Below, piece after piece: positions 1 through 64,000 of a stretch of DNA of 64,000 nucleotides; position 1 is the first letter of the stretch; each line of letters starts with the position of its first letter. The DNA is from Halorientalis persicus (GTDB taxonomy: Archaea > Halobacteriota > Halobacteria > Halobacteriales > Haloarculaceae), in contig NZ_FOCX01000007.1 of the NCBI RefSeq assembly GCF_900110215.1, forward strand, positions 1 through 64,000, read 5' to 3'. The translations under genes were made by a program, and so were the position numbers. The notes below the pieces were generated by a model. That model saw only the letters and a list, made by a program, of their open reading frames with translations, was not told where the DNA came from and made no database searches.

Positions 1-309
1 GTCACCGCCGACCACGCAAAACATTTCATTTTAGCTGTATGTGAAGAGTTCGAAGATGATTTGATTGTGGTGCTTGATGGAGCACCGTATTTCCAGGCGT
101 CGGCCGTCACGGACCTAGCGGCCCGTGACGACCTCGCCTTCGTGACGCTACCCTCGTATTCACCGGAGTTGAATCCGGTCGAAGAATGCTGGAGACAGCT
201 GCAAAAGGCTCTTAGCAACCGTTTCTTTGACTCGCTCGACGAGCTAACAACAGCGATCGACACCGCTCTCGACAAACTCTCTGTTCCTAAAGTGAGCAAT
301 TACTTCTAG
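1..309 (+). CDS. IS630-family transposase, C-terminal part
   Basis: The frame is open from the first base of the window, so the N-terminus lies outside it. The visible 102 residues are the C-terminal half of a DDE transposase of the IS630/Tc1 type. An LDGAPYF segment carries the second catalytic Asp, and the motif SPELNPVEECW carries the final Glu. The element would cut and paste its own DNA. The sequence just after the stop (about 310-330) may hold its terminal inverted repeat, but one end alone cannot prove this. Whether the transposase is intact cannot be judged here. Confidence 0.85.
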   Translation, partial: VTADHAKHFILAVCEEFEDDLIVVLDGAPYFQASAVTDLAARDDLAFVTLPSYSPELNPVEECWRQLQKALSNRFFDSLDELTTAIDTALDKLSVPKVSNYF

Positions 310-392
310 TGTCTACTATAGTCGCGACAAATGAAATTTGTGAGCAAATGCTCTCCAAGATATAATCGGTATCCGGATATCCAACCGGATCC

Positions 393-818
393 TCAGTCGT
401 TCAGTTTCCGTTCGCCACTCCAAACACACTGCCAGCAGGGGAACTCACCCCGAAGTTCTGGACAATCGCAGTCCGACTCATCGGCATTGTTCTCGCTTGA
501 TTCACTGTTGTGCTCCGGTTCGGAAGCAACCCCACCATCGGCCGCGACGGATTTCGCGTTCACAGCCGCCAGAACAGGGTCGCGAATCGCGACCGCCACA
601 CGATGTTTGCAGCCACCGTCGAACCGTTCGTCGGCCGGGCACGTACACGCCGTCGGCAATCCATCTCGAACAGTTACAACGTACTCGTGCTCGCTCGGAT
701 CGGCGTGACTGCAGTTGCGAACGCGAACACCCTCGGCGACGACCGAGAACTCGAAGGCTTCGTACTGGGCACGCTTTGCGACACGGCTCGAAACGTCGAG
801 TCGTTCCAGTGGATGCAT
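393..818 (-). CDS. SWIM zinc-finger protein (cassette copy 1)
   Basis: A 141-residue haloarchaeal SWIM-domain protein. The motif C58-x-C60-x9-C70-x-H72 is the SWIM zinc-finger signature (family knowledge: nucleic-acid or protein binding). The C-terminus has a second Cys-rich patch (DCDCPEL and PCWQC) that could bind another zinc. A paralogue at 7031-7447 shares both regions. It is the last gene of a TFB, zinc-ribbon, SWIM cassette read leftwards, and has its own hairpin leader upstream. The ATG at 818 directly follows that leader. Its target is unknown; a role with the cassette TFB is inference. Confidence 0.8.
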   Translation of the reverse strand: MHPLERLDVSSRVAKRAQYEAFEFSVVAEGVRVRNCSHADPSEHEYVVTVRDGLPTACTCPADERFDGGCKHRVAVAIRDPVLAAVNAKSVAADGGVASEPEHNSESSENNADESDCDCPELRGEFPCWQCVWSGERKLND

Positions 819-866
819 TCAGATCGAGCACCCGAGAAGGCGCTCACCCACCGGTGCGCCACAAAG
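819..866 (-). promoter_or_regulatory. Three-arm hairpin leader G (before SWIM copy 1)
   Basis: In gene sense, arm 1 (856-860) can pair with the middle arm (839-843), and the middle arm (839-845) can instead pair with arm 3 (826-832, one G-U). The pairings are mutually exclusive. A T-rich TTTGT precedes arm 1, as in most sister leaders, and a GGGTG loop lies between arms 1 and 2. Confidence 0.55.
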
Positions 867-887
867 AACGCACAGGACGACACCCGA

Positions 888-1037
888 TCAGGAAACCTCG
901 TAGCGAACGATGTCCGACCGGCCACAGGTCGGACACGCCTCGCCATCTGGATCTACGGTCGTCCCGCAGTGACGACACTCGTAAACCACCTGCGTGCTCG
1001 CCGTCCCCAGTAACGCCCGGTGGAAGAATCGCTTCAT
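888..1037 (-). CDS. 49-residue zinc-ribbon protein (cassette copy 1)
   Basis: A small gene translated as 49 residues starting MKRFFHRALLGTAS. Two CxxC-type knuckles (C21-x2-C24 and C35-x2-C38) form a zinc ribbon of rubredoxin-like spacing. Its ATG overlaps the TGA of the upstream TFB gene, which suggests translational coupling. A second copy with the same length and layout sits behind the second TFB gene (7546-7695), and this conservation is the main evidence that it is real. The function is unknown; a small partner of TFB or of the SWIM protein is possible. Confidence 0.8.
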   Translation of the reverse strand: MKRFFHRALLGTASTQVVYECRHCGTTVDPDGEACPTCGRSDIVRYEVS

Positions 1038-1972
1038 GCCGACACCCCCAGTCGGTCACGAACGAGTTCACGATTCGACCGCACCGTGGCCGGGCAGACA
1101 TCAGCAGCGTTCGCGAGGGTACGTTGTAGGACTGACTCGCCCTGCTCGGCCGCAGCCACTGCCAGACAGCCCGCCGCGAAGCCGGCTGGGTTTGACCCGC
1201 TGATCAGCCCTGCCGTCTGCGCTCGTTCGGCGAGGTCCCGCGCCAGTCGCCGCGTGTCCGCAGCTACCTCGACGGCCGAGGCCAGTTTCGGGACGAACGC
1301 GACCGGCTGCCGTGGTGGGACGGCCAGTTCCAGTTCTCGCTGCAGGACGCGGTAGGCATTCCGAACCCGACTGCGTTCGACCCGCCCCACCGCGACAACC
1401 TCGTCGAGCGTCCGGGTGTGGCCGTTGCATCGACAGGCCGCGTACACGCAGGCCGTCGCCATCGCCTCGATCGACCGCCCGGGGAGGAGCGACGCCTGCT
1501 GGGCCGTCCGGAAGAGTGTACTCGCCTGCTCTCGGAGACTCCGCTCCAGACCGAGCGCCGACACCATTCTCGCGATCTCCGTACAGCCGTGGCCGAGGTT
1601 CCGTTCCGCCTTGGAACGCCACTTTGCCCGACTGTGCTCGCGTCTGAGCCGGGAGAGTTGCCGTCGCTTCCGGTCGGGGAGGGAATTGCCGTTGGCGTCC
1701 TGGTCACCGCCGATCTCCGTCGACAGCCCCCGATCGTGCCGTACGTTCGTCAGCGGCGCGCCCGTCCGTTCCCGTTCTCGATCGTCCTCCGGGAAGGACC
1801 GCGGACCACGACGGTCGACCCGGGCGGCTTCGATTATCAGTCCGCACTGGTCACACCGTGTTTCGCCGGCCTCGGTGACGACCCGGCCATCGCATTCAGG
1901 ACAGTCGTTCGTCCGCACGCTCCCAGTCGTTTCTTCGTCGACACACGTTTGGTAGATGTCTCTCGTAGCCAT
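1034..1972 (-). CDS. tfb: Transcription initiation factor TFB paralogue (copy 1)
   Basis: A 312-residue TFIIB-like factor that would bridge TBP-bound promoters and RNA polymerase. After a 23-residue N-terminal extension there is a zinc ribbon (C24, C27, C40, C43). A B-finger/linker region with GLSTEIG follows, then two cyclin-like repeats ending in a helix-turn-helix (CPATVRSNRELVRDRL). Haloarchaea often carry several TFBs, and this one is encoded in mobile-looking DNA and is paralogous to 7692-8630. The start at 1972 lies just after a three-arm hairpin leader. The gene is coupled to the zinc-ribbon gene by an ATGA overlap. Confidence 0.92.
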   Translation of the reverse strand: MATRDIYQTCVDEETTGSVRTNDCPECDGRVVTEAGETRCDQCGLIIEAARVDRRGPRSFPEDDRERERTGAPLTNVRHDRGLSTEIGGDQDANGNSLPDRKRRQLSRLRREHSRAKWRSKAERNLGHGCTEIARMVSALGLERSLREQASTLFRTAQQASLLPGRSIEAMATACVYAACRCNGHTRTLDEVVAVGRVERSRVRNAYRVLQRELELAVPPRQPVAFVPKLASAVEVAADTRRLARDLAERAQTAGLISGSNPAGFAAGCLAVAAAEQGESVLQRTLANAADVCPATVRSNRELVRDRLGVSA

Positions 1973-2026
1973 CTCGAATCAGCGCGACCACTGCCTGTGG
2001 CCCCGCACCCCCCGGGGGCCACAACC
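1973..2026 (-). promoter_or_regulatory. Three-arm hairpin leader A (before TFB copy 1)
   Basis: Arm 1 (2015-2022) pairs perfectly with the middle arm (1997-2004). The middle arm (1997-2006) can instead pair with arm 3 (1982-1991) with one mismatch and one G-U. The segment between arm 3 and the ATG reads CTGATTCGAG in gene sense, as in leaders B, C and D. No convincing TATA box is seen upstream. Confidence 0.7.
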
Positions 2027-2166
2027 AAACACGGAGATGCGAGACACTCAGTTGTGTTTGGAGCGACTTTGGCACACACTGTGGGAGGGACGGATCGCCC
2101 CATGAGAATCGTCTAGCTTCAAAACAAATTTAATCCAGACATGAAGAGAGGAAATCAAGGTACGAG

Positions 2167-5100
2167 GTGCGGTCCAACGTGTTACCGCGACCGGAACTCC
2201 CATCTCTCTGGACGACAGCACAGGCACGCTCTTCGGACAAAAGCAAGCAATCCAGCACAGGAACAGGAGCAACTGACCAGCCACTTCCAGCAGTCCCCGA
2301 CGAGCCACAGACACGGCCGTATATCGAGATTCGGCCGACCGATACGCCACTTGATCCCGGGACTGTCGCACACGGCATCGATGTTCTCGTCACGGCGTTG
2401 CAGGAGGCGAGTCAGGATGGGCTCTGGCACACACTCATGGACTCCGTGCAACAACCCCATGTCGAATGGGTCCTCGTCAGTGACGGCCGCTCCGATGCAC
2501 AGATCCGGTATTTCGTCGGCACGGACGACAACGAGTTACTCCCGGACGTCAAACACGTTCTCCGAACGGCGCTCCCGAACTCCTACGAACTTCGGGAGGT
2601 GACCTGGCACCCACGCCAGATATACGAACAACTGCCGGTCGCAGCCACTCCGGAAGATTGCCATCCACATCCGGCGATCACGCCCGCTCGACCGTACGTT
2701 GCCGGCGTCGAGTATTGTGGTCACGCGAAGCGGAGATCTGACTGGCAGGCACCGTTGGCACCATTCGAGGAGATCATCGACAACAGCGAGGCTCCCCAAC
2801 ACCACCGCAACCAGAACCAGCGCGAATCCCGGCGCGTCCCGCTGGCAACTCTAATCGAAACGATGCGCGAGGCCAACGTCCCCGTAATCTATCAAGCGGT
2901 CTGTCGGTCCTACGACGACTGGACGGGCGACCGACGTTCCTACCTCCAGACGCTCCGGGACGACGAGGACTGGCTGATGGACCTCATCAGCCAACGGTCA
3001 CAGGAAGAGAAGCGGGCGTACCAGCCACCCCCCGAGGACCAGGCCCGTATCGACGCAATCAGGACCCGGGACCCAGCGCGGTCGCTGTTGCTCTCGGCAC
3101 GGGCAGTCGTCCTGACGCGAACCGATCCGCCCCTTGCCGACAGCATTGCGCGTGAACTGACCAGCGTCTTCGGCCACGTCGGGACACAGTTTCACGAGGT
3201 CCGCGGCCAGCTCCGGACGGATGACGACCTCCATCCCGCGAACCGCAAGCCACCGGGCGCACAGGTTTTCCACGATCTCGTCGATCGGACAGTTTACCCG
3301 GCGACGTACACCGGTCCCCGGACACGGCTACCGGGTGTCTCAACGACCAGCCGCGGGCTCGTCGTCTGCCCACCGGAACTGCCGAACTTCTGTCTCCTCG
3401 GGGGGCAGGGACTCACACCGGACGGCAAACGGGCCCTCGGGACCCGGGCCCGGGAACGGACTGGTGTGGCGTTGCCCCCACCGGACTTGTTGGCCCACTA
3501 CACGGGCCCGGGGATGTCGCTGTGTATGCCGCTGACCCACGACCGGGATCCATACGGGCAGCCACTCTCGCTCCCCCCAGCGGAGCAGGATCGACACATC
3601 GTCGTCGGCGGTCGTACGGGGGCCGGCAAGTCCATCCTCGTCGAGACGGCGATGCTCACGAACGTCGACGCCACCGCTGGGCTGGACATTCTCATCGACT
3701 CGAAGGGGGGTGGCACCGCCGAGGAGTACCTGCGAGCCCACTACGCCCAGCACGGTGACCTCGACGATGTGCTCTACTTCGACTGTACGGAGGTGTTGCC
3801 GGCGCTGTCGTTTTTCGATATCCGGGCGCTGCTGGACGCTGATGTCCCTCATTCCGAGGCTGCCGCTCGCGTGGCCGGCCAGTACGAGGAGATTCTCCGG
3901 GGGCTGATGGGAGCCGACCGGTACGACCGGGCCGTCGACGCGCCGAAGGTCATTCGCAACCACGTCAAGGCGCTGTTCGATCCCATCCACGGCGACGAGA
4001 CGTTCGGGCACGACGATCTCTATGCATCCTTGCGCCGAACGATGGAGATGGAGGCCCCGCCGACCGTCACCACCGACGGACTGGAGGAGTACTTCGACAA
4101 CTTGGTCGAGCGCGACCGTGAAGTCTTCCAGAAGGTTCTGGGTGGAGCCGTTGGTCGCGTCGACACGATCGCCACCGACGAGCGACTCGCGTCAGTGTTC
4201 AACCACACACCCGGCGAGGGTGACGCGGCGTTCGATTTCGGGGAGTTGCTCGACGAAGATCGCGTCGTCATCTTCGACTTCGGTGGCATGGAGGACCGAA
4301 TGAAGCGGACGCTGACGTTGGTCCTGCTCTCGAACCTCTGGACGGCGCTGAAAGCCCGTGCCGAGGCTGCCGACGCGGCTGCCGACCTCCCACTGGTCAA
4401 CCTCTATCTGGAGGAGGGAGCCGAAGTCGCGGAAACGGAAGTGATGGACACACTGCTGTCACAAGGCCGGTCGTTCGGGCTGTCGGTATTGTTGGGCGTG
4501 CAGTTCCCCGAGCAGTTGAAATCGTCCGATCCCACGACCGAAACCTATCTCGAAGCCCTCAATGAAGTGGCCACGACCGTCGTCGGCAACGTCTCGGTCA
4601 CCGACGACCTCGCTGGGGCACTGGCCACCGAGGACATGGATCCCGAGGCCGTCGCCCGTCGACTCAGTGCGCTCCAGCGCGGGGAGTGGTTCGTTCAGCC
4701 CGCCGCCCCGTTTGGCGAGCCACGGCCGCGGCCGTTCCTCGCGGAATCGCTGGCCCCACCGCCTGGCCACCCGGCCAGTGACCAGCCGTTGACCGCCAGC
4801 GAGGGCCAGGCCTTCGAGAACGCGTTCGAGTCCGCGTGTGACCGGACGCGTAAGACGGCTGGGTTGGCCCACATCGATGCTGGAGCGGTGCCAGCCCCGG
4901 ACACAGAGGAGGAGTCCACGGACCCAACGACCGACCCGAATGCAACAGCAGCAGAGCTCACCGATCCAGACATCCGGCGGGATTCGCTCCTCCCACACAC
5001 CCAGCGACGCCCCGACTGTATCGCGTACGACGCCGACGCCCACACCCTCCGGTGTACGTCCTGTGACAATCGCTACGATCCGACGGTCGACGGTATGCGT

Positions 5101-6003
5101 GATGCCATCGAGTGCTGTCACTCACTGGTCGATGTCGACCGTGATGACATCCCTGTCTGTGAGATCAATCTGAAACTCTCACCCGAGGAGATCGAGGCGT
5201 CGGAGTGGTCGGTGACGCAGTTGCTGTTCCTGCAGGCCGTCTACAACGCACAACAGCTTCGCTTCGACGTACTCGAATACGACATCGTCCGGGATAGCAT
5301 GGTCCGGTTGCGGGAGTACGTCGGCATCGAGTACGACGCTGTTCTGGAGTTGGTCGATGCAGGGATCCTGCGGGACCACGGGAAAGAGCCTCACAAGCTG
5401 TACTCGCTGGCTCCCGACGGTCGCGAAGTTATTGGTGAGAGCTACAGTCGCGGCGTCGAGTTCGGGCACGGGGCCGGCGATCTGGAGGAGTCAGCCCAGC
5501 ACGTCCTGTTGGTTGAGTTGCTCCGTCGGTATTTTGTCGACGAATTCGCGGAAGATTCTGCCTCGGCTGTCGAGCAGGTCGTCCCCTATTACGAACTGCA
5601 GGAGGGGGAGGCCCCAGCCGCATCGTTCATGGGTGATGGCGAAGACACGGCCGAGGTGGAATCGGTCGAACGGCGTCGGCTGGACGTGGCCGGCCTCGAT
5701 GCTGACGGGGAGGTTGTCGTCGTTGGTGAGGCCGAACGGTTGAACAACGACAGCCACGAAGCGATTCCGGCCGATTACGACAAGATGGCTGCCTGTGAGC
5801 CCGAGGAAGCGATCTGGGCGACGCTGACGCGAACGGACGCACACGAAGTGCTGGAGACGTTGAACGATCCCGCTGACGGGGAGCCGAGGGTCGAGAAAAC
5901 GTACAGCAAGAATACGCCGGCACGGGACATCAGAATCGACACGCCGGGAGCGACGGAGATCTACCCGATCAGCTATCTGCGACGGTTGCTTGGAGAGGAG
6001 TGA
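2167..6003 (+). CDS. HerA/VirB4-like ATPase with zinc ribbon and nuclease-like tail
   Basis: A 1278-residue multidomain ATPase. Walker A is GGRTGAGKS at 481-489. A Walker B-like strand, LVNLYLEEGA, lies near 743-752, and a second acidic strand (VVIFDFGGMED) precedes it. Residues 951-984 hold a zinc-binding set (C951, C963, C966, C983/C984), followed by a winged-helix-like stretch. Around 1173-1190, DVAGLDADGEVVVVGEAE resembles the core of a PD-(D/E)xK nuclease. Such ATPases pump or translocate DNA in conjugation-like systems. The GTG at 2167 is the first possible start after a stop at 2131. No relaxase or other transfer gene is visible nearby. Confidence 0.8.
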   Translation: MRSNVLPRPELPSLWTTAQARSSDKSKQSSTGTGATDQPLPAVPDEPQTRPYIEIRPTDTPLDPGTVAHGIDVLVTALQEASQDGLWHTLMDSVQQPHVEWVLVSDGRSDAQIRYFVGTDDNELLPDVKHVLRTALPNSYELREVTWHPRQIYEQLPVAATPEDCHPHPAITPARPYVAGVEYCGHAKRRSDWQAPLAPFEEIIDNSEAPQHHRNQNQRESRRVPLATLIETMREANVPVIYQAVCRSYDDWTGDRRSYLQTLRDDEDWLMDLISQRSQEEKRAYQPPPEDQARIDAIRTRDPARSLLLSARAVVLTRTDPPLADSIARELTSVFGHVGTQFHEVRGQLRTDDDLHPANRKPPGAQVFHDLVDRTVYPATYTGPRTRLPGVSTTSRGLVVCPPELPNFCLLGGQGLTPDGKRALGTRARERTGVALPPPDLLAHYTGPGMSLCMPLTHDRDPYGQPLSLPPAEQDRHIVVGGRTGAGKSILVETAMLTNVDATAGLDILIDSKGGGTAEEYLRAHYAQHGDLDDVLYFDCTEVLPALSFFDIRALLDADVPHSEAAARVAGQYEEILRGLMGADRYDRAVDAPKVIRNHVKALFDPIHGDETFGHDDLYASLRRTMEMEAPPTVTTDGLEEYFDNLVERDREVFQKVLGGAVGRVDTIATDERLASVFNHTPGEGDAAFDFGELLDEDRVVIFDFGGMEDRMKRTLTLVLLSNLWTALKARAEAADAAADLPLVNLYLEEGAEVAETEVMDTLLSQGRSFGLSVLLGVQFPEQLKSSDPTTETYLEALNEVATTVVGNVSVTDDLAGALATEDMDPEAVARRLSALQRGEWFVQPAAPFGEPRPRPFLAESLAPPPGHPASDQPLTASEGQAFENAFESACDRTRKTAGLAHIDAGAVPAPDTEEESTDPTTDPNATAAELTDPDIRRDSLLPHTQRRPDCIAYDADAHTLRCTSCDNRYDPTVDGMRDAIECCHSLVDVDRDDIPVCEINLKLSPEEIEASEWSVTQLLFLQAVYNAQQLRFDVLEYDIVRDSMVRLREYVGIEYDAVLELVDAGILRDHGKEPHKLYSLAPDGREVIGESYSRGVEFGHGAGDLEESAQHVLLVELLRRYFVDEFAEDSASAVEQVVPYYELQEGEAPAASFMGDGEDTAEVESVERRRLDVAGLDADGEVVVVGEAERLNNDSHEAIPADYDKMAACEPEEAIWATLTRTDAHEVLETLNDPADGEPRVEKTYSKNTPARDIRIDTPGATEIYPISYLRRLLGEE

Positions 6004-6056
6004 CCACCAAACCACCAGGGAGGACAGTCACTTGATGGAAACAGCAGTACCGTGGT

Positions 6057-6446
6057 TTAGTTCCGCAGGTTGGTCACGGTCATCAGGTCGGTCAGATATT
6101 CAGTTTCGAAGTCTTCGTCAGCGACGACGAGTTCGGCACCGGTCGAGCGGGCAGTCGCGGCGATCAGGAGATCGCGGACGGACATCTCGTCCCCGCCGTG
6201 CCGGAGTTCGTTCTGGATGCGTGCGGCTTCCATCGCGACGGTTTCGCTCAGGTCGATAGAGCGGACACCACCGATAGACTGGCGGGCGACGTGAGCGGAG
6301 ATGTCGTCTCGCCACATCGCGCCGTTGACGAACTCGTAGATGCAGATAGTCGAGGTGAACCACGGTTCGTTATCATCGAGATACGACACGGCGTCACTCT
6401 CATCGCGCTTGTAGGCAAGAATAGCAGACGTGTCCAGAAACAGCAT
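6057..6446 (-). CDS. vapC: VapC-type PIN-domain toxin
   Basis: A 129-residue PIN-domain protein, expected to be a Mg-dependent endoribonuclease acting on RNA. The N-terminal FLDTSAIL gives the first catalytic Asp (D5), YEFVNG gives the Glu, and the C-terminal SVRDLLIAA plus VVADEDF supply the remaining acidic residues. It starts one base after the stop of the upstream antitoxin gene, the usual antitoxin-first order. Length and motif order are normal for VapC, with no sign of damage. Confidence 0.9.
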   Translation of the reverse strand: MLFLDTSAILAYKRDESDAVSYLDDNEPWFTSTICIYEFVNGAMWRDDISAHVARQSIGGVRSIDLSETVAMEAARIQNELRHGGDEMSVRDLLIAATARSTGAELVVADEDFETEYLTDLMTVTNLRN

Positions 6447-6447
6447 A

Positions 6448-6642
6448 TCAGAAGCTCTCCCGGCTCCGTTCTATGTTCCTCTCGATCTCGTCAAGAGCTT
6501 CGTCGGAGAGGTCGCCCTGTTGGATCGGTTCGTCCTCGCCAGCGATCCGCGTCAGGAACTCGTCCCACGTCTCGTTATCCTGCTTCAGGTTGTCGAGTCG
6601 CTCTTTCGTCGATTCGTCTACCGGGATCGAGGTTCGGCTCAT
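6448..6642 (-). CDS. vapB: VapB-type antitoxin
   Basis: A 64-residue protein beginning MSRTSIPVDESTKERLDNLK, with the short beta strand and two helices of a ribbon-helix-helix DNA-binding N-terminus and an acidic toxin-binding tail. It is expected to neutralise the PIN toxin encoded immediately downstream and to repress the pair. A 15-base dyad lies 4-18 bases before its ATG, inside the probable core promoter, and fits autoregulation. Confidence 0.85.
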   Translation of the reverse strand: MSRTSIPVDESTKERLDNLKQDNETWDEFLTRIAGEDEPIQQGDLSDEALDEIERNIERSRESF

Positions 6643-6645
6643 ACT

Positions 6646-6660
6646 AATTTATTCTAAATT
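6646..6660 (-). promoter_or_regulatory. Dyad and AT-rich core promoter of vapBC
   Basis: AATTTA-TTC-TAAATT is a perfect inverted repeat directly before the vapB ATG. Being AT-rich it may serve as both TATA region and operator. The very short distance implies a leaderless or nearly leaderless transcript. Confidence 0.5.
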
Positions 6661-6684
6661 CATGGTATTGTGTCTTTCGCCGTT

Positions 6685-6732
6685 GACCTCCTCCACCTCC
6701 GTGTGAACGCGGAGGAATCCCGCCACGGGATT
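6685..6732 (-). repeat. Orphan double hairpin, IS605-like end (copy 1)
   Basis: Two adjacent hairpins: CCTCCGTG/CGCGGAGG (6696-6715, loop TGAA) and AATCCCG/CGGGATT (6716-6732). The same pair occurs in opposite orientation at 9550-9592. Double hairpins of this kind are typical of haloarchaeal TnpB-only element ends, but no TnpB gene is present here, so this is probably a relic end. The rest of the gap to 7030 holds no gene. Confidence 0.5.
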
Positions 6733-6820
6733 GGAACAGCGAACTACCGGACCCGGACTCCGAGAGGTCATAATTAAAGTAGCAACATCGATACACCGAA
6801 CCCTGAATGTCTGGAATTGG

Positions 6821-7016
6821 TCGTGGCTGCGCGCGCAGCGGCTGCGAGGGCGAACACCGTGAGGCCTCGGAAGGCGAGCGGGGAACGCGAGGTCTTCGAC
6901 CTCGGTTCGAGCGGGCGATGCCCGCGAGAACGACGTGACCCGCGAGCAGCGAGCACGGAGCGGAGGGTGGGGCGGTGGGTCGTGGGTGGTCTGGTCCACA
7001 GCAAAAAGAAGGGCCA
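6821..7016. repeat. Repeat R, long copy, in gene-free stretch
   Basis: Begins GGTCGTGGCTGC and ends with GCGGAGGGTGGGGCGGTGGG, then a GTCCA..AAAAGAAGGG tail. Matching ends occur at 19679-19761, and the left part alone at 17164-17194. Between the ends lies GC-rich, low-complexity sequence with phrases such as CGCGAGCAGCGAG. It sits just past the stop of SWIM copy 2. No coding signal is seen. Confidence 0.5.
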
Positions 7017-7030
7017 TCGCGAGCAGGGAA

Positions 7031-7447
7031 TTAGTCCGGGAGTTCGCGCCGTCCCGTCCGGACACACTCCCAACACGGGAAGCCGTCCCTGAGCTCGTCG
7101 CAGTCACAATCCTTGTTCTCGTCAGTCACCTCGGACCCATGCCCACCTTCGGTTGCCGTCCCTCCATCCGCTGCAACCGTCCCAGCAACCGCCGCGTCTA
7201 ACACCGGCTCACGGATGGCCACCGCAACCCGATGCTTGCACGCCCCATCGAACCGGGCATCCGCAGGACAGTTACAGTCGGCTGGCAGCCCGTCGTCGAT
7301 CGTCACTAGGTACTCGTGATCGGCCGGGTTTTCGTGACTACAGTTCTGTACCATGATGCCGTCGTCACTGATCGCAAACTCGAAGGCTTCGTACTGGGCT
7401 CGCTTCGCCACTCGGGTCGTGAACTCCAACTGTTCCAGAGGAGTCAT
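7031..7447 (-). CDS. SWIM zinc-finger protein (cassette copy 2)
   Basis: A 138-residue paralogue of 393-818, with the same SWIM signature (CNCPADARFDGACKH) and the same C-terminal Cys-rich patch (DCDCDEL, CWEC). I place the start at the ATG at 7447 (MTPLEQLEF), which aligns with copy 1 (MHPLERLDV) and follows a hairpin leader; a longer frame to 7480 would run through that leader. It is the last gene of the second TFB, zinc-ribbon, SWIM cassette. The function is unknown beyond probable zinc-dependent binding. Confidence 0.8.
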   Translation of the reverse strand: MTPLEQLEFTTRVAKRAQYEAFEFAISDDGIMVQNCSHENPADHEYLVTIDDGLPADCNCPADARFDGACKHRVAVAIREPVLDAAVAGTVAADGGTATEGGHGSEVTDENKDCDCDELRDGFPCWECVRTGRRELPD

Positions 7448-7495
7448 CGAATCAGGGCACTCACGAGAGCGCCCGCCCATCGGGGCGCGCTACAA
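7448..7495 (-). promoter_or_regulatory. Three-arm hairpin leader F (before SWIM copy 2)
   Basis: Arm 1 (7483-7488) pairs with the middle arm (7469-7474). The middle arm (7467-7474) can instead pair with arm 3 (7455-7462, one G-U). The sequence just before the ATG is CTGATTCG, matching leaders A-E. Confidence 0.6.
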
Positions 7496-7545
7496 CCCCA
7501 CGAGTGGCGACCAGATCTTCCACGAGAAGCACGCCCCTGACCGGG

Positions 7546-7695
7546 TCAGGGGATCTCGTAGCGGGCGATCTCCGACGACCCACACTGCGGACACGGCTCA
7601 GCGTCGCCGTCGACTGGCGTCCCGCACCGACAACACTCGAAGACGACTGTCCGCCCCGCTGTACCGAGCAGAACGCGCGACCAGAACCGCCTCAT
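7546..7695 (-). CDS. 49-residue zinc-ribbon protein (cassette copy 2)
   Basis: A 49-residue gene (MRRFWSRVLLGTAGR...), collinear with copy 1 at 888-1037. The zinc knuckles are again at C21/C24 and C35/C38, and the C-terminus ARYEIP matches VRYEVS of copy 1. Its ATG overlaps the stop of the TFB gene (ATGA). Conserved length, position and cysteines in two diverged cassettes argue for selection on the protein. Confidence 0.8.
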   Translation of the reverse strand: MRRFWSRVLLGTAGRTVVFECCRCGTPVDGDAEPCPQCGSSEIARYEIP

Positions 7696-8630
7696 GCCAT
7701 CTCCACTAACCGACCACGAATCTCATCACGGTGCCCCCGGACCGTCGCTGGACAGACGTTGGCCGCCTGGGCCAGATCGGCCTGTTGTACGTTGATCCCG
7801 CGTTGGCCTGCAACGACGGCCAGACAGCCCGCCGCGAACCCAGCCGGATGACAGCCCGACGCCAGGCCACGCTCCTGGGCCCGTTCGGCGAGGTCGGTCG
7901 CAGCACACCGCGTTTCCGGTGGAATATCCAGTGCAGAGGCCAGCTTCGGGACAAACTCCGCCGGCTTCTGTGGAGGTATCTGTAACCCAAGTTCGCGCTG
8001 CAGGACCAGATACGCGTTCCGTACGCGCGATTGGCCAACGCGAGAAACAGCCACGACCTCCTCGATCGTCCGGGTCTGGCGTGCGCACCGACAGGCTGCG
8101 TACACACAGGCCGTTGCCACCGACTCGATGGCCCGCCCGGGGAGCAACCCCGCATCCTGTGCCGTTCGGAACAGCGTCGACGCCTGCTCGCGGATACTCC
8201 GGTCCAGGCCCAGCGCCGCGACCATGCGGGCGATTTCCGTACAACCATGCCCCAGATTCCGCTCGGCTTTCGACTGCCACTTCCCGCGGCGATGCTCACG
8301 TCGTAACCGCGCCAGTCGTCGTCGTTTCCGCGCTGAGAATGTGTTGCCCTGGGTGTCGCGACCACTGCCAATCTCCGTCGAGAGTCCCCGATCGTGGCGC
8401 GCGTTCGTCAGCGGCGCGCCCGTCCGTTCCCGTTCTCGACCGTCTTCCGAGAAGGACCGCGGACCACGACGGTCAACCCGGGCGGCTTCGATGATCAGTC
8501 CGCACTGCCCACAGCGGGTTTCGCCGGCCTCGGTGACGACTCGGCCATCGCATTCAGGACAGTCGGTCGTCGGGACGCTCCCAGTCGTTTCCTCGTCGAC
8601 ACTCGTTCGATAGATGTCTCTCGTCGCCAT
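7692..8630 (-). CDS. tfb: Transcription initiation factor TFB paralogue (copy 2)
   Basis: A 312-residue TFB collinear with 1034-1972 along its whole length. It has the zinc ribbon (C24, C27, C40, C43), linker motif GLSTEIG, two cyclin folds and a C-terminal helix-turn-helix (CPATVRGHRDEIRGRL). The N-terminal domain is almost identical to copy 1, while the second half differs more, especially in the repeat that contacts upstream promoter DNA. This could give the two factors different promoter preference (inference). It is coupled to the zinc-ribbon gene. Confidence 0.92.
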   Translation of the reverse strand: MATRDIYRTSVDEETTGSVPTTDCPECDGRVVTEAGETRCGQCGLIIEAARVDRRGPRSFSEDGRERERTGAPLTNARHDRGLSTEIGSGRDTQGNTFSARKRRRLARLRREHRRGKWQSKAERNLGHGCTEIARMVAALGLDRSIREQASTLFRTAQDAGLLPGRAIESVATACVYAACRCARQTRTIEEVVAVSRVGQSRVRNAYLVLQRELGLQIPPQKPAEFVPKLASALDIPPETRCAATDLAERAQERGLASGCHPAGFAAGCLAVVAGQRGINVQQADLAQAANVCPATVRGHRDEIRGRLVEMA

Positions 8631-8690
8631 CTCGAATCAGCGCGGCCACTGCCTGTGGCCCCGCACCCATCGGGGGGCCACAAACCACAC
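8631..8690 (-). promoter_or_regulatory. Three-arm hairpin leader B (before TFB copy 2)
   Basis: Arm 1 (8674-8681) pairs perfectly with the middle arm (8655-8662). The alternative is the middle arm (8655-8664) with arm 3 (8640-8649), 9 of 10 pairs. Compared with leader A, arm 3 differs by one base that turns a G-U into a G-C pair, so pairing is kept. Confidence 0.7.
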
Positions 8691-8827
8691 CACAGGGCAC
8701 TGCTGATCCTCATTGGAAAATCCGACTGTATTGTTCCAATCCATGGAGAACGTCGTCCAAGACGAGTTTTGTACGGCAGGGAAAGGTGTCCAATAGATTT
8801 AACACCACGAGCTCCTTCTAAATCGTT

Positions 8828-9175
8828 ATGCCCAGTCAACAGCCCGAGCCGAGCGATGAACAAGAGCTGGCAGAGATTCGGGACGAATATCCGAGTGGCT
8901 GGCGCGTTCTCACTCAACACGAGAGCGTCGGTTACATGATTGATGCACTAATGGATGCACCAGACTACCACTTCAGCAAGTCAAAGTTGGCAGAGAAGGC
9001 AGGGGTAAGTCGACAGTCCGTCCACACACATCTCGATCTCCTCTTGCGGCTCGGTATCGTTGAGGTCGTCGACGATGCGTCTCCAGCGAAATATACGCTC
9101 AGCTCGGACAACGAGGTGGTGAGAGAACTTCACCGACTCAACGGACTTGTAAATCAGAAGCTCAACGAACCGTAG
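8828..9175 (+). CDS. Winged helix-turn-helix regulator (module 1)
   Basis: A 115-residue DNA-binding protein. Residues about 48-75 (HFSKSKLAEKAGVSRQSVHTHLDLL) form a helix-turn-helix followed by a beta wing (VEVVDDASPAKYTL). A paralogue is at 10400-10744, with the shared phrase QHESV..(M/L)IDA. The next gene starts three bases after its stop, so the two form an operon. Upstream, ATAGATTTAACA near 8793 could be the TATA region. A repressor controlling its own module is likely; the target is unproven. Confidence 0.8.
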   Translation: MPSQQPEPSDEQELAEIRDEYPSGWRVLTQHESVGYMIDALMDAPDYHFSKSKLAEKAGVSRQSVHTHLDLLLRLGIVEVVDDASPAKYTLSSDNEVVRELHRLNGLVNQKLNEP

Positions 9176-9177
9176 CG

Positions 9178-9495
9178 ATGGACGGGCGAGCCCGTATCGT
9201 ATGGAAACTGGCACGGAACCACACGTGGGGGTCACCGATCCCCGCCGAGGAGTTGATCCGACTGACAGCAACAGACGAGGATTACGACGAGATGCAGGGT
9301 GATCTCGAAGAAGTGTGTGACTACTCGTTCGTCGCTCGTGACCCGGACGGAATTTATATACCGAACGGCCAAGATGCCCACGTCGAAGCCGCAAATTGGC
9401 TCCGCAAAAACACAGAACGCGAGGACTTCGTGATCGCGAGTACGCTTTCCCGTCTCCCGCAAGAATGGCTGGATATCGACAACGACGGCACCTAG
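9178..9495 (+). CDS. 105-residue partner protein (module 1), unknown function
   Basis: I do not recognise a named family. The protein shares its layout with 10839-11156: an N-terminal HxWGSPIxxExL segment, then an alpha/beta stretch ending in a YI/FV..G.RGI-like strand. It follows the winged-helix gene by two bases. Two paralogous pairs in one island suggest that regulator and partner act together, for example as toxin-antitoxin or effector-regulator (inference). Confidence 0.7.
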   Translation: MDGRARIVWKLARNHTWGSPIPAEELIRLTATDEDYDEMQGDLEEVCDYSFVARDPDGIYIPNGQDAHVEAANWLRKNTEREDFVIASTLSRLPQEWLDIDNDGT

Positions 9496-9549
9496 GCCTT
9501 AATACATTGTTCTTGGCCTGATACTAACAGGCCGCAACGCTGGGCCTGA

Positions 9550-9592
9550 AATCCCGTAGCGGGATTCCTCCGCGTTCACGCGGAGGAGGTCA
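9550..9592 (+). repeat. Orphan double hairpin, IS605-like end (copy 2)
   Basis: AATCCCG/CGGGATT (9550-9566, loop TAG) and CCTCCGCG/CGCGGAGG (9567-9586, loop TTCA), followed by AGGTCAA. It is the inverted partner of 6685-6732. The two copies bracket 2.9 kb containing the second TFB cassette and module 1. Confidence 0.5.
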
Positions 9593-9593
9593 A

Positions 9594-10181
9594 TCACGAG
9601 ACTGATTCATTCTCGTCCTCTGAATCGGTCAACAATTCGGTCAACCTGTCTCGGTTAGTATCGATCCCATGCTGGTCGACGATATCGAGCGCGGCGAGAA
9701 CCGCGCCATCGTTCGTGATTCCATCCGCTGTGAGTTTCCGGAGCCGTGTGACTGCGGCCGCTTCGTCTGTGGCACACCGATGGAGGTCGGGCACGAGCTC
9801 AAGCGCCAATTGCTTCCAGTCAGTGGCCGTGCCAGTGAGTTCGAGCGACCAATCGTCAATGGCCCCGTCACGTTGGTAGCCGTCCATCGCGTGGTCGGCG
9901 AGGAGATCGTCGACGAGTATGGACTTACAGACGGTTGGTCCACCACCCCTGAACGTGGGATCGATTACCGTCTCGAATGCGTCAGCCGACCGGATCTCAC
10001 GTTCGATGTGCAGGGAAACCCCATCGTGTTCTGCAAGGATACTCGCTGGCTCGTCGGCACTCACCTGCCGGGTGAACGTCGCAGGCCCGGACGCGACGAC
10101 TGTCAACTCCGCCACCGATGGGTCTGGTTCTGTCTGTACGTCTGTCCTCTGGGTCGGTGTGTCGGGTACATCCGAACTCAT
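9594..10181 (-). CDS. 195-residue protein of unknown function
   Basis: An acidic protein with no motif I can assign. The N-terminal 30 residues are Thr/Pro/Asp-rich and probably disordered. A mixed alpha/beta region follows (SVAELTVVASGPATFTRQV; SLHIEREIRSADAFETVIDP), and the C-terminal third is helical and may be a small bundle. It has one of the eight three-arm leaders, which links it to the TFB, SWIM and ArdC-like genes. The ATG at 10181 is the only reasonable start after the leader. Confidence 0.65.
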   Translation of the reverse strand: MSSDVPDTPTQRTDVQTEPDPSVAELTVVASGPATFTRQVSADEPASILAEHDGVSLHIEREIRSADAFETVIDPTFRGGGPTVCKSILVDDLLADHAMDGYQRDGAIDDWSLELTGTATDWKQLALELVPDLHRCATDEAAAVTRLRKLTADGITNDGAVLAALDIVDQHGIDTNRDRLTELLTDSEDENESVS

Positions 10182-10232
10182 CGTTTCGTGAAGGGGCTGC
10201 TCCCTCCACCCTTGGAGGGGGACAAAAACACA
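10182..10232 (-). promoter_or_regulatory. Three-arm hairpin leader H (before 195-residue gene)
   Basis: Arm 1 (10214-10219) pairs with the middle arm (10202-10207). The middle arm (10202-10209) can instead pair with arm 3 (10188-10195, one G-U). It shares TTTTTGT before arm 1 and a GGGTG loop, although the arm sequences are unrelated to the other leaders. Confidence 0.55.
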
Positions 10233-10399
10233 GCCTCCGAGAATCGATCAGGATGGGCACGTAGCCGACGTTTAGAGCGTCATACTACGGTTTTCATACC
10301 TGTCCTTTGCCTGCCAATCCGATCGGTACAGACGATGTATCGACCGAATCAGACGCACGAACCCACCAATCTGATGGGCACACAAATTGAGGCTTGGAG

Positions 10400-10744
10400 T
10401 TACTCACCGGCCGCGTTCAGCGCACTGTTCAGCTCGAACAGTTCCTGCACGACATCGCTCTTGGCGACTCGATACCGGCGAGGTGATGAGTTCGCTACTT
10501 CCTCAATGATCCCGGTTTCTACCAGGAGATCGATGTATTTGCTCACTGTCTGCCGGGTCACACCAGTGTGATCCGCCAGTTCTGTCTTGGTGAACTCCCG
10601 CCCCGGCGGAAGGGTGAGGATGGCATCGATGAGGATCGGGACGCTCTCGTGCTGAAACAGATAGAGGACGCCGCTCGGGTTCTCTAAGCGGGCCTCCTTG
10701 GTATCCTTCTCCGCTGCCGGGTGTTTCTGCGAGGACTCGCTCAT
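10400..10744 (-). CDS. Winged helix-turn-helix regulator (module 2)
   Basis: A 114-residue paralogue of 8828-9175. The helix-turn-helix (TKTELADHTGVTRQTVSKYI, about 54-73) and the following wing (EEVANSSPRRYRV) align well. It is transcribed away from its partner gene at 10839, with a strong 20-base dyad between them. In module 1 the two genes are co-directional, so one module has been rearranged. Probably an autoregulatory repressor of the divergent pair. Confidence 0.8.
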   Translation of the reverse strand: MSESSQKHPAAEKDTKEARLENPSGVLYLFQHESVPILIDAILTLPPGREFTKTELADHTGVTRQTVSKYIDLLVETGIIEEVANSSPRRYRVAKSDVVQELFELNSALNAAGE

Positions 10745-10785
10745 ACTGCTGGTTTACCGGTGTAAGCATATAACTATTCTCCCGG

Positions 10786-10805
10786 ACGTAAACGCGCGTT
10801 AACGT
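10786..10805. promoter_or_regulatory. 20-bp operator-like dyad between divergent module 2 genes
   Basis: ACGTAAACGC/GCGTTAACGT has 9 of 10 complementary pairs. It lies 42 bases from the winged-helix start and 34 bases from the partner start, well placed to control both. The nearby CATATAACTATTC (10768-10780) may be the TATA region of the leftward gene. Confidence 0.55.
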
Positions 10806-10838
10806 ACTCTTATCAGGAAGGGGTAGGAAACGAGGGAT

Positions 10839-11156
10839 ATGCGTAAGCCGTCGGTGAAATGTGCTCTCCTCGCCGCGATGATAGCTGAGCATCGGTGGGG
10901 ATCACCCATCGTTGAAGAGAATCTCCTCTCTATTGCTGCTATCGAGACAAATGACTACCCCACTGCTAGCGATATATTCGACGATCTGCGGTCCAAACCC
11001 TACATCACGAACCAAGGTAACCGAGGGATCGAACTCGACAACAGTGAGTTCAGTCAGCTGGCCGATGTCCTCTACCACGAGTGCGACTGGGAACCGTTTG
11101 AGATCAAGAGCCGACTGAAGCACTACGAGGGCTGGGAAAACCACAACTGGGCATAA
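10839..11156 (+). CDS. 105-residue partner protein (module 2), unknown function
   Basis: A paralogue of 9178-9495 with the shared HRWGSPIVEENLLSIAA segment, a central TASDIFDDLRSKPYI and a basic/aromatic C-terminus. No catalytic motif is evident. It is divergent from its winged-helix regulator. Both copies have exactly 105 residues, which argues against chance open frames. Confidence 0.7.
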   Translation: MRKPSVKCALLAAMIAEHRWGSPIVEENLLSIAAIETNDYPTASDIFDDLRSKPYITNQGNRGIELDNSEFSQLADVLYHECDWEPFEIKSRLKHYEGWENHNWA

Positions 11157-11321
11157 CCGTGTTCAGCCCGCAGTGGCAGGCGATCTTAAGATAGATATGC
11201 AGACACACTGAGCAGGAGACGCATTCCCAGAAACCTCAAAATCAATCTACCCTAGGAACTGTTCTATGACAGTCTGAGAATGCTGTTCAGGGCTCAAATC
11301 CGAGGAGACGGGTAACTGCCA

Positions 11322-12263
11322 CTACATGGTGTCGCCTTCCTTCAGCTGGTCGTCGACTGCGTCGATGACCGTCGTCGCGGTCGTACTGATCCGCTGAAGC
11401 CTGTCAGTGATCGTGTCCGTCTGGTCGTCAGCCCACACCGCCAGATAGAACGCCGCATTGCTCGTGTCGAGGCAGAAGTACCGCCCGACGACGTACGCCA
11501 CCGCTTCGGCTTCGACCTCGCGTTTCGCCCGTTCGCTGTCGTCGGCCACCTGAAAGTGCAACAGCGCATGGGCATACTCGTGGATCAGTGTCGTCACGAG
11601 GTCTGCCTCGTTATCTCTATTCTTGGCTTTCACAATCGGTTGCTCGTCCCGTCCCGACTGACTACAGACACCTTTTGCACCAGAGTAGGTCCATTCGGAC
11701 TGAGCAACAATACGGACCTCGACATCGAGAGCGGATGCCGCCTCCTGTAGTGCGTCGACCAACTCGCTCCCGTCGCCGTACGTCTGAGTGTCGAGTTCCG
11801 GGAGCGGCTCGCCTTCGGTCTGAGAGACATCGAACACCGGCGCGGGTTTGAACCCGACCAGGCCCTCGTCCCAGTCCTCTGGTGGTGTCTCGTCGTACTC
11901 ACAGTCCGACTCCTCGTGATACGACGGCGCGTTCTCACATTCGGGACACCGGGTCGTGATGATCGGTGCCCAGATCCAGATCGCCGACTCGCCCTCTGAG
12001 ACGTGCCTGTCGAACTCTTCTTGCCACGTCCGGTAGCCCGCGACCTTCGTCGCCTCCGGACACTGCTGTTTGATCAGGAGCGTATTCCGATGCGAATACT
12101 CGTGGAACCGACTCTGGACATCCAGCCACTCCTGAAACTCCGCGCTGGCTTGTGCCTCGTCGACGAGGTCGGTGAGGGTCTCGACCCACTCGTCGATGGT
12201 CGCTCGCATCTGTTCGTCGCGCGTCTCCCGGTCGTCGAATGTCGTGGTATCACTAGTCGCCAT
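11322..12263 (-). CDS. ArdC-like antirestriction protein with metallopeptidase domain
   Basis: A 313-residue protein. The N-terminal half (DEQMRATIDEW...FHEYSHRNTLLIKQQCPEATKVAGYRTW) matches the ArdC N-terminal ssDNA-binding domain. The C-terminal half holds a zinc-peptidase signature H228-E-Y-A-H232, with a downstream acidic EVEAEAVAYVVG segment that could give the third ligand. Two Cys pairs (about C105/C108) add a possible zinc site. ArdC proteins are carried by conjugative plasmids and protect incoming DNA from host restriction. It has leader C upstream, and a broken copy of its N-terminus lies at 14820-14946. Confidence 0.85.
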   Translation of the reverse strand: MATSDTTTFDDRETRDEQMRATIDEWVETLTDLVDEAQASAEFQEWLDVQSRFHEYSHRNTLLIKQQCPEATKVAGYRTWQEEFDRHVSEGESAIWIWAPIITTRCPECENAPSYHEESDCEYDETPPEDWDEGLVGFKPAPVFDVSQTEGEPLPELDTQTYGDGSELVDALQEAASALDVEVRIVAQSEWTYSGAKGVCSQSGRDEQPIVKAKNRDNEADLVTTLIHEYAHALLHFQVADDSERAKREVEAEAVAYVVGRYFCLDTSNAAFYLAVWADDQTDTITDRLQRISTTATTVIDAVDDQLKEGDTM

Positions 12264-12320
12264 CTCGAATCAGCGCGACCACTGCGTGTGGCCCCGCACC
12301 CCTCACGGGGCCACAAAACA
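12264..12320 (-). promoter_or_regulatory. Three-arm hairpin leader C (before ArdC-like gene)
   Basis: Arm 1 (12307-12314) pairs perfectly with the middle arm (12288-12295). Alternatively the middle arm (12288-12297) pairs with arm 3 (12273-12282), with one mismatch and one G-U. It is nearly identical to leader D. Confidence 0.7.
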
Positions 12321-12338
12321 ATTCACTTCAGAGACGGG

Positions 12339-12479
12339 CTACGGGAGCAGGTTATCTGGCAGATAGTCGCGACAATCAATCGGTATTGCCTCCCACGCCG
12401 CTTGGATCGCCTGAAAGCCAGTCCATCCTTCACCCCGGAGTAGTTCACCACACGCCAGACAGAACTCCTCTTCCGTGAA
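12339..12479 (-). pseudogene. C-terminal fragment of a PIN-like gene split by the TnpB element
   Basis: Reading leftwards from the element edge, the frame gives FTEEEFCLACGELLRGEGW..., ending in a stop at 12339-12341: 46 codons of protein-like sequence with no start codon. On the other side of the element, the PIN-like gene 13925-14422 runs into the insert in the same orientation. The simplest reading is that the two are halves of one gene. This explains why the upstream half ends in residues encoded by the element. Confidence 0.65.
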
Positions 12480-12491
12480 CGCACCCCGAGG

Positions 12492-13730
12492 TCAAGCCCC
12501 GGGGCTTCCTGCTTCTACGACGCGCTTTGCACTCACTTCCTCTCGGTGAGGCGTGAGCGTAGGGAGCGCAGTCTGCACAGGCGTTGATTCGGAGCGTCCC
12601 GCCCCTAACTGCTTGAGTCCTCTGTAGAGAATATTCTTCGCTGCGTTGAGGTCGCGGTCTTCCGTATGGCCGCACGCTGGACAGGAGTGTTCGCGTACCC
12701 AGATTGGCTTGGCTGTTTCCACACCACACACAGCGCACTCTTTGGTCGTTCCTTGTGGTTTCACCTTCTCGACGTGCGTGCCATGGAGGTCAGCCTTGTA
12801 TTCCAACAGGTCAAGAAAGCGTGACCACGCAGCGTCTTGCTTGTTCTTGGCGTTGTGGCTGGTTTCCAGCATCGGCTTCACATCCAAGTCCTCCACTGCG
12901 ACGACATCGTACTCTGTGACTAGCCACGTCGTGAGTTTGTGCTGGTAGTCTCGCACCTTCCGCTTGATTGCTCGTTTCGCTTTGGCTACCTTTCGTCGTT
13001 GCTTCTCCCAGTTGGCAGAGCCGTGTTCTTTCCGGTCGAGTTTCCGCTGTTCGCGTGCGTAGCAGTCGTACTCGTCGGACAGGTCAAGCGTATCCACAGA
13101 CAGGTTCTCCGAAGTGTGGATGTAGCTGGTGATTCCAAGGTCAACACCTACGCAGTCTTCGGGTTCAATTTCACTGAGTGGCGGTTTCTCGGGTGTATAT
13201 TCTACAGTGGTCACGAGTGAGACGTACCACTCACCAGTCGTCTCTTTTTTCAGGATAACCTCGTCAATGTCCTCTGCTGGTGGTACGTCGCGGTCTGCAC
13301 GGATGTTGAACCAGCCAATCTTTTCGAGTCGGAGTCGGACGAATCGGTCGTCGCCCGTGTTGTAATCCACGTTGAAGCGACTTAACTGATTGTACGACAC
13401 TGACCGAAATTTACCGTTGCCTTGCCACTGCAACCGCCCAACATCGTAGCCTTCGTTTCGACGTTCTTGCAGCGTCTCTAGGTCGCTGTGAATCTGGCTG
13501 ATAGCCTGTTGTGCAGCGTGTTGTGACGGTTCGGCAAAGGTCGGCCACTGGTCTGTCCAATCTTTGAGTTTGCTGTGTTGGTCGTAGTCGGATGGCCTGT
13601 CGTTGTAGTCCGAGTTGTAGTAGTCCCGGACAGCGTGATTGCGAATCTGCCGGAGAATGTCGATGTGCCGCCACGCTTCGCTTGCCACATCGTCGGACAG
13701 GTACGCGCGGAAGCGAAGCGTGTGTTTCAT
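12492..13730 (-). CDS. tnpB: RNA-guided endonuclease TnpB
   Basis: A full-length 412-residue TnpB. The RuvC catalytic residues are all present: D197 (VGVDLGI), E280 (VAVEDLD) and D360 (DRDLNAAKNI). The zinc-ribbon cysteines are C332, C335, C350 and C353. The C-terminus (GAGRSESTPVQTALP, VSAKRVVEAGSPGA) is the usual haloarchaeal tail whose DNA doubles as the 3' end of the element and its guide RNA. Family knowledge: TnpB cuts DNA matching the sequence flanking the element, which helps retain it. A small AbrB-like gene ends five bases upstream, so the two may be co-transcribed. Confidence 0.93.
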   Translation of the reverse strand: MKHTLRFRAYLSDDVASEAWRHIDILRQIRNHAVRDYYNSDYNDRPSDYDQHSKLKDWTDQWPTFAEPSQHAAQQAISQIHSDLETLQERRNEGYDVGRLQWQGNGKFRSVSYNQLSRFNVDYNTGDDRFVRLRLEKIGWFNIRADRDVPPAEDIDEVILKKETTGEWYVSLVTTVEYTPEKPPLSEIEPEDCVGVDLGITSYIHTSENLSVDTLDLSDEYDCYAREQRKLDRKEHGSANWEKQRRKVAKAKRAIKRKVRDYQHKLTTWLVTEYDVVAVEDLDVKPMLETSHNAKNKQDAAWSRFLDLLEYKADLHGTHVEKVKPQGTTKECAVCGVETAKPIWVREHSCPACGHTEDRDLNAAKNILYRGLKQLGAGRSESTPVQTALPTLTPHREEVSAKRVVEAGSPGA

Positions 13731-13735
13731 TGTGG

Positions 13736-13864
13736 TTAGTCGAGTTTTTCGACGGTGAGTTTCAACTGGTCGCCTTCTTCCAGATTGAGTCCCTCACGGA
13801 CTTCTTCTGGGATTGTGACTTGCCCGCGTTCTCTGAGGTTCGGGTAGCACTTCATCGAACTCAT
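13736..13864 (-). CDS. 42-residue AbrB/SpoVT-like protein upstream of tnpB
   Basis: The frame reads MSSMKCYPNLRERGQVTIPE..., continuing VREGLNLEEGDQLKLTVEKLD. This is a complete AbrB/MazE swapped-hairpin half-barrel, with the hallmark RGQVTIPEEVRE and GDQLKL segments. Its stop lies five bases before the tnpB ATG. An AT-rich region (13865-13890) upstream could be its promoter. It may repress the operon or act as an antitoxin-like partner of TnpB; neither is shown by sequence alone. Confidence 0.75.
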   Translation of the reverse strand: MSSMKCYPNLRERGQVTIPEEVREGLNLEEGDQLKLTVEKLD

Positions 13865-13924
13865 TGTTATTTATTCATACTTAATCGTAATAACGGTTGG
13901 GTGTTGTCGGCTTCAACCCCGGGG

Positions 13925-14422
13925 TCAAGCCCCGGGGCAGTCGCCTTGACCGCCTGTACACGCCCCGTGTTCCAACAGCAGGTAGAGTAAGAACGGCGGT
14001 GCAACGGCTTTCCCATCCTCGCTCTGCGAATCGAAGACACGGTTAATCGCCATCCGTCCGTGCTTATCCATCAATATTGCATACGTGTACGTCTCCGGGT
14101 GTTGCTCAACCTCACGCTGTATCGATGTCTCGCCAGCATCCTCGCCATGTGGGCGTGGCACACATGGAACGACGGTGAATGCCTCGGATTCGCCCGTGAA
14201 TGGTTCGAGCGCCGCCTTGCTGCCATCGTGGATCCATCGCTCTCGTGTTCCGTCCGGAGCATGGGCGGATTTCTCCCGTGTATGGCGCTGCAGTTCCTGT
14301 TGACAGACGTTCGTCGTCGTGAGGTGTAGCGTCTCGATGATGTGTGACCAGAGGTCGGTATTTGCAACCGCGATCAGGGCGTCACTATCGACGATGACAG
14401 GATGGCGAGTGTCATCTGTCAT
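13925..14422 (-). pseudogene. PIN-like gene, N-terminal part, truncated by TnpB element
   Basis: The frame codes for about 160 residues beginning MTDDTRHPVIVDSDALIAVA, with the PIN-type first Asp pair (VDSDALI). Later segments are a haloarchaeal PIN-like body (ETYTYAILMDKHGRM; APPFLLYLLLEHG). The last codons and stop fall in the element (from about 13940), so the natural C-terminus is lost; it is probably the fragment at 12339-12479. The gene begins three bases after a putative antitoxin gene. The toxin is likely inactive or altered. Confidence 0.7.
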
Positions 14423-14425
14423 CCG

Positions 14426-14734
14426 TCACTGCTGGAACACACCATCTGTGTCGAGGGTAGCTGCCTCCTCGAAAGCATCGCGTTCACGCTCAATTTCTTC
14501 AAGTGCATCTCCTATAAGAACGATAGCGACTTCCTCCGAGAGGTCACCGCGTCTGTACTGCTCATACAGTTTGATTTTCTCTTCATCAGAGAGTGTTTCT
14601 CGGAGTTTCTCTTTGAGCCCTTCTCGCGCGAGTTCGCTGATATTGATCCCACCGAGACGCATCTGGTCGACAACCTGACTCGCCTCTTTTTCAGTTGCTC
14701 CCCTGAACTGAATTTTGTCGTTCTCCATCGCCAT
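14426..14734 (-). CDS. Putative antitoxin partner of the split PIN gene
   Basis: The protein, about 102 residues from MAMENDKIQFRG, is mostly helical and highly charged, with an N-terminal beta strand (KIQFRG) and a repressor-like start (SELAREGLKEKLRETLSDEEK). I do not recognise a named family. Its position, immediately upstream of a PIN-domain gene and ending four bases before it, is that of an antitoxin. An upstream ATG at 14788 would add 18 residues that look less protein-like. A 10-base palindrome (14788-14797) lies further upstream. Confidence 0.65.
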   Translation of the reverse strand: MAMENDKIQFRGATEKEASQVVDQMRLGGINISELAREGLKEKLRETLSDEEKIKLYEQYRRGDLSEEVAIVLIGDALEEIERERDAFEEAATLDTDGVFQQ

Positions 14735-14819
14735 CGGTACGTCCCCATAGTCAGCGTGCGGATTTAGGCGTTGTGACAAGCCATCCATGTCATGACAACA
14801 CCCTCCATCTCAGCATCGA

Positions 14820-14946
14820 TCGCGCCGCACTGGCCTGTGCCTCGTCGACGAGATCGGTGAGGTCTGCAACCCACTCGTCGATGGTTGCTCGCATCTGTTC
14901 GTCACGCGTCTCACGGTCGTCGAATGTCGTACTATCACTCGCCCAT
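14820..14946 (-). pseudogene. Remnant of an ArdC-like gene (N-terminus only)
   Basis: The sequence encodes the first 39 or so residues of the ArdC-like protein at 11322-12263 (TTFDDRETRDEQMRATIDEW then LTDLVDEAQASA). A small indel right after the ATG shifts the frame (ATGGGCGAGTGA), and similarity stops abruptly near 14820. The full hairpin leader (copy D) is still attached. This is a duplicate broken by a later event, perhaps arrival of the antitoxin/PIN pair. Confidence 0.75.
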
Positions 14947-15003
14947 CTCGAATCAACGCGACCACTGCGTGTGGCCCCGCACCCCTCACAGGGCCACAAA
15001 AAT
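14947..15003 (-). promoter_or_regulatory. Three-arm hairpin leader D (before ArdC remnant)
   Basis: Nearly identical to leader C. Arm 1 (14990-14997) has one mismatch with the middle arm (14971-14978); arm 3 is 14956-14965. The slight decay fits its pseudogene context. Confidence 0.6.
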
Positions 15004-15085
15004 CGATCTCGCCAGCGACCGCTACACACAACGACAGAGCGTACCGAACGTTCGAGGCAGGAGAAATGGAGACGATATCGGGGAG

Positions 15086-15493
15086 TCAGTTCCAGACGAC
15101 AGGAACACCTTGTTCGTCGATGTCAGTGTCGGTCGTGATGACGGCCTCAGTCTCGCGGGTTCGGTAACTGGCGACGATCATCGCATCATGAAGCGAAAAC
15201 GTTCCTCGTGAGCCAGCGACGTATTGCAGATCGTCGACTGTCGTCTCAACGACCGAGACCGGAAGGAAACTTCGGAGTCCAGCGACGATGTCGTCCGGTG
15301 CGCCGGGAAGTTCAACACCCTTCGCTGGATGGCCCTTCTGGACCCGATAGAGTGTTTCGGCAGCCGCTATTGCGGGGAGTTCGATGACAATCTCGCTCTG
15401 TTCTGCGAGTGCGTAAAGCCGATCCGCCTCACTCCCGAGCTCGTCCACGAGATAGCGAATGAAACCGACCGCGTCAGTGGTATAGCGTTTCAT
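15086..15493 (-). CDS. vapC: PIN-domain toxin of an AbrB/PIN pair
   Basis: A 135-residue PIN-fold protein: MKRYTTDAVGFIRYL carries the first Asp, AIAAAETLYRV the Glu, and FSLHDAMIVASYRT plus VITTDTDI the last acidic residues. It is expected to be an RNase toxin. Its ATG overlaps the antitoxin stop by four bases (ATGA), so translation is coupled. It is a different lineage from the two classical vapBC pairs in this window. Confidence 0.85.
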   Translation of the reverse strand: MKRYTTDAVGFIRYLVDELGSEADRLYALAEQSEIVIELPAIAAAETLYRVQKGHPAKGVELPGAPDDIVAGLRSFLPVSVVETTVDDLQYVAGSRGTFSLHDAMIVASYRTRETEAVITTDTDIDEQGVPVVWN

Positions 15494-15744
15494 ACGTCCC
15501 AGTCTGACCGTTGCTTCTCGCGGACATCTTCGGTCATCGCCTGTGCTAGCTCTTCCCGATCGGATTCATCCAGACCTTCGACCAACATACCGCGGCCCGA
15601 ATCGTTGTCGGCGCGGACGAGACGAAGTCCGTCGTCAGTGTCGATCCAGATTACCTCATCACCGGGATTGATGCCGTATTTTTCGCGATACTCCTTGGGA
15701 ATCGTCGTCTGACCTTTGTCCGTGACCTGCGTCGTCTCTGTCAT
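15490..15744 (-). CDS. AbrB/MazE-type antitoxin
   Basis: An 84-residue protein. The N-terminal swapped-hairpin domain reads TTQVTDKGQTTIPKEYREKY followed by GINPGDEVIWI, and the acidic C-terminus should bind the PIN toxin. I start at the ATG at 15744 (MTETTQV) because the longer frame would run through a perfect operator-like dyad at 15761-15779. Likely represses its own operon. Confidence 0.85.
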   Translation of the reverse strand: MTETTQVTDKGQTTIPKEYREKYGINPGDEVIWIDTDDGLRLVRADNDSGRGMLVEGLDESDREELAQAMTEDVREKQRSDWDV

Positions 15745-15760
15745 ACTTGCTGGTACGTGT

Positions 15761-15779
15761 GTAAGAACTAAATTCTTAC
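15761..15779 (-). promoter_or_regulatory. Operator-like dyad of the AbrB/PIN pair
   Basis: GTAAGAA-CTAAA-TTCTTAC is a perfect 7+7 inverted repeat, 17 bases before the antitoxin ATG. Its AT-rich centre overlaps the probable core promoter. Confidence 0.6.
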
Positions 15780-15900
15780 CGAGCACTGCCGATCGCCGGA
15801 CAGACGACAAGTTATCTTCTGCTCTCATGATACAGCAGAACACCATGTCGACGAGGCCACCATTCAGCACCCTGCCCGACGATGGTCGGTTGCATTTGCT

Positions 15901-16551
15901 CTACGGACGACTGGGCATCGTCCGCCGATCGGCCGTCCGAATGAGGAGGTCAGCCCTATCCGGAACCAATTCACTAAGCTTCCGCTGCAGATACTGCTGT
16001 GCCTCGTCAGGCGTGAAGACGCCACGGTCGACCATGTCACCGACGATGTCTTTCAGCGCCCGGAACTCGCCCTGGGCAGCGCCGTCACCGACTGGCTTAC
16101 CGTCAACCCATCGCACCGTCCGGATTGCACCGTTTCCAACTGTGGGTGCATCGGTGACCGTCTCACAGTCGTACGTCAGCCCTAACCAGTGCGTCCTGTA
16201 GGCCATCACCTCGAAATCCTGGGCAACCACGAACAACGCCTCGTGGTGGAGAAAGTCCAGGTACTCGGTGACAATCTCGTCTTTCGTGAGTCCGATGGCC
16301 ATCGGGTCGTGGTTGACCTCGGAGGCCAGGAGGTTCGCCTCACGAACGTACTGTGAGATTGCCTGCTCGTCGGTGCTTGTTCTGAGCGTCCGGCAGAGCA
16401 ACTGATGGGTTTCTGCTGGACGGTCACCGCCGAAGGGTGTCTCGGGTGTGATATCGTGTTTCAGCCTGAGGTTGCAGGCCCCCCAGTGCGAATAGTGCAA
16501 GTTGTACGATCCATCCGGTCGGTCGTATGCGACGAGTGCACGATGTCCCAT
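15901..16551 (-). CDS. DUF6735-like haloarchaeal protein (island copy)
   Basis: A 216-residue protein starting MGHRALVAYDRPDGSYNLHY. This N-terminal strand pattern (RALVAYxRxDxxYxLHYxHWG) is shared with the chromosomal gene at 48761-49327, so the two are paralogues; I believe the family is DUF6735, function unknown. The C-terminal third is helical (RALKDIVGDMVDRGVFTPDEAQQYLQ). The ATG at 16551 is preferred because the longer frame to 16602 would run through leader E and the paralogue starts at the same place. Confidence 0.75.
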   Translation of the reverse strand: MGHRALVAYDRPDGSYNLHYSHWGACNLRLKHDITPETPFGGDRPAETHQLLCRTLRTSTDEQAISQYVREANLLASEVNHDPMAIGLTKDEIVTEYLDFLHHEALFVVAQDFEVMAYRTHWLGLTYDCETVTDAPTVGNGAIRTVRWVDGKPVGDGAAQGEFRALKDIVGDMVDRGVFTPDEAQQYLQRKLSELVPDRADLLIRTADRRTMPSRP

Positions 16552-16605
16552 CGAATCACGCGGGACGGGTGATCGCCCCGCACCCCTTCGGGGGCGATAC
16601 ACATA
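16552..16605 (-). promoter_or_regulatory. Three-arm hairpin leader E (before DUF6735-like gene)
   Basis: Arm 1 (16591-16598) pairs perfectly with the middle arm (16572-16579). The middle arm can instead pair with arm 3 (16560-16567, one G-U). The outer half of the stem reads ATCG/CGAT where leaders A-C have GTGG/CCAC, so both strands changed together. The sequence before the ATG is again TGATTCG. Confidence 0.7.
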
Positions 16606-16702
16606 GCAGGGGGACTCGAACGAAGAACAGAGAGACGAATCGCCAATTGGTAACCGAAACGAATAGTGTCTCTAAGAAACTATTTTGTATTGGAATCAAA
16701 TC

Positions 16703-17116
16703 ATGGCTCAGTCGAATCAGTGGTTCGAGATCTCAGCGTTTTTCCACCCGACTACGACTGCCAACCTCGGAGAAACGTATCCTTATACGTGGTCGCATCG
16801 GTGGTCTCAATTCGAGGCAGTCGCAGTCCGTACTGACGAGGCGTTTCAGCAAATGAAGAAGAGCGGCGTTCAACAGGTGGAGTCGTCGTTTGAGCAGGAG
16901 CCCTTCTTTCGAACTGACGCCTTAGTACTTGAGACGGAGGGATCTGCCGAGCAAATGTTGAACGGGATTGTGGGGCGGCTCGGATCACATCTACCGTCGA
17001 AATCAATTGTGACGACGACGACATTGCCCCGAGAACCTGAAGTCTCAATCCTGCAGGCAGGACAACAGTCTGACTTCATCGATCGATCTCAGATTCGAAA
17101 CCTCCTGACGCAGTAG
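16703..17116 (+). CDS. 137-residue protein of unknown function
   Basis: The protein (MAQSNQWFEISAFFHP...) has no motif I recognise. It looks like a compact alpha/beta fold with alternating strands (FEAVAVRTDEAF; FRTDALVLETEGSAEQM; SIVTTTTLPREPEVSIL). The ATG at 16703 lies about 20 bases after an AT-rich TATTTTGTA (16680-16688), consistent with a leaderless transcript. Neighbours do not suggest a function. Confidence 0.6.
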   Translation: MAQSNQWFEISAFFHPTTTANLGETYPYTWSHRWSQFEAVAVRTDEAFQQMKKSGVQQVESSFEQEPFFRTDALVLETEGSAEQMLNGIVGRLGSHLPSKSIVTTTTLPREPEVSILQAGQQSDFIDRSQIRNLLTQ

Positions 17117-17163
17117 GAAGGCAGCACAGATCCGTTGGACGGAATTGATCCGAGATGGACACG

Positions 17164-17194
17164 GTCGTGGCTGCCGGCCGCTCGCGGCCGGGAA
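17164..17194. repeat. Repeat R, short copy
   Basis: GGTCGTGGCTGC followed by the hairpin-forming CCGGCCGCTCGCGGCCGG, identical to the left end of the copy at 19679. It lies 3' of both flanking genes. Confidence 0.5.
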
Positions 17195-17239
17195 CGTTCG
17201 ACACAGTACCGACTCAGATAGACACGCAGTTCCGAATAT

Positions 17240-17908
17240 TCAATCCAGGCGGTCGAGTGAGCCGTAGAGTTCCGAATTCTGAATATGGGTGCAGAACTGC
17301 GCACACAGTCGACAGCAGTCAGTAGCATCGGTGAACGTCCGAAGACTCGTATCCCAGCGTGCGTTGACTGATCCGAGCATGGCACTCCGTACCGACGGTT
17401 CGGTCACCACCATCAATCGTTGTGACCGCTCAGGTGGGGTTGCATCCGCTGCTTGACCAGCCATTCCATCGGTTGAAAGTAAATCCTCGAGGACGCTCCC
17501 GATTTCGATACCAACGCCGAGATTGTCGCCAACCTGTGGGGCGATAAAAATCGTGACGTTGCTCGCCCGCGCGAAGGCGATACTCTGTGACGCGGCATCC
17601 ATCTCTTCCAGTGGAATGCCGACATCGATCGCGAGAAACGCATTGAAGCCTCGATCCCGAAGACAGTCGCGTGTTTCTTGAAGCAGACGCAAGACATCGT
17701 CTTCCGCGTACTCGCCGCTGGACTCGTTCCACGTCGCGAACGACGGCACATCCGTTTCGGCATCGGCCCCTCCGGGAAGCAACGCATCGACATCGAACGT
17801 CCGATACGGCCCCATCAGATACACGAGAAACTGTTCACGCCGAGCGGGTGAAAGCGCGTCCGAATCGCCAACAGCCTCCGGAATCCGTTCGATAATTCGA
17901 TCCCGCAT
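17240..17908 (-). CDS. 222-residue protein with deoxyribosyltransferase-like features
   Basis: The segment FLVYLMGPYRTFD near residue 30 resembles the YLAGP start of nucleoside 2-deoxyribosyltransferases. The later NVTIFIAPQVGDNLGVGIEI resembles their glycine/Glu active-site strand. Haloarchaeal homologues are annotated as a DUF (I think DUF7509). The C-terminal 40 residues are Cys-rich (TDATDCCRLCAQFC). TATA-like TTTTTATATAC lies about 25-35 bases upstream, suggesting a leaderless message. It is divergent from an ArsR-like regulator across a palindrome. A base- or nucleotide-hydrolysing role is inference. Confidence 0.6.
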   Translation of the reverse strand: MRDRIIERIPEAVGDSDALSPARREQFLVYLMGPYRTFDVDALLPGGADAETDVPSFATWNESSGEYAEDDVLRLLQETRDCLRDRGFNAFLAIDVGIPLEEMDAASQSIAFARASNVTIFIAPQVGDNLGVGIEIGSVLEDLLSTDGMAGQAADATPPERSQRLMVVTEPSVRSAMLGSVNARWDTSLRTFTDATDCCRLCAQFCTHIQNSELYGSLDRLD

Positions 17909-17954
17909 TCAGGCTTTCAGTCGAAAGTGGAGTATATAAAAATAGGTGTTCTCA

Positions 17955-17964
17955 AGAATATTCT
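17955..17964. promoter_or_regulatory. Palindrome in divergent promoter region
   Basis: AGAATATTCT is a perfect 10-base palindrome between the TATA-like element of the leftward gene and the start of the winged-helix gene, a plausible operator for the latter. Confidence 0.4.
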
Positions 17965-18016
17965 ACGAGAGAATAACTAAGTGCATAGCGCGCACAGTCT
18001 CACGTAGAGCAACCCG

Positions 18017-18409
18017 ATGGTCGAAACTGATCGCCGATCCACAGACGAGGTTCGCCAGCCCGAGCCGCCACTCCCCGAAGAGAGCGGGCTGACGCTTGAG
18101 GAGTATCTCGCGATGCAGCAGGCGATCGGACACCCAACCCGGTTTCGCATCCTCCGGACACTCGACATCAACGACGAGCTGAGCGCCGCTGAACTCAAAT
18201 CCGCGATCGATGTCGAACCCCACAATTTCCACTACCATCTCGATGAACTGGTCGATGTCGGACTCGTCGATAAGCGCCAGCGACAAACGGCCGACAGTCA
18301 CGGTTTCTACACGTACTACCGGCCGACCGCGATGGGACGTGGCATCCTCGAACACGGTGTCGAGGAGTTGATGCGCCGCGAACGCGAGTTCAACGACGCA
18401 TACTCCTGA
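18017..18409 (+). CDS. ArsR-like winged helix-turn-helix regulator
   Basis: A 130-residue protein. Residues about 40-90 (AIGHPTRFRILRTLDINDEL; AAELKSAIDVEPHNFHYHLD) are a typical ArsR/SmtB-type winged helix, with a wing ending in GFYTYYRPT. No metal-site cysteines are present. It is divergent from the deoxyribosyltransferase-like gene and probably regulates it through the palindrome at 17955-17964 (inference). Confidence 0.8.
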   Translation: MVETDRRSTDEVRQPEPPLPEESGLTLEEYLAMQQAIGHPTRFRILRTLDINDELSAAELKSAIDVEPHNFHYHLDELVDVGLVDKRQRQTADSHGFYTYYRPTAMGRGILEHGVEELMRREREFNDAYS

Positions 18410-18520
18410 TTAATTCGGCTGTCGTCAGGACGGCCTCTCTCCTACGGGCGACCATCTGGATAGCGCCGTAGAATACTACTGAAACAAAGAACTATACTTC
18501 TGTGCCCAGTAGATGAAGAT

Positions 18521-19114
18521 ATGACCGACTCACCCGACCCCGAATCATTTGCGGACATCAACGAGAAAGTGGGTGAAGAGTGGGAAGCCCAGACTACACC
18601 GTACGAACGGGTTAGAGAGGTGATTAACAGAGCATATAGTCCGATCTCGGCCGAGGCTGTTGCAGATGACGCTCGGACCTCACCCAAAACCGCTCGGAAG
18701 CATCTTGAAGCACTCGCTGACGAGGGATTCGTAACGACGTCGACGAGTGAAACCGGTGGGAAACGATATCAGCGGTCGTCGGAGTCGCTCGTGGTGGAAC
18801 AGGCTGCCGAAATCCTGGCTGAAATCTCAACCGACGAGCTCCGAGAACGGGTCGCTGACATGCGCGAGACAGTCCGGGAATATCAGAACGAATTCGGCGT
18901 CGAATCGCCCGAAGAACTGTCGGTCACACAAACGAACGAGGTACTCGCCGAGACAGGAACCGGGTCCGAGACGATCGACGAGGACACACTACAGGAGTGG
19001 CAGACCACGCGTCGTAATCTCGCGTTCGCAAATGCTGCGCTCTCGATCGCTAACGCACAGAAGTTCGTCACCGACGATACGCATACGTCCAGCGGGAGCA
19101 TCTCACCCTCGTGA
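18521..19114 (+). CDS. Helix-turn-helix protein, probable antitoxin of a TumE-like pair
   Basis: A 197-residue protein (I believe DUF7342). An N-terminal winged helix (PISAEAVADDARTSPKTARK, then HLEALADEGFVTTS) is followed by a helical region (ELRERVADMRETVREYQNEF) and a C-terminal helix-rich tail. The next gene starts three bases after its stop and encodes a TumE-like protein. Helix-turn-helix antitoxins precede TumE toxins, so this pairing gives the likely role. Upstream, GAACTATACTTC (18490-18501) may be the TATA region. Confidence 0.75.
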   Translation: MTDSPDPESFADINEKVGEEWEAQTTPYERVREVINRAYSPISAEAVADDARTSPKTARKHLEALADEGFVTTSTSETGGKRYQRSSESLVVEQAAEILAEISTDELRERVADMRETVREYQNEFGVESPEELSVTQTNEVLAETGTGSETIDEDTLQEWQTTRRNLAFANAALSIANAQKFVTDDTHTSSGSISPS

Positions 19115-19117
19115 CCA

Positions 19118-19597
19118 ATGGGTGGACCACAGTCATCCGAGTCCCATTCGCTACGGGGTGCGATCGACAGACCAGCGTTGATCGCAATTCGGGATTTCTA
19201 TAATGAGGAAGAACCACTTGCCTCTGCACAGCTTGATGACTTCCTGAATCCGTCTGTCCTCGAAGTCGAACTGGACGACGGACTGTTGGATGCAACAGCG
19301 GCTCGCATCGACGTACAGTGGACCACTCGAGACGACTACAAATACCACTATACAGATACGCGCGACGTGAACGTCCGGTGGGGTCGACATCCACACGACG
19401 GCGATTACATCCACGTGTCTGGGCTAGAGCACTTCCATCCGCCACCGAACGCCTCGTCCGATCCAACCGACGTCGAGGCGTCCTGTATCGAGCAGTTGCC
19501 CGAGATACTCGTCACTCGGGCAGTCCGGACACTCTGGCGAACAGCCTACCACTCCCAGTCGCTTTCGGCACTGAATGCCGGACAGAATCCACCCTAA
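19118..19597 (+). CDS. TumE-like toxin (DUF6516 type)
   Basis: A 159-residue protein whose core (DDYKYHYTDTRDVNVRWGRHPHD, then YIHVSGLEHFHPP) matches the TumE/DUF6516 pattern of HYxY, an RW strand with a His-rich turn, and a final His cluster. Members are toxin halves of TumE/TumA systems, thought to act as nucleases. It follows its helix-turn-helix partner directly. The N-terminal 20 residues (MGGPQSSESH...) are likely disordered. Confidence 0.7.
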   Translation: MGGPQSSESHSLRGAIDRPALIAIRDFYNEEEPLASAQLDDFLNPSVLEVELDDGLLDATAARIDVQWTTRDDYKYHYTDTRDVNVRWGRHPHDGDYIHVSGLEHFHPPPNASSDPTDVEASCIEQLPEILVTRAVRTLWRTAYHSQSLSALNAGQNPP

Positions 19598-19678
19598 AAA
19601 CCCCCCAGAAGAGCACAATAGTACGGTGTCCTCATTTCGGAAACCGTCCTATGCCATAAACCTTCACGGAGACTGTCG

Positions 19679-19761
19679 GTCGTGGCTGCCGGCCGCTCGC
19701 GGCCGGGAGCGGAGGGTGGGGCGGTGGGGTTGGCGTGGACGGGTCGTCCAAAAAGAAGGGA
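19679..19761. repeat. Repeat R, middle-length copy
   Basis: Starts GGTCGTGGCTGCCGGCCGCT and ends GCGGAGGGTGGGGCGGTGGG plus GTCCAAAAAGAAGGG. It lies immediately after the stop of the OB-fold gene, as the long copy lies immediately after SWIM copy 2. Confidence 0.5.
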
Positions 19762-19773
19762 ATGTCTCGCTGC

Positions 19774-20607
19774 CTACTCTCGGATTGTCACGAGCGTCGA
19801 CCCGGTGACCGCGACCGAGCAGCGATCCTGGTACCAGCTCTTCTTCGCGCCACGGAGGACAACCTGATCGCCTTCTGCCACGGGACGCTTTTGACTTTTC
19901 ACCCAGATCGTGAACTTGATCCGCGCTGTCTCGTCTGCGATCAGCCCGGTTTGTGCGATGGCCGGGTGCCGGGGCGTCCACAACTGAGCGACTTCACCTT
20001 CCAGGCTGACTGTCGCCCGATCGACCTCGGGAACGGCCGCAATCGGCACGACTGTCCCCGGCTCGCGCTGACAGCCCTCGACCACGTCCAGCACCGCCCG
20101 TGAGATGTCTGCACCGTCGACGACCCGCGCGGCCAACCGCCGCGCGATGGCTGCTCGCGACCACCCGTCGACCTCCTCGACCAGTCGGGCTGCCTGCTCG
20201 TTGATCGTCGCCAGCTTCGCCTGCGAACACGACTCCCGAGGATCGCTCGGTCCCTGTGACGGAGCCACGCTCACCGCACGCTCCTCGAACTCCTGCCGTC
20301 GCTTGTGACTGCCTGACCTGGCCACCTCGCGAGTCCGTCGTTCCCGACCCGACTGTTGCCGATCGTCCAGCCGCTGGCGCGTCCGTCTGATTTCCACCTC
20401 GCGTGCCGCGAACCGTTCCTCGTCTTCGAGCGTCAGGCTCCCAGTCTGAGTGTCCGGGTGGTTGGTGTCCACCTTCGCCTGTGTCTCCAGTTCGACCGTC
20501 GCCCGTAGCTCAGGATCGTCCTCAACTGTGTACGCCGCATCGTCCGCGTACTTCGCGTTCTGTGCATCGACCGTATCTTTATCTACGACTGTCTTTCTAG
20601 AAGTCAT
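19774..20607 (-). CDS. OB-fold DNA-binding protein, RPA-like
   Basis: A 277-residue protein. The N-terminal half is charged and helical (EERFAAREVEIRRTRQRLDD). The C-terminal 90 residues form an OB-fold of the RPA type (VSLEGEVAQLW; ARIKFTIWVKSQ; VAEGDQVVLRGAKKSWY). A central helical stretch (QAARLVEEVDGWSRAAIARR) may mediate oligomerisation. It is expected to bind single-stranded DNA. I start at the ATG at 20607 (MTSRKTVVDKDT) because the longer frame is arginine- and alanine-rich noise from the GC-rich region. Such proteins recur on haloarchaeal plasmids. Confidence 0.75.
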   Translation of the reverse strand: MTSRKTVVDKDTVDAQNAKYADDAAYTVEDDPELRATVELETQAKVDTNHPDTQTGSLTLEDEERFAAREVEIRRTRQRLDDRQQSGRERRTREVARSGSHKRRQEFEERAVSVAPSQGPSDPRESCSQAKLATINEQAARLVEEVDGWSRAAIARRLAARVVDGADISRAVLDVVEGCQREPGTVVPIAAVPEVDRATVSLEGEVAQLWTPRHPAIAQTGLIADETARIKFTIWVKSQKRPVAEGDQVVLRGAKKSWYQDRCSVAVTGSTLVTIRE

Positions 20608-21689
20608 TGGAGTTACTCTCCGAAGGCGCGCACGCGCCACTGCCGCGATGCTGTGACATCGCGGCTTTCTGCACGGAACTGCCCGACCAGTCACGACTGC
20701 GCGCGTCGCTCGCGCCTTCGCGAGCGCCCCACTGGGCGCGAGCGACGCGCGCTTTCGGCCGGCCAAGCAACCAGCACCGCGCGGCGTCCTGCCGAGCGGT
20801 GCATGGCCGACCATCGGGAGGCCATCGTGAGCGGGGAGCACCGCGACCCGCGAGCAGCGAGGCAGGGCTCGGAAGACGAACGGAGTGAGTCTTCCGGCGA
20901 CCCGCCCGGAGCGAGCGGCCAGCTTTAAGCCGTTTCTCGCGTCCGGCCCGGACGGCGGGTCCGTGTCCAGCGCGACTGTCGCCGAGACCGCGCGCCGCCC
21001 TGTGGCGCGCGACAGCGCAGGCGGCATCAAGCGCTGGAACGCGAAAGCCCGCGAGGGGCGCAACCGAAAACGCGCTTAAAGCTGGCGTCGAGGGCACATT
21101 CATTTTAGCCCGGAACGCGGTCGAGTGACAGAGGAACGAGACCGCGACAGCCCGGAATGGTCGGTCGCGAGCGTAGCGAGGGCGGCACGCGGCGCGCGGT
21201 GCGGGCCGGTACGACACACCGAACCAGGAGTGATGCCGACCGACCGGCCAATCCACGCCGGGTGGAACCGACCGGGGCCGCGGGCTGGGGGCGTCCCGTG
21301 CGCGACTGCAAGGAGCGAACGGGATCGTGACAGACGAGCCCCGCGAGTCTGTCGGCGACCCCGGCGACGCAAGCACCCACGGCGCGCAGCGAGCCGCGGG
21401 ACCCCAGCCCGCGGGGGCGGTCCATATCGACTACCCCCACCGAGACTACACAACCGATCCGAACCCATGTGACCAGTCATCCAGCCAAGAACCACCAGAC
21501 GGGACGGCTGTGGTGATGGGCACGAACGGCTCTGTGGACACCCCGACTCCACAGCTGGCGGGCAGTATCAAGAGGACGCATAGTCAGCAACCCAGTGTAC
21601 CGTGGCTCGGTACGCCATCGCCGGTCTGTCGGCTGACGGAGTTTGTGTTTCGAGCCAGTCTCTGGGCACCGCGTAGGAGTTATACTACA
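20608..21689. other. 1.1-kb gene-free, GC-rich stretch with long inverted repeats
   Basis: No convincing coding frame is seen. It holds strong inverted repeats: CCGCGATG/CATCGCGG (20643-20664) and an 18-bp perfect stem, 20699-20716 against 20735-20752 with an 18-base loop. It also has low-complexity phrases (CGAGCAGCGAG, GAGCGTAGCGAGG) shared with 6840-6960. Confidence 0.5.
20699..20752. repeat. 18-bp perfect inverted repeat
   Basis: GC followed by GCGCGTCGCTCGCGCC pairs perfectly with GGCGCGAGCGACGCGC followed by GC, across an 18-base loop. It is the strongest potential cruciform in the gene-free stretch. Confidence 0.7.
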
Positions 21690-21705
21690 GTATTACATAT
21701 AATAC
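21690..21705 (+). promoter_or_regulatory. Dyad and core promoter of the second vapBC
   Basis: GTATTA-CATA-TAATAC is a perfect 6+6 dyad ending three bases before the vapB ATG, in AT-rich sequence that may also hold the TATA box. Confidence 0.5.
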
Positions 21706-21708
21706 ACC

Positions 21709-21966
21709 ATGGCAAGTGTCAGTTTCCGGGTCCCCGACGAGGTGAAAGCACGGATGGAAGAACACGACGAAATAAACTGGAGTGCAGTGCTCCGTGACCA
21801 CATCGAGGAGGAACTACACAGTCTGGAATCGCGGAATATCGCCCACGCAGTTGCGACCAGCGAGCGACTGAGCAGTGCCATCGACGCCGACGAGGTGGCG
21901 ACGACGAACACGGCAGAAACCATCCGGGAGTTCCGCGATACCCGATACGGAGCGGAACAGTCCTGA
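21709..21966 (+). CDS. vapB: VapB-type antitoxin
   Basis: An 85-residue protein whose N-terminal MASVSFRVPDEVKARMEEHD is a ribbon-helix-helix DNA-binding domain, followed by helices (INWSAVLRDHIEEEL) and a flexible tail for toxin binding. Its stop overlaps the toxin start (TGATG), so the two are translationally coupled. A perfect dyad sits in the promoter. Confidence 0.88.
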   Translation: MASVSFRVPDEVKARMEEHDEINWSAVLRDHIEEELHSLESRNIAHAVATSERLSSAIDADEVATTNTAETIREFRDTRYGAEQS

Positions 21967-22385
21967 TGGCCGACATCGTCGTCGACACCAGCACTGTCGT
22001 GAAGTGGTACATTCCCGAACAGCATCACGAACAGGCCCGGGCACTCCGCGACGATTTCCTCAACGGCAAACACAACCTGTGCGCACCGGCGCTAATGCCC
22101 TTCGAGGCGGTCAATGCACTCACGTACAGCGGCCACTACGATGGTGAGCGCCTTCGCGAGGCCGCACACTCGCTGGACAACTACGGTATCGAACTCGTCG
22201 CATTCGGGTCGGTCGGCCCCATCGCGGAGATTACGAATACCGTTGACATCACGGCCTACGACGCTGCCTACGTCGCACTCGCCGTCGAACGGGATGCGAC
22301 AGCCTACACCGCCGATGGAAATCTCTTGCAGGATCTAGACGGAAGTGAGTATCAAGACACCGTCGCCCACATTCAGACCTACTGA
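21966..22385 (+). CDS. vapC: VapC-type PIN-domain toxin
   Basis: A 139-residue PIN protein: VVDTSTVVKWYIPE gives the first Asp, ALMPFEAVNAL the Glu, and ITAYDAAYVALA plus TADGNLL the last Asp residues. All expected catalytic positions are present, so the RNase toxin should be active. It is a complete pair with the overlapping vapB. Confidence 0.9.
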   Translation: MADIVVDTSTVVKWYIPEQHHEQARALRDDFLNGKHNLCAPALMPFEAVNALTYSGHYDGERLREAAHSLDNYGIELVAFGSVGPIAEITNTVDITAYDAAYVALAVERDATAYTADGNLLQDLDGSEYQDTVAHIQTY

Positions 22386-23274
22386 ATGATCGGCTCTCAC
22401 CCACGTCAACGCGACAACCGTCGACATCTCTCTCGTTAGTGGAATCATCGGTATCTGGCAGTATTTATAACTCCGTGACACAACAGTCGCCGGACGAACC
22501 GTCACCACAACCGGTTCAGGACCGCAAGAAAGGGAAATTAGAGTGGTGAAACAACAGTGGTGATGTCCAACAGTGATCCAGTCCGGAGCCAGCTCTGTGA
22601 CAAAGGTGCCCCATACAGCCCCGCGAGCGATGCTCCGGCCAGATGAGCAACGTGGCGCTGCTTGTGCAGTCGGAGCCAGAGTGACAGCATCAACAGCGAA
22701 ACCGCAAACCGCAAGACGGCATGGTTGTGTGGTCAGATCCACCGTCATGACTGCAGTCGTCAGTGAGGCGTTCGTTTCGGCCTCCTCAGCATCCAGTCAG
22801 CATTTTGAGTGTTTCTACGGTATGTTTTCGACCAATTCAGGTCTGTGGAGGTTCCAGTCTGGCGTGGTACTGCACTGTCACCAGAATTGTAAGATTCGAA
22901 CTGCTTAGTGTTATCTTGCGGTCGAAAACGGGCTTTGTGGAAATCCGGAGACCAGCTGTACGCTTCGAAACGGGCCAGAGACAGCCTCTAAAGCCGCCAT
23001 TCGCTGTGTGGACGGACTGACGACGCCTCGGTGGCAAACCATGGCGTCCACAGAGCCGTCTGCGCCGGTTATATCGAGACGATTCTGCACCAGCCGGGTG
23101 GGTGAATCCGTGTCGATCCATTTTGGCCTATGTGTTCGTACCGTTAGCGAACCTAGTGGCTGAAGCTCGCGTGTGGGCCCACCTCCCGACAGCACTGCAC
23201 TCTTGCGGGGGTTCTCGGAGATGACCTCTGTCAGTTAATCAGCCGCGGCCGAGTCCGGCGCGTCGGTTGGTCCG
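22386..23274. other. 0.9-kb gene-poor stretch, probable island edge
   Basis: No intact gene is supported. The base composition looks less GC-rich than the flanks, a TATTTATAA motif occurs near 22465, and only short degenerate frames are present, including a rhomboid-like remnant (22538-22732). It separates accessory genes on the left from chromosomal genes on the right. Confidence 0.5.
22538..22732 (-). pseudogene. Possible rhomboid-protease C-terminal remnant
   Basis: The frame gives a hydrophobic helix (LRFAVSLLMLSLWLRL), then HVAHLAGASLAGLYG, which fits the HxxHxxGxxxG pattern of the last rhomboid helix, and ends in a stop. The upstream part is missing or shifted. Only weakly supported. 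Confidence 0.3.
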
Positions 23275-23565
23275 TCACTCATTCCAAGGCAGATAGGAGA
23301 AGTATCGCCTGATGGCGTCGAGACAGGCCCCGTCGTCACACTCGCAGTCGGCCATATCTCGACCGGTGTAAAACTCCGATCCACCGAGTTCCCGTCTCGT
23401 TCCCTCGACACCCAGCGCGAACTCGACGAGCAACGGCTCGACGATATCGATCGTTACCACGGCTGCCAGCGTGTCTCTGGACGCCGTCTTCGGGTGTGAT
23501 CGGTAGAGTTCTGCTCGGTACGTATCGACACTCTCCCGATCGTAGGCCACACTGTCTCTTGCCAA
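23275..23565 (-). CDS. 96-residue hypothetical protein
   Basis: A small acidic protein (MARDSVAYDRESVDTYRAEL...) with a helical body and a Cys-containing C-terminal segment (ADCECDDGACLDAIRRYFSY). I do not recognise a family. It is the first gene on the chromosomal side of the gap and lies just upstream of the glycosyltransferase gene on the opposite side of its stop. Codon use and acidity fit a real haloarchaeal gene. Confidence 0.55.
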   Translation of the reverse strand: MARDSVAYDRESVDTYRAELYRSHPKTASRDTLAAVVTIDIVEPLLVEFALGVEGTRRELGGSEFYTGRDMADCECDDGACLDAIRRYFSYLPWNE

Positions 23566-23591
23566 CTGAAAAAAGGACGACTCGATGTGGA

Positions 23592-24863
23592 CTACGACTC
23601 TTGGTCAGCGGTCGCCAGCATACTCAGGAAAAAGGAACAGAAGATGGTCTGAACCCCGAGCAGCGTGACGGTGGAGGCGAGCAGGTTCACGCTGGCGCTT
23701 GGCACGGCCGCGTAGCCGGTGATCGTCCAGCCGACGACGCCGTAGCTCAACACGAGCGCGCCGGCGGCGAACAGCAGGAGGCCCAGCGACGCGCCGTGTT
23801 CGAGCTTGAAGTTGCCGCGAACTCTGCTCGTGATCGGGTCGCGGGGCTCGCGGATCGGGTCCGTCGCCAGCGAACTGAACATCGCCAACGTGCCGACCTG
23901 ATAGCCGACGACCGTAACCAAACTCCCGCCGATCATCGTCTGGAGGCCGAAGGTCACGCTGCCGAGCGAGGTCCCGAACAGCGACAGCCCCATGACCGCG
24001 ATGCCCGCGAGCGTGAGCAACGCGGCCGGCAGCGAGAACAGGTAACCGGGCGCGTTCACGAGCATGAACTTGACGTGCCGCCAGCCGTCACGGAAGCTGT
24101 CGAGAGTCGCTTCACCCTCGCGCTCGTGGTAGGTGATCGGCTTCTCGGCGATGGTCATGTCCTTGGCCGCGGCGTCCATGATCATCTCGCTGGCGAACTC
24201 CATCCCGGTCGTCTCCAGATCCAGCCGGGCCAGTGCGTCGGCGTCCAGCACGCGGAGGCCGCTGTGTGCGTCACTCACACCGGCGTCGTAGAACGTGTTC
24301 AAAAACGCGGTCAGGAGCGGGTTGCCGACGTACTGGTGCAGCGGCGGCATCGCACCGGCCTTGATCTCGCCGTCGAGGCGGCTCCCCATGGCGATGTCTA
24401 CGTCGTCGCGGTTGGCGAGCTTGACCAGTTTGGGCAACTCCTCGAAGTCGTAGGTCGTGTCGGCATCGCCGATGGCGATGTACTCGCCGCGGGCACGCTC
24501 GAACGCGTACTTGTAGGCGTTGCCGTAGCCACCCTCGTCCGGTTCGACCACGATCGCCCCGAGTTCGCGAGCAATCTCGGGGGTGCGATCCGTCGAGCTG
24601 TCGCTGACGATAATCTCGGCGACCACGCCGAGTTCGGCGATGGCCGTCTTGGCGCGTTCCATGCACTCCGTGATGCCCTCCTCCTCGTTGAGGGTCGGCA
24701 TCACGATCGTCAGGCTCGGCTCCTGGTCGCTATCGCGCTGTACCAACAGATCGTCGCCGGCGTGGTCCGTCCGTGACGAACCGTCCGACGACTGGCCGAC
24801 GGACTCGTCCACCCCAGGTGCGGAACCGGACCCGCCGATTCCGCTGTTCGAGTCCGTCGCCAT
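23592..24863 (-). CDS. GT2 family glycosyltransferase with C-terminal membrane helices
   Basis: A 423-residue enzyme of the dolichyl-phosphate sugar synthase type. A GT-A domain contains TIVMPTLNEEEG, the metal site DADTTYDFEEL, and TYHEREGEATLDSFRDGWRH, the usual end of the catalytic domain. About four C-terminal transmembrane helices follow. It should transfer a sugar from a nucleotide donor to dolichol phosphate or another lipid at the membrane, for surface glycan or N-glycosylation. I start at the ATG at 24863 (MATDSNSG), as the longer frame adds Arg-rich residues. The first 45 residues are Ser/Asp-rich and likely disordered. Confidence 0.85.
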   Translation of the reverse strand: MATDSNSGIGGSGSAPGVDESVGQSSDGSSRTDHAGDDLLVQRDSDQEPSLTIVMPTLNEEEGITECMERAKTAIAELGVVAEIIVSDSSTDRTPEIARELGAIVVEPDEGGYGNAYKYAFERARGEYIAIGDADTTYDFEELPKLVKLANRDDVDIAMGSRLDGEIKAGAMPPLHQYVGNPLLTAFLNTFYDAGVSDAHSGLRVLDADALARLDLETTGMEFASEMIMDAAAKDMTIAEKPITYHEREGEATLDSFRDGWRHVKFMLVNAPGYLFSLPAALLTLAGIAVMGLSLFGTSLGSVTFGLQTMIGGSLVTVVGYQVGTLAMFSSLATDPIREPRDPITSRVRGNFKLEHGASLGLLLFAAGALVLSYGVVGWTITGYAAVPSASVNLLASTVTLLGVQTIFCSFFLSMLATADQES

Positions 24864-25129
24864 CAGTCCGTGGTCTCTCCGCCGTCGGTTCCGACGCGCG
24901 ATCGGATCGGCGACCCACCACACTCCGCACAGACCTACGAGCTATCGATCGTCTCGACAACTGGCGCGTTACAGTCGATACACTTGATGCTAGCAGCCCT
25001 AACCGCTTTCGGATATCGGCCCACCGTGTTCACCCTCGTCACATAATTGTAACTGACTAGTTGCTAAAGTAATTTATGATTCCATTGATAATTATGTCAG
25101 GATAGACGATGATAAATCGGACGAGCGAA

Positions 25130-25771
25130 CTATCCGCTCGGTTCGACGCCGCCGTAGCCGTACTCGCCGTATCCCTGGACGCCGTACGTGTCGGAATCCA
25201 GTTCGGTGGTGGTTGTGGTCGCTGTCGTCGCAGTCGTCGTTTCCGTGGTCGTCGTGGTCGTCGTCGCGTCGGCCGTCGACGTGCGTGATTCACCGTCGCC
25301 ACTGCTCGCCGCGACGCGTCCGTCGGCGTCGGTTCCGTCGCGTTCGGTCGTCGCGTTTCGTGTCTCGGTCGCCGTCATACCTGCGGCCGTGGTGGTCGTC
25401 GCACCGGTCGGCACGCTCCCGTCGGTCCGGGTGGATTCGGTCGGCACCTCGGTCGTCTCGATCGGGGTGCCACCGTATCCGTACTGCACGTCGTCCGACG
25501 AATCCGCGTCGCCAGCGAGCAGGAACCCACTCGCACCGATCGACGTGATAGTCGTCAGTGCACCAGCCTTGAGGACCGTTCGCCTGTCGATCGAAACTCC
25601 CGCCTCTTCCACACCGTCCGATTGCGCTGTCCCGTCCGAATCGGGGGCCGCGTCCGCCTCACTCGACTCGTCCGGTTCGGCCACGTCGTCCGTCACGGTC
25701 GGTTCGACCGACTCCCCAGGTCCCTCCCGCACGTCCGCCTCGTCGGTAGTGGGTGAGGATTCGTCGCTCAT
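25130..25771 (-). CDS. Tat-exported, Thr-rich surface protein
   Basis: A 213-residue protein of low complexity. After an acidic 60-residue cytosolic-like leader comes a twin-arginine signal (SIDRRTVLKAGALTTITSIG), then a long Thr/Ala/Asp region with runs such as TTTTTTTETTT, a likely O-glycosylation substrate. Aromatic-glycine motifs occur twice (YGYGGTP near 98 and YGEYGYGG at the C-terminus). I know no function. The signal is unusually far from the N-terminus for a Tat substrate. AT-rich sequence upstream may hold its promoter. Confidence 0.65.
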   Translation of the reverse strand: MSDESSPTTDEADVREGPGESVEPTVTDDVAEPDESSEADAAPDSDGTAQSDGVEEAGVSIDRRTVLKAGALTTITSIGASGFLLAGDADSSDDVQYGYGGTPIETTEVPTESTRTDGSVPTGATTTTAAGMTATETRNATTERDGTDADGRVAASSGDGESRTSTADATTTTTTTETTTATTATTTTTELDSDTYGVQGYGEYGYGGVEPSG

Positions 25772-26004
25772 CGGTCACGGCGGCCACGGCGCTGTGTCGC
25801 GACACCGCCCCGGCAAAATCCATATTTTTCCAACACTCTCGATCTCATATCTGCGAACTCGAGCAGCCACACGTAAAGGTGTAAAGTGCAAATTATCATT
25901 CGATATTCTTGGCTTCCGGTTTCATAGCAATAATCCAACTTTTCGAAGGTGCGCGTCTCGAAACCGGGCCAAAGGTATTACGGGCGTCAGTCGTAGGCCC
26001 GTGA

Positions 26005-26538
26005 ATGACAGATTCGACGGGACTCGCCGTCGGCGAGCGTGTTCCGGACGTTTCCGGCCAGTTGGTCGACCCCGACGGGGCCGAGCGGACGGTGACACTG
26101 ACGGAACTGCTGGAGGACAAGCCAGTCCTGTTCAACTTCTACACGGCCGATTTCAGCCCGGACTGCATCGACGAGTGGTGTGACTTCCGGGACTTCGACT
26201 GGTTCGCGACGGGCGATCAGGTCCAGGTCGTCGGCGTCAGCAAGTCCGGGGCCGCCCTCCACAAGCGGTTCATCGACTATCTCGACCTCGGGTTCCCGCT
26301 CTTTGCCGACCCGGATCTGGACATCGCGGAGGCCTTCGGCGTCCGCTACCGGGCGTTCAAGATCAGCAGTCGCGCGCGCCGGTCGACGTTTCTCGTCGAC
26401 CAGGACCGGCGGGTCCGCTACAAGTGGCTCTCGAATCACTGGCTCGACCCGACCCGTGACACCCCGCCAGTCCGTGAGATCCACGAGGCTATCGTCGAGG
26501 AACTGGGGAACGAACCCGAGAATTTCGGGATGAGCTGA
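26005..26538 (+). CDS. Peroxiredoxin (AhpC/TSA family)
   Basis: A 177-residue thioredoxin-fold protein. FNFYTADFSPDC holds the peroxidatic cysteine C54 in the expected place after the first strand, with a second cysteine at C59. Later strands (VQVVGVSKSG; FPLFADPDLDIAEAFGV; STFLVDQDRRVRY) complete the fold. It should reduce hydrogen peroxide or alkyl hydroperoxides. The PxxxTxxC signature is altered (ADFSPDC), so thiol-disulfide exchange is an alternative. Monocistronic. Confidence 0.85.
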   Translation: MTDSTGLAVGERVPDVSGQLVDPDGAERTVTLTELLEDKPVLFNFYTADFSPDCIDEWCDFRDFDWFATGDQVQVVGVSKSGAALHKRFIDYLDLGFPLFADPDLDIAEAFGVRYRAFKISSRARRSTFLVDQDRRVRYKWLSNHWLDPTRDTPPVREIHEAIVEELGNEPENFGMS

Positions 26539-26643
26539 TCGACAGCCCGTCGCGGTTCAACGGCCGCCGGTCGCCCCGGTTTCGGCGAGCCAGGGTTTCA
26601 ATAGTAACGAAATCTTTTATTGCCGACACGACGAGGCGAACCC

Positions 26644-28170
26644 GTGAACGACGAACGACGATCGGCGACGCGCCGTCGGTGTCTCGCGGCCGGCACGGCC
26701 GTCACGCTCGGCGGCCTGACCGGCTGTCTGGGGCTGTTCGGATCGGACGGATCCGACGGTGGGGAGCCCACCGAGGGGTCACCGACCGGGAACCTGGCCG
26801 AGTACGACGGCCCGCTGCAGGTGAACGGGATCGAACGGGTCGACGGCGGCGGCATCGTGGTCCGGACCGAGGCCACCGTCGAGAACACCGGCGAGCGCGC
26901 CAGACAGGCGATGCTCGTCGTGTCCCTGTCCCACACCGAGGCGGAGGGGTCCATCGACCGCCGGCGACCCCTGCTGCTCGCGTCCGGGCAGGAACGAACC
27001 GTCAGCCTCGCCTTCCAGCCGCAGTTCTTCGGCGGCGAGGGAGCCGGCCGGCCCGAGCAAGGGGAGTTCCGGTTCGCCACCACCTTCGCGAGCGATCAGG
27101 TCGTTGAGGACTACCCCGGACTGGTATCGCCGGCGGCACGGTCGGCCATCGACGGCGGCGCGTCCTGGCCCGCCGCGGCGTACGACCCGGGGGCAAGCGC
27201 GCACAATCCCGGGACCACCGCACCAGGGTCCAGTCCGACGGCGGCGTGGACCGCGTCTGCCGTCGAGTTCGCTCACCGCGACACCGCCCCGGTGGTCGCG
27301 AACGGCACCGTCTACGCCGGGCGCTCGCTCAGGGCGCTGTCCGTCGACGACGGTACCGAGCAGTGGGCCCACGGCGACCCGCCACGGACGACCATGCCCG
27401 CGGTCGGGGACGGCGTCGTCGCCTTCGGAACACCCGAGGACTTCCGCGGCGTCGACGCGGCGAGCGGCGACGTTCTGTGGACGGTCCCGGCCGCCGGGAA
27501 CATCTGGCAGGGCAGTGGCACCGTCGCCGACGGCACGGTGTACGTGACCGACGACGAGTTGTACGCCATCGACGCCGCATCCGGAGACGTGGTGTGGTCC
27601 GAGAACGTGGGCGAGCCGTTGCTCGGGGCACCCGCAGTCGCCGACGGGGTCGTCGTCGCCGGCCGAGACCCGCTCCAGGCGTTCGACGCCGCCGACGGGT
27701 CGCTCCTGTGGGCGGCCGCCGGCGGGGAACCCGTCGCCGCGGCGGCCGTCGCCCACGACACCGTATTCGCGCTCAGCGAGTCCCATCTGGCCGCGCTCGA
27801 CCTCGCCGAGGGACGCACGCGGTGGTTCGCACCAGGCCCGTTCCAAGAGGAGCGCATCGCGGTCGGTGACGAGGCGGTGTATGCCCAGCGCTCCCGCTCG
27901 TACCGCCCGGTCGCGTTCGAGGTTACCGACGGCCGAACGAAGTGGGTGGCCGACGGGACCGGGTCCGTCCTCGGCCCGCCAGCCGCGTCCGACGGAATCG
28001 TGGTGTTCAACGACGGCGACGGCACGCTACTCGGACTGGACGCCGGGACGGGCGAGCGGGCCTGGACCAGAAGCGTCGGGAACGGCGTCCGCGGGGCGGT
28101 GGCCATCGCGGACGGGACCGTCTATTTCAACGAACCAAACGGGCCGCTGTGCGCCCTGACGGCGGAGTAA
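26644..28170 (+). CDS. PQQ-type beta-propeller lipoprotein
   Basis: A 508-residue exported protein. A Tat signal with lipobox (RRRCLAAGTAVTLGGLTGC) is followed by a FxLYD-like beta domain (about 55-150) and an eight-bladed propeller from about 190, with repeats of the form DGTVY..DAASGDVLW. It is probably a BamB-like surface scaffold or binding protein; no catalytic residues are evident. The GTG at 26644 puts the signal at the N-terminus and follows a TATA-like CTTTTATTG by about 25 bases, so the message is probably leaderless. Convergent with the lipoate ligase gene. Confidence 0.8.
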   Translation: MNDERRSATRRRCLAAGTAVTLGGLTGCLGLFGSDGSDGGEPTEGSPTGNLAEYDGPLQVNGIERVDGGGIVVRTEATVENTGERARQAMLVVSLSHTEAEGSIDRRRPLLLASGQERTVSLAFQPQFFGGEGAGRPEQGEFRFATTFASDQVVEDYPGLVSPAARSAIDGGASWPAAAYDPGASAHNPGTTAPGSSPTAAWTASAVEFAHRDTAPVVANGTVYAGRSLRALSVDDGTEQWAHGDPPRTTMPAVGDGVVAFGTPEDFRGVDAASGDVLWTVPAAGNIWQGSGTVADGTVYVTDDELYAIDAASGDVVWSENVGEPLLGAPAVADGVVVAGRDPLQAFDAADGSLLWAAAGGEPVAAAAVAHDTVFALSESHLAALDLAEGRTRWFAPGPFQEERIAVGDEAVYAQRSRSYRPVAFEVTDGRTKWVADGTGSVLGPPAASDGIVVFNDGDGTLLGLDAGTGERAWTRSVGNGVRGAVAIADGTVYFNEPNGPLCALTAE

Positions 28171-28180
28171 GCGCCGCCGA

Positions 28181-28996
28181 TCAGGTCGGGTCCGTCCCGT
28201 CTCGGACCCACTCCGCCGACCGATACTTCGCGTCTGCACGCTCCCGTGCACGCGTCAGTTCGTCGTCGGTCCATTCGCCGTCGTCGGCGTCGGCCCACGT
28301 CGCGAGCGCGTCCGTCAGCGATTCGACGGCTTCGGTCCGGGAACGGTCGGCGTAGTCCGCGATCGCCCCCACCCGCTCTTCGAACGCGTCGCCGGTCACG
28401 TCGTGGCCCGAAAAGACCGCGAGGTGGCGCTCGGGTCGGCCGGCGTAGGTGAGTGACCCGTGCTGGATGACGCTGTCCTTGCGACGGTACTGGGCGTTAC
28501 CGCTGAGTTTGCGCCCGTCGGTCGCCGACACCACGTCGTGGGCCGGGTGGAGTGCCCGGAGGTAACAGGCCGGCTGGTAGACGGCGGGTCGTTGCTCCTC
28601 GGCGAAGGTCGCCGGCACGTCCATGGCCGCGAAGGCGTCCATGATCGGCGTACAGAGCAGGTCGTAACACTCCATCAAGTCACCGGGGAGTTCCTCGGCC
28701 GGCGCGACGATCGAGTAGGAGATGTCGCCGTGCGTGTCGTGGTAGATGCCGCCGCCGCCGGTCGGCCGCCGGGTGACGGTGATCCCCTCGCGGTCGCAGT
28801 AGTCCCAGTCCACAGTCTCGGCGTCCTGATTGTACCCCAGCGAGAGCGTGCTCGGGTCCCACTGGTAGACTCTGAGCGTGCGCGGGCCGCCCCGAGCGGC
28901 GGTCTCGGCCGCGATCTCGTCGAGGGCCATGTTCATCGGCCCGTCCCAGGCCTCCTCGCGAATCAACCGCCACTCCCGGTCGGCGAGGTCGGTCAT
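28181..28996 (-). CDS. lplA: Lipoate-protein ligase A family protein
   Basis: A 271-residue enzyme of the biotin/lipoate ligase fold. Key motifs: DEWRLI-like start, LSLGYNQD, the conserved RRPTGGGGIYHDTHGDISYS loop, and the SGNAQYRRKDSVIQHGSL segment with the catalytic-type lysine (RKLSGNAQ). It attaches lipoate or octanoate to acyl-carrier or dehydrogenase subunits. I start at 28996 (MTDLADREW) and not at the longer Ser/Arg-rich extension. Divergent from nasA across a 328-base regulatory region. Confidence 0.88.
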   Translation of the reverse strand: MTDLADREWRLIREEAWDGPMNMALDEIAAETAARGGPRTLRVYQWDPSTLSLGYNQDAETVDWDYCDREGITVTRRPTGGGGIYHDTHGDISYSIVAPAEELPGDLMECYDLLCTPIMDAFAAMDVPATFAEEQRPAVYQPACYLRALHPAHDVVSATDGRKLSGNAQYRRKDSVIQHGSLTYAGRPERHLAVFSGHDVTGDAFEERVGAIADYADRSRTEAVESLTDALATWADADDGEWTDDELTRARERADAKYRSAEWVRDGTDPT

Positions 28997-29324
28997 GGCC
29001 ACCCGTTGGCCCCGGGTCGGCAAAGCGGTTGTGCCCCGCTCGGCCGAGGACGACTGGGACGGCCACGGAACAGTCGTCCCCCGTTCGCTCGGCGCGGACG
29101 GCTGGCGTGGCAAGCCTCAAAATCTTACAGTAACCGGGTCCGCCGACCCAACTAACGGAGTGTATTTTGATTGTTTTTCGTATCTCCGACAAACACCGTG
29201 TTTCGTAAAGAGATAAGATTTAGTGTTGTCTGTTCATTCGGATTGGTAGAGAGATGGTAGTCGAACGTCCGTATTCGGTGAGCCGCGAGGAACGATCCGG
29301 TGCCGCATCGGCGCGTGATCGGCT
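28997..29324. promoter_or_regulatory. Intergenic region between lplA and nasA1
   Basis: No gene seen. It contains a 13-base dyad (AAACAC-C-GTGTTT, 29191-29203) and AT-rich GAGATAAGATTTAG (29211-29224) that could be the nasA1 TATA region, implying a transcript leader of about 80 bases. Confidence 0.4.
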
Positions 29325-31427
29325 GTGAGCGATTGGGTGCCGACGACGTGTATGCGGTGTGCCGTCGGCTGTGGCCACTTACAGCGGAGCCCGGACGCCG
29401 GCATCGGTATCGAAGCGGTGCGGGGCGACGCGACCCATCCGGTCAACCAGGGGTTGGCCTGCTCGCGTGGGATCGAGGAGAGCCGCGACCCCGACGGCGA
29501 CTGGCTCACACAGCCACTCGTCCGGGAGAACGGGAAGCTACAGCGGGCGACGTGGGACGAGGCCCTCACGACGGCGACACAGCGACTGCGCGATGCCCAC
29601 GCGTCGGACCCCGATTCGGTCGCCGTGCTGGGGAGTGGGCAACAGACCAACGAGGCCGCCTACGCGCTCGGGAAAGTCGCCCGCGGTGGCCTCGGCACGC
29701 GCAATTACGACGCGAACACGACGCTGTGTATGGCGTCGGCGGTGACTGCCTACTACCAGGCCTTCGGGAGCGACGCACCGCCGTGTACCTACGACGATAT
29801 CGAAGACGCGGACCGGCACGTCGTCTGGGGTGCGAACCCCGCCGTCGCCCATCCAGTGCTGTTCCGCTGGATCAGCGAAGCCGCCACGGACACCGAGCTC
29901 GTCACTGTCGATCCCGTGCGCTCGGCGACGGCCGAGGCCAGCGACCACCACGTCGCCCCCGAGCCCGGGAAGGACCTCGCCCTCGCCCGGGCCGTCCTCG
30001 CCCGACTGGTGGCGACCGACCGCATCGACGAGGCGTTCGTCTCGGCGGCCACCGACGGCTTCGAGGCGTTGCTGGCGACACTACCCGACGCGGAGACGGC
30101 AGCCGCGACGGCCGGCGTCGGAATGGACGACGTCGAGCGCCTGGCCGACGCACTGGACCAGCACGCGCTCCTGTACTGGGGGATGGGCATCAATCAGCAC
30201 GTCCAGGGAACCGAAACGGCGCGTGCCCTGATCGACCTCACGCTGGCGACCGGGAACCTCAGTCCCGGCGGCGGTCCCTTCTCGCTGACCGGCCAGGCGA
30301 ACTCGATGGGGACCCGCATCTGCTCGTCGAAAGGCTCCTGGCCGGGCCAGCGAGCCTTCGGCGACCCTGACCACCGGCGACTGGTCGCCGCGGAGTGGGG
30401 CGTGCCCGTCGACCGTCTGCCGGACGACACCGGCCCCGGCCCGGTCGGCATACTGGAGCAGGGGCCCGAGGTGGTGTGGGCCGTCGCCACGAATCCCGTC
30501 GCGGGGATGCCCGCGGCCGACAGCGCGCGCGAACAGTTGGAGGACGCCTTCGTCGTCGCTCAGGACGCCTTTCACACGGAGACGACCGAGATCGCCGACG
30601 TCGTCCTCCCCGCGGCGACGTGGGGTGAGAGCGAGGGGACGACCACCAACATGGAGCGGACCATCTCCCGCGTCCGGGCCGCGACGGACCTCCCGGACGG
30701 GGTCCGGCCCGACCTCGACATCATCGCGACCATCGGGTCGCGGCTGTGCCCGGACCTCTTCGAGAGTTCGTCACCGGACCCCAGCGAGGTCTTCGCGGAG
30801 TTCGCGGGCCTGACCGAGGGGACCGTCGCCGACTGCTCGGGCATCTCCTACGACCGCCTCGAACACGAGCAGGCCGTTCGCTGGCCCGCACCCGACCCGG
30901 ACCAGTCTGGTAGCTACCGGTACTACGAGGGGACCGACACGAGCGCCGAACCGGACGCGGGTAGCGAGACACCCACCGACGGCGAGTCGTGGGCGTTTCC
31001 CACGGCGACCGGGAACGCGCAGTTTTCCACCGGCCAGCAAGACCCCCTGCCCGAGCCGACCGACGAGGCGTATCCCCTCACCTTGACCACCGCCCGCGAG
31101 GCCGACGGGTACAACACCGGTGTCCGCTCCCGTGGCGGGGAGGCTGGTGCCCTCGTGGCTCGGATCCACCCGGAGACGGTCGACGAGCACGCGGAGCTCG
31201 CCGGTGACGAGCGACTGACCGTCACGTCGCGGCGGGGGTCCGCGACCGTCCACGTCGAGCGCGACGAGGGCGTTCCCGAGGGGATGGTGTGGCTGCCGAT
31301 CCACCATCCGGCGACGAACCGACTGACGCTCTCGGATCGGGACCCCCAGTCGAGGGAACCACACTTCAAACAGTGTGCCGTTCGATTGGCGACACCCGAA
31401 GCGGAACTGCCGGCGGCGGCCGACTGA
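29325..31427 (+). CDS. nasA: Assimilatory nitrate reductase, molybdopterin type (copy 1)
   Basis: A 700-residue Mo-bis-MGD enzyme reducing nitrate to nitrite in the cytoplasm. An N-terminal [4Fe-4S] site is formed by C9, C12, C16 and C46. The likely molybdenum ligand is C135 in NTTLCMASAV. The MGD-binding domains follow (LYWGMGINQHVQG; LTGQANSMGTRICSSKGSWP), then a C-terminal beta-barrel domain ending NFKQCAVRL-like (HFKQCAVRL). No signal peptide. The GTG start gives MSDWVPTTCMRC, matching MTRWKPTTCMRC in copy 2. The enzyme presumably takes electrons from ferredoxin. Confidence 0.9.
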   Translation: MSDWVPTTCMRCAVGCGHLQRSPDAGIGIEAVRGDATHPVNQGLACSRGIEESRDPDGDWLTQPLVRENGKLQRATWDEALTTATQRLRDAHASDPDSVAVLGSGQQTNEAAYALGKVARGGLGTRNYDANTTLCMASAVTAYYQAFGSDAPPCTYDDIEDADRHVVWGANPAVAHPVLFRWISEAATDTELVTVDPVRSATAEASDHHVAPEPGKDLALARAVLARLVATDRIDEAFVSAATDGFEALLATLPDAETAAATAGVGMDDVERLADALDQHALLYWGMGINQHVQGTETARALIDLTLATGNLSPGGGPFSLTGQANSMGTRICSSKGSWPGQRAFGDPDHRRLVAAEWGVPVDRLPDDTGPGPVGILEQGPEVVWAVATNPVAGMPAADSAREQLEDAFVVAQDAFHTETTEIADVVLPAATWGESEGTTTNMERTISRVRAATDLPDGVRPDLDIIATIGSRLCPDLFESSSPDPSEVFAEFAGLTEGTVADCSGISYDRLEHEQAVRWPAPDPDQSGSYRYYEGTDTSAEPDAGSETPTDGESWAFPTATGNAQFSTGQQDPLPEPTDEAYPLTLTTAREADGYNTGVRSRGGEAGALVARIHPETVDEHAELAGDERLTVTSRRGSATVHVERDEGVPEGMVWLPIHHPATNRLTLSDRDPQSREPHFKQCAVRLATPEAELPAAAD

Positions 31428-31445
31428 AGCGGTTCGACGGCGGTA

Positions 31446-33542
31446 TCAGTCGTCGCCGATCGTATCCGAGCGGAGGACGCCGTCGCGGGTCACGGGCGAG
31501 GACTGGTCCGGAAGCGACAGCCGGACCGCACACTGCTTGAAGTTGGGTTCGTTGGAGTCGGGGTCGACCGCCGGGAGCGTCAGCTCGTTCACCTCGGGGT
31601 TGTGGATGTCCAGCCAGATGGCACCGGTAGGGATGCTGTCGTCCGGCGTGAGCGTGACGGTTACCGACCCCCGGCGGGACTCGACGACGGTCTTCCCGCG
31701 GTCCACCACGTCGATGTACTGGCCGGCCGTCTCGGGGTGGACGCGGGCGTTCGGGATCGTCTCGTCGTCGTTCCGGACGCCCGTGTTGTACGCCTCGGCG
31801 CGTCGGCCAGTGGTCAGGAGCAACGGATACGTCGGATCGGTCGGTTCGGGGACGCCACGATACGAGGCCGGCGAGAACCGCGCCAGCCCGGACTCGGTCG
31901 GGAACGACCACGAACCGTCGTCGTAGTACCGGTATCCCCCTTCGGTCGTCTCGTCGGGGGCAGGCCAGCGAACGGCTCGCTCGGCTTCGAGACGTTCGTA
32001 GGAGACACCCGAGATATCGGCCGGCGTCCCGGCCGTCAGATCGCGAATCTCGTCGAAGACCGGCTCCGGCTCCAGCGGCGGCTCGTCGAACAGGCCGTCG
32101 GCGAGTCGGTTCCCGACGGCTGCGATGATGTCGATGTCCTGCCGGACGGTGTCGATGACGTCGCTCACGGCCGTGACCCTGGAGATGCGCCGTTCCATGT
32201 TCATCACGGTCCCCTCACTCTCGCCCCACGTCGCCGCGGGGAGGACCACGTCGGCGTGTTCGACGGTCTCCGACCGGAACGCGTCCTGGACGACGAGGAA
32301 GACGTCGTCGAGCGCGCGCTTGACGTTGGTGGCGTTGGGCATACCGACGGCGGGGTTCGTCGCGACCGTCCAGCAGGCCTCGATGTGCCCCCTGTTGATC
32401 TCGTCGACGATGCCGACGGGGCCGGGACCGGTCGACGACGGGAGCCGATCGAGCGGAACGTCCCACGCCTCCGCGACGCGTTCGCGGGTGGCGTCGTCGG
32501 TGAACGCCTGGTGGCCCGGCCAGGTCCCCTTCGACGAGCAGACGCGGGTCCCCATCGAGTTCGCCTGGCCGGTCAGCGAGAAGGGGCCGCTCCCGGGACC
32601 CACGTTCCCCGTCGCCAGACAGAGGTTGATCAGCATCCGCGCGGCGTCGGTCCCGTGCGTGCTCTGGTTGATCCCCATGCCCCAGTACAGGAGCGTCTTC
32701 GCGTCGAACGCGGCCGCCAGTTCGTCGACGGTCGCTCGCGAAACGCCGGCGGTCTCAGCGGCCGTCTGGACATCCGGGAGCGACTCGACCAGCCGGTCGA
32801 AGCCCGCAGTGTAGTTCTCGACGAAGTCCTCGTCGATGCCACCACTCTCGACCCGCTGTGCCAGCACCGCCCGGGCGAGCATGAGGTCGGTTCCCGGTTC
32901 GGGCTGGACGTGGTGGTCGGCGTCGGCAGCGGTCTCGCTCTCGACGGGGTCGACCACGACGAGCCGACACTCCGACGCCATCGCGCTGTCGAGAATCCAG
33001 CGATACAACACCGGATGGGCGACCGCGGGGTTGGCCCCCCAGACGACGTGTGTCTCCGCCTCCGGGATGTCGTCGTAGGTACACGGCGGCGCGTCGCTCC
33101 CGAAGGCGTCGTAGTACGCAGTCACCGCCGACGCCATACACAGCGTCGTGTTCGCGTCGAAGTACTGTGTCCCGATACCCCCCCTGGCGACTTTCCCGAG
33201 CGCGTAGGCAGCCTCGTTGGTCTGTTGCCCACTCCCCAGCACGGCGACGGTGTCGGGATCGTCGGCCATCGCTTTCAGCAACTCGGCGGCGACCGTGCCC
33301 AGCGCCACGTCCCACGACGTGGCCACGAGCTGATCGCCCCGCCGAATGAGCGGTTCCGTGAGCCACTCCCCTCGCGGGTTCTTCGTCTCCCGAATCCCGC
33401 GTTCACAGGAGAGGCCTTCGGCAGTCGGATGTTGGTGATCGCCCTGCACGTCACCGACACCGTACCCCCTGTCGGTACCCCGCTGGAGTTGCCCACAGCC
33501 GACGGCACACCGCATACACGTCGTGGGCTTCCATCGAGTCAT
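31446..33542 (-). CDS. nasA: Assimilatory nitrate reductase, molybdopterin type (copy 2)
   Basis: A 698-residue paralogue of 29325-31427, collinear throughout, with the same [4Fe-4S] cysteines (C9, C12, C16, C46), the NTTLCMASAV molybdenum-ligand segment and the C-terminal NFKQCAVRL. I start at the ATG at 33542, which aligns with copy 1; the longer frame is noise. It is divergent from the nitrate transporter gene and tail to tail with copy 1 (18 bases between stops). Either may be the main reductase; the sequences give no sign that one is dead. Confidence 0.88.
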   Translation of the reverse strand: MTRWKPTTCMRCAVGCGQLQRGTDRGYGVGDVQGDHQHPTAEGLSCERGIRETKNPRGEWLTEPLIRRGDQLVATSWDVALGTVAAELLKAMADDPDTVAVLGSGQQTNEAAYALGKVARGGIGTQYFDANTTLCMASAVTAYYDAFGSDAPPCTYDDIPEAETHVVWGANPAVAHPVLYRWILDSAMASECRLVVVDPVESETAADADHHVQPEPGTDLMLARAVLAQRVESGGIDEDFVENYTAGFDRLVESLPDVQTAAETAGVSRATVDELAAAFDAKTLLYWGMGINQSTHGTDAARMLINLCLATGNVGPGSGPFSLTGQANSMGTRVCSSKGTWPGHQAFTDDATRERVAEAWDVPLDRLPSSTGPGPVGIVDEINRGHIEACWTVATNPAVGMPNATNVKRALDDVFLVVQDAFRSETVEHADVVLPAATWGESEGTVMNMERRISRVTAVSDVIDTVRQDIDIIAAVGNRLADGLFDEPPLEPEPVFDEIRDLTAGTPADISGVSYERLEAERAVRWPAPDETTEGGYRYYDDGSWSFPTESGLARFSPASYRGVPEPTDPTYPLLLTTGRRAEAYNTGVRNDDETIPNARVHPETAGQYIDVVDRGKTVVESRRGSVTVTLTPDDSIPTGAIWLDIHNPEVNELTLPAVDPDSNEPNFKQCAVRLSLPDQSSPVTRDGVLRSDTIGDD

Positions 33543-34072
33543 CGTCTCTCGGTACCCCGACCGGATGGGGGCACACGCCGCCCCCCGGTCTCGGCGGCTC
33601 CGCGGACGCACGAGCCCGGAACGGCGTGGGAGGGAGTGATAGCGAATGGATGTTCGTACATGGTTTCAGCTCGTGTTAATACATAGTCGTATTATCGCCC
33701 CACTAAGTCTTTTGATTGGCGAAAATAAGAATAGTTCGTGAACGTACATCCACCAGAGAACCACTCGCCGTTCGGTTCCGACACCGCCCCGGGATGGGCT
33801 CACCGTCACTTGGCCCGACAGTGTCCGGACGAACCTGGATTGACGAATGGACAGCAGTCGAGACCACTTTTCGAGATTGGACAAAATCGACACCGGGACC
33901 GAGCGAGAGACGGACACATTGTCCGGTCGTTGGGCAGCAGATGCAAAGTTGCCGATTTCTAAACGGGTACGACTATAAGCACCTGTTCTTAATGAAATCT
34001 TGTAGCAATGTGGCCATACATGGCACAAAAGAGATCGAAAGTTGACGAAGTGGAACCTGGTGTGTCGGGCAG
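33543..34072. promoter_or_regulatory. Divergent control region of nasA2 and narK
   Basis: 530 bases without a gene. Seen here: a dyad TAATAC-n6-GTATTA (33677-33694), a partly palindromic TTCGTGAACGTA (33735-33746) resembling the nirA operator, and CTATAAG (33971-33977), a good narK TATA candidate about 100 bases before its start. Confidence 0.45.
33677..33694. promoter_or_regulatory. 18-bp dyad upstream of nasA2
   Basis: TAATAC-ATAGTC-GTATTA is a perfect 6+6 inverted repeat close to an AT-rich possible TATA region for nasA2. Candidate operator for nitrogen control. Confidence 0.4.
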
Positions 34073-35425
34073 ATGGGGTTCATCGGCGTTCCCGGAGGGG
34101 ATCGCATGGGACTGATCAGGATGACGAAGTACCGGACGCTGTTGCTCGCGACGATCGGCTTCAATTTCTCGTTTCTGATCTGGTTTTCCTTCGCGCCGTT
34201 CACGGGTGGGATGGCCCAGGAGTTCGGGCTTTCGACGGCCGAGATCGGCATCCTCGCCAGTTCGGCGATCTGGATGGCCCCGTTCGGTCGCATCCTGACC
34301 GGGTGGCTCTCCGATAAGTTCGGGGCACCGGCCATCTTCGCCATCGTCCTGGCATACGTCGGCGTGTTCTCGATGGCCTCCGCGTTCGCGCAGGACTACT
34401 CGATCTTCTTCGTGACGCGGCTCATCGTCGCGACGGCCGGAATCACGTTCGTCATCGGCATCCAGCACGTCGCCGAGTGGTTCGAGGAGGAGAACCTCGG
34501 ACTGGCCGAAGGGATCTACGCCGGGGTCGGCAACGCCGGGGCCGCCGGCGGCGCGCTCATCCTCCCGCGCGTGTTCGGCCAGGGGTGGAGCGGGCCGCTG
34601 TTCTCGACGAACTGGCGAGCGGCCTTCTTTTATACCGGGATCGTCTCGATCGGCCTCGCAATCGCGTACTATACGCTGGGTGAAGCCGCAAAGACCGAGG
34701 AGAAACGCCAGGCGACCAAGGACAACGCCAGTCTGAAGGGGTGGATTCACACGGCCACCCGCTACGGGACGGTCGTGCTCGCGGCCGCCTACATCATGTC
34801 CTTTGGCCTCGAACTCTCGATGAACGGCTGGCTCGCGACGTACTACCGTGAAGCATTCGATCAGAACAACCTCGTGATCGCGAGTACCTTCGCCGCGACG
34901 TTCTCGATCGCCGCGGGACTGCTCCGGCCGTTCGGTGGCTACGTCAGCGACATCCTGGCCAGAAAGGAGAAGAACATTCTCCCCTTCTTCACGGGACAGT
35001 ACCGCGGACAGTGGACGTTCCTCGGCCTCTGTTTCATCGTCGTGATGATGTTCGCGATGACGCTGGCCGGACTCTCCGGCGTCCTGCTGAACGCAGTCGT
35101 CGTCGGCTTCCTCGTCGGTGCGGGCTGTGCGTGGGCCGAAGGGGCGATCTTCGCACAGGTGCCCGCGATGTTCCCGAACAGTTCCGGGGCGGTCGCGGGC
35201 GTCGTCGGCGGCATCGGTACCGTCGGCGGCATCGTCTACCCGCTGTTTTACTCCGCGCCGTGGCTGGCGAACCTCCATCTCGGGTACTCCGTCGCCGCCG
35301 TCACGATGATCCCGATCGTGTTGCTGTCCGCGTGGGTGTTCAGACCGGAAATCGCCAAAGTCGCCAACGCGGCCGGCTTCACGGGAGTTGGCAGGGAAGA
35401 GGGTGCCGTCGCGGCCGACGACTGA
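34073..35425 (+). CDS. narK: Nitrate/nitrite transporter, major facilitator superfamily
   Basis: A 450-residue membrane protein with about 12 transmembrane helices. The NarK nitrate signature [12 protein letters not shown] is present after helix 4, and arginines in helix 2 ([14 protein letters not shown]) and helix 8 ([12 protein letters not shown]) match the anion-binding positions of NNP transporters. It should import nitrate for the reductase genes alongside. An alternative ATG is at 34106; both are in frame. Probably transcribed on its own or with nirA 400 bases downstream. Confidence 0.9.
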
Positions 35426-35754
35426 GACGGACCGGGCCCGCTCGTGGGGCCGCCGACCCAGCCCACTCGAGGTGACTCTCGCACACGCTTTTTCGGACAC
35501 GTTCGGACAGCGGCCGTCGCTCTGCCCGCCAGCCGTGTGTCCGTCGGCAGGGTAACCGAGCGGTGGGCGAACGCGCCAGCGCCACGGTGGACGAATGCCG
35601 GTCAGATCGGCCGAACGGTGGAAGATGCCGAATCGACCCCGAAACGGAGCACGCTCGAGGCTCCGACTTGCTGTTTGTCGTCCCCACCGGCATAGAATGG
35701 CCATTCGTTAACGAATAGACTTATTGAATGAGGAGTATGGTAATATGACGAGAA
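35426..35754. promoter_or_regulatory. nirA promoter region
   Basis: 329 bases with no gene. A 14-base perfect palindrome (35703-35716) sits just before the AT-rich ACTTATTGAATG (35719-35730), which is well spaced to be the TATA region for transcription starting near 35750. Confidence 0.5.
35703..35716. promoter_or_regulatory. Operator-like palindrome before nirA
   Basis: ATTCGTTAACGAAT is a perfect palindrome directly upstream of the putative TATA region; its half-site TTCGT recurs at 33735 in the narK control region. Confidence 0.5.
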
Positions 35755-35829
35755 ATGCGTGACATTCAGATCAACTTTGGCGAGATAACTGAACAGAGCC
35801 TGTCGGTCGTCGGGGTGGACGATGGGTAA
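35755..35829 (+). CDS. 24-residue upstream open reading frame overlapping nirA
   Basis: Codes for MRDIQINFGEITEQSLSVVG plus four residues (VDDG), and its TAA lies inside the nirA start region (the nirA ATG is at 35822). The ATG lies about 30 bases after the probable TATA region, so it would be the first, possibly leaderless, start on the message. It could couple or delay nirA translation. Real expression is unproven. Confidence 0.35.
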   Translation: MRDIQINFGEITEQSLSVVGVDDG

Positions 35830-37588
35830 GGACAAAGAAGCGATCAAGGGGGAGCTGTACGGCGACGAGGTACGCGAGAAGTTACTCGAGTTCGCCGAGA
35901 AGGGGTGGGATTCGATTCCCGAAGACGAACGCGAGGAGTGGTTCTCCCGGTTCAAGTTCTGGGGGGTGTTCCACCAGCGTGGCGGACAGGAGTCGTACTT
36001 CATGATGCGCCTGACCAACTGCGGGGGGGTTCTGGAGCCGGGCCAGTTGCGAGCCATCGGCGAGGTGGCACGCGAGTACGCCGATGGACCGGTCCCGAAC
36101 CCCGAGTTCGGCAACGGGTGGCTCGATTTCACGACGCGCCAGTCCATTCAATTGCACTGGATCAAACTCGAAGACGTCCCCGAGATCTGGGACACACTGG
36201 AATCGGTCGGTGTCTCCTCCCGGTCGGCCGGCGGTGACACGATGCGCAACATCTCCGGCTGTCCGGTCGCCGGGAAGGGCGAGGAAGTCGTCGAGTCCCG
36301 TCCGATTCTGGAGGAGATCCAGGAGACGATCCGGGACGACGACGAGCTCTGTAATATGCCCCGGAAGTTCAACATCTCCGTCTCGGGCTGTCGACAGGGG
36401 TGTGCCCAGGACGCCATCAACGACATCGGACTCGAACCCGCCCGCAGGATCGTCGACGGCGAGCCGGACACAGGGTTCAACGTCCGGGTCGGTGGCGGAC
36501 TGGGCGGCCGCGAGGCGCGCCGGGCTCGCCCGCTGGACCTGTTCGTCCGGCCCGAACACGCCGTCGAGACGGTTCGGGCGTTCGTCGAGTTCTACCACGA
36601 GGCCGGCGACCGGACGAACCGCTCGAAGAACCGTGGACGCTTTTTCGTCGACGATCTCGGGACCGACGAGATCCGCGACGAACTGGACGACCGACTGGAC
36701 TTCGAGTTCGAGACCGCCGGGACGGACTTCCGCGGCGAGTACACCTACAATGCCGGCAAAAACACCGATCTCGGTACCCACGACCACGTGGGTGTCTACG
36801 ATCAGGCCGACGGTCGAAACTACGTCGGCCTCTCGGTGCCGGTCGGCCGGCTCCCCGCCGCGGACGCGATCGAACTGGCCGACCTCGCCGACACCTACGG
36901 CTCCGGGGAAGTCCGGCTGACCCGTCGGCAGAATCCCCTCATCATGGACGTCCCTGACGACGCGCTCGCGAGCCTGCTGGACGAGCCGTTCCTCGAGACG
37001 TACTCACCGGAGCCGAACCCGTTCACCCAGGGGGCGATGGCCTGTACGGGGACGGAGTTCTGTTCGCTCGCGCTCACGGAGACGAAAGCGCGGATGGCAC
37101 GCCTGCTGCGGTGGCTCGGCGACAACGTCGACATCCCCGACGACGTGGACCGCATCAAGATGCACTTCTCCGGCTGTACGGCCGACTGCGGACAGGCGAT
37201 GACCGCCGACATCGGCCTCCAGGGGATGCGCGCCCGGAAGGACGGCGAGATGGTCGAAGCGATGGACGTGGGTGTCGGCGGCGGGATCGGCGAGGACCCC
37301 AGTTTCATCGACTGGGTCCGCCAGCGCGTCCCGGCCGACGAGGTACCCGGTATGATCGCCAACATGATCGAGGCCTACGCGACGCTCCGCTCGGACGGCC
37401 AGACGTTCAGCGAATGGGTCGACGCCACCAGTCACGAGACCATCGTCGAACTGGCCGAACCGGAGGAAGTCGAGGGCTACGACGACCCGTGCCCGACCGA
37501 CGCCAAGCAGTCGTGGTACCCCTTCGACGACGGCGAGAGCCCCGCCCCGACCGACGACGACGGGCAGCCCATCTCGGCGGACGACTGA
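35822..37588 (+). CDS. nirA: Ferredoxin-nitrite reductase
   Basis: A 588-residue siroheme enzyme reducing nitrite to ammonia with six electrons from ferredoxin. Two ferrodoxin-like/siroheme half-domains are visible. The [4Fe-4S]-siroheme ligands are complete: C408-x5-C414 (CTGTEFC) and C452-x3-C456 (CTADC). Arginines in TTRQSIQLHW and LTRRQNPLI match substrate-binding positions. An acidic tail (PTDDDGQPISADD) ends the protein. Length and motifs are normal. It completes nitrate assimilation with nasA and narK. Confidence 0.93.
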   Translation: MGKDKEAIKGELYGDEVREKLLEFAEKGWDSIPEDEREEWFSRFKFWGVFHQRGGQESYFMMRLTNCGGVLEPGQLRAIGEVAREYADGPVPNPEFGNGWLDFTTRQSIQLHWIKLEDVPEIWDTLESVGVSSRSAGGDTMRNISGCPVAGKGEEVVESRPILEEIQETIRDDDELCNMPRKFNISVSGCRQGCAQDAINDIGLEPARRIVDGEPDTGFNVRVGGGLGGREARRARPLDLFVRPEHAVETVRAFVEFYHEAGDRTNRSKNRGRFFVDDLGTDEIRDELDDRLDFEFETAGTDFRGEYTYNAGKNTDLGTHDHVGVYDQADGRNYVGLSVPVGRLPAADAIELADLADTYGSGEVRLTRRQNPLIMDVPDDALASLLDEPFLETYSPEPNPFTQGAMACTGTEFCSLALTETKARMARLLRWLGDNVDIPDDVDRIKMHFSGCTADCGQAMTADIGLQGMRARKDGEMVEAMDVGVGGGIGEDPSFIDWVRQRVPADEVPGMIANMIEAYATLRSDGQTFSEWVDATSHETIVELAEPEEVEGYDDPCPTDAKQSWYPFDDGESPAPTDDDGQPISADD

Positions 37589-37892
37589 GCCACCGACACG
37601 TGGCAGCGTGACACGCCCTCTGGCGTCTTTTCGGGACCTGAGCGTGCCGCTGCTCGCCGTGCGATCGTGTCGTGAGGACTGCATCACGAGTCACATCTCG
37701 ACAGGCGGAGACGGCTCGCCGAACGGGCATCCGGACCGTCGTCGCCAGAACGACTGAACCACGCTCTCTCGGACTCCTGTTCCGGGGTGGTTCCAACGAA
37801 TCGAGCCAGATTCGATATAGCGCGATGGGATTTACGGCCGCCAGCGACCGGACGCGTCGGGCTTTTACGGACCGGTCCGCTACGGGCGTCTA
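37589..37892. other. 304-base intergenic region
   Basis: Between nirA and rio2. No frame with protein-like composition, no clear hairpin followed by a T tract and no repeat was found. AGATTCGATATAGCGC (37808-37823) could contain the rio2 TATA region. Confidence 0.4.
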
Positions 37893-38801
37893 ATGGTCGA
37901 AAACGTCGCGCCGCTCATGCGAGAGCTCGAACCCGAGGACTTCCACCTGCTCTCGGGGATCGAGCAGGGGATGCGGTTCTCGGAGTGGGTGGCCAAGGGG
38001 AAGATCCCGGAATTCTCGCGGCTCTCGCCGGAGAACGTGGATTACCGGCTGGACCGGTGTGAGGACCGCGGGCTGGTCGAACGGAAGACCATCCAGTACC
38101 AGGGGTTCAAGCTCACTTTCGAGGGGTACGACGCGCTCGCACTGCACAGCTTCATCGAGCGCGAGACCGTCGAGGAGTTCGGCGCACCGCTGGGCGTGGG
38201 CAAGGAAAGCGACGTGTACGAGGTCCGCTCCTACAAGCCGCTGGCCCTGAAATACCACCGCGAGGGATACACGAACTTCCGGGAAGTGATGAAAGAGCGC
38301 AACTACACCTCGGATCGCGACCACGTCTCCTGGCAGTACACCGCGCGCAAAGCGGCCGAGCGGGAGTACGACGCCCTCGAAACGCTCTATCCCGACGTGA
38401 GCGTCCCGCGCCCGGTCGATCAGAACCGTCACGCCATCGTCATGGAGAAGATCGACGCGACCGAGCTCTCCCGGACGAAACTCGAACCCGAGCAGGTCGT
38501 GCCGATCCTGGACCTGATTCTCGCGGAACTGGCGACGGCCTACGACGAGGGGTACGTCCACGCGGACATGAGCGAGTACAACGTCTTCGTCGGGAACGAG
38601 GGCGTGACCGTCTTCGACTGGCCCCAGGCCGTCCCGACCGATCACGAGAACAGCCGCGAACTGCTCGCGCGCGACGTGGAGAACATCGTCGGCTACTTCC
38701 GTCGGAAGTACCCGAAACACGTCGACGACGTGACCACCGACGCCGTCGCGGCCGCCGTCGCGGAGGGCCGCTTCGAGACCGTCGACGATCACCGCGAGTG
38801 A
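37893..38801 (+). CDS. rio2: RIO-type serine/threonine kinase Rio2
   Basis: A 302-residue Rio2. An N-terminal winged helix (FSRLSPENVDYRLDRCEDRG) precedes the RIO kinase domain, with P-loop GVGKESDVYEV, catalytic loop HADMSEYNVFV and metal-binding VFDWPQAV. Rio2 is an ATPase/kinase in late small-subunit ribosome maturation, conserved in archaea. All core residues are present. Monocistronic. Confidence 0.95.
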   Translation: MVENVAPLMRELEPEDFHLLSGIEQGMRFSEWVAKGKIPEFSRLSPENVDYRLDRCEDRGLVERKTIQYQGFKLTFEGYDALALHSFIERETVEEFGAPLGVGKESDVYEVRSYKPLALKYHREGYTNFREVMKERNYTSDRDHVSWQYTARKAAEREYDALETLYPDVSVPRPVDQNRHAIVMEKIDATELSRTKLEPEQVVPILDLILAELATAYDEGYVHADMSEYNVFVGNEGVTVFDWPQAVPTDHENSRELLARDVENIVGYFRRKYPKHVDDVTTDAVAAAVAEGRFETVDDHRE

Positions 38802-38985
38802 TCGCCGACATCGGTACGTCTGTTCCGACATTCTGTCTGTAGCAGCCCTGTATCGGCAGAACCCTCTCGTGAAAGTGGACACACCGAAACTCGAAAGATA
38901 AATCATATATCGCTATATCAAATCGGAGCGGAGCGGCGAGACGGAGCAGACACCGTTCGGTGAGTAGAGCGCCGGAGACGGCCGT

Positions 38986-40239
38986 TCAGTCCCGTCGGAA
39001 CCGCCACTCGAACAGGACGCCGGCGAACAGGCCCGCGGCGGCGGCGTAGACGAACTCCCACATGAGCCGGGTCTCGATCTCGTCGCCGGTCTGCCCGGGA
39101 TCGAGCAGGAGGGTGGTTCCAAGCGTCAGGTCGACGAGCCAGCGGCCGACGGCCCAGAGGCCGGCTGCAGCCATCGTGGTGACGACGACGAACAGGACGG
39201 CGAACGTGGGCGTCATACGGACATCCGTGAAGAGGTGGAGTTCGACGGCGACGGTGAGCGCGACGGCGGCGACCGCGACGTAGATCAGCGGCGTCGCGGC
39301 GAGCCACGGCTGGGCGAACACCCCGCCGAAGACCGGAATTGCCGGGAGAACGAGGAGTTGCCAGGGGAGCGTTGCGCGGGGGTCGCCGTAGGCGACCGCG
39401 GGGACGAGCGCGAGCGCGACGACGACCGCAACGGGGACGGCGAACGGAACCGCCCCGGTCGCGACCGCACCGGCGACTACGAGAGCGAGGACACCGACGA
39501 CCAGCCACGAGCGCCGTGCGTTCGTCCGATCGCGTCGCACCACCTCGTCGAGGCTGGTCACGGGCGAGCGTTCGTGGGCGATCGGGCGGAGAGGGCTATC
39601 GTCGTCCGGCTCGTGGCGATCGAGGCCCCGTCGGAGCGAGTCGACGACCGACGAGACGCGTTCGGTCGCGAACGCCGCGGCGACGACGGCTCCGAACATA
39701 TCGAACAGCAGATCCCCCAGCGTGTCCGTGAGCCCGTACTGCGTGAGGATCGGCTCGAAACCCAGGAGCCGGGCCCCCAGCGCCGTCCCGAACTCGAGGA
39801 TCTCCCAGAGGACGCCCAGCCCGAGCGTGAACACGAGGACGTAGACGTACAGGAACCGATCCGTGAGGACGACGGCCCTGCTGTGGTCGTCGATGGCGCG
39901 GGCCAGAACGTAGCCGACGGTCGCGACGACCGCCGCCGAGAGTGTGTGCGTGAGGCGGTCGTACCACCCCACCTGGTGGTAGAACCCGAGCATCCCCAGT
40001 GCGTGCAGAAACAGCGCGAGAGTGATCCAGAGCGTGAGCCGCGCGTCCAGTTCGATCCGAAGGTCACGCTCGATTATCGCGGGGACGAGCGTCGTCGCGA
40101 ACGCGATGGCGGCGTTGACTACGATCCCGACGTTGCGTGTGTAGAGGCCGACCACCAGTATCGCCAGCATACTGGCTTGCAGGAGACGGGTGCCGGCGCG
40201 GGCGAGGCGTCGGCGATCCGAGAGTCTCGACGGAGACAT
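38986..40239 (-). CDS. DUF2238-like multi-pass membrane protein
   Basis: A 417-residue protein with about 10-11 transmembrane helices. The N-terminal half carries the DUF2238/YjdF pattern (GWYDRLTHTLSAAVVATVGY; WEILEFGTALGARLLGF; DTLGDLLFDMFGAVVAAA), with conserved His/Asp/Glu that could bind metal. After a charged loop (residues 200-235) come five or six more helices not part of that family, so this looks like a fusion or extended version. Function unknown. Confidence 0.75.
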   Translation of the reverse strand: MSPSRLSDRRRLARAGTRLLQASMLAILVVGLYTRNVGIVVNAAIAFATTLVPAIIERDLRIELDARLTLWITLALFLHALGMLGFYHQVGWYDRLTHTLSAAVVATVGYVLARAIDDHSRAVVLTDRFLYVYVLVFTLGLGVLWEILEFGTALGARLLGFEPILTQYGLTDTLGDLLFDMFGAVVAAAFATERVSSVVDSLRRGLDRHEPDDDSPLRPIAHERSPVTSLDEVVRRDRTNARRSWLVVGVLALVVAGAVATGAVPFAVPVAVVVALALVPAVAYGDPRATLPWQLLVLPAIPVFGGVFAQPWLAATPLIYVAVAAVALTVAVELHLFTDVRMTPTFAVLFVVVTTMAAAGLWAVGRWLVDLTLGTTLLLDPGQTGDEIETRLMWEFVYAAAAGLFAGVLFEWRFRRD

Positions 40240-40342
40240 ACGACGTTTCGGGGGACGGAGGGTGGCCTGTTAAACGCGTGCGTGATTCCCGGCGTTCGGT
40301 AGCAACCGCCGAGATTAATTTCCATCGATCCGACGTGTCTGT

Positions 40343-41038
40343 ATGGCCGAGGGGGGACCGACGAGAGTGTTCGAGTCACGAGCGGCCCGCTGGCGGTTCG
40401 CTGTGGCGGCGGTGGTCGTCGTCACCGCCGTCGCCGGTCTCTGGCTGTTCGTCCGGGAGTATCTGCCGATGCTCGCCGACGGAGCCGCACTCCGCCGGTT
40501 CGTCGACGGGTACGGCGTCCTCGCGCCGCTCGTGTTCGTCGCCATCCAGGCGATCCAGGTCGTCGTCGCACCGATCCCGGGACAGGTGACGGCCTTCGCC
40601 AGCGGCTACCTGTTCGGGAGCGTCCTCGGGACCGTCTACAGCATCGTCGGAGTCACGATCGGGAGCGCCATCGCCTTCTGGCTGTCGCGGCGGTACGGCC
40701 GCCCCTTCGTGGCGAGCGTGGTTCGGGACGACCTGCTGGCTCGCTTCGACGCCTTCGTCGACGAAGCCGGCACGGTGAGCCTGTTCGTGATCTTTCTCGT
40801 CCCGGGGCTGCCCGACGACGTGCTCTGTTTCGTCGGCGGCCTGACCGATATCGACCTCCCGAAACTCGTCGCAATCTCGTTTTTCGGTCGCCTGCCGGCC
40901 TACCTGCTGGTGAACCTCTCCGGGTCCGGACTGGCCAGCGGCGACCTCAGGCTGACGGCGGTGACGCTGCTGATCCTGCTCGTCGGGTCGGCGTGGGGAT
41001 TTCTGAACCGCGAGCGACTGCTCACCTACTTCGAGTAG
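40343..41038 (+). CDS. TVP38/TMEM64 (VTT-domain) membrane protein
   Basis: A 231-residue protein with about six helices. The VTT/SNARE-associated (DedA-like) core is visible: QVVVAPIPGQVTAFASGYLFG then GSAIAFWLSRRYGRP, and FLVPGLPDDVLCFVGGLTDI. Members act in lipid transport or membrane homeostasis; the substrate is unknown. Divergent from the preceding membrane protein with about 100 bases between starts. Confidence 0.85.
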   Translation: MAEGGPTRVFESRAARWRFAVAAVVVVTAVAGLWLFVREYLPMLADGAALRRFVDGYGVLAPLVFVAIQAIQVVVAPIPGQVTAFASGYLFGSVLGTVYSIVGVTIGSAIAFWLSRRYGRPFVASVVRDDLLARFDAFVDEAGTVSLFVIFLVPGLPDDVLCFVGGLTDIDLPKLVAISFFGRLPAYLLVNLSGSGLASGDLRLTAVTLLILLVGSAWGFLNRERLLTYFE

Positions 41039-41272
41039 GTACCACGGGAGGGTCGGCGGTGGGGCCGGGGAGAGTTCGAAGTGTTTAACCCCGGCAGTGG
41101 GAAAGAACGAGGTAACTCGCTGGTCGACGGGCACCAGCGGGCACCTGCCGAGATCGAGTCGCTCGGTCTCCACAGGACGGGATGTGATCGGCGGGGTCTC
41201 TGACCCCGGGCAGGCGGCCGGGCCGTCCGGCCCCCGGAGGATTGAACCACTCGACGCCCGTGGTGATAGCCC

Positions 41273-41863
41273 ATGACACGGAGCTTCTACTCCCACATCC
41301 GAGAGGCGTGGGAAGACCCCGACGACGGACAGCTCGCAGATCTCCAGTGGCAGCGCCAGCAGGAGTGGCGCGACCAGGGGGCCCTCGAACGCATCGAGCG
41401 CCCGACCCGACTGGACAAGGCCCGCTCGCTCGGCTACAAGGCCAAGCAGGGCGTGGTCGTCGTGCGCGCCAGCATCCGCAAAGGCGGCGCACGCAAGCAG
41501 CGCTTCACCGCCGGCCGGCGCTCGAAGCGCCAGGGTGTGACCCGGATCACCCGCCGGAAGAACCTCCAGCGCGTCGCCGAGGAGCGTGCCACCCGCAAGT
41601 ACCGCAACCTGCGTGTGCTCAACTCCTACTCCGTCGGGCAGGACGGCCGCCAGAAGTGGTTCGAAGTGATCCTGCTCGACCCGCACCACCCCGCCATCGA
41701 GAACGACGACGATCTCAGCTGGATCTGTGACGACTCCCAGCGCGGCCGGGCCTACCGCGGCCTGACCAGCGCCGGACAGTCCAACCGCGGCCTCCAGAAG
41801 AAGGGCAAAGGTACCGAACACAACCGGCCGAGCAACAACGGCGGTCAGGGCCGCGCCAAATAA
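41273..41863 (+). CDS. rpl15e: 50S ribosomal protein L15e
   Basis: A 196-residue L15e, a component of the archaeal large ribosomal subunit. Basic and nearly full-length to the family (TRSFYSHIREAWEDP; ARKYR-like NLRVLNSY; WFEVILLDPHHPAI; RGLTSAGQSNRGLQKK...GKG). A Shine-Dalgarno-like GGTGATAG lies a few bases before the ATG. Two strong hairpins follow the stop. Confidence 0.97.
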   Translation: MTRSFYSHIREAWEDPDDGQLADLQWQRQQEWRDQGALERIERPTRLDKARSLGYKAKQGVVVVRASIRKGGARKQRFTAGRRSKRQGVTRITRRKNLQRVAEERATRKYRNLRVLNSYSVGQDGRQKWFEVILLDPHHPAIENDDDLSWICDDSQRGRAYRGLTSAGQSNRGLQKKGKGTEHNRPSNNGGQGRAK

Positions 41864-41891
41864 AACCCACTTTTTAGCTCCCACTTTTTAC

Positions 41892-41975
41892 AGCGGGGGG
41901 ATTCGCCGGAGGCGAACCCCCCGCTCCAAAAACGTGGGGAAAAAGGCCGCGAGCGCGGCTTCGCCGCGCTCGCGG
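41892..41975 (+). terminator. Tandem strong hairpins after rpl15e
   Basis: First stem AGCGGGGGG plus TTCGCC against GGCGAA plus CCCCCCGCT (41892-41925). Second stem is a perfect 13 bp with a TTC loop (41947-41975). T-rich CTTTTTAG and CTTTTTAC runs precede the first hairpin (41871-41890), more like an archaeal T-tract terminator with a structured tail. Confidence 0.5.
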
Positions 41976-42075
41976 GTGCTGCACTGGTGTTCCCGCACAG
42001 CAACAGCCACAGCCTCCGCGACCGCACCGCGATACACCCCCTACATTCAGGTGGCCGGAGCCGAACCTGTCGGTA

Positions 42076-43395
42076 ATGGAACCACCGGCAGACGACAGGT
42101 CTGTCAGCCGACGCACGGTGCTGGGCGGGATTGCCGGCGCGACGGCGGGCGTGGCCTGCACGACCGGCGCGGCGGCACGCGCTGGAGCGGCCCAGTCGGC
42201 CCCCGAACTGACGGTCCTGACCCGGAACCTCTCCCTCGGCGTCGACCTCTTCGCGCTGTTCGAGGCGCGCTCGCTCGACGACGTGCGGCGGATCGCCGGG
42301 GACCTCCTGAGCGACTTCGATCCCGACCGGGCCACCACGCGGATCGGTGCCATCGCGGCCGAGATCGAGACCACCCAACCGGACGCCGTGGCATTGCAGG
42401 AGGCCGCCGCGCTCCGGGTCCAGCGCCCGAGCGACTTCGGGACGGACTCCCCGGAGCCAGCCGAGACCGTCGTCGTCGACCTGCTGGACGCGATCCAGTC
42501 GGCACTGGCCGAACGGGGGCTGGAGTACGAGGTCGCGGCGTCGACCGTCACGACGGACGTGGAACTCCCCGCGGAGACCGACGACGGCACGGCCGACGTG
42601 CGTCTCACCGACCGGGACGCCGTACTGGTCCGGCGCGACCGCGACGCCACCGCGACCGCGAGCAGGACCTACGAGGCGGCGTTCGAGGTCGAGGCAGCGG
42701 CCCTGTTTCTGGGCCTCGACGACCTCGCGGTCCGGCGTGGCTTCTGCGCGGCGGACGTGACGGTAGCCGGCGAGACGGTGACCGTCGTCTCGACGCACCT
42801 GTCGTCGGTGAGTCGGGAACTCAGGGTCGACCAGGCCGCGGAACTGCTCGACTGGCTCCCGACCGACCGGCCGGTGATCGTCGGCGGCGATTTCAACAGC
42901 GGCCCCGGCGCGGAAACGGCGGCCTACGAGCGACTCACTGGCGAACTGACCGACGCCTACGCCGCGCGCCACCCCGACCGCGACGGGTTCACCTGCTGTC
43001 AGGACGGGACCCTCCGGAACGCCGAGTCGCGGCTGAACAGCCGCGTCGACGGCCTGCTCGTCCGCGGCGACGTGTCCGCGACGGCGGCCAGTCGCGTCGG
43101 CCACCGCTCGGCGGACCGCGTTCGCTACGAGAGGGACGGCGAGACGGTGCAGGTCTGGCCCTCGGACCACGCCGGCGTCGTCGGGACGTTCGCGATCACG
43201 GCCGCGGGATCGGTCGGGACAGCGACGGCGGCCGAGACGGGGACGGAGCGACCGACGGCCACCCCGGCGGCGACCTCGGCGTCGACGACCGGGGCAACAC
43301 CCGACACGACGGCAGGCACGGGGCCGGGGCTGGGCGTCCTCGCGGCGCTGGCGGGGGTCGCCGGCGGCGTCGCCGGTCGGCTGTGGCGGGACTGA
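42076..43395 (+). CDS. Secreted endonuclease/exonuclease/phosphatase-fold protein
   Basis: A 439-residue exported protein. A Tat signal (SVSRRTVLGGIAGATAG) is followed by an EEP domain: TVLTRNLSLGV (first Asn), DAVALQEA (Glu), VVSTHLSS, IVGGDFNSGPG (Asp/Asn) and PSDHAGVVG (final Asp-His), all in order. A Thr/Ala-rich spacer leads to a C-terminal helix (TGPGLGVLAALAGVAGGVAG) and RLWRD, resembling a PGF-CTERM sorting signal for archaeosortase. It probably hydrolyses phosphodiesters or sphingomyelin-like lipids, or acts as an extracellular nuclease, at the cell surface. Confidence 0.82.
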   Translation: MEPPADDRSVSRRTVLGGIAGATAGVACTTGAAARAGAAQSAPELTVLTRNLSLGVDLFALFEARSLDDVRRIAGDLLSDFDPDRATTRIGAIAAEIETTQPDAVALQEAAALRVQRPSDFGTDSPEPAETVVVDLLDAIQSALAERGLEYEVAASTVTTDVELPAETDDGTADVRLTDRDAVLVRRDRDATATASRTYEAAFEVEAAALFLGLDDLAVRRGFCAADVTVAGETVTVVSTHLSSVSRELRVDQAAELLDWLPTDRPVIVGGDFNSGPGAETAAYERLTGELTDAYAARHPDRDGFTCCQDGTLRNAESRLNSRVDGLLVRGDVSATAASRVGHRSADRVRYERDGETVQVWPSDHAGVVGTFAITAAGSVGTATAAETGTERPTATPAATSASTTGATPDTTAGTGPGLGVLAALAGVAGGVAGRLWRD

Positions 43396-43464
43396 GTCGC
43401 GAGCAGTCACACGGCGGGCGAAACGGCGACCACGTTTTTACGAGACGGGGGCGACGGGTGGCCT

Positions 43465-43995
43465 ATGGAGAGTCGAAGTCGGTCGATCGTGGCGGTCGGT
43501 GCCGTGGCAGTTCTGCTCGTCCTCGCGGGCTGTAACGGCGCGCCGGGCGGGGGGACGCCGACGCCGAGCGCGACGGAGTACCACGAGCCGGCGAGCGAGT
43601 ACCTGCTGTCGGCGGAGACGCTCGTCGGCTGGGAGGACAACGGTACGCGCGCGCCGGGCGCGGAGCCAGCGGGCATGGAGTCCGGGCAGGTACTCGAACT
43701 GAAAAACGGGACCGCGAACCTCCAGATCGCGGTGCTGGTGTTCGAGTCGCCCGCCGACGCGCGGACGTTCCTGGACGCACAGCGCGAGACCTACCGGTCG
43801 GAAGGGATCAATACGACGGACGTGACCATCGGGGACCGGGCGTTCGGCGTGCCGGAACTGACCGGGCCGAACAGTACGATCGCGGCCGTCGACGCCCAGG
43901 AGTCCAACGTCTACGTGCAGGTGACCGGCAACGTGCCGCTGAACGCCTCGGAGCGGATCGCCCGGACGCAGTTGCGGGCGATCACGGGCGGCTGA
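43465..43995 (+). CDS. Haloarchaeal lipoprotein of unknown function
   Basis: A 176-residue protein with a Sec-type lipobox signal (VAVLLVLAGC), a Pro/Thr spacer, and a compact alpha/beta domain (LQIAVLVFESPADARTFLDA; NVYVQVTGNVPLNASERI) that resembles small sensor or inhibitor-like lipoproteins. The 3' end overlaps the convergent brp gene by 14 bases. Confidence 0.75.
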   Translation: MESRSRSIVAVGAVAVLLVLAGCNGAPGGGTPTPSATEYHEPASEYLLSAETLVGWEDNGTRAPGAEPAGMESGQVLELKNGTANLQIAVLVFESPADARTFLDAQRETYRSEGINTTDVTIGDRAFGVPELTGPNSTIAAVDAQESNVYVQVTGNVPLNASERIARTQLRAITGG

Positions 43996-45040
43996 GCGAC
44001 CACACTCCTTGCTCGCGGTCCATGAGCGTCACGACGGCGACGTGTGGCAGCGTCAGCACGGCGATGAGGACGAGATAGAGCCCGATCCACCCCAGCAACG
44101 CCGCGGGTGGGTTCGGGACCAGCAGGTAGAACCCGCCGAGTAGCGCGAGCGAGGCCAGCGTCAGCGGCGTGGCTTCCCTGGCGAAGCGAACCAGTGCGGG
44201 CCGGAGCCGACGGTCGTCGAGCGCGGCCCGGGAGTTCGGTTCGAGCGGGAGCAGGCGGGCGATGTGGCGGTAGGCGTGCCAGACGCAGAAGTAGACGCCG
44301 ACGGCGAGCACGGGGGGCACGACGGCGAAGAAGGTGACCAGCAACAGCGTCTCGCCGGCGTCGACGGCCCAGGTCGAGCGCCCGACGGTGGAGCCGAGGT
44401 ACCCCATCGCCAGGTACCCAAACACGAGCAGGCCGTACCCGATACCGAGCGCCAGGCGCGTCTCGAACTGGAAGACCCCGGCGATGCTGGCAGTCGAGCC
44501 GAGTGTGAACAGCGAGATCAGCGCGTCGGCGACCCGGCGGTACCAGTCCGGGAAGAAGACGAGGGGAACGAGCATCGGCAACCCGCCGCGGACGACGACC
44601 GCGAGCGCGCGCCGGAGGCGGGTGTCGAGGTAGTCCACGTCGGCGACGGCCAGCAGTGCGTAGAGGTCGCCCTGTCCCCAGTGGGCCCAGGTCAGCAGGA
44701 TGAAGAAGACGAACGCGGCCGTGGGGGCGAGAAACCAGACGGCGGCGTAGGCGACCCCGAGGAGGCCGTAGAGGGCGAACACGCCGGCGATGGGACGGAG
44801 CGTGGGATCCTGGCCCCGGACGCGCGGGAGCGCGAGGTGGTCGATCGCGCCGTGGGGCAACCCGAGGACGAGGACGCTGGCGACGAGCGGGACGTACTGG
44901 ACGACCGGCGGGACGGTGACGCCGAAGACGAACGGCACGATCAGGGCGGCCGTGACGACCCAGGAGGGCCAGAGGACGCCGCGGGTCAGCGTGTCTCGGA
45001 TCGAGCCGTCGAGGTCGACGCCAGGGACGGTTCGGATCAT
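43982..45040 (-). CDS. brp: Brp/Blh family beta-carotene 15,15'-dioxygenase
   Basis: A 352-residue integral membrane enzyme with about nine helices. The family histidines are present: GLPHGAIDH, TWAHWGQGD, WHAYRH and TLPHVAVV, which bind the catalytic iron. It cleaves beta-carotene into two retinal molecules for the rhodopsin encoded nearby. Its start overlaps the lycopene cyclase stop by four bases (ATGA), so the two are an operon. Confidence 0.92.
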   Translation of the reverse strand: MIRTVPGVDLDGSIRDTLTRGVLWPSWVVTAALIVPFVFGVTVPPVVQYVPLVASVLVLGLPHGAIDHLALPRVRGQDPTLRPIAGVFALYGLLGVAYAAVWFLAPTAAFVFFILLTWAHWGQGDLYALLAVADVDYLDTRLRRALAVVVRGGLPMLVPLVFFPDWYRRVADALISLFTLGSTASIAGVFQFETRLALGIGYGLLVFGYLAMGYLGSTVGRSTWAVDAGETLLLVTFFAVVPPVLAVGVYFCVWHAYRHIARLLPLEPNSRAALDDRRLRPALVRFAREATPLTLASLALLGGFYLLVPNPPAALLGWIGLYLVLIAVLTLPHVAVVTLMDREQGVWSLSRP

Positions 45041-45807
45041 GAGCCAGTGGGTGCGCTACGACGCCAGACCGTCCGGACCTGTTCCCAGCGATCGGTCACC
45101 CACCAAAAGAGAAGGAGACCCTGGACGAGGAAGACGTTGGTCAGGCCGAAGAAGAGGAGTTCCTCGATTGGGAGGCCAAGGATCGCGAGGCCGGTCATGT
45201 ACGCCGGATCGAAGGTCCAGATGCCGAGTTCGATGGCGATGCGGTCGACGGCCGCGAGGTAAGCGGTGGGGACGCCCACGCCGAGTGCCAGCGTGCGGCG
45301 ACGCTCCCAGAGGACGGGCCAGCCGAACGCCCACTGGATCGCGAGGACGGGGCTCGCCCACAGCAACAGCGTGCCGAGGTAGTAGGTCGACTCGGCGAGA
45401 AAGAACAGGCCGAGGGCGGCGACGAGGCCGCCGCCGAACAGGCCGAGCGCGCGCTGGGGAAGGGAGATGCCGAACGCGCGGTCGCTCCGGGTGGGCAGGC
45501 GGGCGAGCCAGAGACTCGTCAGCACGGGCTGGAGGACGAAAAAGAGGTACTCCTCGATGGGCACGTGCCAGATCCGGAAGAGCACGGTCCCTTCGCCGTA
45601 GGCCCAGACACCGGTGGCGATGAGGTGGTTGTCCCACGGCGTCGTGTAGCAGACGGCGACGGCCGCGAGCAACGCCACGCCAAAGGGGCCGGCGTAGGGA
45701 CGCTCGGCAGGCCCGGCGAAGACGAGCAACGCCACGAGCGGGGGCAGGATGAACAGGAGGTGAAACTCCAGGTAGGTGAGCGCGACGAGGGCGATCCCGT
45801 CGCTCAT
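45037..45807 (-). CDS. crtY: Lycopene beta-cyclase, fused heterodimer type
   Basis: A 256-residue membrane protein made of two lycopene-cyclase repeats. Repeat 1 contains WDNHLIATGVWAY and IWHVPIEEYLFF; repeat 2 contains DRIAIELGIWTF and ILGLPIEELLFF. It turns lycopene into beta-carotene, the substrate for the Brp enzyme encoded directly downstream. It lies 130 bases after the bacteriorhodopsin stop, so the three genes are in pathway order on one strand. Confidence 0.92.
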   Translation of the reverse strand: MSDGIALVALTYLEFHLLFILPPLVALLVFAGPAERPYAGPFGVALLAAVAVCYTTPWDNHLIATGVWAYGEGTVLFRIWHVPIEEYLFFVLQPVLTSLWLARLPTRSDRAFGISLPQRALGLFGGGLVAALGLFFLAESTYYLGTLLLWASPVLAIQWAFGWPVLWERRRTLALGVGVPTAYLAAVDRIAIELGIWTFDPAYMTGLAILGLPIEELLFFGLTNVFLVQGLLLFWWVTDRWEQVRTVWRRSAPTGS

Positions 45808-45937
45808 CGGGGCGGACCTCCACGGGAACGTGGGGTGTCGAATCCGGTCATGGTGGTGGTATCCAGGGCGGGTCGGTTAGTGGTTCGTGTGGTATCGGTC
45901 GGTGTCGTGTACGAAAAAAATCGCACGCGGTCGGGGA

Positions 45938-46675
45938 TCAGTCGGCGGCGGCCGCGTCGCCGGCGGCGGTGCCGGTCGTGGCCTGGTCGAGGACGCCCCG
46001 GCTCCGGAGCAACAGGAAGCCGAAGCCGACCTTCGCTAGCACGTCGAGCACCATGAACGCGGCCGTCTCGTAGTACAGCGGGACGAGGCCGAGGCCTTCG
46101 GTCCCGACGATCCACACGATCGGGTAGGCCAGCCACAGCAGGATCACCACGTTCCTGAGCGTCCCGAACAGGTTACCCACGTCACCCGGCTGGTCGGCCG
46201 CCTGGGCGGTCAGCCGGCTGACGAGGATGTACAGCAGGACCAGGAAGAAGCCACAGCTGATACCCCACCAGGCGATCCGCATCGCCTGGCTCGCGGTGGT
46301 CAGCGCGGCCACCAGGCCCGTGACGATCATCCCGACGTCCAGTCCGACGAGCGTCGAGATCGTGTTGCGGTCGGCCCCGGCCAGCAGTGCCAGGTCGAGC
46401 AACAGCAGCGGCGTCGTGAACAGCCAGTCGGCGTAGCGGGCCCAGTAGATGTCCAGGGCCTCCCCGGCCACCATGACCTCCGTCAATCCGAACCCTATGG
46501 CCATCGAGAAATACGACGTGGCCGCGATGGCCGGGATGAATATCGTGATGATGTAGTATTCCTGTTTCTTTGCGTCGTTCTCGTTCCAGCCCATGCCGAT
46601 AAACGCCAACGTCCCCAACGCCATCAGTGCGGTACCGATCCACAGCCAAACGCTCTCTGTGCCAGGTTGTGCCAT
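45938..46675 (-). CDS. bop: Bacteriorhodopsin, light-driven proton pump
   Basis: A 245-residue seven-helix retinal protein, closest in my memory to cruxrhodopsins of Haloarcula. Functional residues by bacteriorhodopsin numbering are all kept: R80 (R82), D83 (D85, counterion), D94 (D96, proton donor), E193 and E203 (E194/E204, release), D211 (D212) and Schiff-base K215 (K216). It should pump protons outward under green light. The ATG at 46675 gives the short [11 protein letters not shown]-terminus. A short T tract (about 45914-45920) after the stop may end transcription. Confidence 0.96.
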
Positions 46676-47018
46676 AATGCATTGTATAATTAGGTTTAGA
46701 TAGTTAAAACAGCCTTGCCCAACCAGTTGGGTTTGGGAGGTATAGCGGCTGAAATTCGGAAGCAGACATAGTTTCGAAGTCGAGAAGCAAGAATTGATCG
46801 ACAGTCGGGTGGCCATCGACCCAGTGTGTCCGTGTCGACTGGCACGTGATACGTCGGCGAGTGGGGCCAACGAGTGACCGAAGCTAGATTCCGGAGAGAG
46901 GCCGTGCGTGGTTCGTCGTCGCCGGATGCGGGCGTGTTTTTTCCGGCCGTGCGCGCCTGTAACACACACGCAAACGCGAGGTGATATTACGGACGTTCCC
47001 GTGGACGCTCCGGATGCA
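46676..47018. promoter_or_regulatory. Divergent control region of bop and the 47019 gene
   Basis: 343 bases without a gene. The bop side holds the Bat-type site (46718-46732) and AT-rich TAACTATCTAAACC (gene sense, about 46693-46706) as TATA region. Nothing distinct was found on the far side. Confidence 0.5.
46718..46732 (-). promoter_or_regulatory. Bat-type upstream activator site of bop
   Basis: In gene sense ACCCAACTGGTTGGG, 43-57 bases before the start codon. It matches the Halobacterium bop activator consensus as I remember it (ACCCNACTAGTTNGG) at all but one position, at the expected distance. Confidence 0.75.
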
Positions 47019-47480
47019 ATGGCGACTGAAACAGACACGATCGTGGAGCGTGGAACGGGGCCGGAAGACTGGCAGGCCGGCGTCGCAGGTGGCATCGTCG
47101 GTGCGGCGGTGATGTCGGCGTTGACCGTCGCGATGAACCCGCCGACGATCACGGCCGCGATTCCGGCGCTGTACGGACTTTCGGGTGGTATCGCTGGCAT
47201 CACCGTCCACATCGCCCACGGGGCGGTGCTGGGCGTCGCGTTCGCGGCGATCCTGCGGTTCGCGCCGATCCCCGAGGATTCGGCGGCCGCCGTGGTCGGA
47301 ACCGGACTGGCCTGGGGTGTCGTGACGTGGATCGGACTCGCGGCGCTAGTGATGCCCGTGTGGCTGGGCGCGGTCGGGTTCCCGAAGGCACCGCCGCTTC
47401 CCAACTTCGCGATCCCGAGTCTCGTGTGGCACCTCGTGTACGGCGGCGTCCTCGGTGTCGTCTACGCGGCGCTGCGCTGA
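47019..47480 (+). CDS. Four-helix membrane protein of unknown function
   Basis: A 153-residue protein starting [12 protein letters not shown]. It has about four hydrophobic helices ([66 protein letters not shown]) with paired His residues in helices 2 and 4. Haloarchaeal homologues are annotated as uncharacterised membrane proteins. The longer frame to 46908 is Arg/Cys-rich noise. It shares an intergenic region with bop, so light or oxygen control is conceivable but not shown. Confidence 0.7.
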
Positions 47481-47554
47481 ACACTGTCGTCGACACAGCA
47501 TCGGCGCGCACCGACGACAACAGGAATTTAACCCCCAACCGTCTCTGCCCGGAC

Positions 47555-48727
47555 ATGGAGCCGCCGGGCGCTGAGACGGTCGTCGTCCGCTACGGGGACA
47601 TGAGTACGAAGAGCAGTCGCGTCCGTCGTGGCATGGAAGAGCGCCTGGTCGAGAACATCGAGGCGCTACTTGCCGACCGCGGCGTGGACGGTGACGTGGA
47701 GCGACGACCGACCAGACCGCTCGTGTGGACCGACGAGCCCACGGCGGCCGCCGAGGTCGCCGCCGACGCGTTCGGCGTCGTCTCGACCAGTCCGGCCCGG
47801 GCACTCCCGGCCGAGCCCGAGCCGATCCTCGACGCCATGGCCGAGACCGCACAGGCCTGTTACGACGGCGGCAGTTTCGCCGTCAACGCGCGACGCGCGG
47901 GCGACACCTTCCCGATGGACAGCGAGGACCTCGGTCGGGAGGGCGGACAGGCCATCTGGGACGCCGTCGAGGACGAGTTCGAGCCCGAAGTGGACCTGGA
48001 CGACCCCGACGTCACGGTCAACGTCGAGGTCCGCGAGGACGCCGCCTTCCTGTACCTCGACGAGATCCCGGGGCCGGGTGGCCTCCCGCTGGGAAGTCAA
48101 CGGCCGGTCGTCGCGCTGGTCAGCGGCGGCATCGACTCGCCCGTGGCGGCCTACGAGATTATGCGGAAGGGCTGTCCCGTCATCCCGGTCTACGTCGACC
48201 TCGGGGAGTACGGCGGGCCGGACCACCGGGCTCGTGCCGTCGAAACCGTCCGGACCCTCGGCTCGTACGCGCCCAACTTCCGGGAATCCCTTCGAGTGGT
48301 CCCCGGCGGCGAGACGGTCGAACTCCTGGCTGCCGAACTCGACCAGGGGCGGATGCTGGCCTTCCGGAGGTTCTGTCTCGCGGTCGCCGAGGAGATCGCC
48401 CTCGACGCGGGCGCGGCCGGCATCGTCACCGGCGAGGCCATCGGCCAGAAATCGAGCCAGACCACACAGAACCTCAGCGTCACCGACCCGATGACCGACC
48501 TGCCCGTGTTCCGCCCGCTCCTGACGATGGACAAGAACGTCATCACCGAACGGGCCAAGGAGATCGGAACCTTCACCGACTCGACGATCCCGGCGGGCTG
48601 TAACCGCTTCGCCCCCGCCCAGGCCGAGACCAACGCGCGGCTAGACCGACTCCGCGACCTGGAACCCGACGACCTTCGCGAGCGCGCCCGCGACGCCGTC
48701 GCCGACCTCGAACTGGTCGAGCCCTGA
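47555..48727 (+). CDS. thiI: tRNA 4-thiouridine synthase ThiI
   Basis: A 390-residue enzyme with an N-terminal ferredoxin-like and THUMP region (to about 170) and a PP-loop ATP-pyrophosphatase domain with SGGIDS at 190-195. It adenylates U8 of tRNA for thiolation. The C-terminal rhodanese domain of bacterial ThiI is absent, as usual in archaea, where sulfur comes by another route. I start at the ATG at 47555 (MEPPGAETVVVRYGD). Confidence 0.92.
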   Translation: MEPPGAETVVVRYGDMSTKSSRVRRGMEERLVENIEALLADRGVDGDVERRPTRPLVWTDEPTAAAEVAADAFGVVSTSPARALPAEPEPILDAMAETAQACYDGGSFAVNARRAGDTFPMDSEDLGREGGQAIWDAVEDEFEPEVDLDDPDVTVNVEVREDAAFLYLDEIPGPGGLPLGSQRPVVALVSGGIDSPVAAYEIMRKGCPVIPVYVDLGEYGGPDHRARAVETVRTLGSYAPNFRESLRVVPGGETVELLAAELDQGRMLAFRRFCLAVAEEIALDAGAAGIVTGEAIGQKSSQTTQNLSVTDPMTDLPVFRPLLTMDKNVITERAKEIGTFTDSTIPAGCNRFAPAQAETNARLDRLRDLEPDDLRERARDAVADLELVEP

Positions 48728-48760
48728 GCCTTTTGTCCGAGAACGGGACCAACCCGGCCC

Positions 48761-49327
48761 GTGACCACCGTGGGACAGCGCGCACTCGTCGCCTATGAAC
48801 GGACGGACAGCCGGTACGACCTCCACTACGCTCACTGGGGTGCCTACCAGTGGCTTCTGGCGGCGTCACTCGCCGCCGTTCGGCCGGGAAGCCGGTTCGA
48901 TCCGACCGACGGCACCGGCACCCCGACCGGCGTCGATCCGGAGCCGCTGGCGACCGACTGCCCCTTCGAGGACCTCCTGACCAGCCACGTCGACTGGCAG
49001 ACCTACGACGCCTGCTACGTCGTCGCGGCCGACGGGACCGTCCAGCCCTACCTCGCCGCGTGGTTCGGTCTGCCGGGCCACGACACGGTCCGCCCCCGCG
49101 ACGGCGCGCTAGTCGGCGTCGACCCCGACCACGTGGAACCGGACGGGGAGTTCCTGCGCGGCCGCGTCGCCGGCCTGAAAGCCGCCACGCTGGCGATGGT
49201 CCGCGACGACCGTCTCCCGCTCGCAACCGCCCGATCCTTCCTGGCCAGCGAAGTCCAGTCCTGGCACGCCGAGGGCCGGACGGTCCACCTCGGACCCGAC
49301 GCCGACCCGGATGGATGGGATGGCTGA
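48761..49327 (+). CDS. DUF6735-like protein (chromosomal copy)
   Basis: A 188-residue paralogue of the island gene 15901-16551. The N-terminal QRALVAYERTDSRYDLHYAH block is shared, as is the C-terminal helical pattern (LKAATLAMVRDDRLPLATAR). It starts with GTG (48761; 48770 is an alternative). Unlike the island copy it has no three-arm leader. Close to thiI (33 bases) and perhaps co-transcribed. Function unknown. Confidence 0.75.
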   Translation: MTTVGQRALVAYERTDSRYDLHYAHWGAYQWLLAASLAAVRPGSRFDPTDGTGTPTGVDPEPLATDCPFEDLLTSHVDWQTYDACYVVAADGTVQPYLAAWFGLPGHDTVRPRDGALVGVDPDHVEPDGEFLRGRVAGLKAATLAMVRDDRLPLATARSFLASEVQSWHAEGRTVHLGPDADPDGWDG

Positions 49328-49565
49328 GGCGGTTCGGGAACAGTCAGTATCTGCAGGCGCTACGTCCACATCCTGGCGGACTGAAAGGGCGAGGCCGTCT
49401 CGACGAACCCCGGCGACGCAAGCACTGCAGGCCGCGACGCGGCCGAAGCGCACAGCGAGCCGCGGGAGTCGAGACGGCCGAGGGCTTTCGGAGCAGTCCC
49501 ACCCGATTCACCGCCGTCGCCCGCTCCCGACGCGCTTATCCGCCGACCGCGACTACGACCGGGCA

Positions 49566-50333
49566 GTGACAGACGAGGGTGACGAGAGTGTGGACGCCGA
49601 GGACGCGGCCGCAGTGACGACCCTCGCGAGTCCGACGCCCGCCGACGCCCGGGAGGCGGTCGCCGCGGCCTTCGAGCGCGAAGACGTGGTCTCGGTCTTC
49701 GGCACCTGTACGGTCGAATACGAGGGCCGGGCGTCGAGCCATCTCGGCCCGGGCGACCGACTGGTCGTCTGCAAGCCCGACGGGACGACGCTGGTCCACA
49801 CCGACGAGGGCCACCAGCCGGTCAACTGGCAACCGCCGGGGTCCACCCAGGAGGCCCGGTTGACCGACGGCCGCCTCGAACTCCACAGCCTGCGCTCGAC
49901 CCCAGAGGAGGAGTTGCTGGTCCGTTTCGAGGAGATCCTGCAGGTCACCGCCTACGACGTGACCGACGAGACCGAGCTCGCGCTGGAGGGCACCGAAGAG
50001 GACCTCCGGGAGCGCATCCTCGACGACCCGGATCTCGTCGAGTCGGGGTTTTCCCCGCTGGCGACCGAGCGGGAGACGCCAGCGGGCGCGGTGGACATCT
50101 TCGGCGAGGACGACCAGGGGCGGCGGGTCGTCGTGGAGTTGAAACGCAGGCGGGTCGGCCCGGACGCGGTAGGGCAACTCGGCCGATACGTCGACGCCTT
50201 AGAGCGGGACCTCCACGCCGACGCCGACGTGCGCGGGATTCTAATCGCGCCCTCGGTGACCGACCGGGCACGGCAACTGCTCGCCGAGCAGGGCATGGAG
50301 TTCGTGGCGCTGGAGCCCGATCCGAACTCGTAG
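49566..50333 (+). CDS. nucS: Mismatch-specific endonuclease NucS (EndoMS)
   Basis: A 255-residue two-domain nuclease. The N-terminal beta domain (VSVFGTCTVEYEGRASSHLG; GDRLVVCKPDGTTLVHT; PVNWQPPGS) recognises DNA, and the RecB-type C-terminal domain has D177, E191 and K193 (GAVDIFGED; VVVELKRR). It cuts both strands at mismatches, replacing MutSL in many archaea. GTG start at 49566; the longer frame upstream is noise. Confidence 0.93.
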   Translation: MTDEGDESVDAEDAAAVTTLASPTPADAREAVAAAFEREDVVSVFGTCTVEYEGRASSHLGPGDRLVVCKPDGTTLVHTDEGHQPVNWQPPGSTQEARLTDGRLELHSLRSTPEEELLVRFEEILQVTAYDVTDETELALEGTEEDLRERILDDPDLVESGFSPLATERETPAGAVDIFGEDDQGRRVVVELKRRRVGPDAVGQLGRYVDALERDLHADADVRGILIAPSVTDRARQLLAEQGMEFVALEPDPNS

Positions 50334-50373
50334 AACCAGAATGATTTTTTCGCCGACACGTGTCGGCGACGGT

Positions 50374-50835
50374 ATGCCCTCCAGACGAGCGATCCTGCGG
50401 CGCGGGCTCGTCGGCGTCGGACTCGGCGTCGGGACGGCCGGCTGTTCAACGCTCGGTCTCGGCGGCGGGGACCCGCCGGCGCTGACGCTCCAGTTTCTGA
50501 ACTACACGGACCGAGATCGGCTGATCGTACTCCACCTGTTCCGCGAGGACCGGACCGCGTACCAGGAGGCCGACGCGTTCTACGACACGGTCGACGTCCC
50601 GTCGATGGACGACGCCACCGATCCCGTGACCTACGAGGACGTGGTGCCGAGTCGACGCTACGTCGCCCGGGCGGGGATCGGTCACGATCCGCTGGTACAG
50701 GACGCCACGACCGACTACCACTACTACCCGCGCCGGTGCGACGACGGTGACGTGCTCACGGTCATCTGCCGCCCGTACGTCGAGGAACACGACCGGGACG
50801 GCGTCTACTTCACCTTCGAGCAGGAGCGGTGTTGA
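50374..50835 (+). CDS. Tat lipoprotein of unknown function
   Basis: A 153-residue exported lipoprotein. The signal RRAILRRGLVGVGLGVGTAG is followed by lipid-attachment Cys (GCS). The mature part is a small beta domain (ALTLQFLNYTDRDRLIVLHL; YVARAGIGHDP; VLTVICRPYVEEHDRDGVYF). Two late cysteines (C136 region and the C-terminal C) might form a disulfide. Convergent with mutS, eight bases between stops. Confidence 0.75.
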   Translation: MPSRRAILRRGLVGVGLGVGTAGCSTLGLGGGDPPALTLQFLNYTDRDRLIVLHLFREDRTAYQEADAFYDTVDVPSMDDATDPVTYEDVVPSRRYVARAGIGHDPLVQDATTDYHYYPRRCDDGDVLTVICRPYVEEHDRDGVYFTFEQERC

Positions 50836-50842
50836 CCCGGCC

Positions 50843-53497
50843 TCAGCCGTCTTCGACCTGCTCCTGAAGCTCCTGTAGCAGCGCCAGCGCTTCCATCGGC
50901 GTCGTCGTCGCGAGGTTCTGCTCCCGGATGGTCTCGGCGAGGTCGGCGTCGACCGTCTCGTCGCCGTCCGCGGACCCGTCTTCGGCCGCCGCGCCGTTCG
51001 TCGCGGCCGGCCGATGCCCGTTCGTCGCCACCTTTCTTTCGTGGGCACTGTCTGAGCCGTCCACGTCGAGCAGTTCCCGGGAGCGGTCGACGACGGCGTC
51101 GGGGATGCCGGCCTCGCGGGCGACCTCGACGCCGTAGGAGGCGGCGGCGGGGCCCTCGCGGATCTCGTGGTCGAATATCACGTCCTGTCCGTCCTGATCC
51201 GCCCGGAAGTGCAGGTTGAACACGCCGTCGAGGTCGTCGGCGGCATCGGTGAGTTCGTGGTGGTGGGTGGCAAAGAGCGTCCGCGCGCCGATCTCGTCGT
51301 GGACGTGTTCGGTCACCGCACGGGCGATGGCGAGACCGTCAGTGGTGCTGGTGCCCCGGCCCACCTCGTCGAGGAGGATCAGCGAGCGGTCGGTGGCGTC
51401 GTCCAGAATGTCGGCGAGTTCGGTCATCTCGACCATGAACGTCGACTTCCCGCCGGCGATGTCGTCGCTGGCACCGACGCGAGTGAACACCCGATCCACG
51501 AGCGAGAGGGAAGCGTCGGCCGCGGGGACGAAACTCCCGGCCTGGGCCAGGAGCTGGATCAGCGCCACCTGGCGCATATAGGTCGACTTCCCGCTCATGT
51601 TGGGGCCGGTGATGACGGCGAAGCAGTCGTCGGCGTCGAGGCGGGTGTCGTTGGGGACGAACGTTTCCTGCGTGCGCTCGACGACCGGGTGGCGACCGCC
51701 CTCGATCACCGTCCGCTTGGGGTCGTCGACGAAGGTCGGGCGGGCGTAGTCGTACTCGGCGGCGACGGTGGCGAACGAAACCAGCACGTCGAGGCGGGCG
51801 AGGGTGTCGGCCAGCGCCTGGACGCGTTCGGACTCGGCGGCGACGGTGTCCCGGACCTCCCGGAACAGGTCGTATTCGAGGTCGTCCGCGCGCTGTTCGG
51901 CCTGGATGATCTCGTCTTCCCGTGATTTGAGTTCGGGCGTGTAGAACCGTTCGGAGTTCTTCAGGGTCTGGCGGCGGGTGTAGTCCTCGGGCACCGAATC
52001 GAGGTTGGCGTTCGTGACTTCGATGTAGTAGCCGTGGACGGAGTTGTGGCCCACCTTCAGCGAGTCGATGCCGGTCCGTTCCCGTTCCTGCGCTTCCAGC
52101 GAGTCGATCCACTCCTTGCCGGAGCGCTCGGTCTCTCTGAGGTCGTCCAGTCGCTCGTCGTACCCCTCGGCGATGACGCCGCCCTCGGTGACCTCGATGG
52201 GCGGTTCCGCGCGGATTGCACGCCCGATCAGGTCCCGGATCTCGTCGAGCGCGTCGAGATCGGCTCGGATCGCCCGGAGCGTGGCGCAGTCGGCGTCCTC
52301 GAGGGCAGCCTCGATCTCGGGTACCACGTCGAGGGTGTCTTTCAGCGACCGCAGATCACGAGCGTTGGCACGGGATCGTGAGACCCGGGATATCAGCCGC
52401 TCGACGTCGTACACGTCCCGCAGGAGATCGTGCAGGCGCTCGCGGGTCCGCACGTCGCCGGCGAGTTCGCCGACCGCGTCGTGACGAGCCTCGATAGCCT
52501 CGCGCTCGATCAGCGGTCGCCGGAGCCAGTCTTTCAGCTCACGGGCCCCCAGCGCGCAGGCGGTCTCGTCCAAGACCTCCACGAGCGTCGCCCCCGCACG
52601 GCCGTGGACCGCCCGGCGCTCGAACAGCTCCAGACTCTCCAGGGCCACCCGGTCCAGCAGCATATACTCCCGCGGATCGTAGCGCGTGACGTGGTTCAGG
52701 TAGTCCAGCCGGCCGCGCTCGCCGTCGGTGTCGTCGCTCTCCGCACCCCTGGTATATTCCGCATAGTCCAGCAAGGCACCGCAGGCCAGAACCTCCGCGG
52801 CGTTCCCGAGGACTGTCCCCGGACCACCGAAGTACGACTCGACGAGCCGTTCGGGGCTGTCTCCCTCGAAGGCACTCCGGTCGTGGGGCGTCACCATGCA
52901 GTCCTCGTCGAAGGGATCGGTCGACGCGTCGGGGCCGACGACGGCCTCGGCAGGGGCAAAGCGACCGAGTTCGTCGGCAACGGCGGACTCGTCGGTCGTG
53001 CTGGTGACGTAGAAATCGCCAGTCGACACGTCCAGCAGCGCGAGGCCGAACCGGTCCCCCGAGCGAGCGAGACAGGCGACGAAGTTGTTGTCGTCGGTCC
53101 GGAGCAGTTCGTCCTCGGTGAGCGTGCCGGGCGTGACGACCCGGGTGACCGCGCGGTCGACGACGCCGGTGGTCTCCTCGGGCTCTTGCACCTGATCGGC
53201 GACGGCCACGCGGTAGCCCGCGTCCAGCAGGGTCTCGATGTAGCTCTCGGCGTTGTCGATGGGAATGCCGGCCATCGGGTACTCGCCGGTCGAGTCCTCC
53301 CGCTTCGTGAGGGTGATCTCACAGAGTCGCGACACCCGCTCGGCGGCGTCACAGAAGGCCTCGTAGAAGTCCCCCACCTGAAAGAGGACGAGCGAGTCCT
53401 CGTACGCCGAGCACAGCTCGAAGTACTGCGACATCATCGGCGTCAGCTCGTCGGCCCTGTCCTGCATCGTCTCGGGTGGGCCAAGCGCCGCGTCCAT
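50843..53497 (-). CDS. mutS: DNA mismatch repair protein MutS
   Basis: An 884-residue MutS1. The order is mismatch-binding domain I with [10 protein letters not shown] (the Phe-x-Glu motif), connector, core and clamp domains, then the ABC ATPase with Walker A GPNMSGKS at 631-638, [15 protein letters not shown] and FATHHHELT. An acidic, Ala-rich insertion ([20 protein letters not shown]) precedes the C-terminal helices. I start at 53497 (MDAALGPPE); an in-frame ATG at 53524 is possible. Presence of MutS with NucS nearby is notable. Divergent from mobA. Confidence 0.95.
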
Positions 53498-53602
53498 GGG
53501 CGACCGCAGTGTCGCGGACGGCATATGCCCTCCGGATAGCCAGTGGGTCGCAGTCGGTCGTTCGGGACGGGGTTCTTGTGGGCCCCGTTCGTACCGCCGG
53601 CC

Positions 53603-54214
53603 ATGCGAACGGGCGTGATCGTCGCCGGCGGGTACTCCACGCGCTTCGGGGACGGCGACAAGGCCGTCGCCGACCTCGCGGGCACGCCCATGATCCGGCG
53701 GGTCGCCGACCGCCTCGCGCCCGTGACCGACCGACTGGTCGTCAACTGCCGGCCCGACCAGCGAGCGGCCATCGCGGAGGCGCTGTCCGGCTACGAGCAT
53801 CCCGTGACCGTCGCCGAGGACGACGAGCCCGATCGGGGACCGATGACCGGCATCCTGACTGGCCTGCGCGCGGTCGAGACCGAGTTCGCGGTCGTCGTGG
53901 CCTGTGATATGCCCTTCGTCGCGGCCGCGCTGGTCGAGCACCTCTTCGAGCGGGCCAAGGATCACGACGCGGCGGTCCCGCGGGTCGACGGGCGCGATCA
54001 ACCCCTGCAGGCGGTCTACCGCACCGACGCGACCGTCACGGCCTGTGAGGTCGCGCTCGCCCGGGACCAGCGGGCGGTCTTCGCCGCCCTGAACGACCTC
54101 GACTGGGTGTTCGTTCCCGAGGCGGAGATCGAGGCCCACGCCACGCTCGAATCGCTCCGGAACGTCAACACCCGCGAGGACCTGCGGGCGGCGGCCGCCG
54201 ACCTGGGACAGTGA
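53603..54214 (+). CDS. mobA: Molybdenum cofactor guanylyltransferase MobA
   Basis: A 203-residue nucleotidyltransferase. [20 protein letters not shown] is the GTP-binding loop, VNCRPDQ and [12 protein letters not shown] follow, and VVACDMPF carries the metal-binding Asp. It adds GMP to molybdopterin to make MGD, the cofactor of both nitrate reductases in this window. The ATG at 53603 is at the motif start; the upstream extension is noise. Confidence 0.9.
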
Positions 54215-54273
54215 CCTTCGGCCGTGTGAGTGGCCCCCCTCGCTTATGGTGTGTGAGAGAGATGATGACAGGC

Positions 54274-55932
54274 ATGGAGTATTACAATGGTGACCAACTG
54301 TCACACATGGGCGACCTGCCGGCGATGGCAGCGTCCCGGTACGGGGAGCAAACAGCGTTCGTCTTCCAGGGACTGGAGACGAGTTTCGGCGAGGTGGAAG
54401 CGGAGGCCAACCAGGTGGCGAACATGCTCGTCGACCACGGCGTCGAGCCGGGCGAGCGTGTCGGCCTGTTCATCCCGAACACGCCGCGGTTCCCCAAGAG
54501 CTACTTCGGGACGCTCAAGGCCGGTGCGATCCCGGTCCCGCTGAACCTCCGGATGGACCCCGAGACGCTGGCGTTCGTCATCCAGGACGCGGGCATCGAC
54601 GTGCTCTTTGGCTCGCCGTTTTTGGCCGACGAGGTCCAGAACCTGGCGGCGGCCGCCGAGGTCGGGACGCTGTTCCTGCCGGGCGTCTCCGAAGAGGGCG
54701 TGGTCAACTACTCCCACGCCATCGCCGACCACCCGGAGACGTTCGACCGCGAGGCCGAGGGCGTCGACCGCGACTTCGAGGACGTAGCGGTCCAGCCCTA
54801 CACCAGCGGAACGACGGGCAAGCCCAAAGGTGTGCAGTTGACCCACGAGAACCTGCTGTCGACCATCGAAGCGTACGACAACGGCGGCCTCCCACTCGAT
54901 CCGGACGACACCTTCCTGCTCGTCTTGCCACTTTTCCACATCTACGGGCTGAACGCCCTGCTCGGCTCCGGGCTGTACAGCGGGTCGACGATGGTGCTGG
55001 TCGCCCAACCGGAACCGGAGCCGATGTTGAACGGCATCCAGGACAACGACGTGACCAACTTCGCGGGCGTGCCCGCCATGTACACGATGATGTTCCGGGA
55101 GTACCGCGAGAACCCCGAGAAGTACGACCTGTCGAGCCTGGAGTCGGTCACCTGCGCGGCCGCGCCCCTCGCGGACGCGACCCGGCGAGAGATCATGGAC
55201 GAGTGGGACGTGCCGATGGTCGAGGGCTGGGGAATGACCGAGACCAGCCCCGCCGGCACGGTCGAGCCCTCCCGTGGCGTCCGGAAAGCCGCCGGCTGTG
55301 TCGGGCCCGTCCTCGACGAGGTGGAGATCAAACTCGTCGATCCAGGGACACGGGAGACGAAAGTATCGACCGACCAGCTGGAGCCGTTCCCCGACGACGA
55401 CCTCGACTTCGACGACGAAGCGAGCGTCACCGGCGAGATCGCGATCCGGGGGCCCAACGTGTTCGAGGGATACTACAATCGCCCGGAGAAGAACGAACAG
55501 GTGTTCGACGACGAGGGCTACTTCTACACGAAAGACATCGCCCGCGTCGACGAGGACGGCTACTTCTGGATCGTCGACCGCGCCGACGACATGATCATCG
55601 CCGGCGGGGAGAACATCTACCCCGCCGAGGTCGAAGACGCCCTCTACGAACACCCCGACGTGGAGGAGGCCGCCGTGGTCGGCGCATCCCACGAGGTGAA
55701 AGGCGAGGCACCGGTGGCCTACGTCGTCCTCTCGGAGGGGACCGAGGTGAGCGAGGAGGAGCTCCGGGAGTTCGCGCTGGATTACGTCCCGACGTACGCC
55801 CACCCCCGTCGGGTGTTCTTCGTGGACGAACTCCCCCGGAGTGCCACCCAGAAAGTCCAGCGGTACAAGCTCGAAGAAGAGACCGAGGACCGCCTGAGCG
55901 AACCGCTTCGCTCCGAGGACGAGGACCTCTAG
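54274..55932 (+). CDS. AMP-forming acyl-CoA synthetase
   Basis: A 552-residue ANL-family ligase. Motifs: [18 protein letters not shown] (P-loop), [48 protein letters not shown] (hinge) and [13 protein letters not shown] with the catalytic lysine. It activates a fatty or other carboxylic acid with ATP and CoA; the substrate cannot be read from sequence. Starts at 54262 or 54274 are both possible. The stop overlaps that of the convergent DsbA-like gene within a shared CTAG. Confidence 0.9.
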
Positions 55933-56564
55933 GTCCCTTCGACCAGCCGTCGCAACTGCTCGGGCGGGACCGCACCGCGGGCCGCGTACCCGTCGTAAGC
56001 GAAGGTCGGCACGCCGCTGATACCCTGATTTTTCGCGTCGTCGAACAGCGAGCGGACGCGCTCGCGGAGGTCTTCGTCGTCGAGGGCCGCGCGAACGTCG
56101 TCGGGGTCGACGCCGGTCTCCCCGGCGAGGTCGATCAGTACGTCGGGTTCGCCGATGTCGCGGCCGTCGGTCCAGAGCGCCTCGAAGATCGCCCAGTCGA
56201 AGTCGAGCCACGTCTCGTAGTCGTACTCGTCGCGCACGCGAACCGAGGCGATCTGGGCGGCAAGCGAGTCGATGTCGCGGGAGAGGTCCAGATCCATCTC
56301 CACGTCGTACTCGTCCTGGAGGCGACGGACGTTCTCTTTGGCCTGTTCGTAGTAGTCCTCGTCTTTGCCGTCGTCCACGTCGTGGTCGATGCTCCCGTCG
56401 GGGTTGCGCTTGCCGGCCCGGAGGTCGAAGGGGTGCCAGTCGATCACGAGGGCGGCCTCGGGCTCGTCCTGGTACTGGGCCAGCGAGTGCCGGCCGAGAT
56501 AGCAGAACGGACACACGTAGTCGGAGTAGACGGTGATCCGGTCGTCGCCGGTGGCGTCGGACAT
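55929..56564 (-). CDS. DsbA family protein, FrnE-like
   Basis: A 211-residue thioredoxin-fold oxidoreductase. The active-site motif C18-P-F-C21 (SDYVCPFCYLG) is followed by a helical insert (YEQAKENVRRLQDEYDVEMD) and the cis-Pro loop GVPTFAYDG. No signal peptide, so cytosolic. FrnE-like proteins are disulfide isomerases or oxidoreductases tied to redox stress. The longer frame is noise; the ATG at 56564 is natural. Confidence 0.88.
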   Translation of the reverse strand: MSDATGDDRITVYSDYVCPFCYLGRHSLAQYQDEPEAALVIDWHPFDLRAGKRNPDGSIDHDVDDGKDEDYYEQAKENVRRLQDEYDVEMDLDLSRDIDSLAAQIASVRVRDEYDYETWLDFDWAIFEALWTDGRDIGEPDVLIDLAGETGVDPDDVRAALDDEDLRERVRSLFDDAKNQGISGVPTFAYDGYAARGAVPPEQLRRLVEGT

Positions 56565-56665
56565 AGTCGTTCCAGGGCCCGAAAGCGGGAAAACGGAACG
56601 GTTCGGGCCCACGCCGGGAGGGCACCCACCGTCATCGCTAAGCCCACCGGGTTGTACCACCCTGT

Positions 56666-57682
56666 ATGACAGACCTGGGCAAGGTCGACCGGGACTTCTT
56701 CGACGCGCACATCTACCCACACCTCGGGGCCGACCGCGACGACGAGATCCTCGGGCCACAACACGGCGTGGACTTCGGGGCCATCCGGATCGGCGAGCAG
56801 GTCGTCGCGATGGCGACCGACCCCGTGTTCGTCATGCCCTCGCTGGGCTTCGAGCGGGCCGCGTGGTTCGCCTTCCACATCCTCATGAGCGACGTGGCCG
56901 TCTCGGGGATCCCGCCCACGCACCTCAGCGTCGACTTCAACCTCCCGCCGGAGATCACCGACGAGGAGTTCGAGACCGTCTGGACGACCTTCGACGAGGA
57001 GGCCCGCGACCTCGGTGTGTCGATCGTCACGGGCCACACCGGCCGGTACGCCGGTTGTAACTACCCGATGGTCGGCGGCGGGACGCCGCTCGCGGTGGGT
57101 GATCCCGACGACCTGGTTCGGCCCGACGGGTCCCGTGAGGGCGACCGCGTGATCGTCACGAAGGGGCCGGCCATCGAGGCGACCGGCCTGCTCTCGATCC
57201 AGTACGAACCCCTGCTGGCCGAGGCCGTCGACGCCGACACGCTGCAGGCCGCACAGGACCGCTTCTACGACATGAGTCCCGTCAGGGACGCACTGACGGC
57301 CGCCGCGGCGGGGCCGGTGACGGCGATGCACGACGCCACCGAATGTGGGATTTACGGCGGCCTGTTCGAGATGGCGCGTGCGGCCGAGGTCCGCATCGAG
57401 ATCGAGCAGGACGCGGTGCCGGTCCAGCCCGGCGTCGTCGAGGCCTGCGAGTTCTTCGAGATCGATCCCTGGATCTCCATCAGCGAGGGGACGCTCCTGG
57501 CGACGGTCGATCCGTCGGGTGTGGACACCGTACTCGCGGCCCTCGACGACGAGGGGATTCCGGCCGCCGACGTGGGCGAGGTCGTCGCGGGGTCGGGGCT
57601 GGTCGTCGACGGGGAGGAGCGAGACCACCCCGGACGGGACCCATTCTGGGCCGCCATGGAGGAGTACGCCGAGAAGCGCTAG
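56666..57682 (+). CDS. AIR synthase-related protein (PurM/HypE-like)
   Basis: A 338-residue ATP-binding protein of the PurM superfamily. An N-terminal domain (MATDPVFVMPSLGF; HILMSDVAVSGIPPTHLSVD) is followed by the glycine-rich C-terminal domain (VTGHTGRYAGCNYPMVGGGT; ISEGTLLATVDPSG). HypE-like and AIR-synthase-related archaeal proteins share this fold; its substrate is not clear. Its stop overlaps that of the convergent 57679 gene within CTAG. Confidence 0.82.
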   Translation: MTDLGKVDRDFFDAHIYPHLGADRDDEILGPQHGVDFGAIRIGEQVVAMATDPVFVMPSLGFERAAWFAFHILMSDVAVSGIPPTHLSVDFNLPPEITDEEFETVWTTFDEEARDLGVSIVTGHTGRYAGCNYPMVGGGTPLAVGDPDDLVRPDGSREGDRVIVTKGPAIEATGLLSIQYEPLLAEAVDADTLQAAQDRFYDMSPVRDALTAAAAGPVTAMHDATECGIYGGLFEMARAAEVRIEIEQDAVPVQPGVVEACEFFEIDPWISISEGTLLATVDPSGVDTVLAALDDEGIPAADVGEVVAGSGLVVDGEERDHPGRDPFWAAMEEYAEKR

Positions 57683-59121
57683 TCGAACAACGCGAAGCCG
57701 AACGCAGCGATCGCGGACAACGCGAGGGCGAGCGAGAGCGTCGCCCGCCAGCGCGGGATCGCGGCGGTCAGCGGTCCGACGACGAAGAGCGCGGCCCACG
57801 CGAGGCCAACGGCGACGCCCCCGACCAGCACCGACGCCGCGGCGTGGACGAACTCACCGCGCTGGGTCGGCGCGTCCGGCCCGACGGTTCGCCCGAGGTC
57901 AGCTGCGGTCGCGCCCACGTCCCAGACGACGAACGCCGCGGCCACGCCGGCGAACGCGATCGGCGGGAAGACGGTCGGCGCGGCCAGCAGCGCACCGACG
58001 GCCAGCAGCGCTGCCCCCAGCGCGAACCCGGGGGCACCGTCGGGGACGCTCCGGAACCGGACCAGCACCGCCATCGCGCCGGACACGAGCAGGACCGCGA
58101 CCAGCGCCGCCAGCACGACCAGCGGGGCGACGGCGACCACCGCCGGCGGCGCAGCCGCCAGGCCGAAACTCGCGAGCGACCCCGGGACGGCGACGATAAC
58201 GACCGTCACCAGCGAGACAGCGACCCCGCCGGCGGCGTACGCCAGCGTGTGGGGCGGGCTCGGTGCCAGCCACCCGACGAGGAGTCGTCGGCCGACCTCG
58301 CCGAGCAAGACGGCGAGGACGAGACACAGGACCACCGCCAGCGAGAGGTGTAACACGCCCGACGCGAGCGTGATACGAACGACCGCGCCCAGGACCGGGA
58401 GCGCGGCGAGCGCGGCGTCGAACTGCCGGGGGACGAGCGACAGGAGCAGTAACTGCACGGACAGCGCTCCCCAGTACCACCGTGACACGTCTGTGAGCGA
58501 CACGCCGAGGTGGGCCAGATCGGCGAGGACGCCATCGATCCTGTCGGTCGTGTCGCCGACCCACGACTCCAGAACCACCGTCGCCAGGTCGAGCGCGAGG
58601 ACGACGGCGAGCGCCTGCAACTGGAGCGCGACGAGGAGCGCCAGCGACGGCCAGGCCGACAACGGTGGGATGGCCGCGACCGCACTGCCGGTCGCCGGAA
58701 CGACGCCGGCCGCGACCAGCACGCCGCCCATCGCGACCAGAAAGAGGACGAGCCCCGAGTGAACCGTCGTCCTGACCAGGTGCCGACCCAGCGCGGTCAC
58801 GTCGCCGGCGACGGCGTCGACGCCGACGGCCAGCACGGCCAGCGAGACACAGACCGTGACCGCCAGCCCACCGGCGAACAGCCCGTAGCCCAGCGGCCAC
58901 AGGAGCGAGAGGCCACCGACGGCGAGGCCGAGGCTCCCGGCGGTCCGGATCGCAGTCGCGTCACTGGCGAGCGCCGCGGCACTCCGGGCCACCAGCAACG
59001 CGCCGCCGACGCCGACCAACACCGACAGTGGGGACCCGACCGCGGTCCCGAGTCCCAGCGCGGCGACGACGGCGACCGCGAGCGCGACTCGCCGGCCGAA
59101 CCGCGTGGCGTGGCCAGTCAC
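57679..59121 (-). CDS. Large polytopic membrane protein (DUF7519-like)
   Basis: A 480-residue protein with about 12-14 Ala/Val/Leu-rich helices and few charged loops. I believe haloarchaeal homologues are DUF7519. It is the last gene of a four-gene operon (DUF4129-like, 233-residue, DUF58, this), and its GTG start overlaps the DUF58 stop (GTGA). Function unknown; association with DUF58 suggests a role in an envelope or AAA-linked complex. Confidence 0.75.
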   Translation of the reverse strand: MTGHATRFGRRVALAVAVVAALGLGTAVGSPLSVLVGVGGALLVARSAAALASDATAIRTAGSLGLAVGGLSLLWPLGYGLFAGGLAVTVCVSLAVLAVGVDAVAGDVTALGRHLVRTTVHSGLVLFLVAMGGVLVAAGVVPATGSAVAAIPPLSAWPSLALLVALQLQALAVVLALDLATVVLESWVGDTTDRIDGVLADLAHLGVSLTDVSRWYWGALSVQLLLLSLVPRQFDAALAALPVLGAVVRITLASGVLHLSLAVVLCLVLAVLLGEVGRRLLVGWLAPSPPHTLAYAAGGVAVSLVTVVIVAVPGSLASFGLAAAPPAVVAVAPLVVLAALVAVLLVSGAMAVLVRFRSVPDGAPGFALGAALLAVGALLAAPTVFPPIAFAGVAAAFVVWDVGATAADLGRTVGPDAPTQRGEFVHAAASVLVGGVAVGLAWAALFVVGPLTAAIPRWRATLSLALALSAIAAFGFALFD

Positions 59122-60419
59122 CCCGACCACCCCGCGGCGGCCCGCTCGAAGGCGGCTTCGAGCGCGTCGTCGCGCGACCAGTCCACCGTCCGGACACCGG
59201 CCCGCTGGAGTCGCCGGAGCCGCACGTCCCGGTCGAGGCGGTCGAGGGTGCCACCGGTCGACGCGCCCGCAGTCGCGTCCGGGCTGACGACGAGGACGGA
59301 GTGGTCGCGCGCCCGGAAGTGCTCGGCCACGTCGACGGCGTCGTCGGTCAACAGCGGCGAACAGAATACCACCTGCGTCTCCGGGGGAATCCGTTCGGTG
59401 AGGTCGGCCAGCGCCCGGTCGAGCGCCCGATCCACGGCATCGTCGCCCAGCGTCGCCCTGGTCGTGAGGGACACGGCGTCGACCGCGTCGCCGTCGGCGA
59501 GGAACCGCTCGACCGCGACGGCCTGCTCGCGGCCGGCCGCGGCCGGGAGGTAGGCGGTCCGGTTCCCGAGGGTCGCGACGCCGACGTGGTTGCGTCCGTC
59601 GAGCAAGGTCCCCGCGAGCCTGGTGATCGCCTCGGTCGACAGCGAGAGTCCCGTCGGGTCGCCGGGGCGGGGAACGGTGCGAGCCGACGCGCTGGTGTCG
59701 ACGACGAACAGCACCGTCGCCGCCCGCGTCTCGCGGAACTCGACGGTCGTCAGTTCCCCGGTCGCGGCGAAGCGCTTCCAGTCGACCCGCCCGACGGGGT
59801 CGCCGAGCCGGTAGGGCCGGGTCGCGGCGAAGGTCACGCCCTCGCCGCCGGCGTCGGTCTCGATGCGACCGGTAGCGGCGGTCGCCGCCTCGGTCAGGGG
59901 GAACGCGTCGGCGGTCGTCTCGCAAGTCACCGTCGTCCCGACGCCGGCGTCGAGGCGGCGCTCGCGGCCGCCGCCGACCGACCGGACCGTGATCGTGGGA
60001 CCGTCGAACACGAACTCACCCCGCCGCGCGCGGACGGTGTAGGTGAGCGTCGTCTCCTCGCCCGGGCGGAGGCTGGTACAGCAGGCGGTGTCGCCGTCGA
60101 CGACGGTGAGCGCGTCGGGCACACCGTCGGCGATCCGGACCTCGGGAAGCGCCGCCTCGCCGACGTTGGCGACCGAGAGGGTCACCGCGACGGCCTCGCC
60201 GGGTCGGGGCCGATCCTCCGTCACCGACCGCTCGACGGCGAGGTCGGGCTCGGGAAGCGCGTGCAGGCGAGCGGACGCCGCGTAGCCCAGCGGGACGACA
60301 GCCCCTAGCAGGACGGTGACGCTCCCGAGGGCGACGCCGACTGCGGTGACGACCAGCGCTGCCGGGACGGCGGCCGAGAGCGGGTCGAAACCCGGCTCGC
60401 CGCCAGACCCCTCGGTCAC
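59118..60419 (-). CDS. DUF58 domain protein
   Basis: A 433-residue protein. Two N-terminal helices anchor it, a beta domain (LAVERSVTEDRPRPGEAVAV...) follows, then the DUF58 signature YRLGDPVGRVDWKRFAATGE, and a vWA-like domain beginning VLFVVDTSASAR with the metal-ion site (DTSAS). DUF58 proteins usually work with a MoxR-type AAA ATPase; none is in this stretch. GTG start overlapping the previous stop. Confidence 0.87.
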   Translation of the reverse strand: MTEGSGGEPGFDPLSAAVPAALVVTAVGVALGSVTVLLGAVVPLGYAASARLHALPEPDLAVERSVTEDRPRPGEAVAVTLSVANVGEAALPEVRIADGVPDALTVVDGDTACCTSLRPGEETTLTYTVRARRGEFVFDGPTITVRSVGGGRERRLDAGVGTTVTCETTADAFPLTEAATAATGRIETDAGGEGVTFAATRPYRLGDPVGRVDWKRFAATGELTTVEFRETRAATVLFVVDTSASARTVPRPGDPTGLSLSTEAITRLAGTLLDGRNHVGVATLGNRTAYLPAAAGREQAVAVERFLADGDAVDAVSLTTRATLGDDAVDRALDRALADLTERIPPETQVVFCSPLLTDDAVDVAEHFRARDHSVLVVSPDATAGASTGGTLDRLDRDVRLRRLQRAGVRTVDWSRDDALEAAFERAAAGWSG

Positions 60420-61117
60420 GCGATCTCGACCTCCGTGTCGGCGTCGGCCCGCGCGGCCAGTTCCGCGACTGCGGCCCGGGCGCGGCGCTCGAAGGGGCGA
60501 CCGCTCAGCCAGTCCACGACGCGCACGGCCGGCGGCGGTGTCGCGTCGCCGAGGAACGCCGCGGCCCGCGGGTCGTCGGTCCAGGTACCCTCGTCGAGAC
60601 GGACACTCGCCGTCTCCGGGTCCAGCCCGTCGTGTTCGACCAGCACGGTCTCGGCCACGCCCCGGACGCGACTGCGGACCTCCCAGCGGTCGTCGTTGAT
60701 CGACCACGACTCGCGGCGCTTCGGGGCCGCCAGCCGCGAGAGTGCCTCGTCGACAGACTCGCCGGCGACCCGAACGTCGCGCTCTTGCTCGTCGTCGGCC
60801 TCGTCCGTTTCGGCGGTCCCGGCCGGGTCGGGCGGTGTCGACGAGGGGATGCTGAACGGACCGCCGTTCACGTCGAACCGACCGCGAACCGCACCGCGTT
60901 CACGGCCCGAGGGCCGGAGCCGTGCCAGCCAGTCCGTCGAGACGAGTCCCGCCATCCCGAGGAGGGCGAGCAACGCCGCGGTCCCGAAGACGACCGTCGC
61001 TACGGACGCGTTCGCCACGGTTCCCCGGATCACTGCGGGGACGGGCGCAGCGGCGACGGCGACGGCCAGCCCGAGCGCGACCACACCGACGGCGGACAGG
61101 AGCCGACGCCGGGTCAT
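60416..61117 (-). CDS. 233-residue membrane-anchored protein (DUF7269-like)
   Basis: Two N-terminal helices (LLSAVGVVALGLAVAVAAAP; VVFGTAALLALLGMAGLV) and a cytosolic charged domain (SWSINDDRWEVRSRVRGVAE) with no catalytic motif. It lies between the DUF4129-like and DUF58 genes, overlapping both by four bases, and appears only in this operon type in haloarchaea (I think DUF7269). Confidence 0.75.
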   Translation of the reverse strand: MTRRRLLSAVGVVALGLAVAVAAAPVPAVIRGTVANASVATVVFGTAALLALLGMAGLVSTDWLARLRPSGRERGAVRGRFDVNGGPFSIPSSTPPDPAGTAETDEADDEQERDVRVAGESVDEALSRLAAPKRRESWSINDDRWEVRSRVRGVAETVLVEHDGLDPETASVRLDEGTWTDDPRAAAFLGDATPPPAVRVVDWLSGRPFERRARAAVAELAARADADTEVEIA

Positions 61118-62109
61118 CGGTCACCCTCCAGCGCCCGCCTGATCCGCCGGACGGCGGCCAGCGCCCGCTCGGTCCGGTCCTCGGTCCGGCGGTACCCGCC
61201 GTAGGCCACGCGGCGGAAGGCCCGGGTGAGCCGTTCGACGGGTCCGGCCGGGAGGCCGGCCTCGACGGCTGTGGCGGCGAGTTCGCCGGGCGTCTTCGTC
61301 TCCGGCCGCTCGACCGGGAGCGCCTCGACCATCGCCAGCCAGGCCGCCTCGATGGTGGCCGGCGACGGCTCGTCGCCCGCCTCGACCTCGCCGTCCGGAG
61401 CCGGGTCGGGCGTCGGGTCCGGGGCCGTCGCGTCGCTGTCGCGCGCACCGGCGAACACACCGGCCAGGCCCCGCGGGATCGCCACGACCACGGCAGCCAG
61501 CCCCCGCGAGACGGCAGCGGTCACGTCCGCGAGCGTTCGACCGATGCCGGCGAGGGCGCTTCCCGTCCCGCGCGTGAACGCGCCGGTGACAGCTCCGAGA
61601 TCGCCGAGGACCCGCGGAACGCCGGTCGAGACGCGGACGAGAAACGCGACCGTCCCCTGTGCGACCGCCTGTGGCACCGAGAACACGGACACGGCCGGGA
61701 TCGGCAACCGGCCCAGACCCGGCCAGTCGCGGGCCTTCCCTTCGAGGGCGACCGCGACGATCAGAATCGCGACGAGGAACACGCCGGCGACGAGGGCGAG
61801 CGGGCCACCGCCGGCCCCACCCGTCGAGTCGGCGGCCGCGGTCGAGTCCTCCGGCGTGGGCGTCGGGGTCGGCGTGGGTGTCGAGGGCTCCCCGGGCGGT
61901 TCCGGCGGTGGGTCGCCGCTCGGCGCGGTCGCGTCGCTCAGGCCACCGAGGAACGCGACGAGCGGGTCCGTACCCGCGCCCCCGCCGGCCCCGCTGGGCG
62001 TGGGAGACGGGACGCTTCCGAACCCAGCCGCGGGCAGGAGGGCGGCGGCGAGGAAAACGGCGAGGGCCGCGAGGGCGACTGGCCCCACCCGATCTGCGTC
62101 GGGGACCAC
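61114..62109 (-). CDS. DUF4129 domain protein
   Basis: A 331-residue protein. A signal-like N-terminal helix, a Pro/Thr spacer (TPTPTPTPTPED), a membrane helix (GPLALVAGVFLVAILIVAVAL), and a C-terminal DUF4129 domain (IEAAWLAMVEAL; TPGELAATAVEAGLP; LTRAFRRVAYGGY). DUF4129 proteins are linked to transglutaminase/DUF58 systems of uncertain function. First gene of the overlapping operon, which lies divergent from htpX. Confidence 0.82.
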   Translation of the reverse strand: MVPDADRVGPVALAALAVFLAAALLPAAGFGSVPSPTPSGAGGGAGTDPLVAFLGGLSDATAPSGDPPPEPPGEPSTPTPTPTPTPEDSTAAADSTGGAGGGPLALVAGVFLVAILIVAVALEGKARDWPGLGRLPIPAVSVFSVPQAVAQGTVAFLVRVSTGVPRVLGDLGAVTGAFTRGTGSALAGIGRTLADVTAAVSRGLAAVVVAIPRGLAGVFAGARDSDATAPDPTPDPAPDGEVEAGDEPSPATIEAAWLAMVEALPVERPETKTPGELAATAVEAGLPAGPVERLTRAFRRVAYGGYRRTEDRTERALAAVRRIRRALEGDR

Positions 62110-62140
62110 TGTTACCGGGAGGTACTTGTCACTCGATCAT

Positions 62141-63196
62141 ATGGTTTGGGATGTGCCCTCCAGCACGGACCGAACGCTGACCCGGCGGATCGGGACGACC
62201 CTCGCGGCAATCGTGCTCGTCGACCTGCTGGTGGCCGGTCTGCTCGCCGCCCTGCTGGTGCCGTGGCTGGCACCGCTCGGGACAGCCGCGGCCGCGCTGG
62301 GCGTCTCGCTCCCGCCGGCGGTCCGGTGGCTCGCCGTCCTCGTTCCGGGGGTCACCGTTCTGGCGGCGGCTCAGTTGTGGTACGCGCGACGGCGACTGCT
62401 GGCCAGCGTCGATGCGACACCCGCGACCGAGGCGAGCCACCCCGATTTGCTCGCGCGCGTCCGCCGACTGGCGACGCTGGCCGACCTGTGTCCGCCCGCG
62501 GTGGCGATCGTCGACAGCGACACCCCCAACAGCTTCACCGTCGGCGGCCTCACCGGGTCGACACTGGTGGTCACGACGGGGTTGCTGGCGGAACTGGACG
62601 GCGACCTGCTGGACGCCGTGCTGGCCCACGAACTCGCACACGTCGCCAACCGGGACGCCGCGGTGCTGACGCTCGCCACCTTCCTCCCGGCGCTGGTCGA
62701 GGACCGGACCGCGCTGGTCCGCCCGCGGACCGCGACGGGGGTCGCGACGTGGCTCGGCTGTCTCGTGGTCGGCTATCCGCTGGCGGCCGCGGTCGTGGAC
62801 GCGCCACTGTTCAGCGCGGCGTACGCGGCCCGCTACGTCGCGCTGGTGTTTGCCTGTCTCCTGCTCGGGGGGATCGTGGTCGGTATTCTGGCCGTTCCCG
62901 CGACAGTGCTGGCCGGGCGACTCGCGCGCGACCGGGAGTTCGCGGCCGACCGCGCCGGGGCGCTGTTGACGGGCGATCCGGCGTCGCTGGCGCTGGCGCT
63001 GGAACGACTCGACGGACACGACCGACCGTCGACCGACGCCCGGCGGAGCGAAGCCCTGGCACACCTGTGTCTGTTGCCCCAGGAATTCGGATCGGACACC
63101 GAGAATGAGGGGTTCACGCTCGACGTGCGAACCCACCCCAGCACCGGCCGCCGGATCGAGCGCCTCCGGTCGCTGACGGCCGAACTGGAAGGATAG
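62141..63196 (+). CDS. htpX: HtpX-like M48 zinc metalloprotease
   Basis: A 351-residue membrane protease. Two N-terminal helices, the zinc motif H163-E-L-A-H167 (LAHELAHVANRD), two further helices, and the third ligand in REFAADRAG. The last segment (HPSTGRRIERLRSL) matches the HtpX/Oma1 C-terminus. It degrades damaged membrane proteins. The ATG at 62141 follows ATCAT-ATG; the longer frame is noise. Confidence 0.9.
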   Translation: MVWDVPSSTDRTLTRRIGTTLAAIVLVDLLVAGLLAALLVPWLAPLGTAAAALGVSLPPAVRWLAVLVPGVTVLAAAQLWYARRRLLASVDATPATEASHPDLLARVRRLATLADLCPPAVAIVDSDTPNSFTVGGLTGSTLVVTTGLLAELDGDLLDAVLAHELAHVANRDAAVLTLATFLPALVEDRTALVRPRTATGVATWLGCLVVGYPLAAAVVDAPLFSAAYAARYVALVFACLLLGGIVVGILAVPATVLAGRLARDREFAADRAGALLTGDPASLALALERLDGHDRPSTDARRSEALAHLCLLPQEFGSDTENEGFTLDVRTHPSTGRRIERLRSLTAELEG

Positions 63197-63343
63197 TTAC
63201 TGCTCGACCGGCGAGACTGTGTTCGACTGGATCCACGCCGCCTTGGCGTCGCGGTCGTAGACGATCAAATCGCCGTCGTCGGTCTCGAACTCGCCGTACT
63301 TCTCGTCGATCTCGGTATCGATCCGTTCTGCTGGTTCTGCCAT
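63197..63343 (-). CDS. 48-residue haloarchaeal protein (DUF7331-like)
   Basis: A small acidic protein (MAEPAERIDTEIDEKYGEFE...) with a short beta hairpin (DGDLIVYDRDAKAAWIQS). Recurrent in haloarchaea; function unknown. A perfect 9-bp hairpin lies 20 bases upstream, and a TATA-like CTTATATTT about 80 bases upstream. The 88-residue longer frame runs through the hairpin and is unlikely. Confidence 0.7.
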   Translation of the reverse strand: MAEPAERIDTEIDEKYGEFETDDGDLIVYDRDAKAAWIQSNTVSPVEQ

Positions 63344-63362
63344 TGTTGTGTTCACGCGCGGC

Positions 63363-63384
63363 CGTGGTGTGCCATCACACCACG
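63363..63384 (-). promoter_or_regulatory. Hairpin in the leader of the 48-residue gene
   Basis: CGTGGTGTG-CCAT-CACACCACG, a perfect 9-bp stem with a 4-base loop, 20 bases before the ATG and downstream of the probable TATA region, so inside the transcript leader. Confidence 0.45.
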
Positions 63385-63560
63385 TCCGTCGCGTCTCACC
63401 CGTATGGGAGCCGTTGGCAAATATAAGCATTGTGCTGAATGTTGTATGGAATATTGTTAGCATACTAGGACGGATAAGGGACGGCGCTCGCTCGCGGTCG
63501 ATGGCTCGCCGACGGGAGTCACCGCTAGCAACTTAGTGCGTGCCGACCCGACTCCGGGGT

Positions 63561-64000
63561 ATGAACCGACGAGCGGCACCGGAGTCCCGGCCGGTCGCGT
63601 TGACCGTCGCCGGGAGCGATTCCGGCGGCGGCGCGGGCATCCAGGCGGACCTGAAGACGATGGAAGCCTGCGGAGTGTTCGGGACCAGCGCGATCACGAG
63701 CGTCACGGCACAGAACACCCGCGGCGTCGCGGGGACCCACCTGCTGCCGACCGGAGAGATCGAGGCCCAACTGGACGCCGTCCTCGACGACTTCGACGTG
63801 GGCGCGGTGAAGACGGGGATGCTCGGGACCGCCGAAGTCGTCGAGACGGTCACAGCGTACGCCGACCGCCTCCCGAACCTCGTGGTCGACCCGGTGATGG
63901 TGGCGGCCTCGGGCGACCGCCTGCTCGAACCGGAGGCGGAATCGGCCTACGAGGACCTGATCGGCGCGGCCACGCTCGTGACACCCAACGCCGACGAGGC
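63561..64000 (+). CDS. thiD: Hydroxymethylpyrimidine (phosphate) kinase ThiD, N-terminal part
   Basis: The frame runs off the window end after 146 codons. [20 protein letters not shown] is the ThiD substrate/ATP start, and [27 protein letters not shown] and [15 protein letters not shown] follow in order. It phosphorylates HMP and HMP-P in thiamine synthesis. Archaeal ThiD often carries a C-terminal ThiN domain; this cannot be checked here. Confidence 0.93.

Follow-up and report, generated by a model that had tools for sequence, protein, structure and literature searches.

As of 2021, the fluoride riboswitch was the only natural archaeal riboswitch shown by experiment (PMC8241225). In the translational riboswitches known from archaea (the natural Thermococcus fluoride element and synthetic theophylline switches in Haloferax volcanii) alternative 5' folds are formed, and the ribosome-loading region is covered in one of them (PMC8241225); alternative 5' folds are likewise encoded by the three-arm leaders described here (arm 1, loop, arm 2, spacer and arm 3, followed by the start codon). 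These leaders differ, however, in lacking an aptamer-sized domain (their conserved part is a 7-11 nt loop plus a U-run) and in preceding genes without a visible common metabolite pathway; the expectation that a metabolite riboswitch serves one metabolic pathway is not met by these genes.

EGeRS1, from the Bacillus conjugative plasmids of the pLS20 family, is similarly a conserved region rich in inverted repeats that precedes several separate plasmid operons (ardC included), with an unknown mechanism and a variable gene set (PMC8708921). It is, however, bacterial, 400-600 bp long and furnished with many repeats (PMC8708921), whereas the three-arm leader measures about 55 nt and combines a single pair of competing helices with a loop common to the members and an almost constant spacing from the AUG; the 400-600 bp of conservation with multiple inverted repeats that mark EGeRS1 are absent from it. 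Inverted repeats in front of plasmid anti-restriction genes are also found in the single-stranded DNA (ssDNA) promoters of F and ColIb-P9 (PMC8708921). Those elements act in DNA as promoters, unlike the RNA leader that we propose. T4 RegA and the MS2 coat operator resemble our element in that a short hairpin or motif lies near the start codons of mobile-element genes. Such phage-type regulons use a protein-bound hairpin, whereas the three-arm leader has no known partner protein, and they are not known to be constructed from alternative three-arm hairpins whose arm sequences are free. The S15 ribosomal-protein leader of Halobacteria offers a further case of a structured leader in haloarchaeal mRNA; it belongs to r-protein genes and relies on rRNA mimicry (PMC7247131), whereas the three-arm leaders stand before plasmid-type genes, and where the scan of the downstream proteins gave a named family, it was never that of an r-protein, which a ribosomal-protein leader would have downstream. 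No description of a three-arm leader was found in the literature searched, and Rfam 15 (4227 families) gave no match at gathering score in the window (the whole stretch of 64,000 nucleotides from Halorientalis persicus that was analysed) or in eight other loci (128,608 bases).

Three-arm leaders of the window

A sequence-only reading of the window had proposed eight leaders with a shared three-arm layout, and all eight positions were confirmed, all on the minus strand (Table 1). In a sequence-blind scan (scoring only the arm 1:arm 2 and arm 2:arm 3 helices, with the end of arm 3 placed 6-16 nt before the start) the layout was present in 8/8 leaders, which scored 31-44; these scores were equalled by 0, 0, 0, 0, 1, 1, 2 and 5 of 200 dinucleotide shuffles. 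By the same scan, 17 further gene starts of the window were tested and none had the configuration, although shuffles of each of these controls did yield it in 8-57 of 200 cases (the start position was set off the start codon for SWIM2, by one base, and for two of the controls). The compensatory change from GTGG/CCAC to ATCG/CGAT that had been claimed is real. Other details held in part: the pre-ATG word CTGATTCG is exact in four of the eight leaders (TFB1, SWIM2, TFB2 and ArdC), one base off in those of the remnant and DUF6735, and absent from those of SWIM1 and g195, and the claimed TTTGT start holds only loosely (GTGTAT before DUF6735, TTGT before SWIM2). A correction is needed as regards independence, since TFB1/TFB2 and ArdC/remnant are paralogous pairs.

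Table 1. Three-arm leaders of the window, with their arms, downstream genes, covariance-model matches (R1, R2) and number of 200 shuffles reaching the three-arm score.
Leader	Position (strand)	Arm 1	Loop	Arm 2	Arm 3	Downstream gene	Model matches	Three-arm scan
SWIM1	819..867 (-)	854-860	CGGTGGGT	839-845	826-832	ORF 393-818; SWIM domain E 6e-8	no match	score 32; 1/200
TFB1	1973..2028 (-)	2015-2020		1999-2004	1986-1991	TFIIB-like ORF 1034-1972; TFIIB E 2e-26	R1 E 6.4e-10 (in R1 seed); R2 E 6.6e-9	5/200
SWIM2	7448..7498 (-)	7483-7490	CGATGGGC	7467-7474	7455-7462	ORF start 7447, alternatively in-frame 7480; SWIM E 1.5e-8	R2 E 0.37	score 38; 0/200
TFB2	8631..8686 (-)	8674-8681	CCGATGGGTGC	8655-8662	8640-8647	TFIIB-like ORF 7692-8630; TFIIB E 8e-31	R1 E 5.4e-10 (in R1 seed); R2 E 5e-12	0/200
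195-residue gene (g195)	10182..10230 (-)	10214-10221	AAGGGT	10200-10207	10188-10195	ORF 9594-10181; no Pfam family matched	R1 E 0.0041; R2 E 1.7e-7 (in R2 seed)	0/200
ArdC-like	12264..12318 (-)	12307-12312	GTGAGGGGTGC	12290-12295	12277-12282	ORF 11322-12263; ArdcN E 1.3e-4	R1 E 1.4e-12 (in R1 seed); R2 E 1.5e-13 (in R2 seed)	1/200
ArdC-like remnant (paralogue of 12264 leader)	14947..15003 (-)	14990-14995		14973-14978	14960-14965		R1 E 2.1e-11 (in R1 seed); R2 E 2e-12	2/200
DUF6735	16552..16605 (-)	16591-16598	CGAAGGGGTGC	16572-16579	16560-16567	ORF end at 15901; DUF6735 E 4e-94	R1 E 5e-10 (in R1 seed); R2 E 5e-11 (in R2 seed)	0/200

Covariance models recovered six of the eight leaders (several of these six belong to the model seeds); the SWIM2 leader was matched weakly and the SWIM1 leader missed because their arms diverge, and both show the three-arm pairing. 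The predicted energy balance lies strongly toward hairpin 1 (arm 1 with arm 2) in the leaders of TFB1, TFB2, ArdC and the remnant, toward hairpin 2 (arm 2 with arm 3) in those of SWIM2, DUF6735 and g195, and is mixed in that of SWIM1; hairpin 1 is predicted to be almost wholly preferred in four of the eight, by a gap of 5-11 kcal/mol.

Covariation of both helices

First-round searches gave 224 matches, of which 220 were used, 219 anchored, 118 retained as non-redundant, 99 as clean and 89 as usable leaders. Alignment A4 and model R2 comprise 61 of these 89 and lean toward well-behaved members, as they were hand-picked to align without gaps. In a second round (275 matches), 250 matches were used together with the eight window leaders, leaving 227 usable and 102 non-redundant ones.

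The sequence-only reading had asked for a covariance model, a wider search and a covariation test of both alternative stems; equivalent tests were run, and both stems passed while the controls stayed flat. When true arm partners were compared with swapped ones in the 89 non-redundant leaders, arm 1:arm 2 reached z -8.6 and arm 2:arm 3 z -13.4 (0/2000), in comparison to z values of +0.8, +1.6, +0.5 and +0.1 for four control pairings. When each protein cluster contributed only one leader (n=22; three draws), the values were -5.1 to -6.7 and -6.7 to -7.3, respectively (control -0.7 to -1.2). Leaders lying beyond the R1 matches (n=13) gave z -5.6 for arm 1:arm 2 and -5.7 for arm 2:arm 3, and removal of the single window leader from this set (n=12) left both at -5.4 (control -0.5). 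We regard the leader architecture, the covariation of two mutually exclusive helices that share arm 2, and the distribution of the leader (see below) as shown.

The support is uneven within each helix. For hairpin 1, two-sided changes occur at 7/7 column pairs, and covariation (0.243 versus 0.124 when shuffled, 0/500) exceeds that of every slid register; on two of five measures, however, slid or shuffled versions approach or beat the real one (36 two-sided cells in the real version against 38 and 40 in slid ones, and 36/500 for pair types). Its outer four pairs fail to form in 16-39 of the 61 leaders, and the outer flanks of arm 1 and arm 2 taken alone are weak (z -3.1, 7/5000). For arm 2:arm 3, 49% of leaders have 6-7 of 7 Watson-Crick pairs (15% with swapped arms), and G-U accounts for 72 of 123 non-Watson-Crick cells, as compared to 38.5 of 97.6 with swapped arms. 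The corresponding arm 1:arm 2 cells (G-U 45, A-C 28, other 160) have no swapped control. When columns were scanned by mutual information with arm 3 anchored at the AUG, no clear diagonal emerged for arm 3 (best mean pairing 0.51, mean APC about zero), in our view because its register drifts by a few nt, and hairpin 1 gave the best diagonal; the claim of arm 3 covariation accordingly rests on the alignment-free tests and not on the column-based scan.

Conserved parts of the leader

Apart from arm 3, conservation is confined to the stretch from about -23 to +7 relative to the loop T, and none was seen from -60 to -24 in the model-found leaders. The core comprises one purine-rich loop (about GAnGGGUG) and the U-run, which adjoins arm 1. 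Arm sequences are nearly free: wholly different arms occur (even GGGCC/GGCCC), and arms also differ among neighbouring genes of one replicon. The centre of arm 3 is positioned at -13.5 relative to the AUG (quartiles -14.7 and -12.5), and the mean predicted energies of hairpins 1 and 2 are -14.7 and -14.2 kcal/mol. The fixity of the loop is partly a product of construction, since the loop served to find and anchor the members and the cleaning step demanded GGTG, GGCG or AGTG at the anchor. Among 14 three-arm leaders scanned outside the R2 matches (three plasmids), just three have GGGTG, and seven have a loop word if GGGCG or GGTGG is included.

No Shine-Dalgarno consensus is visible in the leader set. 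In leaderless haloarchaeal genes the TATA box lies 25-29 nt upstream of the AUG (PMC3986360); such a box is not present here, as the stretch from -32 to -26 is filled by the GC-rich (G-rich) arm 2. TATA-like boxes were present in 1/98 upstream regions and promoters were not located; AT-rich 8-mers (7 or 8 of 8) occurred in 41/100 upstream regions versus 9/100 coding controls. T is not enriched in the stretch that separates arm 3 from the AUG, and the U-run of an intrinsic terminator is likewise missing.

Three further readings were set aside. The loop word GGGGUG can pair with the anti-Shine-Dalgarno sequence, but loop position -3 is G in 99% of leaders where a Shine-Dalgarno motif would have A, and by our own reading of the pairings a mimic is not favoured. 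On inspection by eye, short GTG frames cross the leaders of TFB and ArdC, yet spacer lengths and frames vary among members, which speaks against a leader peptide. An inner mini-hairpin between arm 1 and the loop G-run is possible in CCCC-type leaders and not in CGCCGGC/GCCGGCG ones, and is hence not general.

Distribution and genomic setting

The claim of a shared element before unrelated genes held, and far more widely than in the window. At a loose threshold (E <= 0.1 per genome) the covariance models matched 255 of the 392 genomes sampled from the order, and in about 77 of these (counted by eye) the best match does not improve on 1e-4; depending on threshold, roughly half to two thirds of these haloarchaeal genomes carry the leader class. 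Up to 19 leaders occur per genome, often clustered on one strand (27 genomes, chosen for many matches or for spread, were examined for copy number). In a phylum sample, 29/196 genomes matched at E <= 0.01, of which 24 belong to the same order and five lie outside it, with one or two weak matches each (best 6.5e-5). Viral contigs held nine stretches with the pattern and six model matches (best E 1.7e-5). A blastn search with the TFB leader returned a single haloarchaeal plasmid; four further records, at E 0.4, were bacterial, and none came from a phage.

The leader precedes at least 15 plasmid gene families, with DUF6735, DUF6166, DUF6610, TFB, ArdC-like, SWIM, DUF7389, HNH and unnamed genes downstream. 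The DUF6735 protein was considered as a possible regulator; its AlphaFold model is poor (pLDDT 65). In 16 of 190 neighbouring pairs a second element begins 1-2 nt past the stop codon of an element-bearing gene, so that at least those 16 are probably transcribed through. The elements used lie on a single strand within each of 61 sources (among the 25 second-round rows left out, one, L166:16532 +, is opposite to the rest of its locus), and those of the window do so although intervening genes run the opposite way. On annotated plasmids, 40 rows reached E <= 0.5 and four of them were opposite-strand matches: two (L181:11501 and L184:16500) are not at a gene start, and the other two overlap plus-strand matches. 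Plasmid pJ7-I of the laboratory strain Natrinema sp. J7-2 carries eight plus-strand elements at E <= 0.01. Three annotated plasmids were typed MPF_T, two of them with a gene annotated as VirB4.

A putative translational switch and its alternatives

We argue that the leader is likely a cis-acting RNA switch acting on translation, whichever of its states is ON; both the RNA action and the effect on translation are inferred. It would be located in the mRNA 5' region or in an intercistronic region. Pairing of arm 2 with arm 1 would form hairpin 1 and expose the purine-rich loop behind the U-run, and pairing of arm 2 with arm 3 would form hairpin 2, with its 3' side some 13 nt upstream of the AUG. 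Hairpin 2, placed at the ribosome-loading stretch, would lower translation (the inferred OFF state), and hairpin 1 would leave this stretch free (the inferred ON state) while presenting the loop. Action at the RNA level is favoured by the enrichment of G-U wobbles in arm 2:arm 3, and a synthetic switch hiding the Shine-Dalgarno sequence and the AUG works in Haloferax volcanii (PMC8241225). Since the model-found family has free arms and a nearly fixed loop, it is conceivable that one trans-acting factor (protein or RNA, of plasmid or host) reads the loop and sets the balance for many genes; such a factor remains a possibility only, inferred and without a partner found. Against the switch it may be held that the evidence includes no transcript, probing or reporter data and that hairpin 2 leaves the AUG itself uncovered. 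Furthermore, the energy gap of 5-11 kcal/mol in four leaders implies either that a large input is needed to flip them or that the predictions miss effects of molar salt. The sequence-only reading had left the choice between an RNA switch, an attenuator and repeated protein sites: the first is favoured, and an attenuator of the terminator type is disfavoured by the absence of a U-run after arm 3.

The alternative that survives best is nested within this explanation and remains possible: the same RNA fold would act in the opposite sense, with a factor on the hairpin 1 loop and U-run repressing and hairpin 2 serving as the escape. The equal mean hairpin energies leave the direction unset, the U-run lies beside arm 1, and AU-rich mRNAs of haloarchaea are bound by an Sm-like protein, a proposed repressor of mobile-element transcripts (PMC10134880). 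On the other hand, it is hairpin 2, and not hairpin 1, that lies near the AUG at an almost constant distance, as an inhibitory state would.

An explanation at the level of duplex DNA, without any role of RNA, is improbable: dyad and repeat would form an operator or promoter element to which a regulator or an alternative TFB binds. In its favour, the element also stands upstream of TFB genes, the T-run might pass as a weak TATA box, and upstream TATA-like boxes are rare. We nevertheless disfavour protein sites in DNA because the arms differ among neighbours on one replicon (hardly readable by one DNA-binding protein), the arm 2:arm 3 mismatches are biased toward G-U beyond the swapped control, and arm 2 occupies the TATA stretch; moreover, the arms covary, and conservation is lacking at -60 to -24 of the loop T.

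Also improbable is the absence of a switch, with only hairpin 2 or hairpin 1 being kept and the third arm a by-product of static G/C-rich repeats. Several leaders are indeed lopsided in energy, and pairing comes easily to G/C-rich sequence: in element-rich stretches a scan score of 24 was reached by 11 shuffled versus 34 real plus-strand genes. Both helices covary, however, while arm 1 x arm 3 and three other controls do not, and the covariation persists with one sequence per protein cluster.

Hairpins acting in ssDNA at plasmid entry, like the leading-region promoters of plasmid F, are very unlikely: strand uniformity, the ArdC-like genes downstream and the MPF_T and VirB4 annotations would fit, but no promoter-like duplex was seen in the leaders and the G-U bias better suits RNA. 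For pLS20 the rule was applied that the template strand is the one transferred (PMC8708921); the present elements have no known relaxase or nick site to which such a rule could be related. F-type ssDNA promoters are also much longer than a three-arm leader.

Returning to the translational RNA switch, a bolder reading may be put forward, although we would place it slightly on the doubtful side: plasmid-wide post-transcriptional control in archaea, in which dozens of unrelated genes would each carry their own copy of the switch and share one loop-reading factor, allowing common on/off control without a common promoter, probably for entry into a new host (ArdC-like, TFB, SWIM and homing nuclease genes). 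This one-factor reading is tempered by the fact that half of the three-arm leaders scan-marked in element-rich plasmid stretches lack the common loop word.

Biological implications

The leader class occurs in many copies and in a large share of the sampled haloarchaeal genomes, with strong covariation for two exclusive folds. Should the inferred action prove true, natural switch parts would be at hand for haloarchaeal genetics, and archaea would possess a post-transcriptional regulon borne by mobile elements and tied to genes like ArdC, which acts in bacteria during plasmid establishment; moreover, the control of haloarchaeal ribosomes without Shine-Dalgarno pairing, as well as the timing of haloarchaeal plasmid genes, would become testable.

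Results

The sequence-only reading had claimed a common layout for eight leaders within the first 16.6 kb: TTTGT is followed by arm 1, a G-rich loop, arm 2, a spacer and arm 3, and arm 2 can pair with either arm 1 (hairpin 1) or arm 3 (hairpin 2). The pairing claim held for all eight under a sequence-blind score (two helices with a common arm 2, arm 3 ending 6-16 nt upstream of the start, leaders read in gene sense): scores were 31-44, and were matched by 0, 0, 0, 0, 1, 1, 2 and 5 of 200 dinucleotide shuffles. By the same score, no three-arm configuration was found among 17 further gene starts in the window, two of which had been placed off the start codon, with 8-57 of 200 shuffles of each of these controls showing some configuration. 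The downstream proteins comprise SWIM zinc fingers, TFIIB paralogues, an ArdC-like protein, a DUF6735 protein and one without family. Since four of the eight leaders are near-identical (two paralogous pairs), covariation cannot be proven from the window alone.

In a larger set (n=89), duplex energies were compared between true and swapped partners: arm1:arm2 reached -14.16 against -12.28 (z -8.6) and arm2:arm3 -14.08 against -10.79 (z -13.4), neither being equalled in 2000 permutations, and control pairings gave no signal (z +0.8 for arm 1 with downstream, +1.6 for loop with downstream, +0.5 for arm 2 with upstream and +0.1 for arm 2 with coding sequence). Both stems persisted with each protein cluster reduced to a single leader (n=22, drawn three times: z -5.1 to -6.7 and -6.7 to -7.3; controls -0.7 to -1.2), without DUF6735 (n=82: -7.9 and -13.2), in the set of the broader covariance model R2 (n=102: -12.5 and -16.1; control -1.2) and in 13 leaders outside the matches of the model R1 (-5.6 and -5.7; without the window one, n=12, -5.4 for both, control -0.5). 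The outer flanks of arm1:arm2 by themselves reached merely -3.1. In an ungapped alignment of 61 leaders, chosen by us, hairpin 1 showed two-sided changes at 7/7 pairs, 75.6% paired cells (68.3% shuffled) and a covariation of 0.243 (0.124 shuffled, 0/500), with slid registers below the true one for the latter two measures; less telling were pair types (36/500) and two-sided cells (36, exceeded by two slid registers with 38 and 40), and the outer four pairs are unpaired in 16-39 of the 61. In a mutual-information scan, five hairpin 1 core pairs took ranks 5, 7, 24, 78 and 85 of 1836; with arm 3 fixed to the AUG, the scan did not resolve this arm.

Across 89 non-redundant leaders (positions relative to the loop T), positions -60 to -24 show no conservation (0.2 bit or less). 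A run of T at -20 to -17 (78-88% T) is followed by arm 1, the loop (87% A at -5, GGG at -3 to -1 in 98-100%, T in 96%, G in 100%), arm 2 with a GGGG core, a spacer of variable length and arm 3, the start codon lying a median of 35 nt downstream. Loop conservation is partly built in, as members were found by model and anchored on GGTG-like words. The centre of arm 3 lies 13.5 nt upstream of the AUG (-14.7 to -12.5 in half of the leaders). Arm sequence is free: besides CCCC/GGGG, we encountered GGGCC/GGCCCG/CGGGCC, CGCCGGC/GCCGGCG/GCGCCGGC and CCGGGC/GCCCGG/CCGGGT types. Leaders carrying another loop (Table) might represent a sub-type with a different partner.

Coordinates of additional features in the window and in fetched loci
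Location	Strand	Feature	Remark
window 890-1972	minus	cassette of TFIIB-like gene, small zinc-ribbon-like ORF (by eye) and SWIM gene	paralogous to 7548-8630; separate leader for TFB and for SWIM
window 7548-8630	minus	cassette of the same three genes	paralogous to 890-1972; separate leader for TFB and for SWIM
window 6057-6647	minus	small two-gene unit	which we take, from its looks, to be PIN toxin + antitoxin
window 11322-15003		ArdC-like gene and its frame-broken remnant, flanking the next ORF	leader on each
window 12492-13730		ORF	which we take to be TnpB-like
window 48926-49282	plus	second DUF6735 match	partial, E 1.9e-19
L181:9399-9458		leader	loop GGAGGCGTG instead of GAnGGGTG
L184:13611-13670		leader	loop GGAGGCGTG instead of GAnGGGTG
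L185:35323-35382		leader	loop GGAGGCGTG instead of GAnGGGTG
L181:11740-11816		different leader hairpin, CCGCGATG...CATCGCGG	upstream of same gene as in L184
L184:16850-16921		different leader hairpin, CCGCGATG...CATCGCGG	upstream of same gene as in L181
L188:28245-28284		strong element, Halobacterium salinarum R1 plasmid PHS3	E 4e-12; no listed gene below (gene table incomplete)

At E <= 0.1, R1 (hairpin 1, built on 18 sequences) had matches in 255 of the 392 genomes from the order, the best match being no better than 1e-4 in about 77 of them (own count); 27 genomes picked mainly for many matches hold 6 to 19 each. In a phylum sample, 29/196 genomes matched at E <= 0.01, of which five are not members of the order and have just one or two weak matches apiece. 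The 60 fetched regions plus the window yielded 224 R1 matches, and the regions 275 by R2. The genome from which the window comes has 17 matches below E 1e-3; of these, 15 are clustered on two contigs, all on the minus strand (nine within 46.6-58.7 kb of C41, six on C60). Elsewhere, clusters occur on plasmid-sized contigs or within chromosome-sized ones (the share of integrated elements among the latter was not determined). The leader also precedes DUF6735 homologues of other genomes, with three arms in 8/8 named ones fetched (Halorientalis, Halosimplex, Halorarius, Halorussus; 49-89% identical; 0-5/200 shuffles). The 258 elements used keep a single strand within each of 61 sources (the window and the 60 regions), even across opposite-strand genes; one of 25 left-out rows was opposite. 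The PHS3 element is possibly a remnant.

The 211 downstream proteins formed 33 clusters, 18 with two or more members (at least one a misread frame); named families are DUF6166, DUF6735, TFIIB, ArdC-like, SWIM, DUF6610, DUF7389 and HNH-repeat endonuclease, and many are unnamed. A PADLOC scan of ten gave just two weak matches. In three annotated plasmids, each typed MPF_T (pJ7-I whole, pCBA1232-02 100 of 103 kb, pSTJ002 150 of 158 kb), matches lie mostly between the conjugation-like genes and orc1/cdc6. Of the 40 rows, 36 share a strand despite interspersed opposite-strand genes. A sequence-blind scan of their 294 gene starts marked 26/94 plus-strand and 1/50 minus-strand genes in three element-rich stretches, and 11/101 and 1/49 in the other three; scores >=24, real vs shuffled, numbered 34 vs 11 and 5 vs 4 (rich) and 14 vs 10 and 2 vs 1.5 (other). 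Twelve of the 26 marked plus-strand genes are R2 matches; the remaining 14 have GGGTG in only three leaders (seven if two variants are allowed), so that either the three-arm layout is wider than the common loop or some are chance. The scan left unmarked the CCGCGATG...CATCGCGG hairpin, which precedes the start of one gene in two plasmids; this gene has a weak OB-fold (Ssb-like) match in the pJ7-I copy.

Discussion

With arm2:arm3 set in its best Watson-Crick register, 72 of the 123 remaining cells are G-U and 7 A-C (swapped-arm means 38.5 and 7.35 of 97.6), a bias over other mismatches that is the expectation for RNA and not for a DNA dyad. The non-Watson-Crick cells of arm1:arm2 (G-U 45, A-C 28, other 160) say little, coming from a fixed register without swapped control. 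The rival view, that one DNA-binding protein reads the arms, is unlikely: a single protein could hardly read arms whose sequence is free and whose types differ widely. A terminator was rejected because no U-run follows arm 3.

The GC-rich arm 2 occupies -32 to -26, the stretch of the TATA box in leaderless haloarchaeal genes (PMC3986360). Promoters were not located (a TATA-like word in 1/98 upstream stretches vs 1/294 coding controls); AT-rich 8-mers were commoner upstream (41/100 vs 9/100). In 36 of 190 neighbouring element pairs the first gene ends <=100 nt from the next element, 16 of these ends lying 1-2 nt before its U-run (related replicons, not independent); such spacing fits read-through transcripts.

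Hairpins 1 and 2 have similar mean energies (-14.7 and -14.2 kcal/mol; their difference has an sd of 4.9), but the predictions vary between individual leaders: at one extreme TFB1, TFB2, ArdC and the remnant adopt hairpin 1 nearly exclusively, at the other SWIM2 does so with hairpin 2. As hairpin 2 ends 6-13 nt upstream of the start codon in window leaders, we infer that it is likely the OFF state, its effect on translation being likewise inferred; hairpin 1 would free the start region and expose the loop, which may be read by some inferred, unidentified partner. A synthetic switch of the same logic functions in Haloferax volcanii (PMC8241225).

No Rfam family matches, and no description of the element was found in the full-text literature searched (a range without most subscription papers and one 2017 survey). 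Exclusive-hairpin logic is already known; new, to our knowledge, is that tens of unrelated archaeal plasmid genes have a three-arm leader in common whose arms are free in sequence. A parallel is offered by the EGeRS1 leaders of Bacillus pLS20 plasmids, likewise unexplained (PMC8708921): the ArdC-like genes, T4SS-type neighbours and strand uniformity suggest, without showing it, that the leader may play a role at plasmid entry into a new host.

Follow-up and report, generated by a model that had tools for sequence, protein, structure and literature searches.

A haloarchaeal coupling-protein-type ATPase with a C-terminal nuclease-like domain and its possible role in processing DNA for conjugation

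The stretch of DNA analysed here (the window, 64,000 nucleotides of Halorientalis persicus contig NZ_FOCX01000007.1) contains a GTG-initiated open reading frame of 1278 codons, the coordinates of which were confirmed exactly, encoding an ATPase with several additional C-terminal domains (Table 1). Full-length homologues are present at >30 haloarchaeal loci, and an ATPase with the nuclease-like active site described below was found in 45 of the 117 genomes searched in the same order; a phage collection searched with the ATPase gave no homologue. Comparison with the intact orthologue of a sister genome (G006), which is 85% identical, gave a dN/dS of 0.17 overall, with values of 0.115 for the motor and 0.106, the lowest of all regions, for the C-terminal domain. 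The reading frame is under purifying selection, and a chance ORF is ruled out by the strong homology together with the low dN/dS.

Table 1. Features of the ATPase gene and of its neighbourhood (positions in the window).
Feature	Position	Strand	Basis or occurrence
Transcription factor B (TFB)-like gene adjoining the ATPase gene	1034..1972	-	TFB family at 12/37 related loci
Whole ATPase gene: coupling-protein-type motor followed by zinc ribbon, winged helix and restriction-endonuclease-like (RE-like) domain	2167..6003	+	ORF, Pfam, homologues, dN/dS
N-terminal region, residues 1-449	2167..3513	+	Conserved in family; no Pfam match
Motor domain, residues 450-900, VirD4/TraD/TrwB type	3514..4866	+	Pfam TrwB_AAD_bind, motor tree
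Walker A GGRTGAGKS, residues 481-489	3607..3633	+	Conserved
Walker B-like NLYLEEGAE, residues 745-753	4399..4425	+	Conserved
Predicted zinc ribbon, residues 950-985 (C963, C966, C983, C984)	5014..5121	+	Conservation and AlphaFold2 model
Predicted winged helix, residues 1016-1081	5212..5409	+	AlphaFold2 secondary structure; MarR/RovA among Foldseek matches
PD-(D/E)xK-like domain, residues 1101-1278	5467..6000	+	AlphaFold2 order alpha-beta-beta-beta-alpha-beta-alpha and invariant residues
ArdC-like anti-restriction protein	11322..12263	-	PF08401 at its cut-off, metallopeptidase region
Gene pair (winged helix, 197 aa; 159 aa of no assigned function)	18521..19597	+	At 9-10/37 related loci
OB-fold (Ssb-like, sub-threshold) protein	19774..20586	-	At 17/37 related loci

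No type IV secretion system (T4SS) gene is visible in the window, which starts at the edge of contig C60, only 2.2 kb upstream of the ATPase gene, so that genes further upstream are out of view. The first-pass annotation had remarked that no relaxase, coupling protein or pilus gene is visible nearby; the ATPase is itself of coupling-protein type. Among the visible neighbours, ArdC-like anti-restriction proteins are typical of transferable elements. The OB-fold protein is the commonest neighbour of the ATPase family and is also found in plasmids with conjugation operons, and the pair of winged-helix and 159 aa genes lies near the ATPase at some of its loci. TFIIB genes have been reported near archaeal T4SS genes (PMC6563490).

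The motor domain matches Pfam TrwB_AAD_bind with 22.6 bits (cut-off 20.5), together with a sub-threshold match to TraG-D_C and weak matches to the NCBIfam TraD/VirD4 models, which are stronger in a close relative (L044). In the motor tree, the clade of the ATPase (support 0.87) forms, with a joint support of 1.0, a sister group to coupling proteins encoded right next to VirB4. Judging from these sequence comparisons, the motor resembles VirD4/TraD coupling proteins more than it does HerA or VirB4. There was no sign of HerA orthology, DUF87 scoring below its cut-off and the NCBIfam matches including no HerA model, and the HerA/VirB4 identity first given to the motor was rejected as the weaker match, leaving in place its description as an ATPase with conserved Walker motifs. 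An N-terminal membrane anchor is usual, though not universal, in VirD4/TraD/TrwB coupling proteins; no membrane helix is predicted in the ATPase (highest 19-residue hydropathy of 1.07 over the whole protein), and the anchor is also missing, by hydropathy, from the operon-type haloarchaeal relatives tested.

The region after the motor was modelled with AlphaFold2 (residues 930-1278, pLDDT 85.8, pTM 0.85), from an alignment of the window and genome loci only. Of the four zinc ribbon cysteines, C963, C966 and C983 are conserved in the ATPase's own clade and C984 mostly so, and all are missing from the operon-type relatives. The tail is predicted, in two confident AlphaFold2 models, to have the element order of RE-type enzymes, and among 36 homologues residues E1108, H1112, Y1141, D1173 and E1188 are invariant, with E1190 and K1206, the latter in the helix after E-x-E, nearly so. 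The E-H/D/ExE set is also kept in paralogues at 20-27% identity. The top PDB fold matches of the tail are PD-(D/E)xK proteins (BsaXI, Cdn1, Can2, YaeQ, and SfsA), with modest TM-scores of 0.25-0.42 and no E-value below 1e-3; when the C-terminal profile was searched against PDB sequences only chance matches came up, and a Pfam scan of the 36 C-terminal regions gave no nuclease family. The earlier description of a motor, zinc ribbon, winged helix and PD-(D/E)xK-like core in one chain is supported, with the core seen as a predicted element order. Across the order, 57 of 74 tail matches are in ORFs >1000 aa. Standalone proteins of 270-326 aa with a winged helix and RE domain also occur, and in the stretches inspected (20 kb) most had no recognised T4SS gene nearby, so that the module is also used elsewhere.

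The genomic context of the family links it to conjugation. In plasmids of Halobacterium, Haloarcula, Natrinema and Natronosalvus, typed as MPF_T, relatives of the ATPase occupy an operon in the order VirB4, ATPase homologue, primase and primase-associated protein. Within the ATPase's own clade a VirB4 operon is found within 75 kb in 18 of 33 members, in all 18 on the upstream side, and on replicons of at least 1 Mb 8 of 15 members are VirB4-linked, versus 1.2 expected. Those linked operons for which the surroundings of virB4 were inspected encode a pilin-sized protein, a surface protein (h4), a VirB6-like protein (PF19590, 1.8e-19), h1 and VirB4 (NF045971, 1.3e-41), and no coupling protein adjoins them. 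At three unlinked loci (L041, L089, and L090) a coupling protein directly follows VirB4. The h4 protein, considered as a possible fusexin, has no Pfam match. A motif guessed for a leader sequence gave no match, and the true leader was located through repeats. The presence of homologues between VirB4 and primase on MPF_T plasmids, which is what the first-pass annotation had itself named as a refutation, and the linkage of more than half of the clade to VirB4, speak against the suggestion made there that the protein works by itself or within a system not yet characterised, whereas the DNA-transfer role also suggested there is supported by the coupling-type motor and by this linkage. In our view, a coupling-protein function of the ATPase is very likely.

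Ties to a T4SS are loose in the subclade to which the window copy belongs: three of its nine other members are linked, at 63-72 kb. The window copy could be an orphan mobilisation protein of an integrative mobilisable or decaying element that has no T4SS of its own and borrows one encoded elsewhere in the cell, which we regard as a serious possibility, though not the favoured one. Fifteen of the 33 clade members are unlinked, including the sister-genome orthologue, which shows no VirB4 in the 163 kb upstream of it and yet is intact and under selection, and VirB4 is encoded on five other contigs of the same genome (C32, C67, C71, C82, and C117). However, the contig stops a short way to the left of the gene, and the absence of a T4SS can therefore not be claimed for the window copy, the partner T4SS of which may be lost beyond that end, or one elsewhere in the genome may be used.

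To our knowledge, the enzyme that cuts the transferred DNA in archaeal conjugation has never been identified. The ATPase itself has no Pfam relaxase match, and the relaxase families PF03432, PF08751 and PF07514 are missing from 15 of 16 genomes, including that of the window; the exception (G017) has two different T4SS loci with a PF03432 relaxase beside a canonical coupling protein with no tail. In surveys, many archaea had VirB4 and coupling proteins but relaxases were few or absent, and relaxases of an unrecognised type, or else another mechanism, were suggested (PMC3158045, PMC6563490, PMC9905601).

We consider it probable that the ATPase serves a haloarchaeal conjugative element as its coupling protein and that its nuclease-like tail prepares the DNA for transfer. 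What the computation shows is the domain make-up, the invariant E-H/D/ExE site, purifying selection and the linkage of the family to T4SS operons with no other coupling protein; DNA pumping, cleavage and the processing role are inferred. The ATPase would be the VirD4/TraD-type hexameric motor of an integrative or plasmid-borne element, with its gene apart from the other T4SS genes rather than immediately behind virB4, and, by analogy with other coupling proteins, would draw the DNA of the element towards the VirB4/VirB6 channel and on through it. Selection of the DNA or of partner proteins would fall to the zinc ribbon and winged helix, and the PD-(D/E)xK-like tail would cut or trim the element DNA to give a transferable end, in place of the missing relaxase. 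The tail is probably catalytically active; that it makes the transfer substrate is conceivable, at somewhat less than even chances, and that it is, with the winged helix, the missing processing enzyme of relaxase-less archaeal conjugation, cutting at the transfer origin before the motor pumps, is put forward tentatively as the more doubtful part of the proposal.

The tail could instead be catalytically dead and serve a coupling protein only to grip DNA or to dock a complex that processes it, another, unrecognised enzyme making the nick, but we find this unlikely. Its signature is E-x-E rather than the textbook E-x-K, with which catalysis could have been lost, its fold matches lack significance, and the C32-type sister group in the window's genome manages with no tail; as that genome has no relaxase of the three tested families, a system with no relaxase does not strictly require the tail. 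Against this, at identities as low as 20% there is no change at E1108, H1112, D1173 and E1188 and almost none at E1190, dN/dS is lower in the tail than in any other region of the protein, and BamHI, with E-D-ExE at the same positions, is an active enzyme.

Of the transfer or defence roles proposed at first, transfer is supported and nothing favours defence. An anti-phage or anti-plasmid translocase-nuclease might be read from a PADLOC mad8 match to the ATPase (1.8e-9) and from the resemblance of the RE-like domain to Can2/Cdn1 in the fold search, but is very improbable, as the mad8 match is limited to the motor (residues 473-785), the surrounding genes are those of mobile elements (ArdC-like, TFB, OB-fold, and toxin-antitoxin) and not of defence, and the family is linked to VirB4; no mad-like genes (MADS system) were noticed by inspection of the neighbourhoods examined. 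We give hardly any credence to the earlier idea of a single protein that transfers DNA unaided, in the manner of Streptomyces TraB, which would suit a visible window with no T4SS gene and a motor and nuclease-like domain in a single chain, but not a clade nested among VirB4-adjacent coupling proteins and linked to T4SS operons with no other coupling protein, nor the lack of the membrane helix that a lone cross-membrane pump is expected to need.

In titles and abstracts of the open-access literature we recognised no report of a nuclease domain joined to an archaeal coupling protein. A conserved nuclease-like site on a coupling protein offers a named protein and residues with which to test the missing-relaxase question and, if our reading of the tail is true, relaxase and coupling protein would be merged in one chain. 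Haloarchaeal T4SS genes occur, too, on elements that encode cell-fusion proteins (PMC9259645), and a TraD-annotated gene of Haloferax is upregulated under mating conditions (PMC7749143), so that genetics is available.

The ATPase resembles the VirD4/TraD/TrwB coupling proteins in its motor and in the VirB4, VirB6-like and pilin-sized neighbours of its relatives and linked clade members, but it has no N-terminal membrane helices, it carries a zinc ribbon, winged helix and RE-like tail, and the genes of its clade, where linked, are 6-72 kb from virB4 and mostly divergent. The coupling proteins of the pNRC-type haloarchaeal operons ('ATP-binding protein', between VirB4 and primase) are about 30% identical over most of the length and share both the winged helix and the RE-like tail, down to its invariant residues, but lack the zinc ribbon cysteines and are encoded directly after virB4. 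The relaxase-linked T4SS of Haloarcula amylovorans (G017, contigs C2 and C31) shares the VirB4/VirB6-like operon and a TrwB-type coupling protein; on C2, two small ORFs, RHH-like by eye, and the PF03432 relaxase lie between VirB4 and the coupling protein, which, unlike the ATPase, has N-terminal hydrophobic stretches and no tail. The archaeal Ced/Ted import systems are likewise T4SS relatives that transfer DNA with no relaxase, but they differ in their import direction and VirB4/CedB motor, and for production of the ssDNA a separate pair, HerA-NurA, has been proposed (PMC9905601). Finally, the tail shares its predicted core element order with BamHI-type enzymes and with the Can2 and Cdn1 nucleases, and its E-D-ExE set with BamHI, and differs from all of these, to which it has no significant sequence or fold E-value, in being part of a motor protein.

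Residues 1-449 of the 1278-residue ATPase match no recognised Pfam family and contain no membrane helix by hydropathy, and residues 450-900 form a motor of the VirD4/TraD/TrwB kind, with TrwB_AAD_bind above the Pfam cut-off, no more than weak VirD4/TraD matches in NCBIfam, and conserved Walker A (481-489) and Walker B-like NLYLEEGAE (745-753) motifs. The first-pass annotation had proposed a HerA/VirB4-type motor; the ATPase motor stands, but it resembles VirD4/TraD coupling proteins more than HerA or VirB4, and DUF87 (HerA) is below the Pfam cut-off. The AlphaFold2 model of residues 930-1278 is confident (pLDDT 85.8, pTM 0.85) and recovers the expected succession of zinc ribbon, winged helix (1016-1081) and PD-(D/E)xK-like C-terminus; after the winged helix come a helix, three strands, a helix, a strand and a helix, which is the PD-(D/E)xK core order, and a separate model of the nuclease-like part alone has the identical order.

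In an alignment of 36 homologues, the conjugation-operon type among them, the tail residues E1108, H1112, D1173, E1188, E1190, D1203 and D1205 are invariant and K1206 nearly so; with two own-genome paralogues added (27% and 20% identity), E1108, H1112, Y1141, D1173, E1188 and D1203 are still invariant, and E1190 nearly so. The catalytic strand reads E-x-E instead of E-x-K; BamHI is active with E77, D94 and E111-x-E113. The first ten PDB matches in a Foldseek search with the isolated domain were BsaXI, Cdn1, Can2, YaeQ and SfsA, all known PD-(D/E)xK-fold proteins, and the top viral match is an annotated restriction endonuclease (probability 0.98). None of the matches had E < 1e-3, and TM-scores were modest. 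The PD-(D/E)xK fold is probable, and the tail may be a nuclease.

The tail is present in 45 of 117 genomes of the order, with 57 of its 74 matches in ORFs above 1000 aa. Another 8 fall in ORFs of 272-326 aa, and those that were read encode just a winged helix plus the restriction-endonuclease-like domain. The standalone winged-helix proteins in the table have the same E/D-H, D, ExE pattern and no Pfam or clear PHROG family. Full-length homologues of the ATPase occur in more than 30 haloarchaeal loci (Halorientalis, Halosimplex, Haladaptatus, Haloferax, Halogranum, Halarchaeum and others). The closest, in the sister genome G006, is intact and 85% identical, with dN/dS of 0.17 overall, 0.115 for the motor and 0.106 for the last 178 residues; thus, the gene is under selection, strongest in the C-terminal domain. 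Other copies are split, so some family members are decaying or frameshifted.

VirB4 was searched in the genomes and plasmids of 33 members of the gene's own clade, with contigs verified by their length. It lies within 75 kb in 18, always on the upstream side: 14 are in divergent orientation and 4, in Haloferax, are co-oriented with the ATPase. At 63 kb downstream, one further member has a VirB4 of different type. Of the 15 members on replicons of at least 1 Mb, 8 are linked versus 1.2 expected by chance, the members being related and not independent. No coupling protein adjoins VirB4 in the linked loci whose virB4 surroundings were inspected, and in three unlinked loci (L041, L089, L090) one directly follows it. 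In the motor tree the clade (support 0.87) is sister to the VirB4-adjacent coupling protein type (joint support 1.0). All this is consistent with the ATPase being a coupling protein whose gene left its operon. At L041, a 677-aa coiled-coil protein directly follows the coupling protein of the tail-less C32 type.

The idea that the ATPase acts alone is not supported by the neighbourhoods of its relatives. In Halobacterium, Haloarcula, Natrinema and Natronosalvus plasmids, membrane proteins are followed by VirB4, a relative of about 30% identity, a primase and a primase-associated protein; PLSDB types the records with this VirB4-relative-primase order as MPF_T, and the circle of the Natrinema record begins at the relative. 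In Haladaptatus YSMS36 and Halarchaeum CBA1220, some kilobases away from a closer relative, a divergent T4SS operon encodes a pilin-sized protein, a surface protein, a VirB6-like protein (PF19590, E 1.8e-19), the operon protein h1 and VirB4 (NF045971, E 1.3e-41).

As the window begins at one end of contig C60, only 2.2 kb upstream of its ATPase is visible. No VirB4 lies in the 163 kb upstream of the G006 orthologue, and only 3 of 9 other members of the window copy's subclade are linked, at 63-72 kb. VirB4 occurs on five other contigs of the genome (C32, C67, C71, C82, C117), which would allow a partner in trans. The window's first 24 kb is a mobile-element region, with GC of 0.56-0.63 versus 0.64-0.73 beyond, an ArdC-like protein, TFB genes, an OB-fold protein and, by eye, toxin-antitoxin-like genes. 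Several window genes on the minus strand (two TFB genes, an ArdC-like gene and a truncated ArdC-like copy) share a leader, about 65 nt long and immediately upstream of the start codon, that contains an inverted repeat (GTGGCCCC...GGGGCCAC) and a 35-nt core pattern matched exactly 4 times versus 0 expected. The leader resembles a shared operator, or an RNA hairpin, of the element. A SWIM-zinc-finger plus TFB module occurs twice, the second copy shifted by 6658 bases (72-84% where the two match), and the copies flank the ATPase together with a PIN-toxin-like gene.

Coordinates of the ATPase, neighbouring elements and related loci
Feature	Locus	Position	Strand	Basis
ATPase ORF, 1278 aa	window	2167-6003	+	
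SWIM-zinc-finger + TFB module	window	393-2029; 7031-8687		
Shared leader	window	1974-2029; 8632-8687; 12265-12320; 14948-15003	-	
Shared leader	L032	15414-15448; 19966-20000		
TnpB-like RNA-guided nuclease ORF (IS200/IS605 type), mobile region	window	12492-13730	-	by eye and its cluster
Split ATPase copy (two or more ORFs)	L052/L008	1212-4850		
Split ATPase copy (two or more ORFs)	L068	9809-13804		
Split ATPase copy (two or more ORFs)	L060	5247-7543		
Coiled-coil protein, 677 aa	L041	16335-18368		
Standalone winged-helix protein	L101	9986-10861		
Standalone winged-helix protein	L102	10015-10827		
Standalone winged-helix protein	L103	9417-10346		
Standalone winged-helix protein	L104	14202-15167		
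Standalone winged-helix protein	L106	9579-10532		
Bacterial-style haloarchaeal T4SS	L109 (G017 contig 2), also L111	10962-18261		

Anatomy, conservation, selection and linkage of the ATPase come from computation; pumping, cutting and their order are what we infer. Most likely, the zinc ribbon and winged helix would recognise element DNA, the tail would cut or trim it, and the motor would pass the DNA end on to the VirB4/VirB6 channel. Both coupling proteins and archaeal T4SSs have been described before: VirB4 and TraG/TraD/VirD4 genes occur in haloarchaeal integrated elements (PMC9259645), a TraD-annotated gene is induced under mating conditions (PMC7749143), and Guglielmini et al. suggested unknown archaeal relaxases (PMC3158045). 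We found no report in the open-access literature of a nuclease-like domain on archaeal coupling proteins of this type.

Three relaxase families (PF03432, PF08751, PF07514) were not found in 15 of the 16 genomes searched. The exception, Haloarcula amylovorans (G017), has two PF03432 relaxases, both after a VirB4 of another type and followed by a canonical TrwB-type coupling protein that has no match to the tail model or to the motor model of the family. The VirB4 of these loci has an h1-like N-terminal region, two small ORFs there resemble RHH proteins by eye, and the coupling protein has N-terminal hydrophobic stretches. A tail that replaces the relaxase fits, since the relaxase-linked coupling proteins (two loci, one genome) are tail-less; against it, the C32-type coupling proteins also have no tail, and their genome lacks all three relaxase families.
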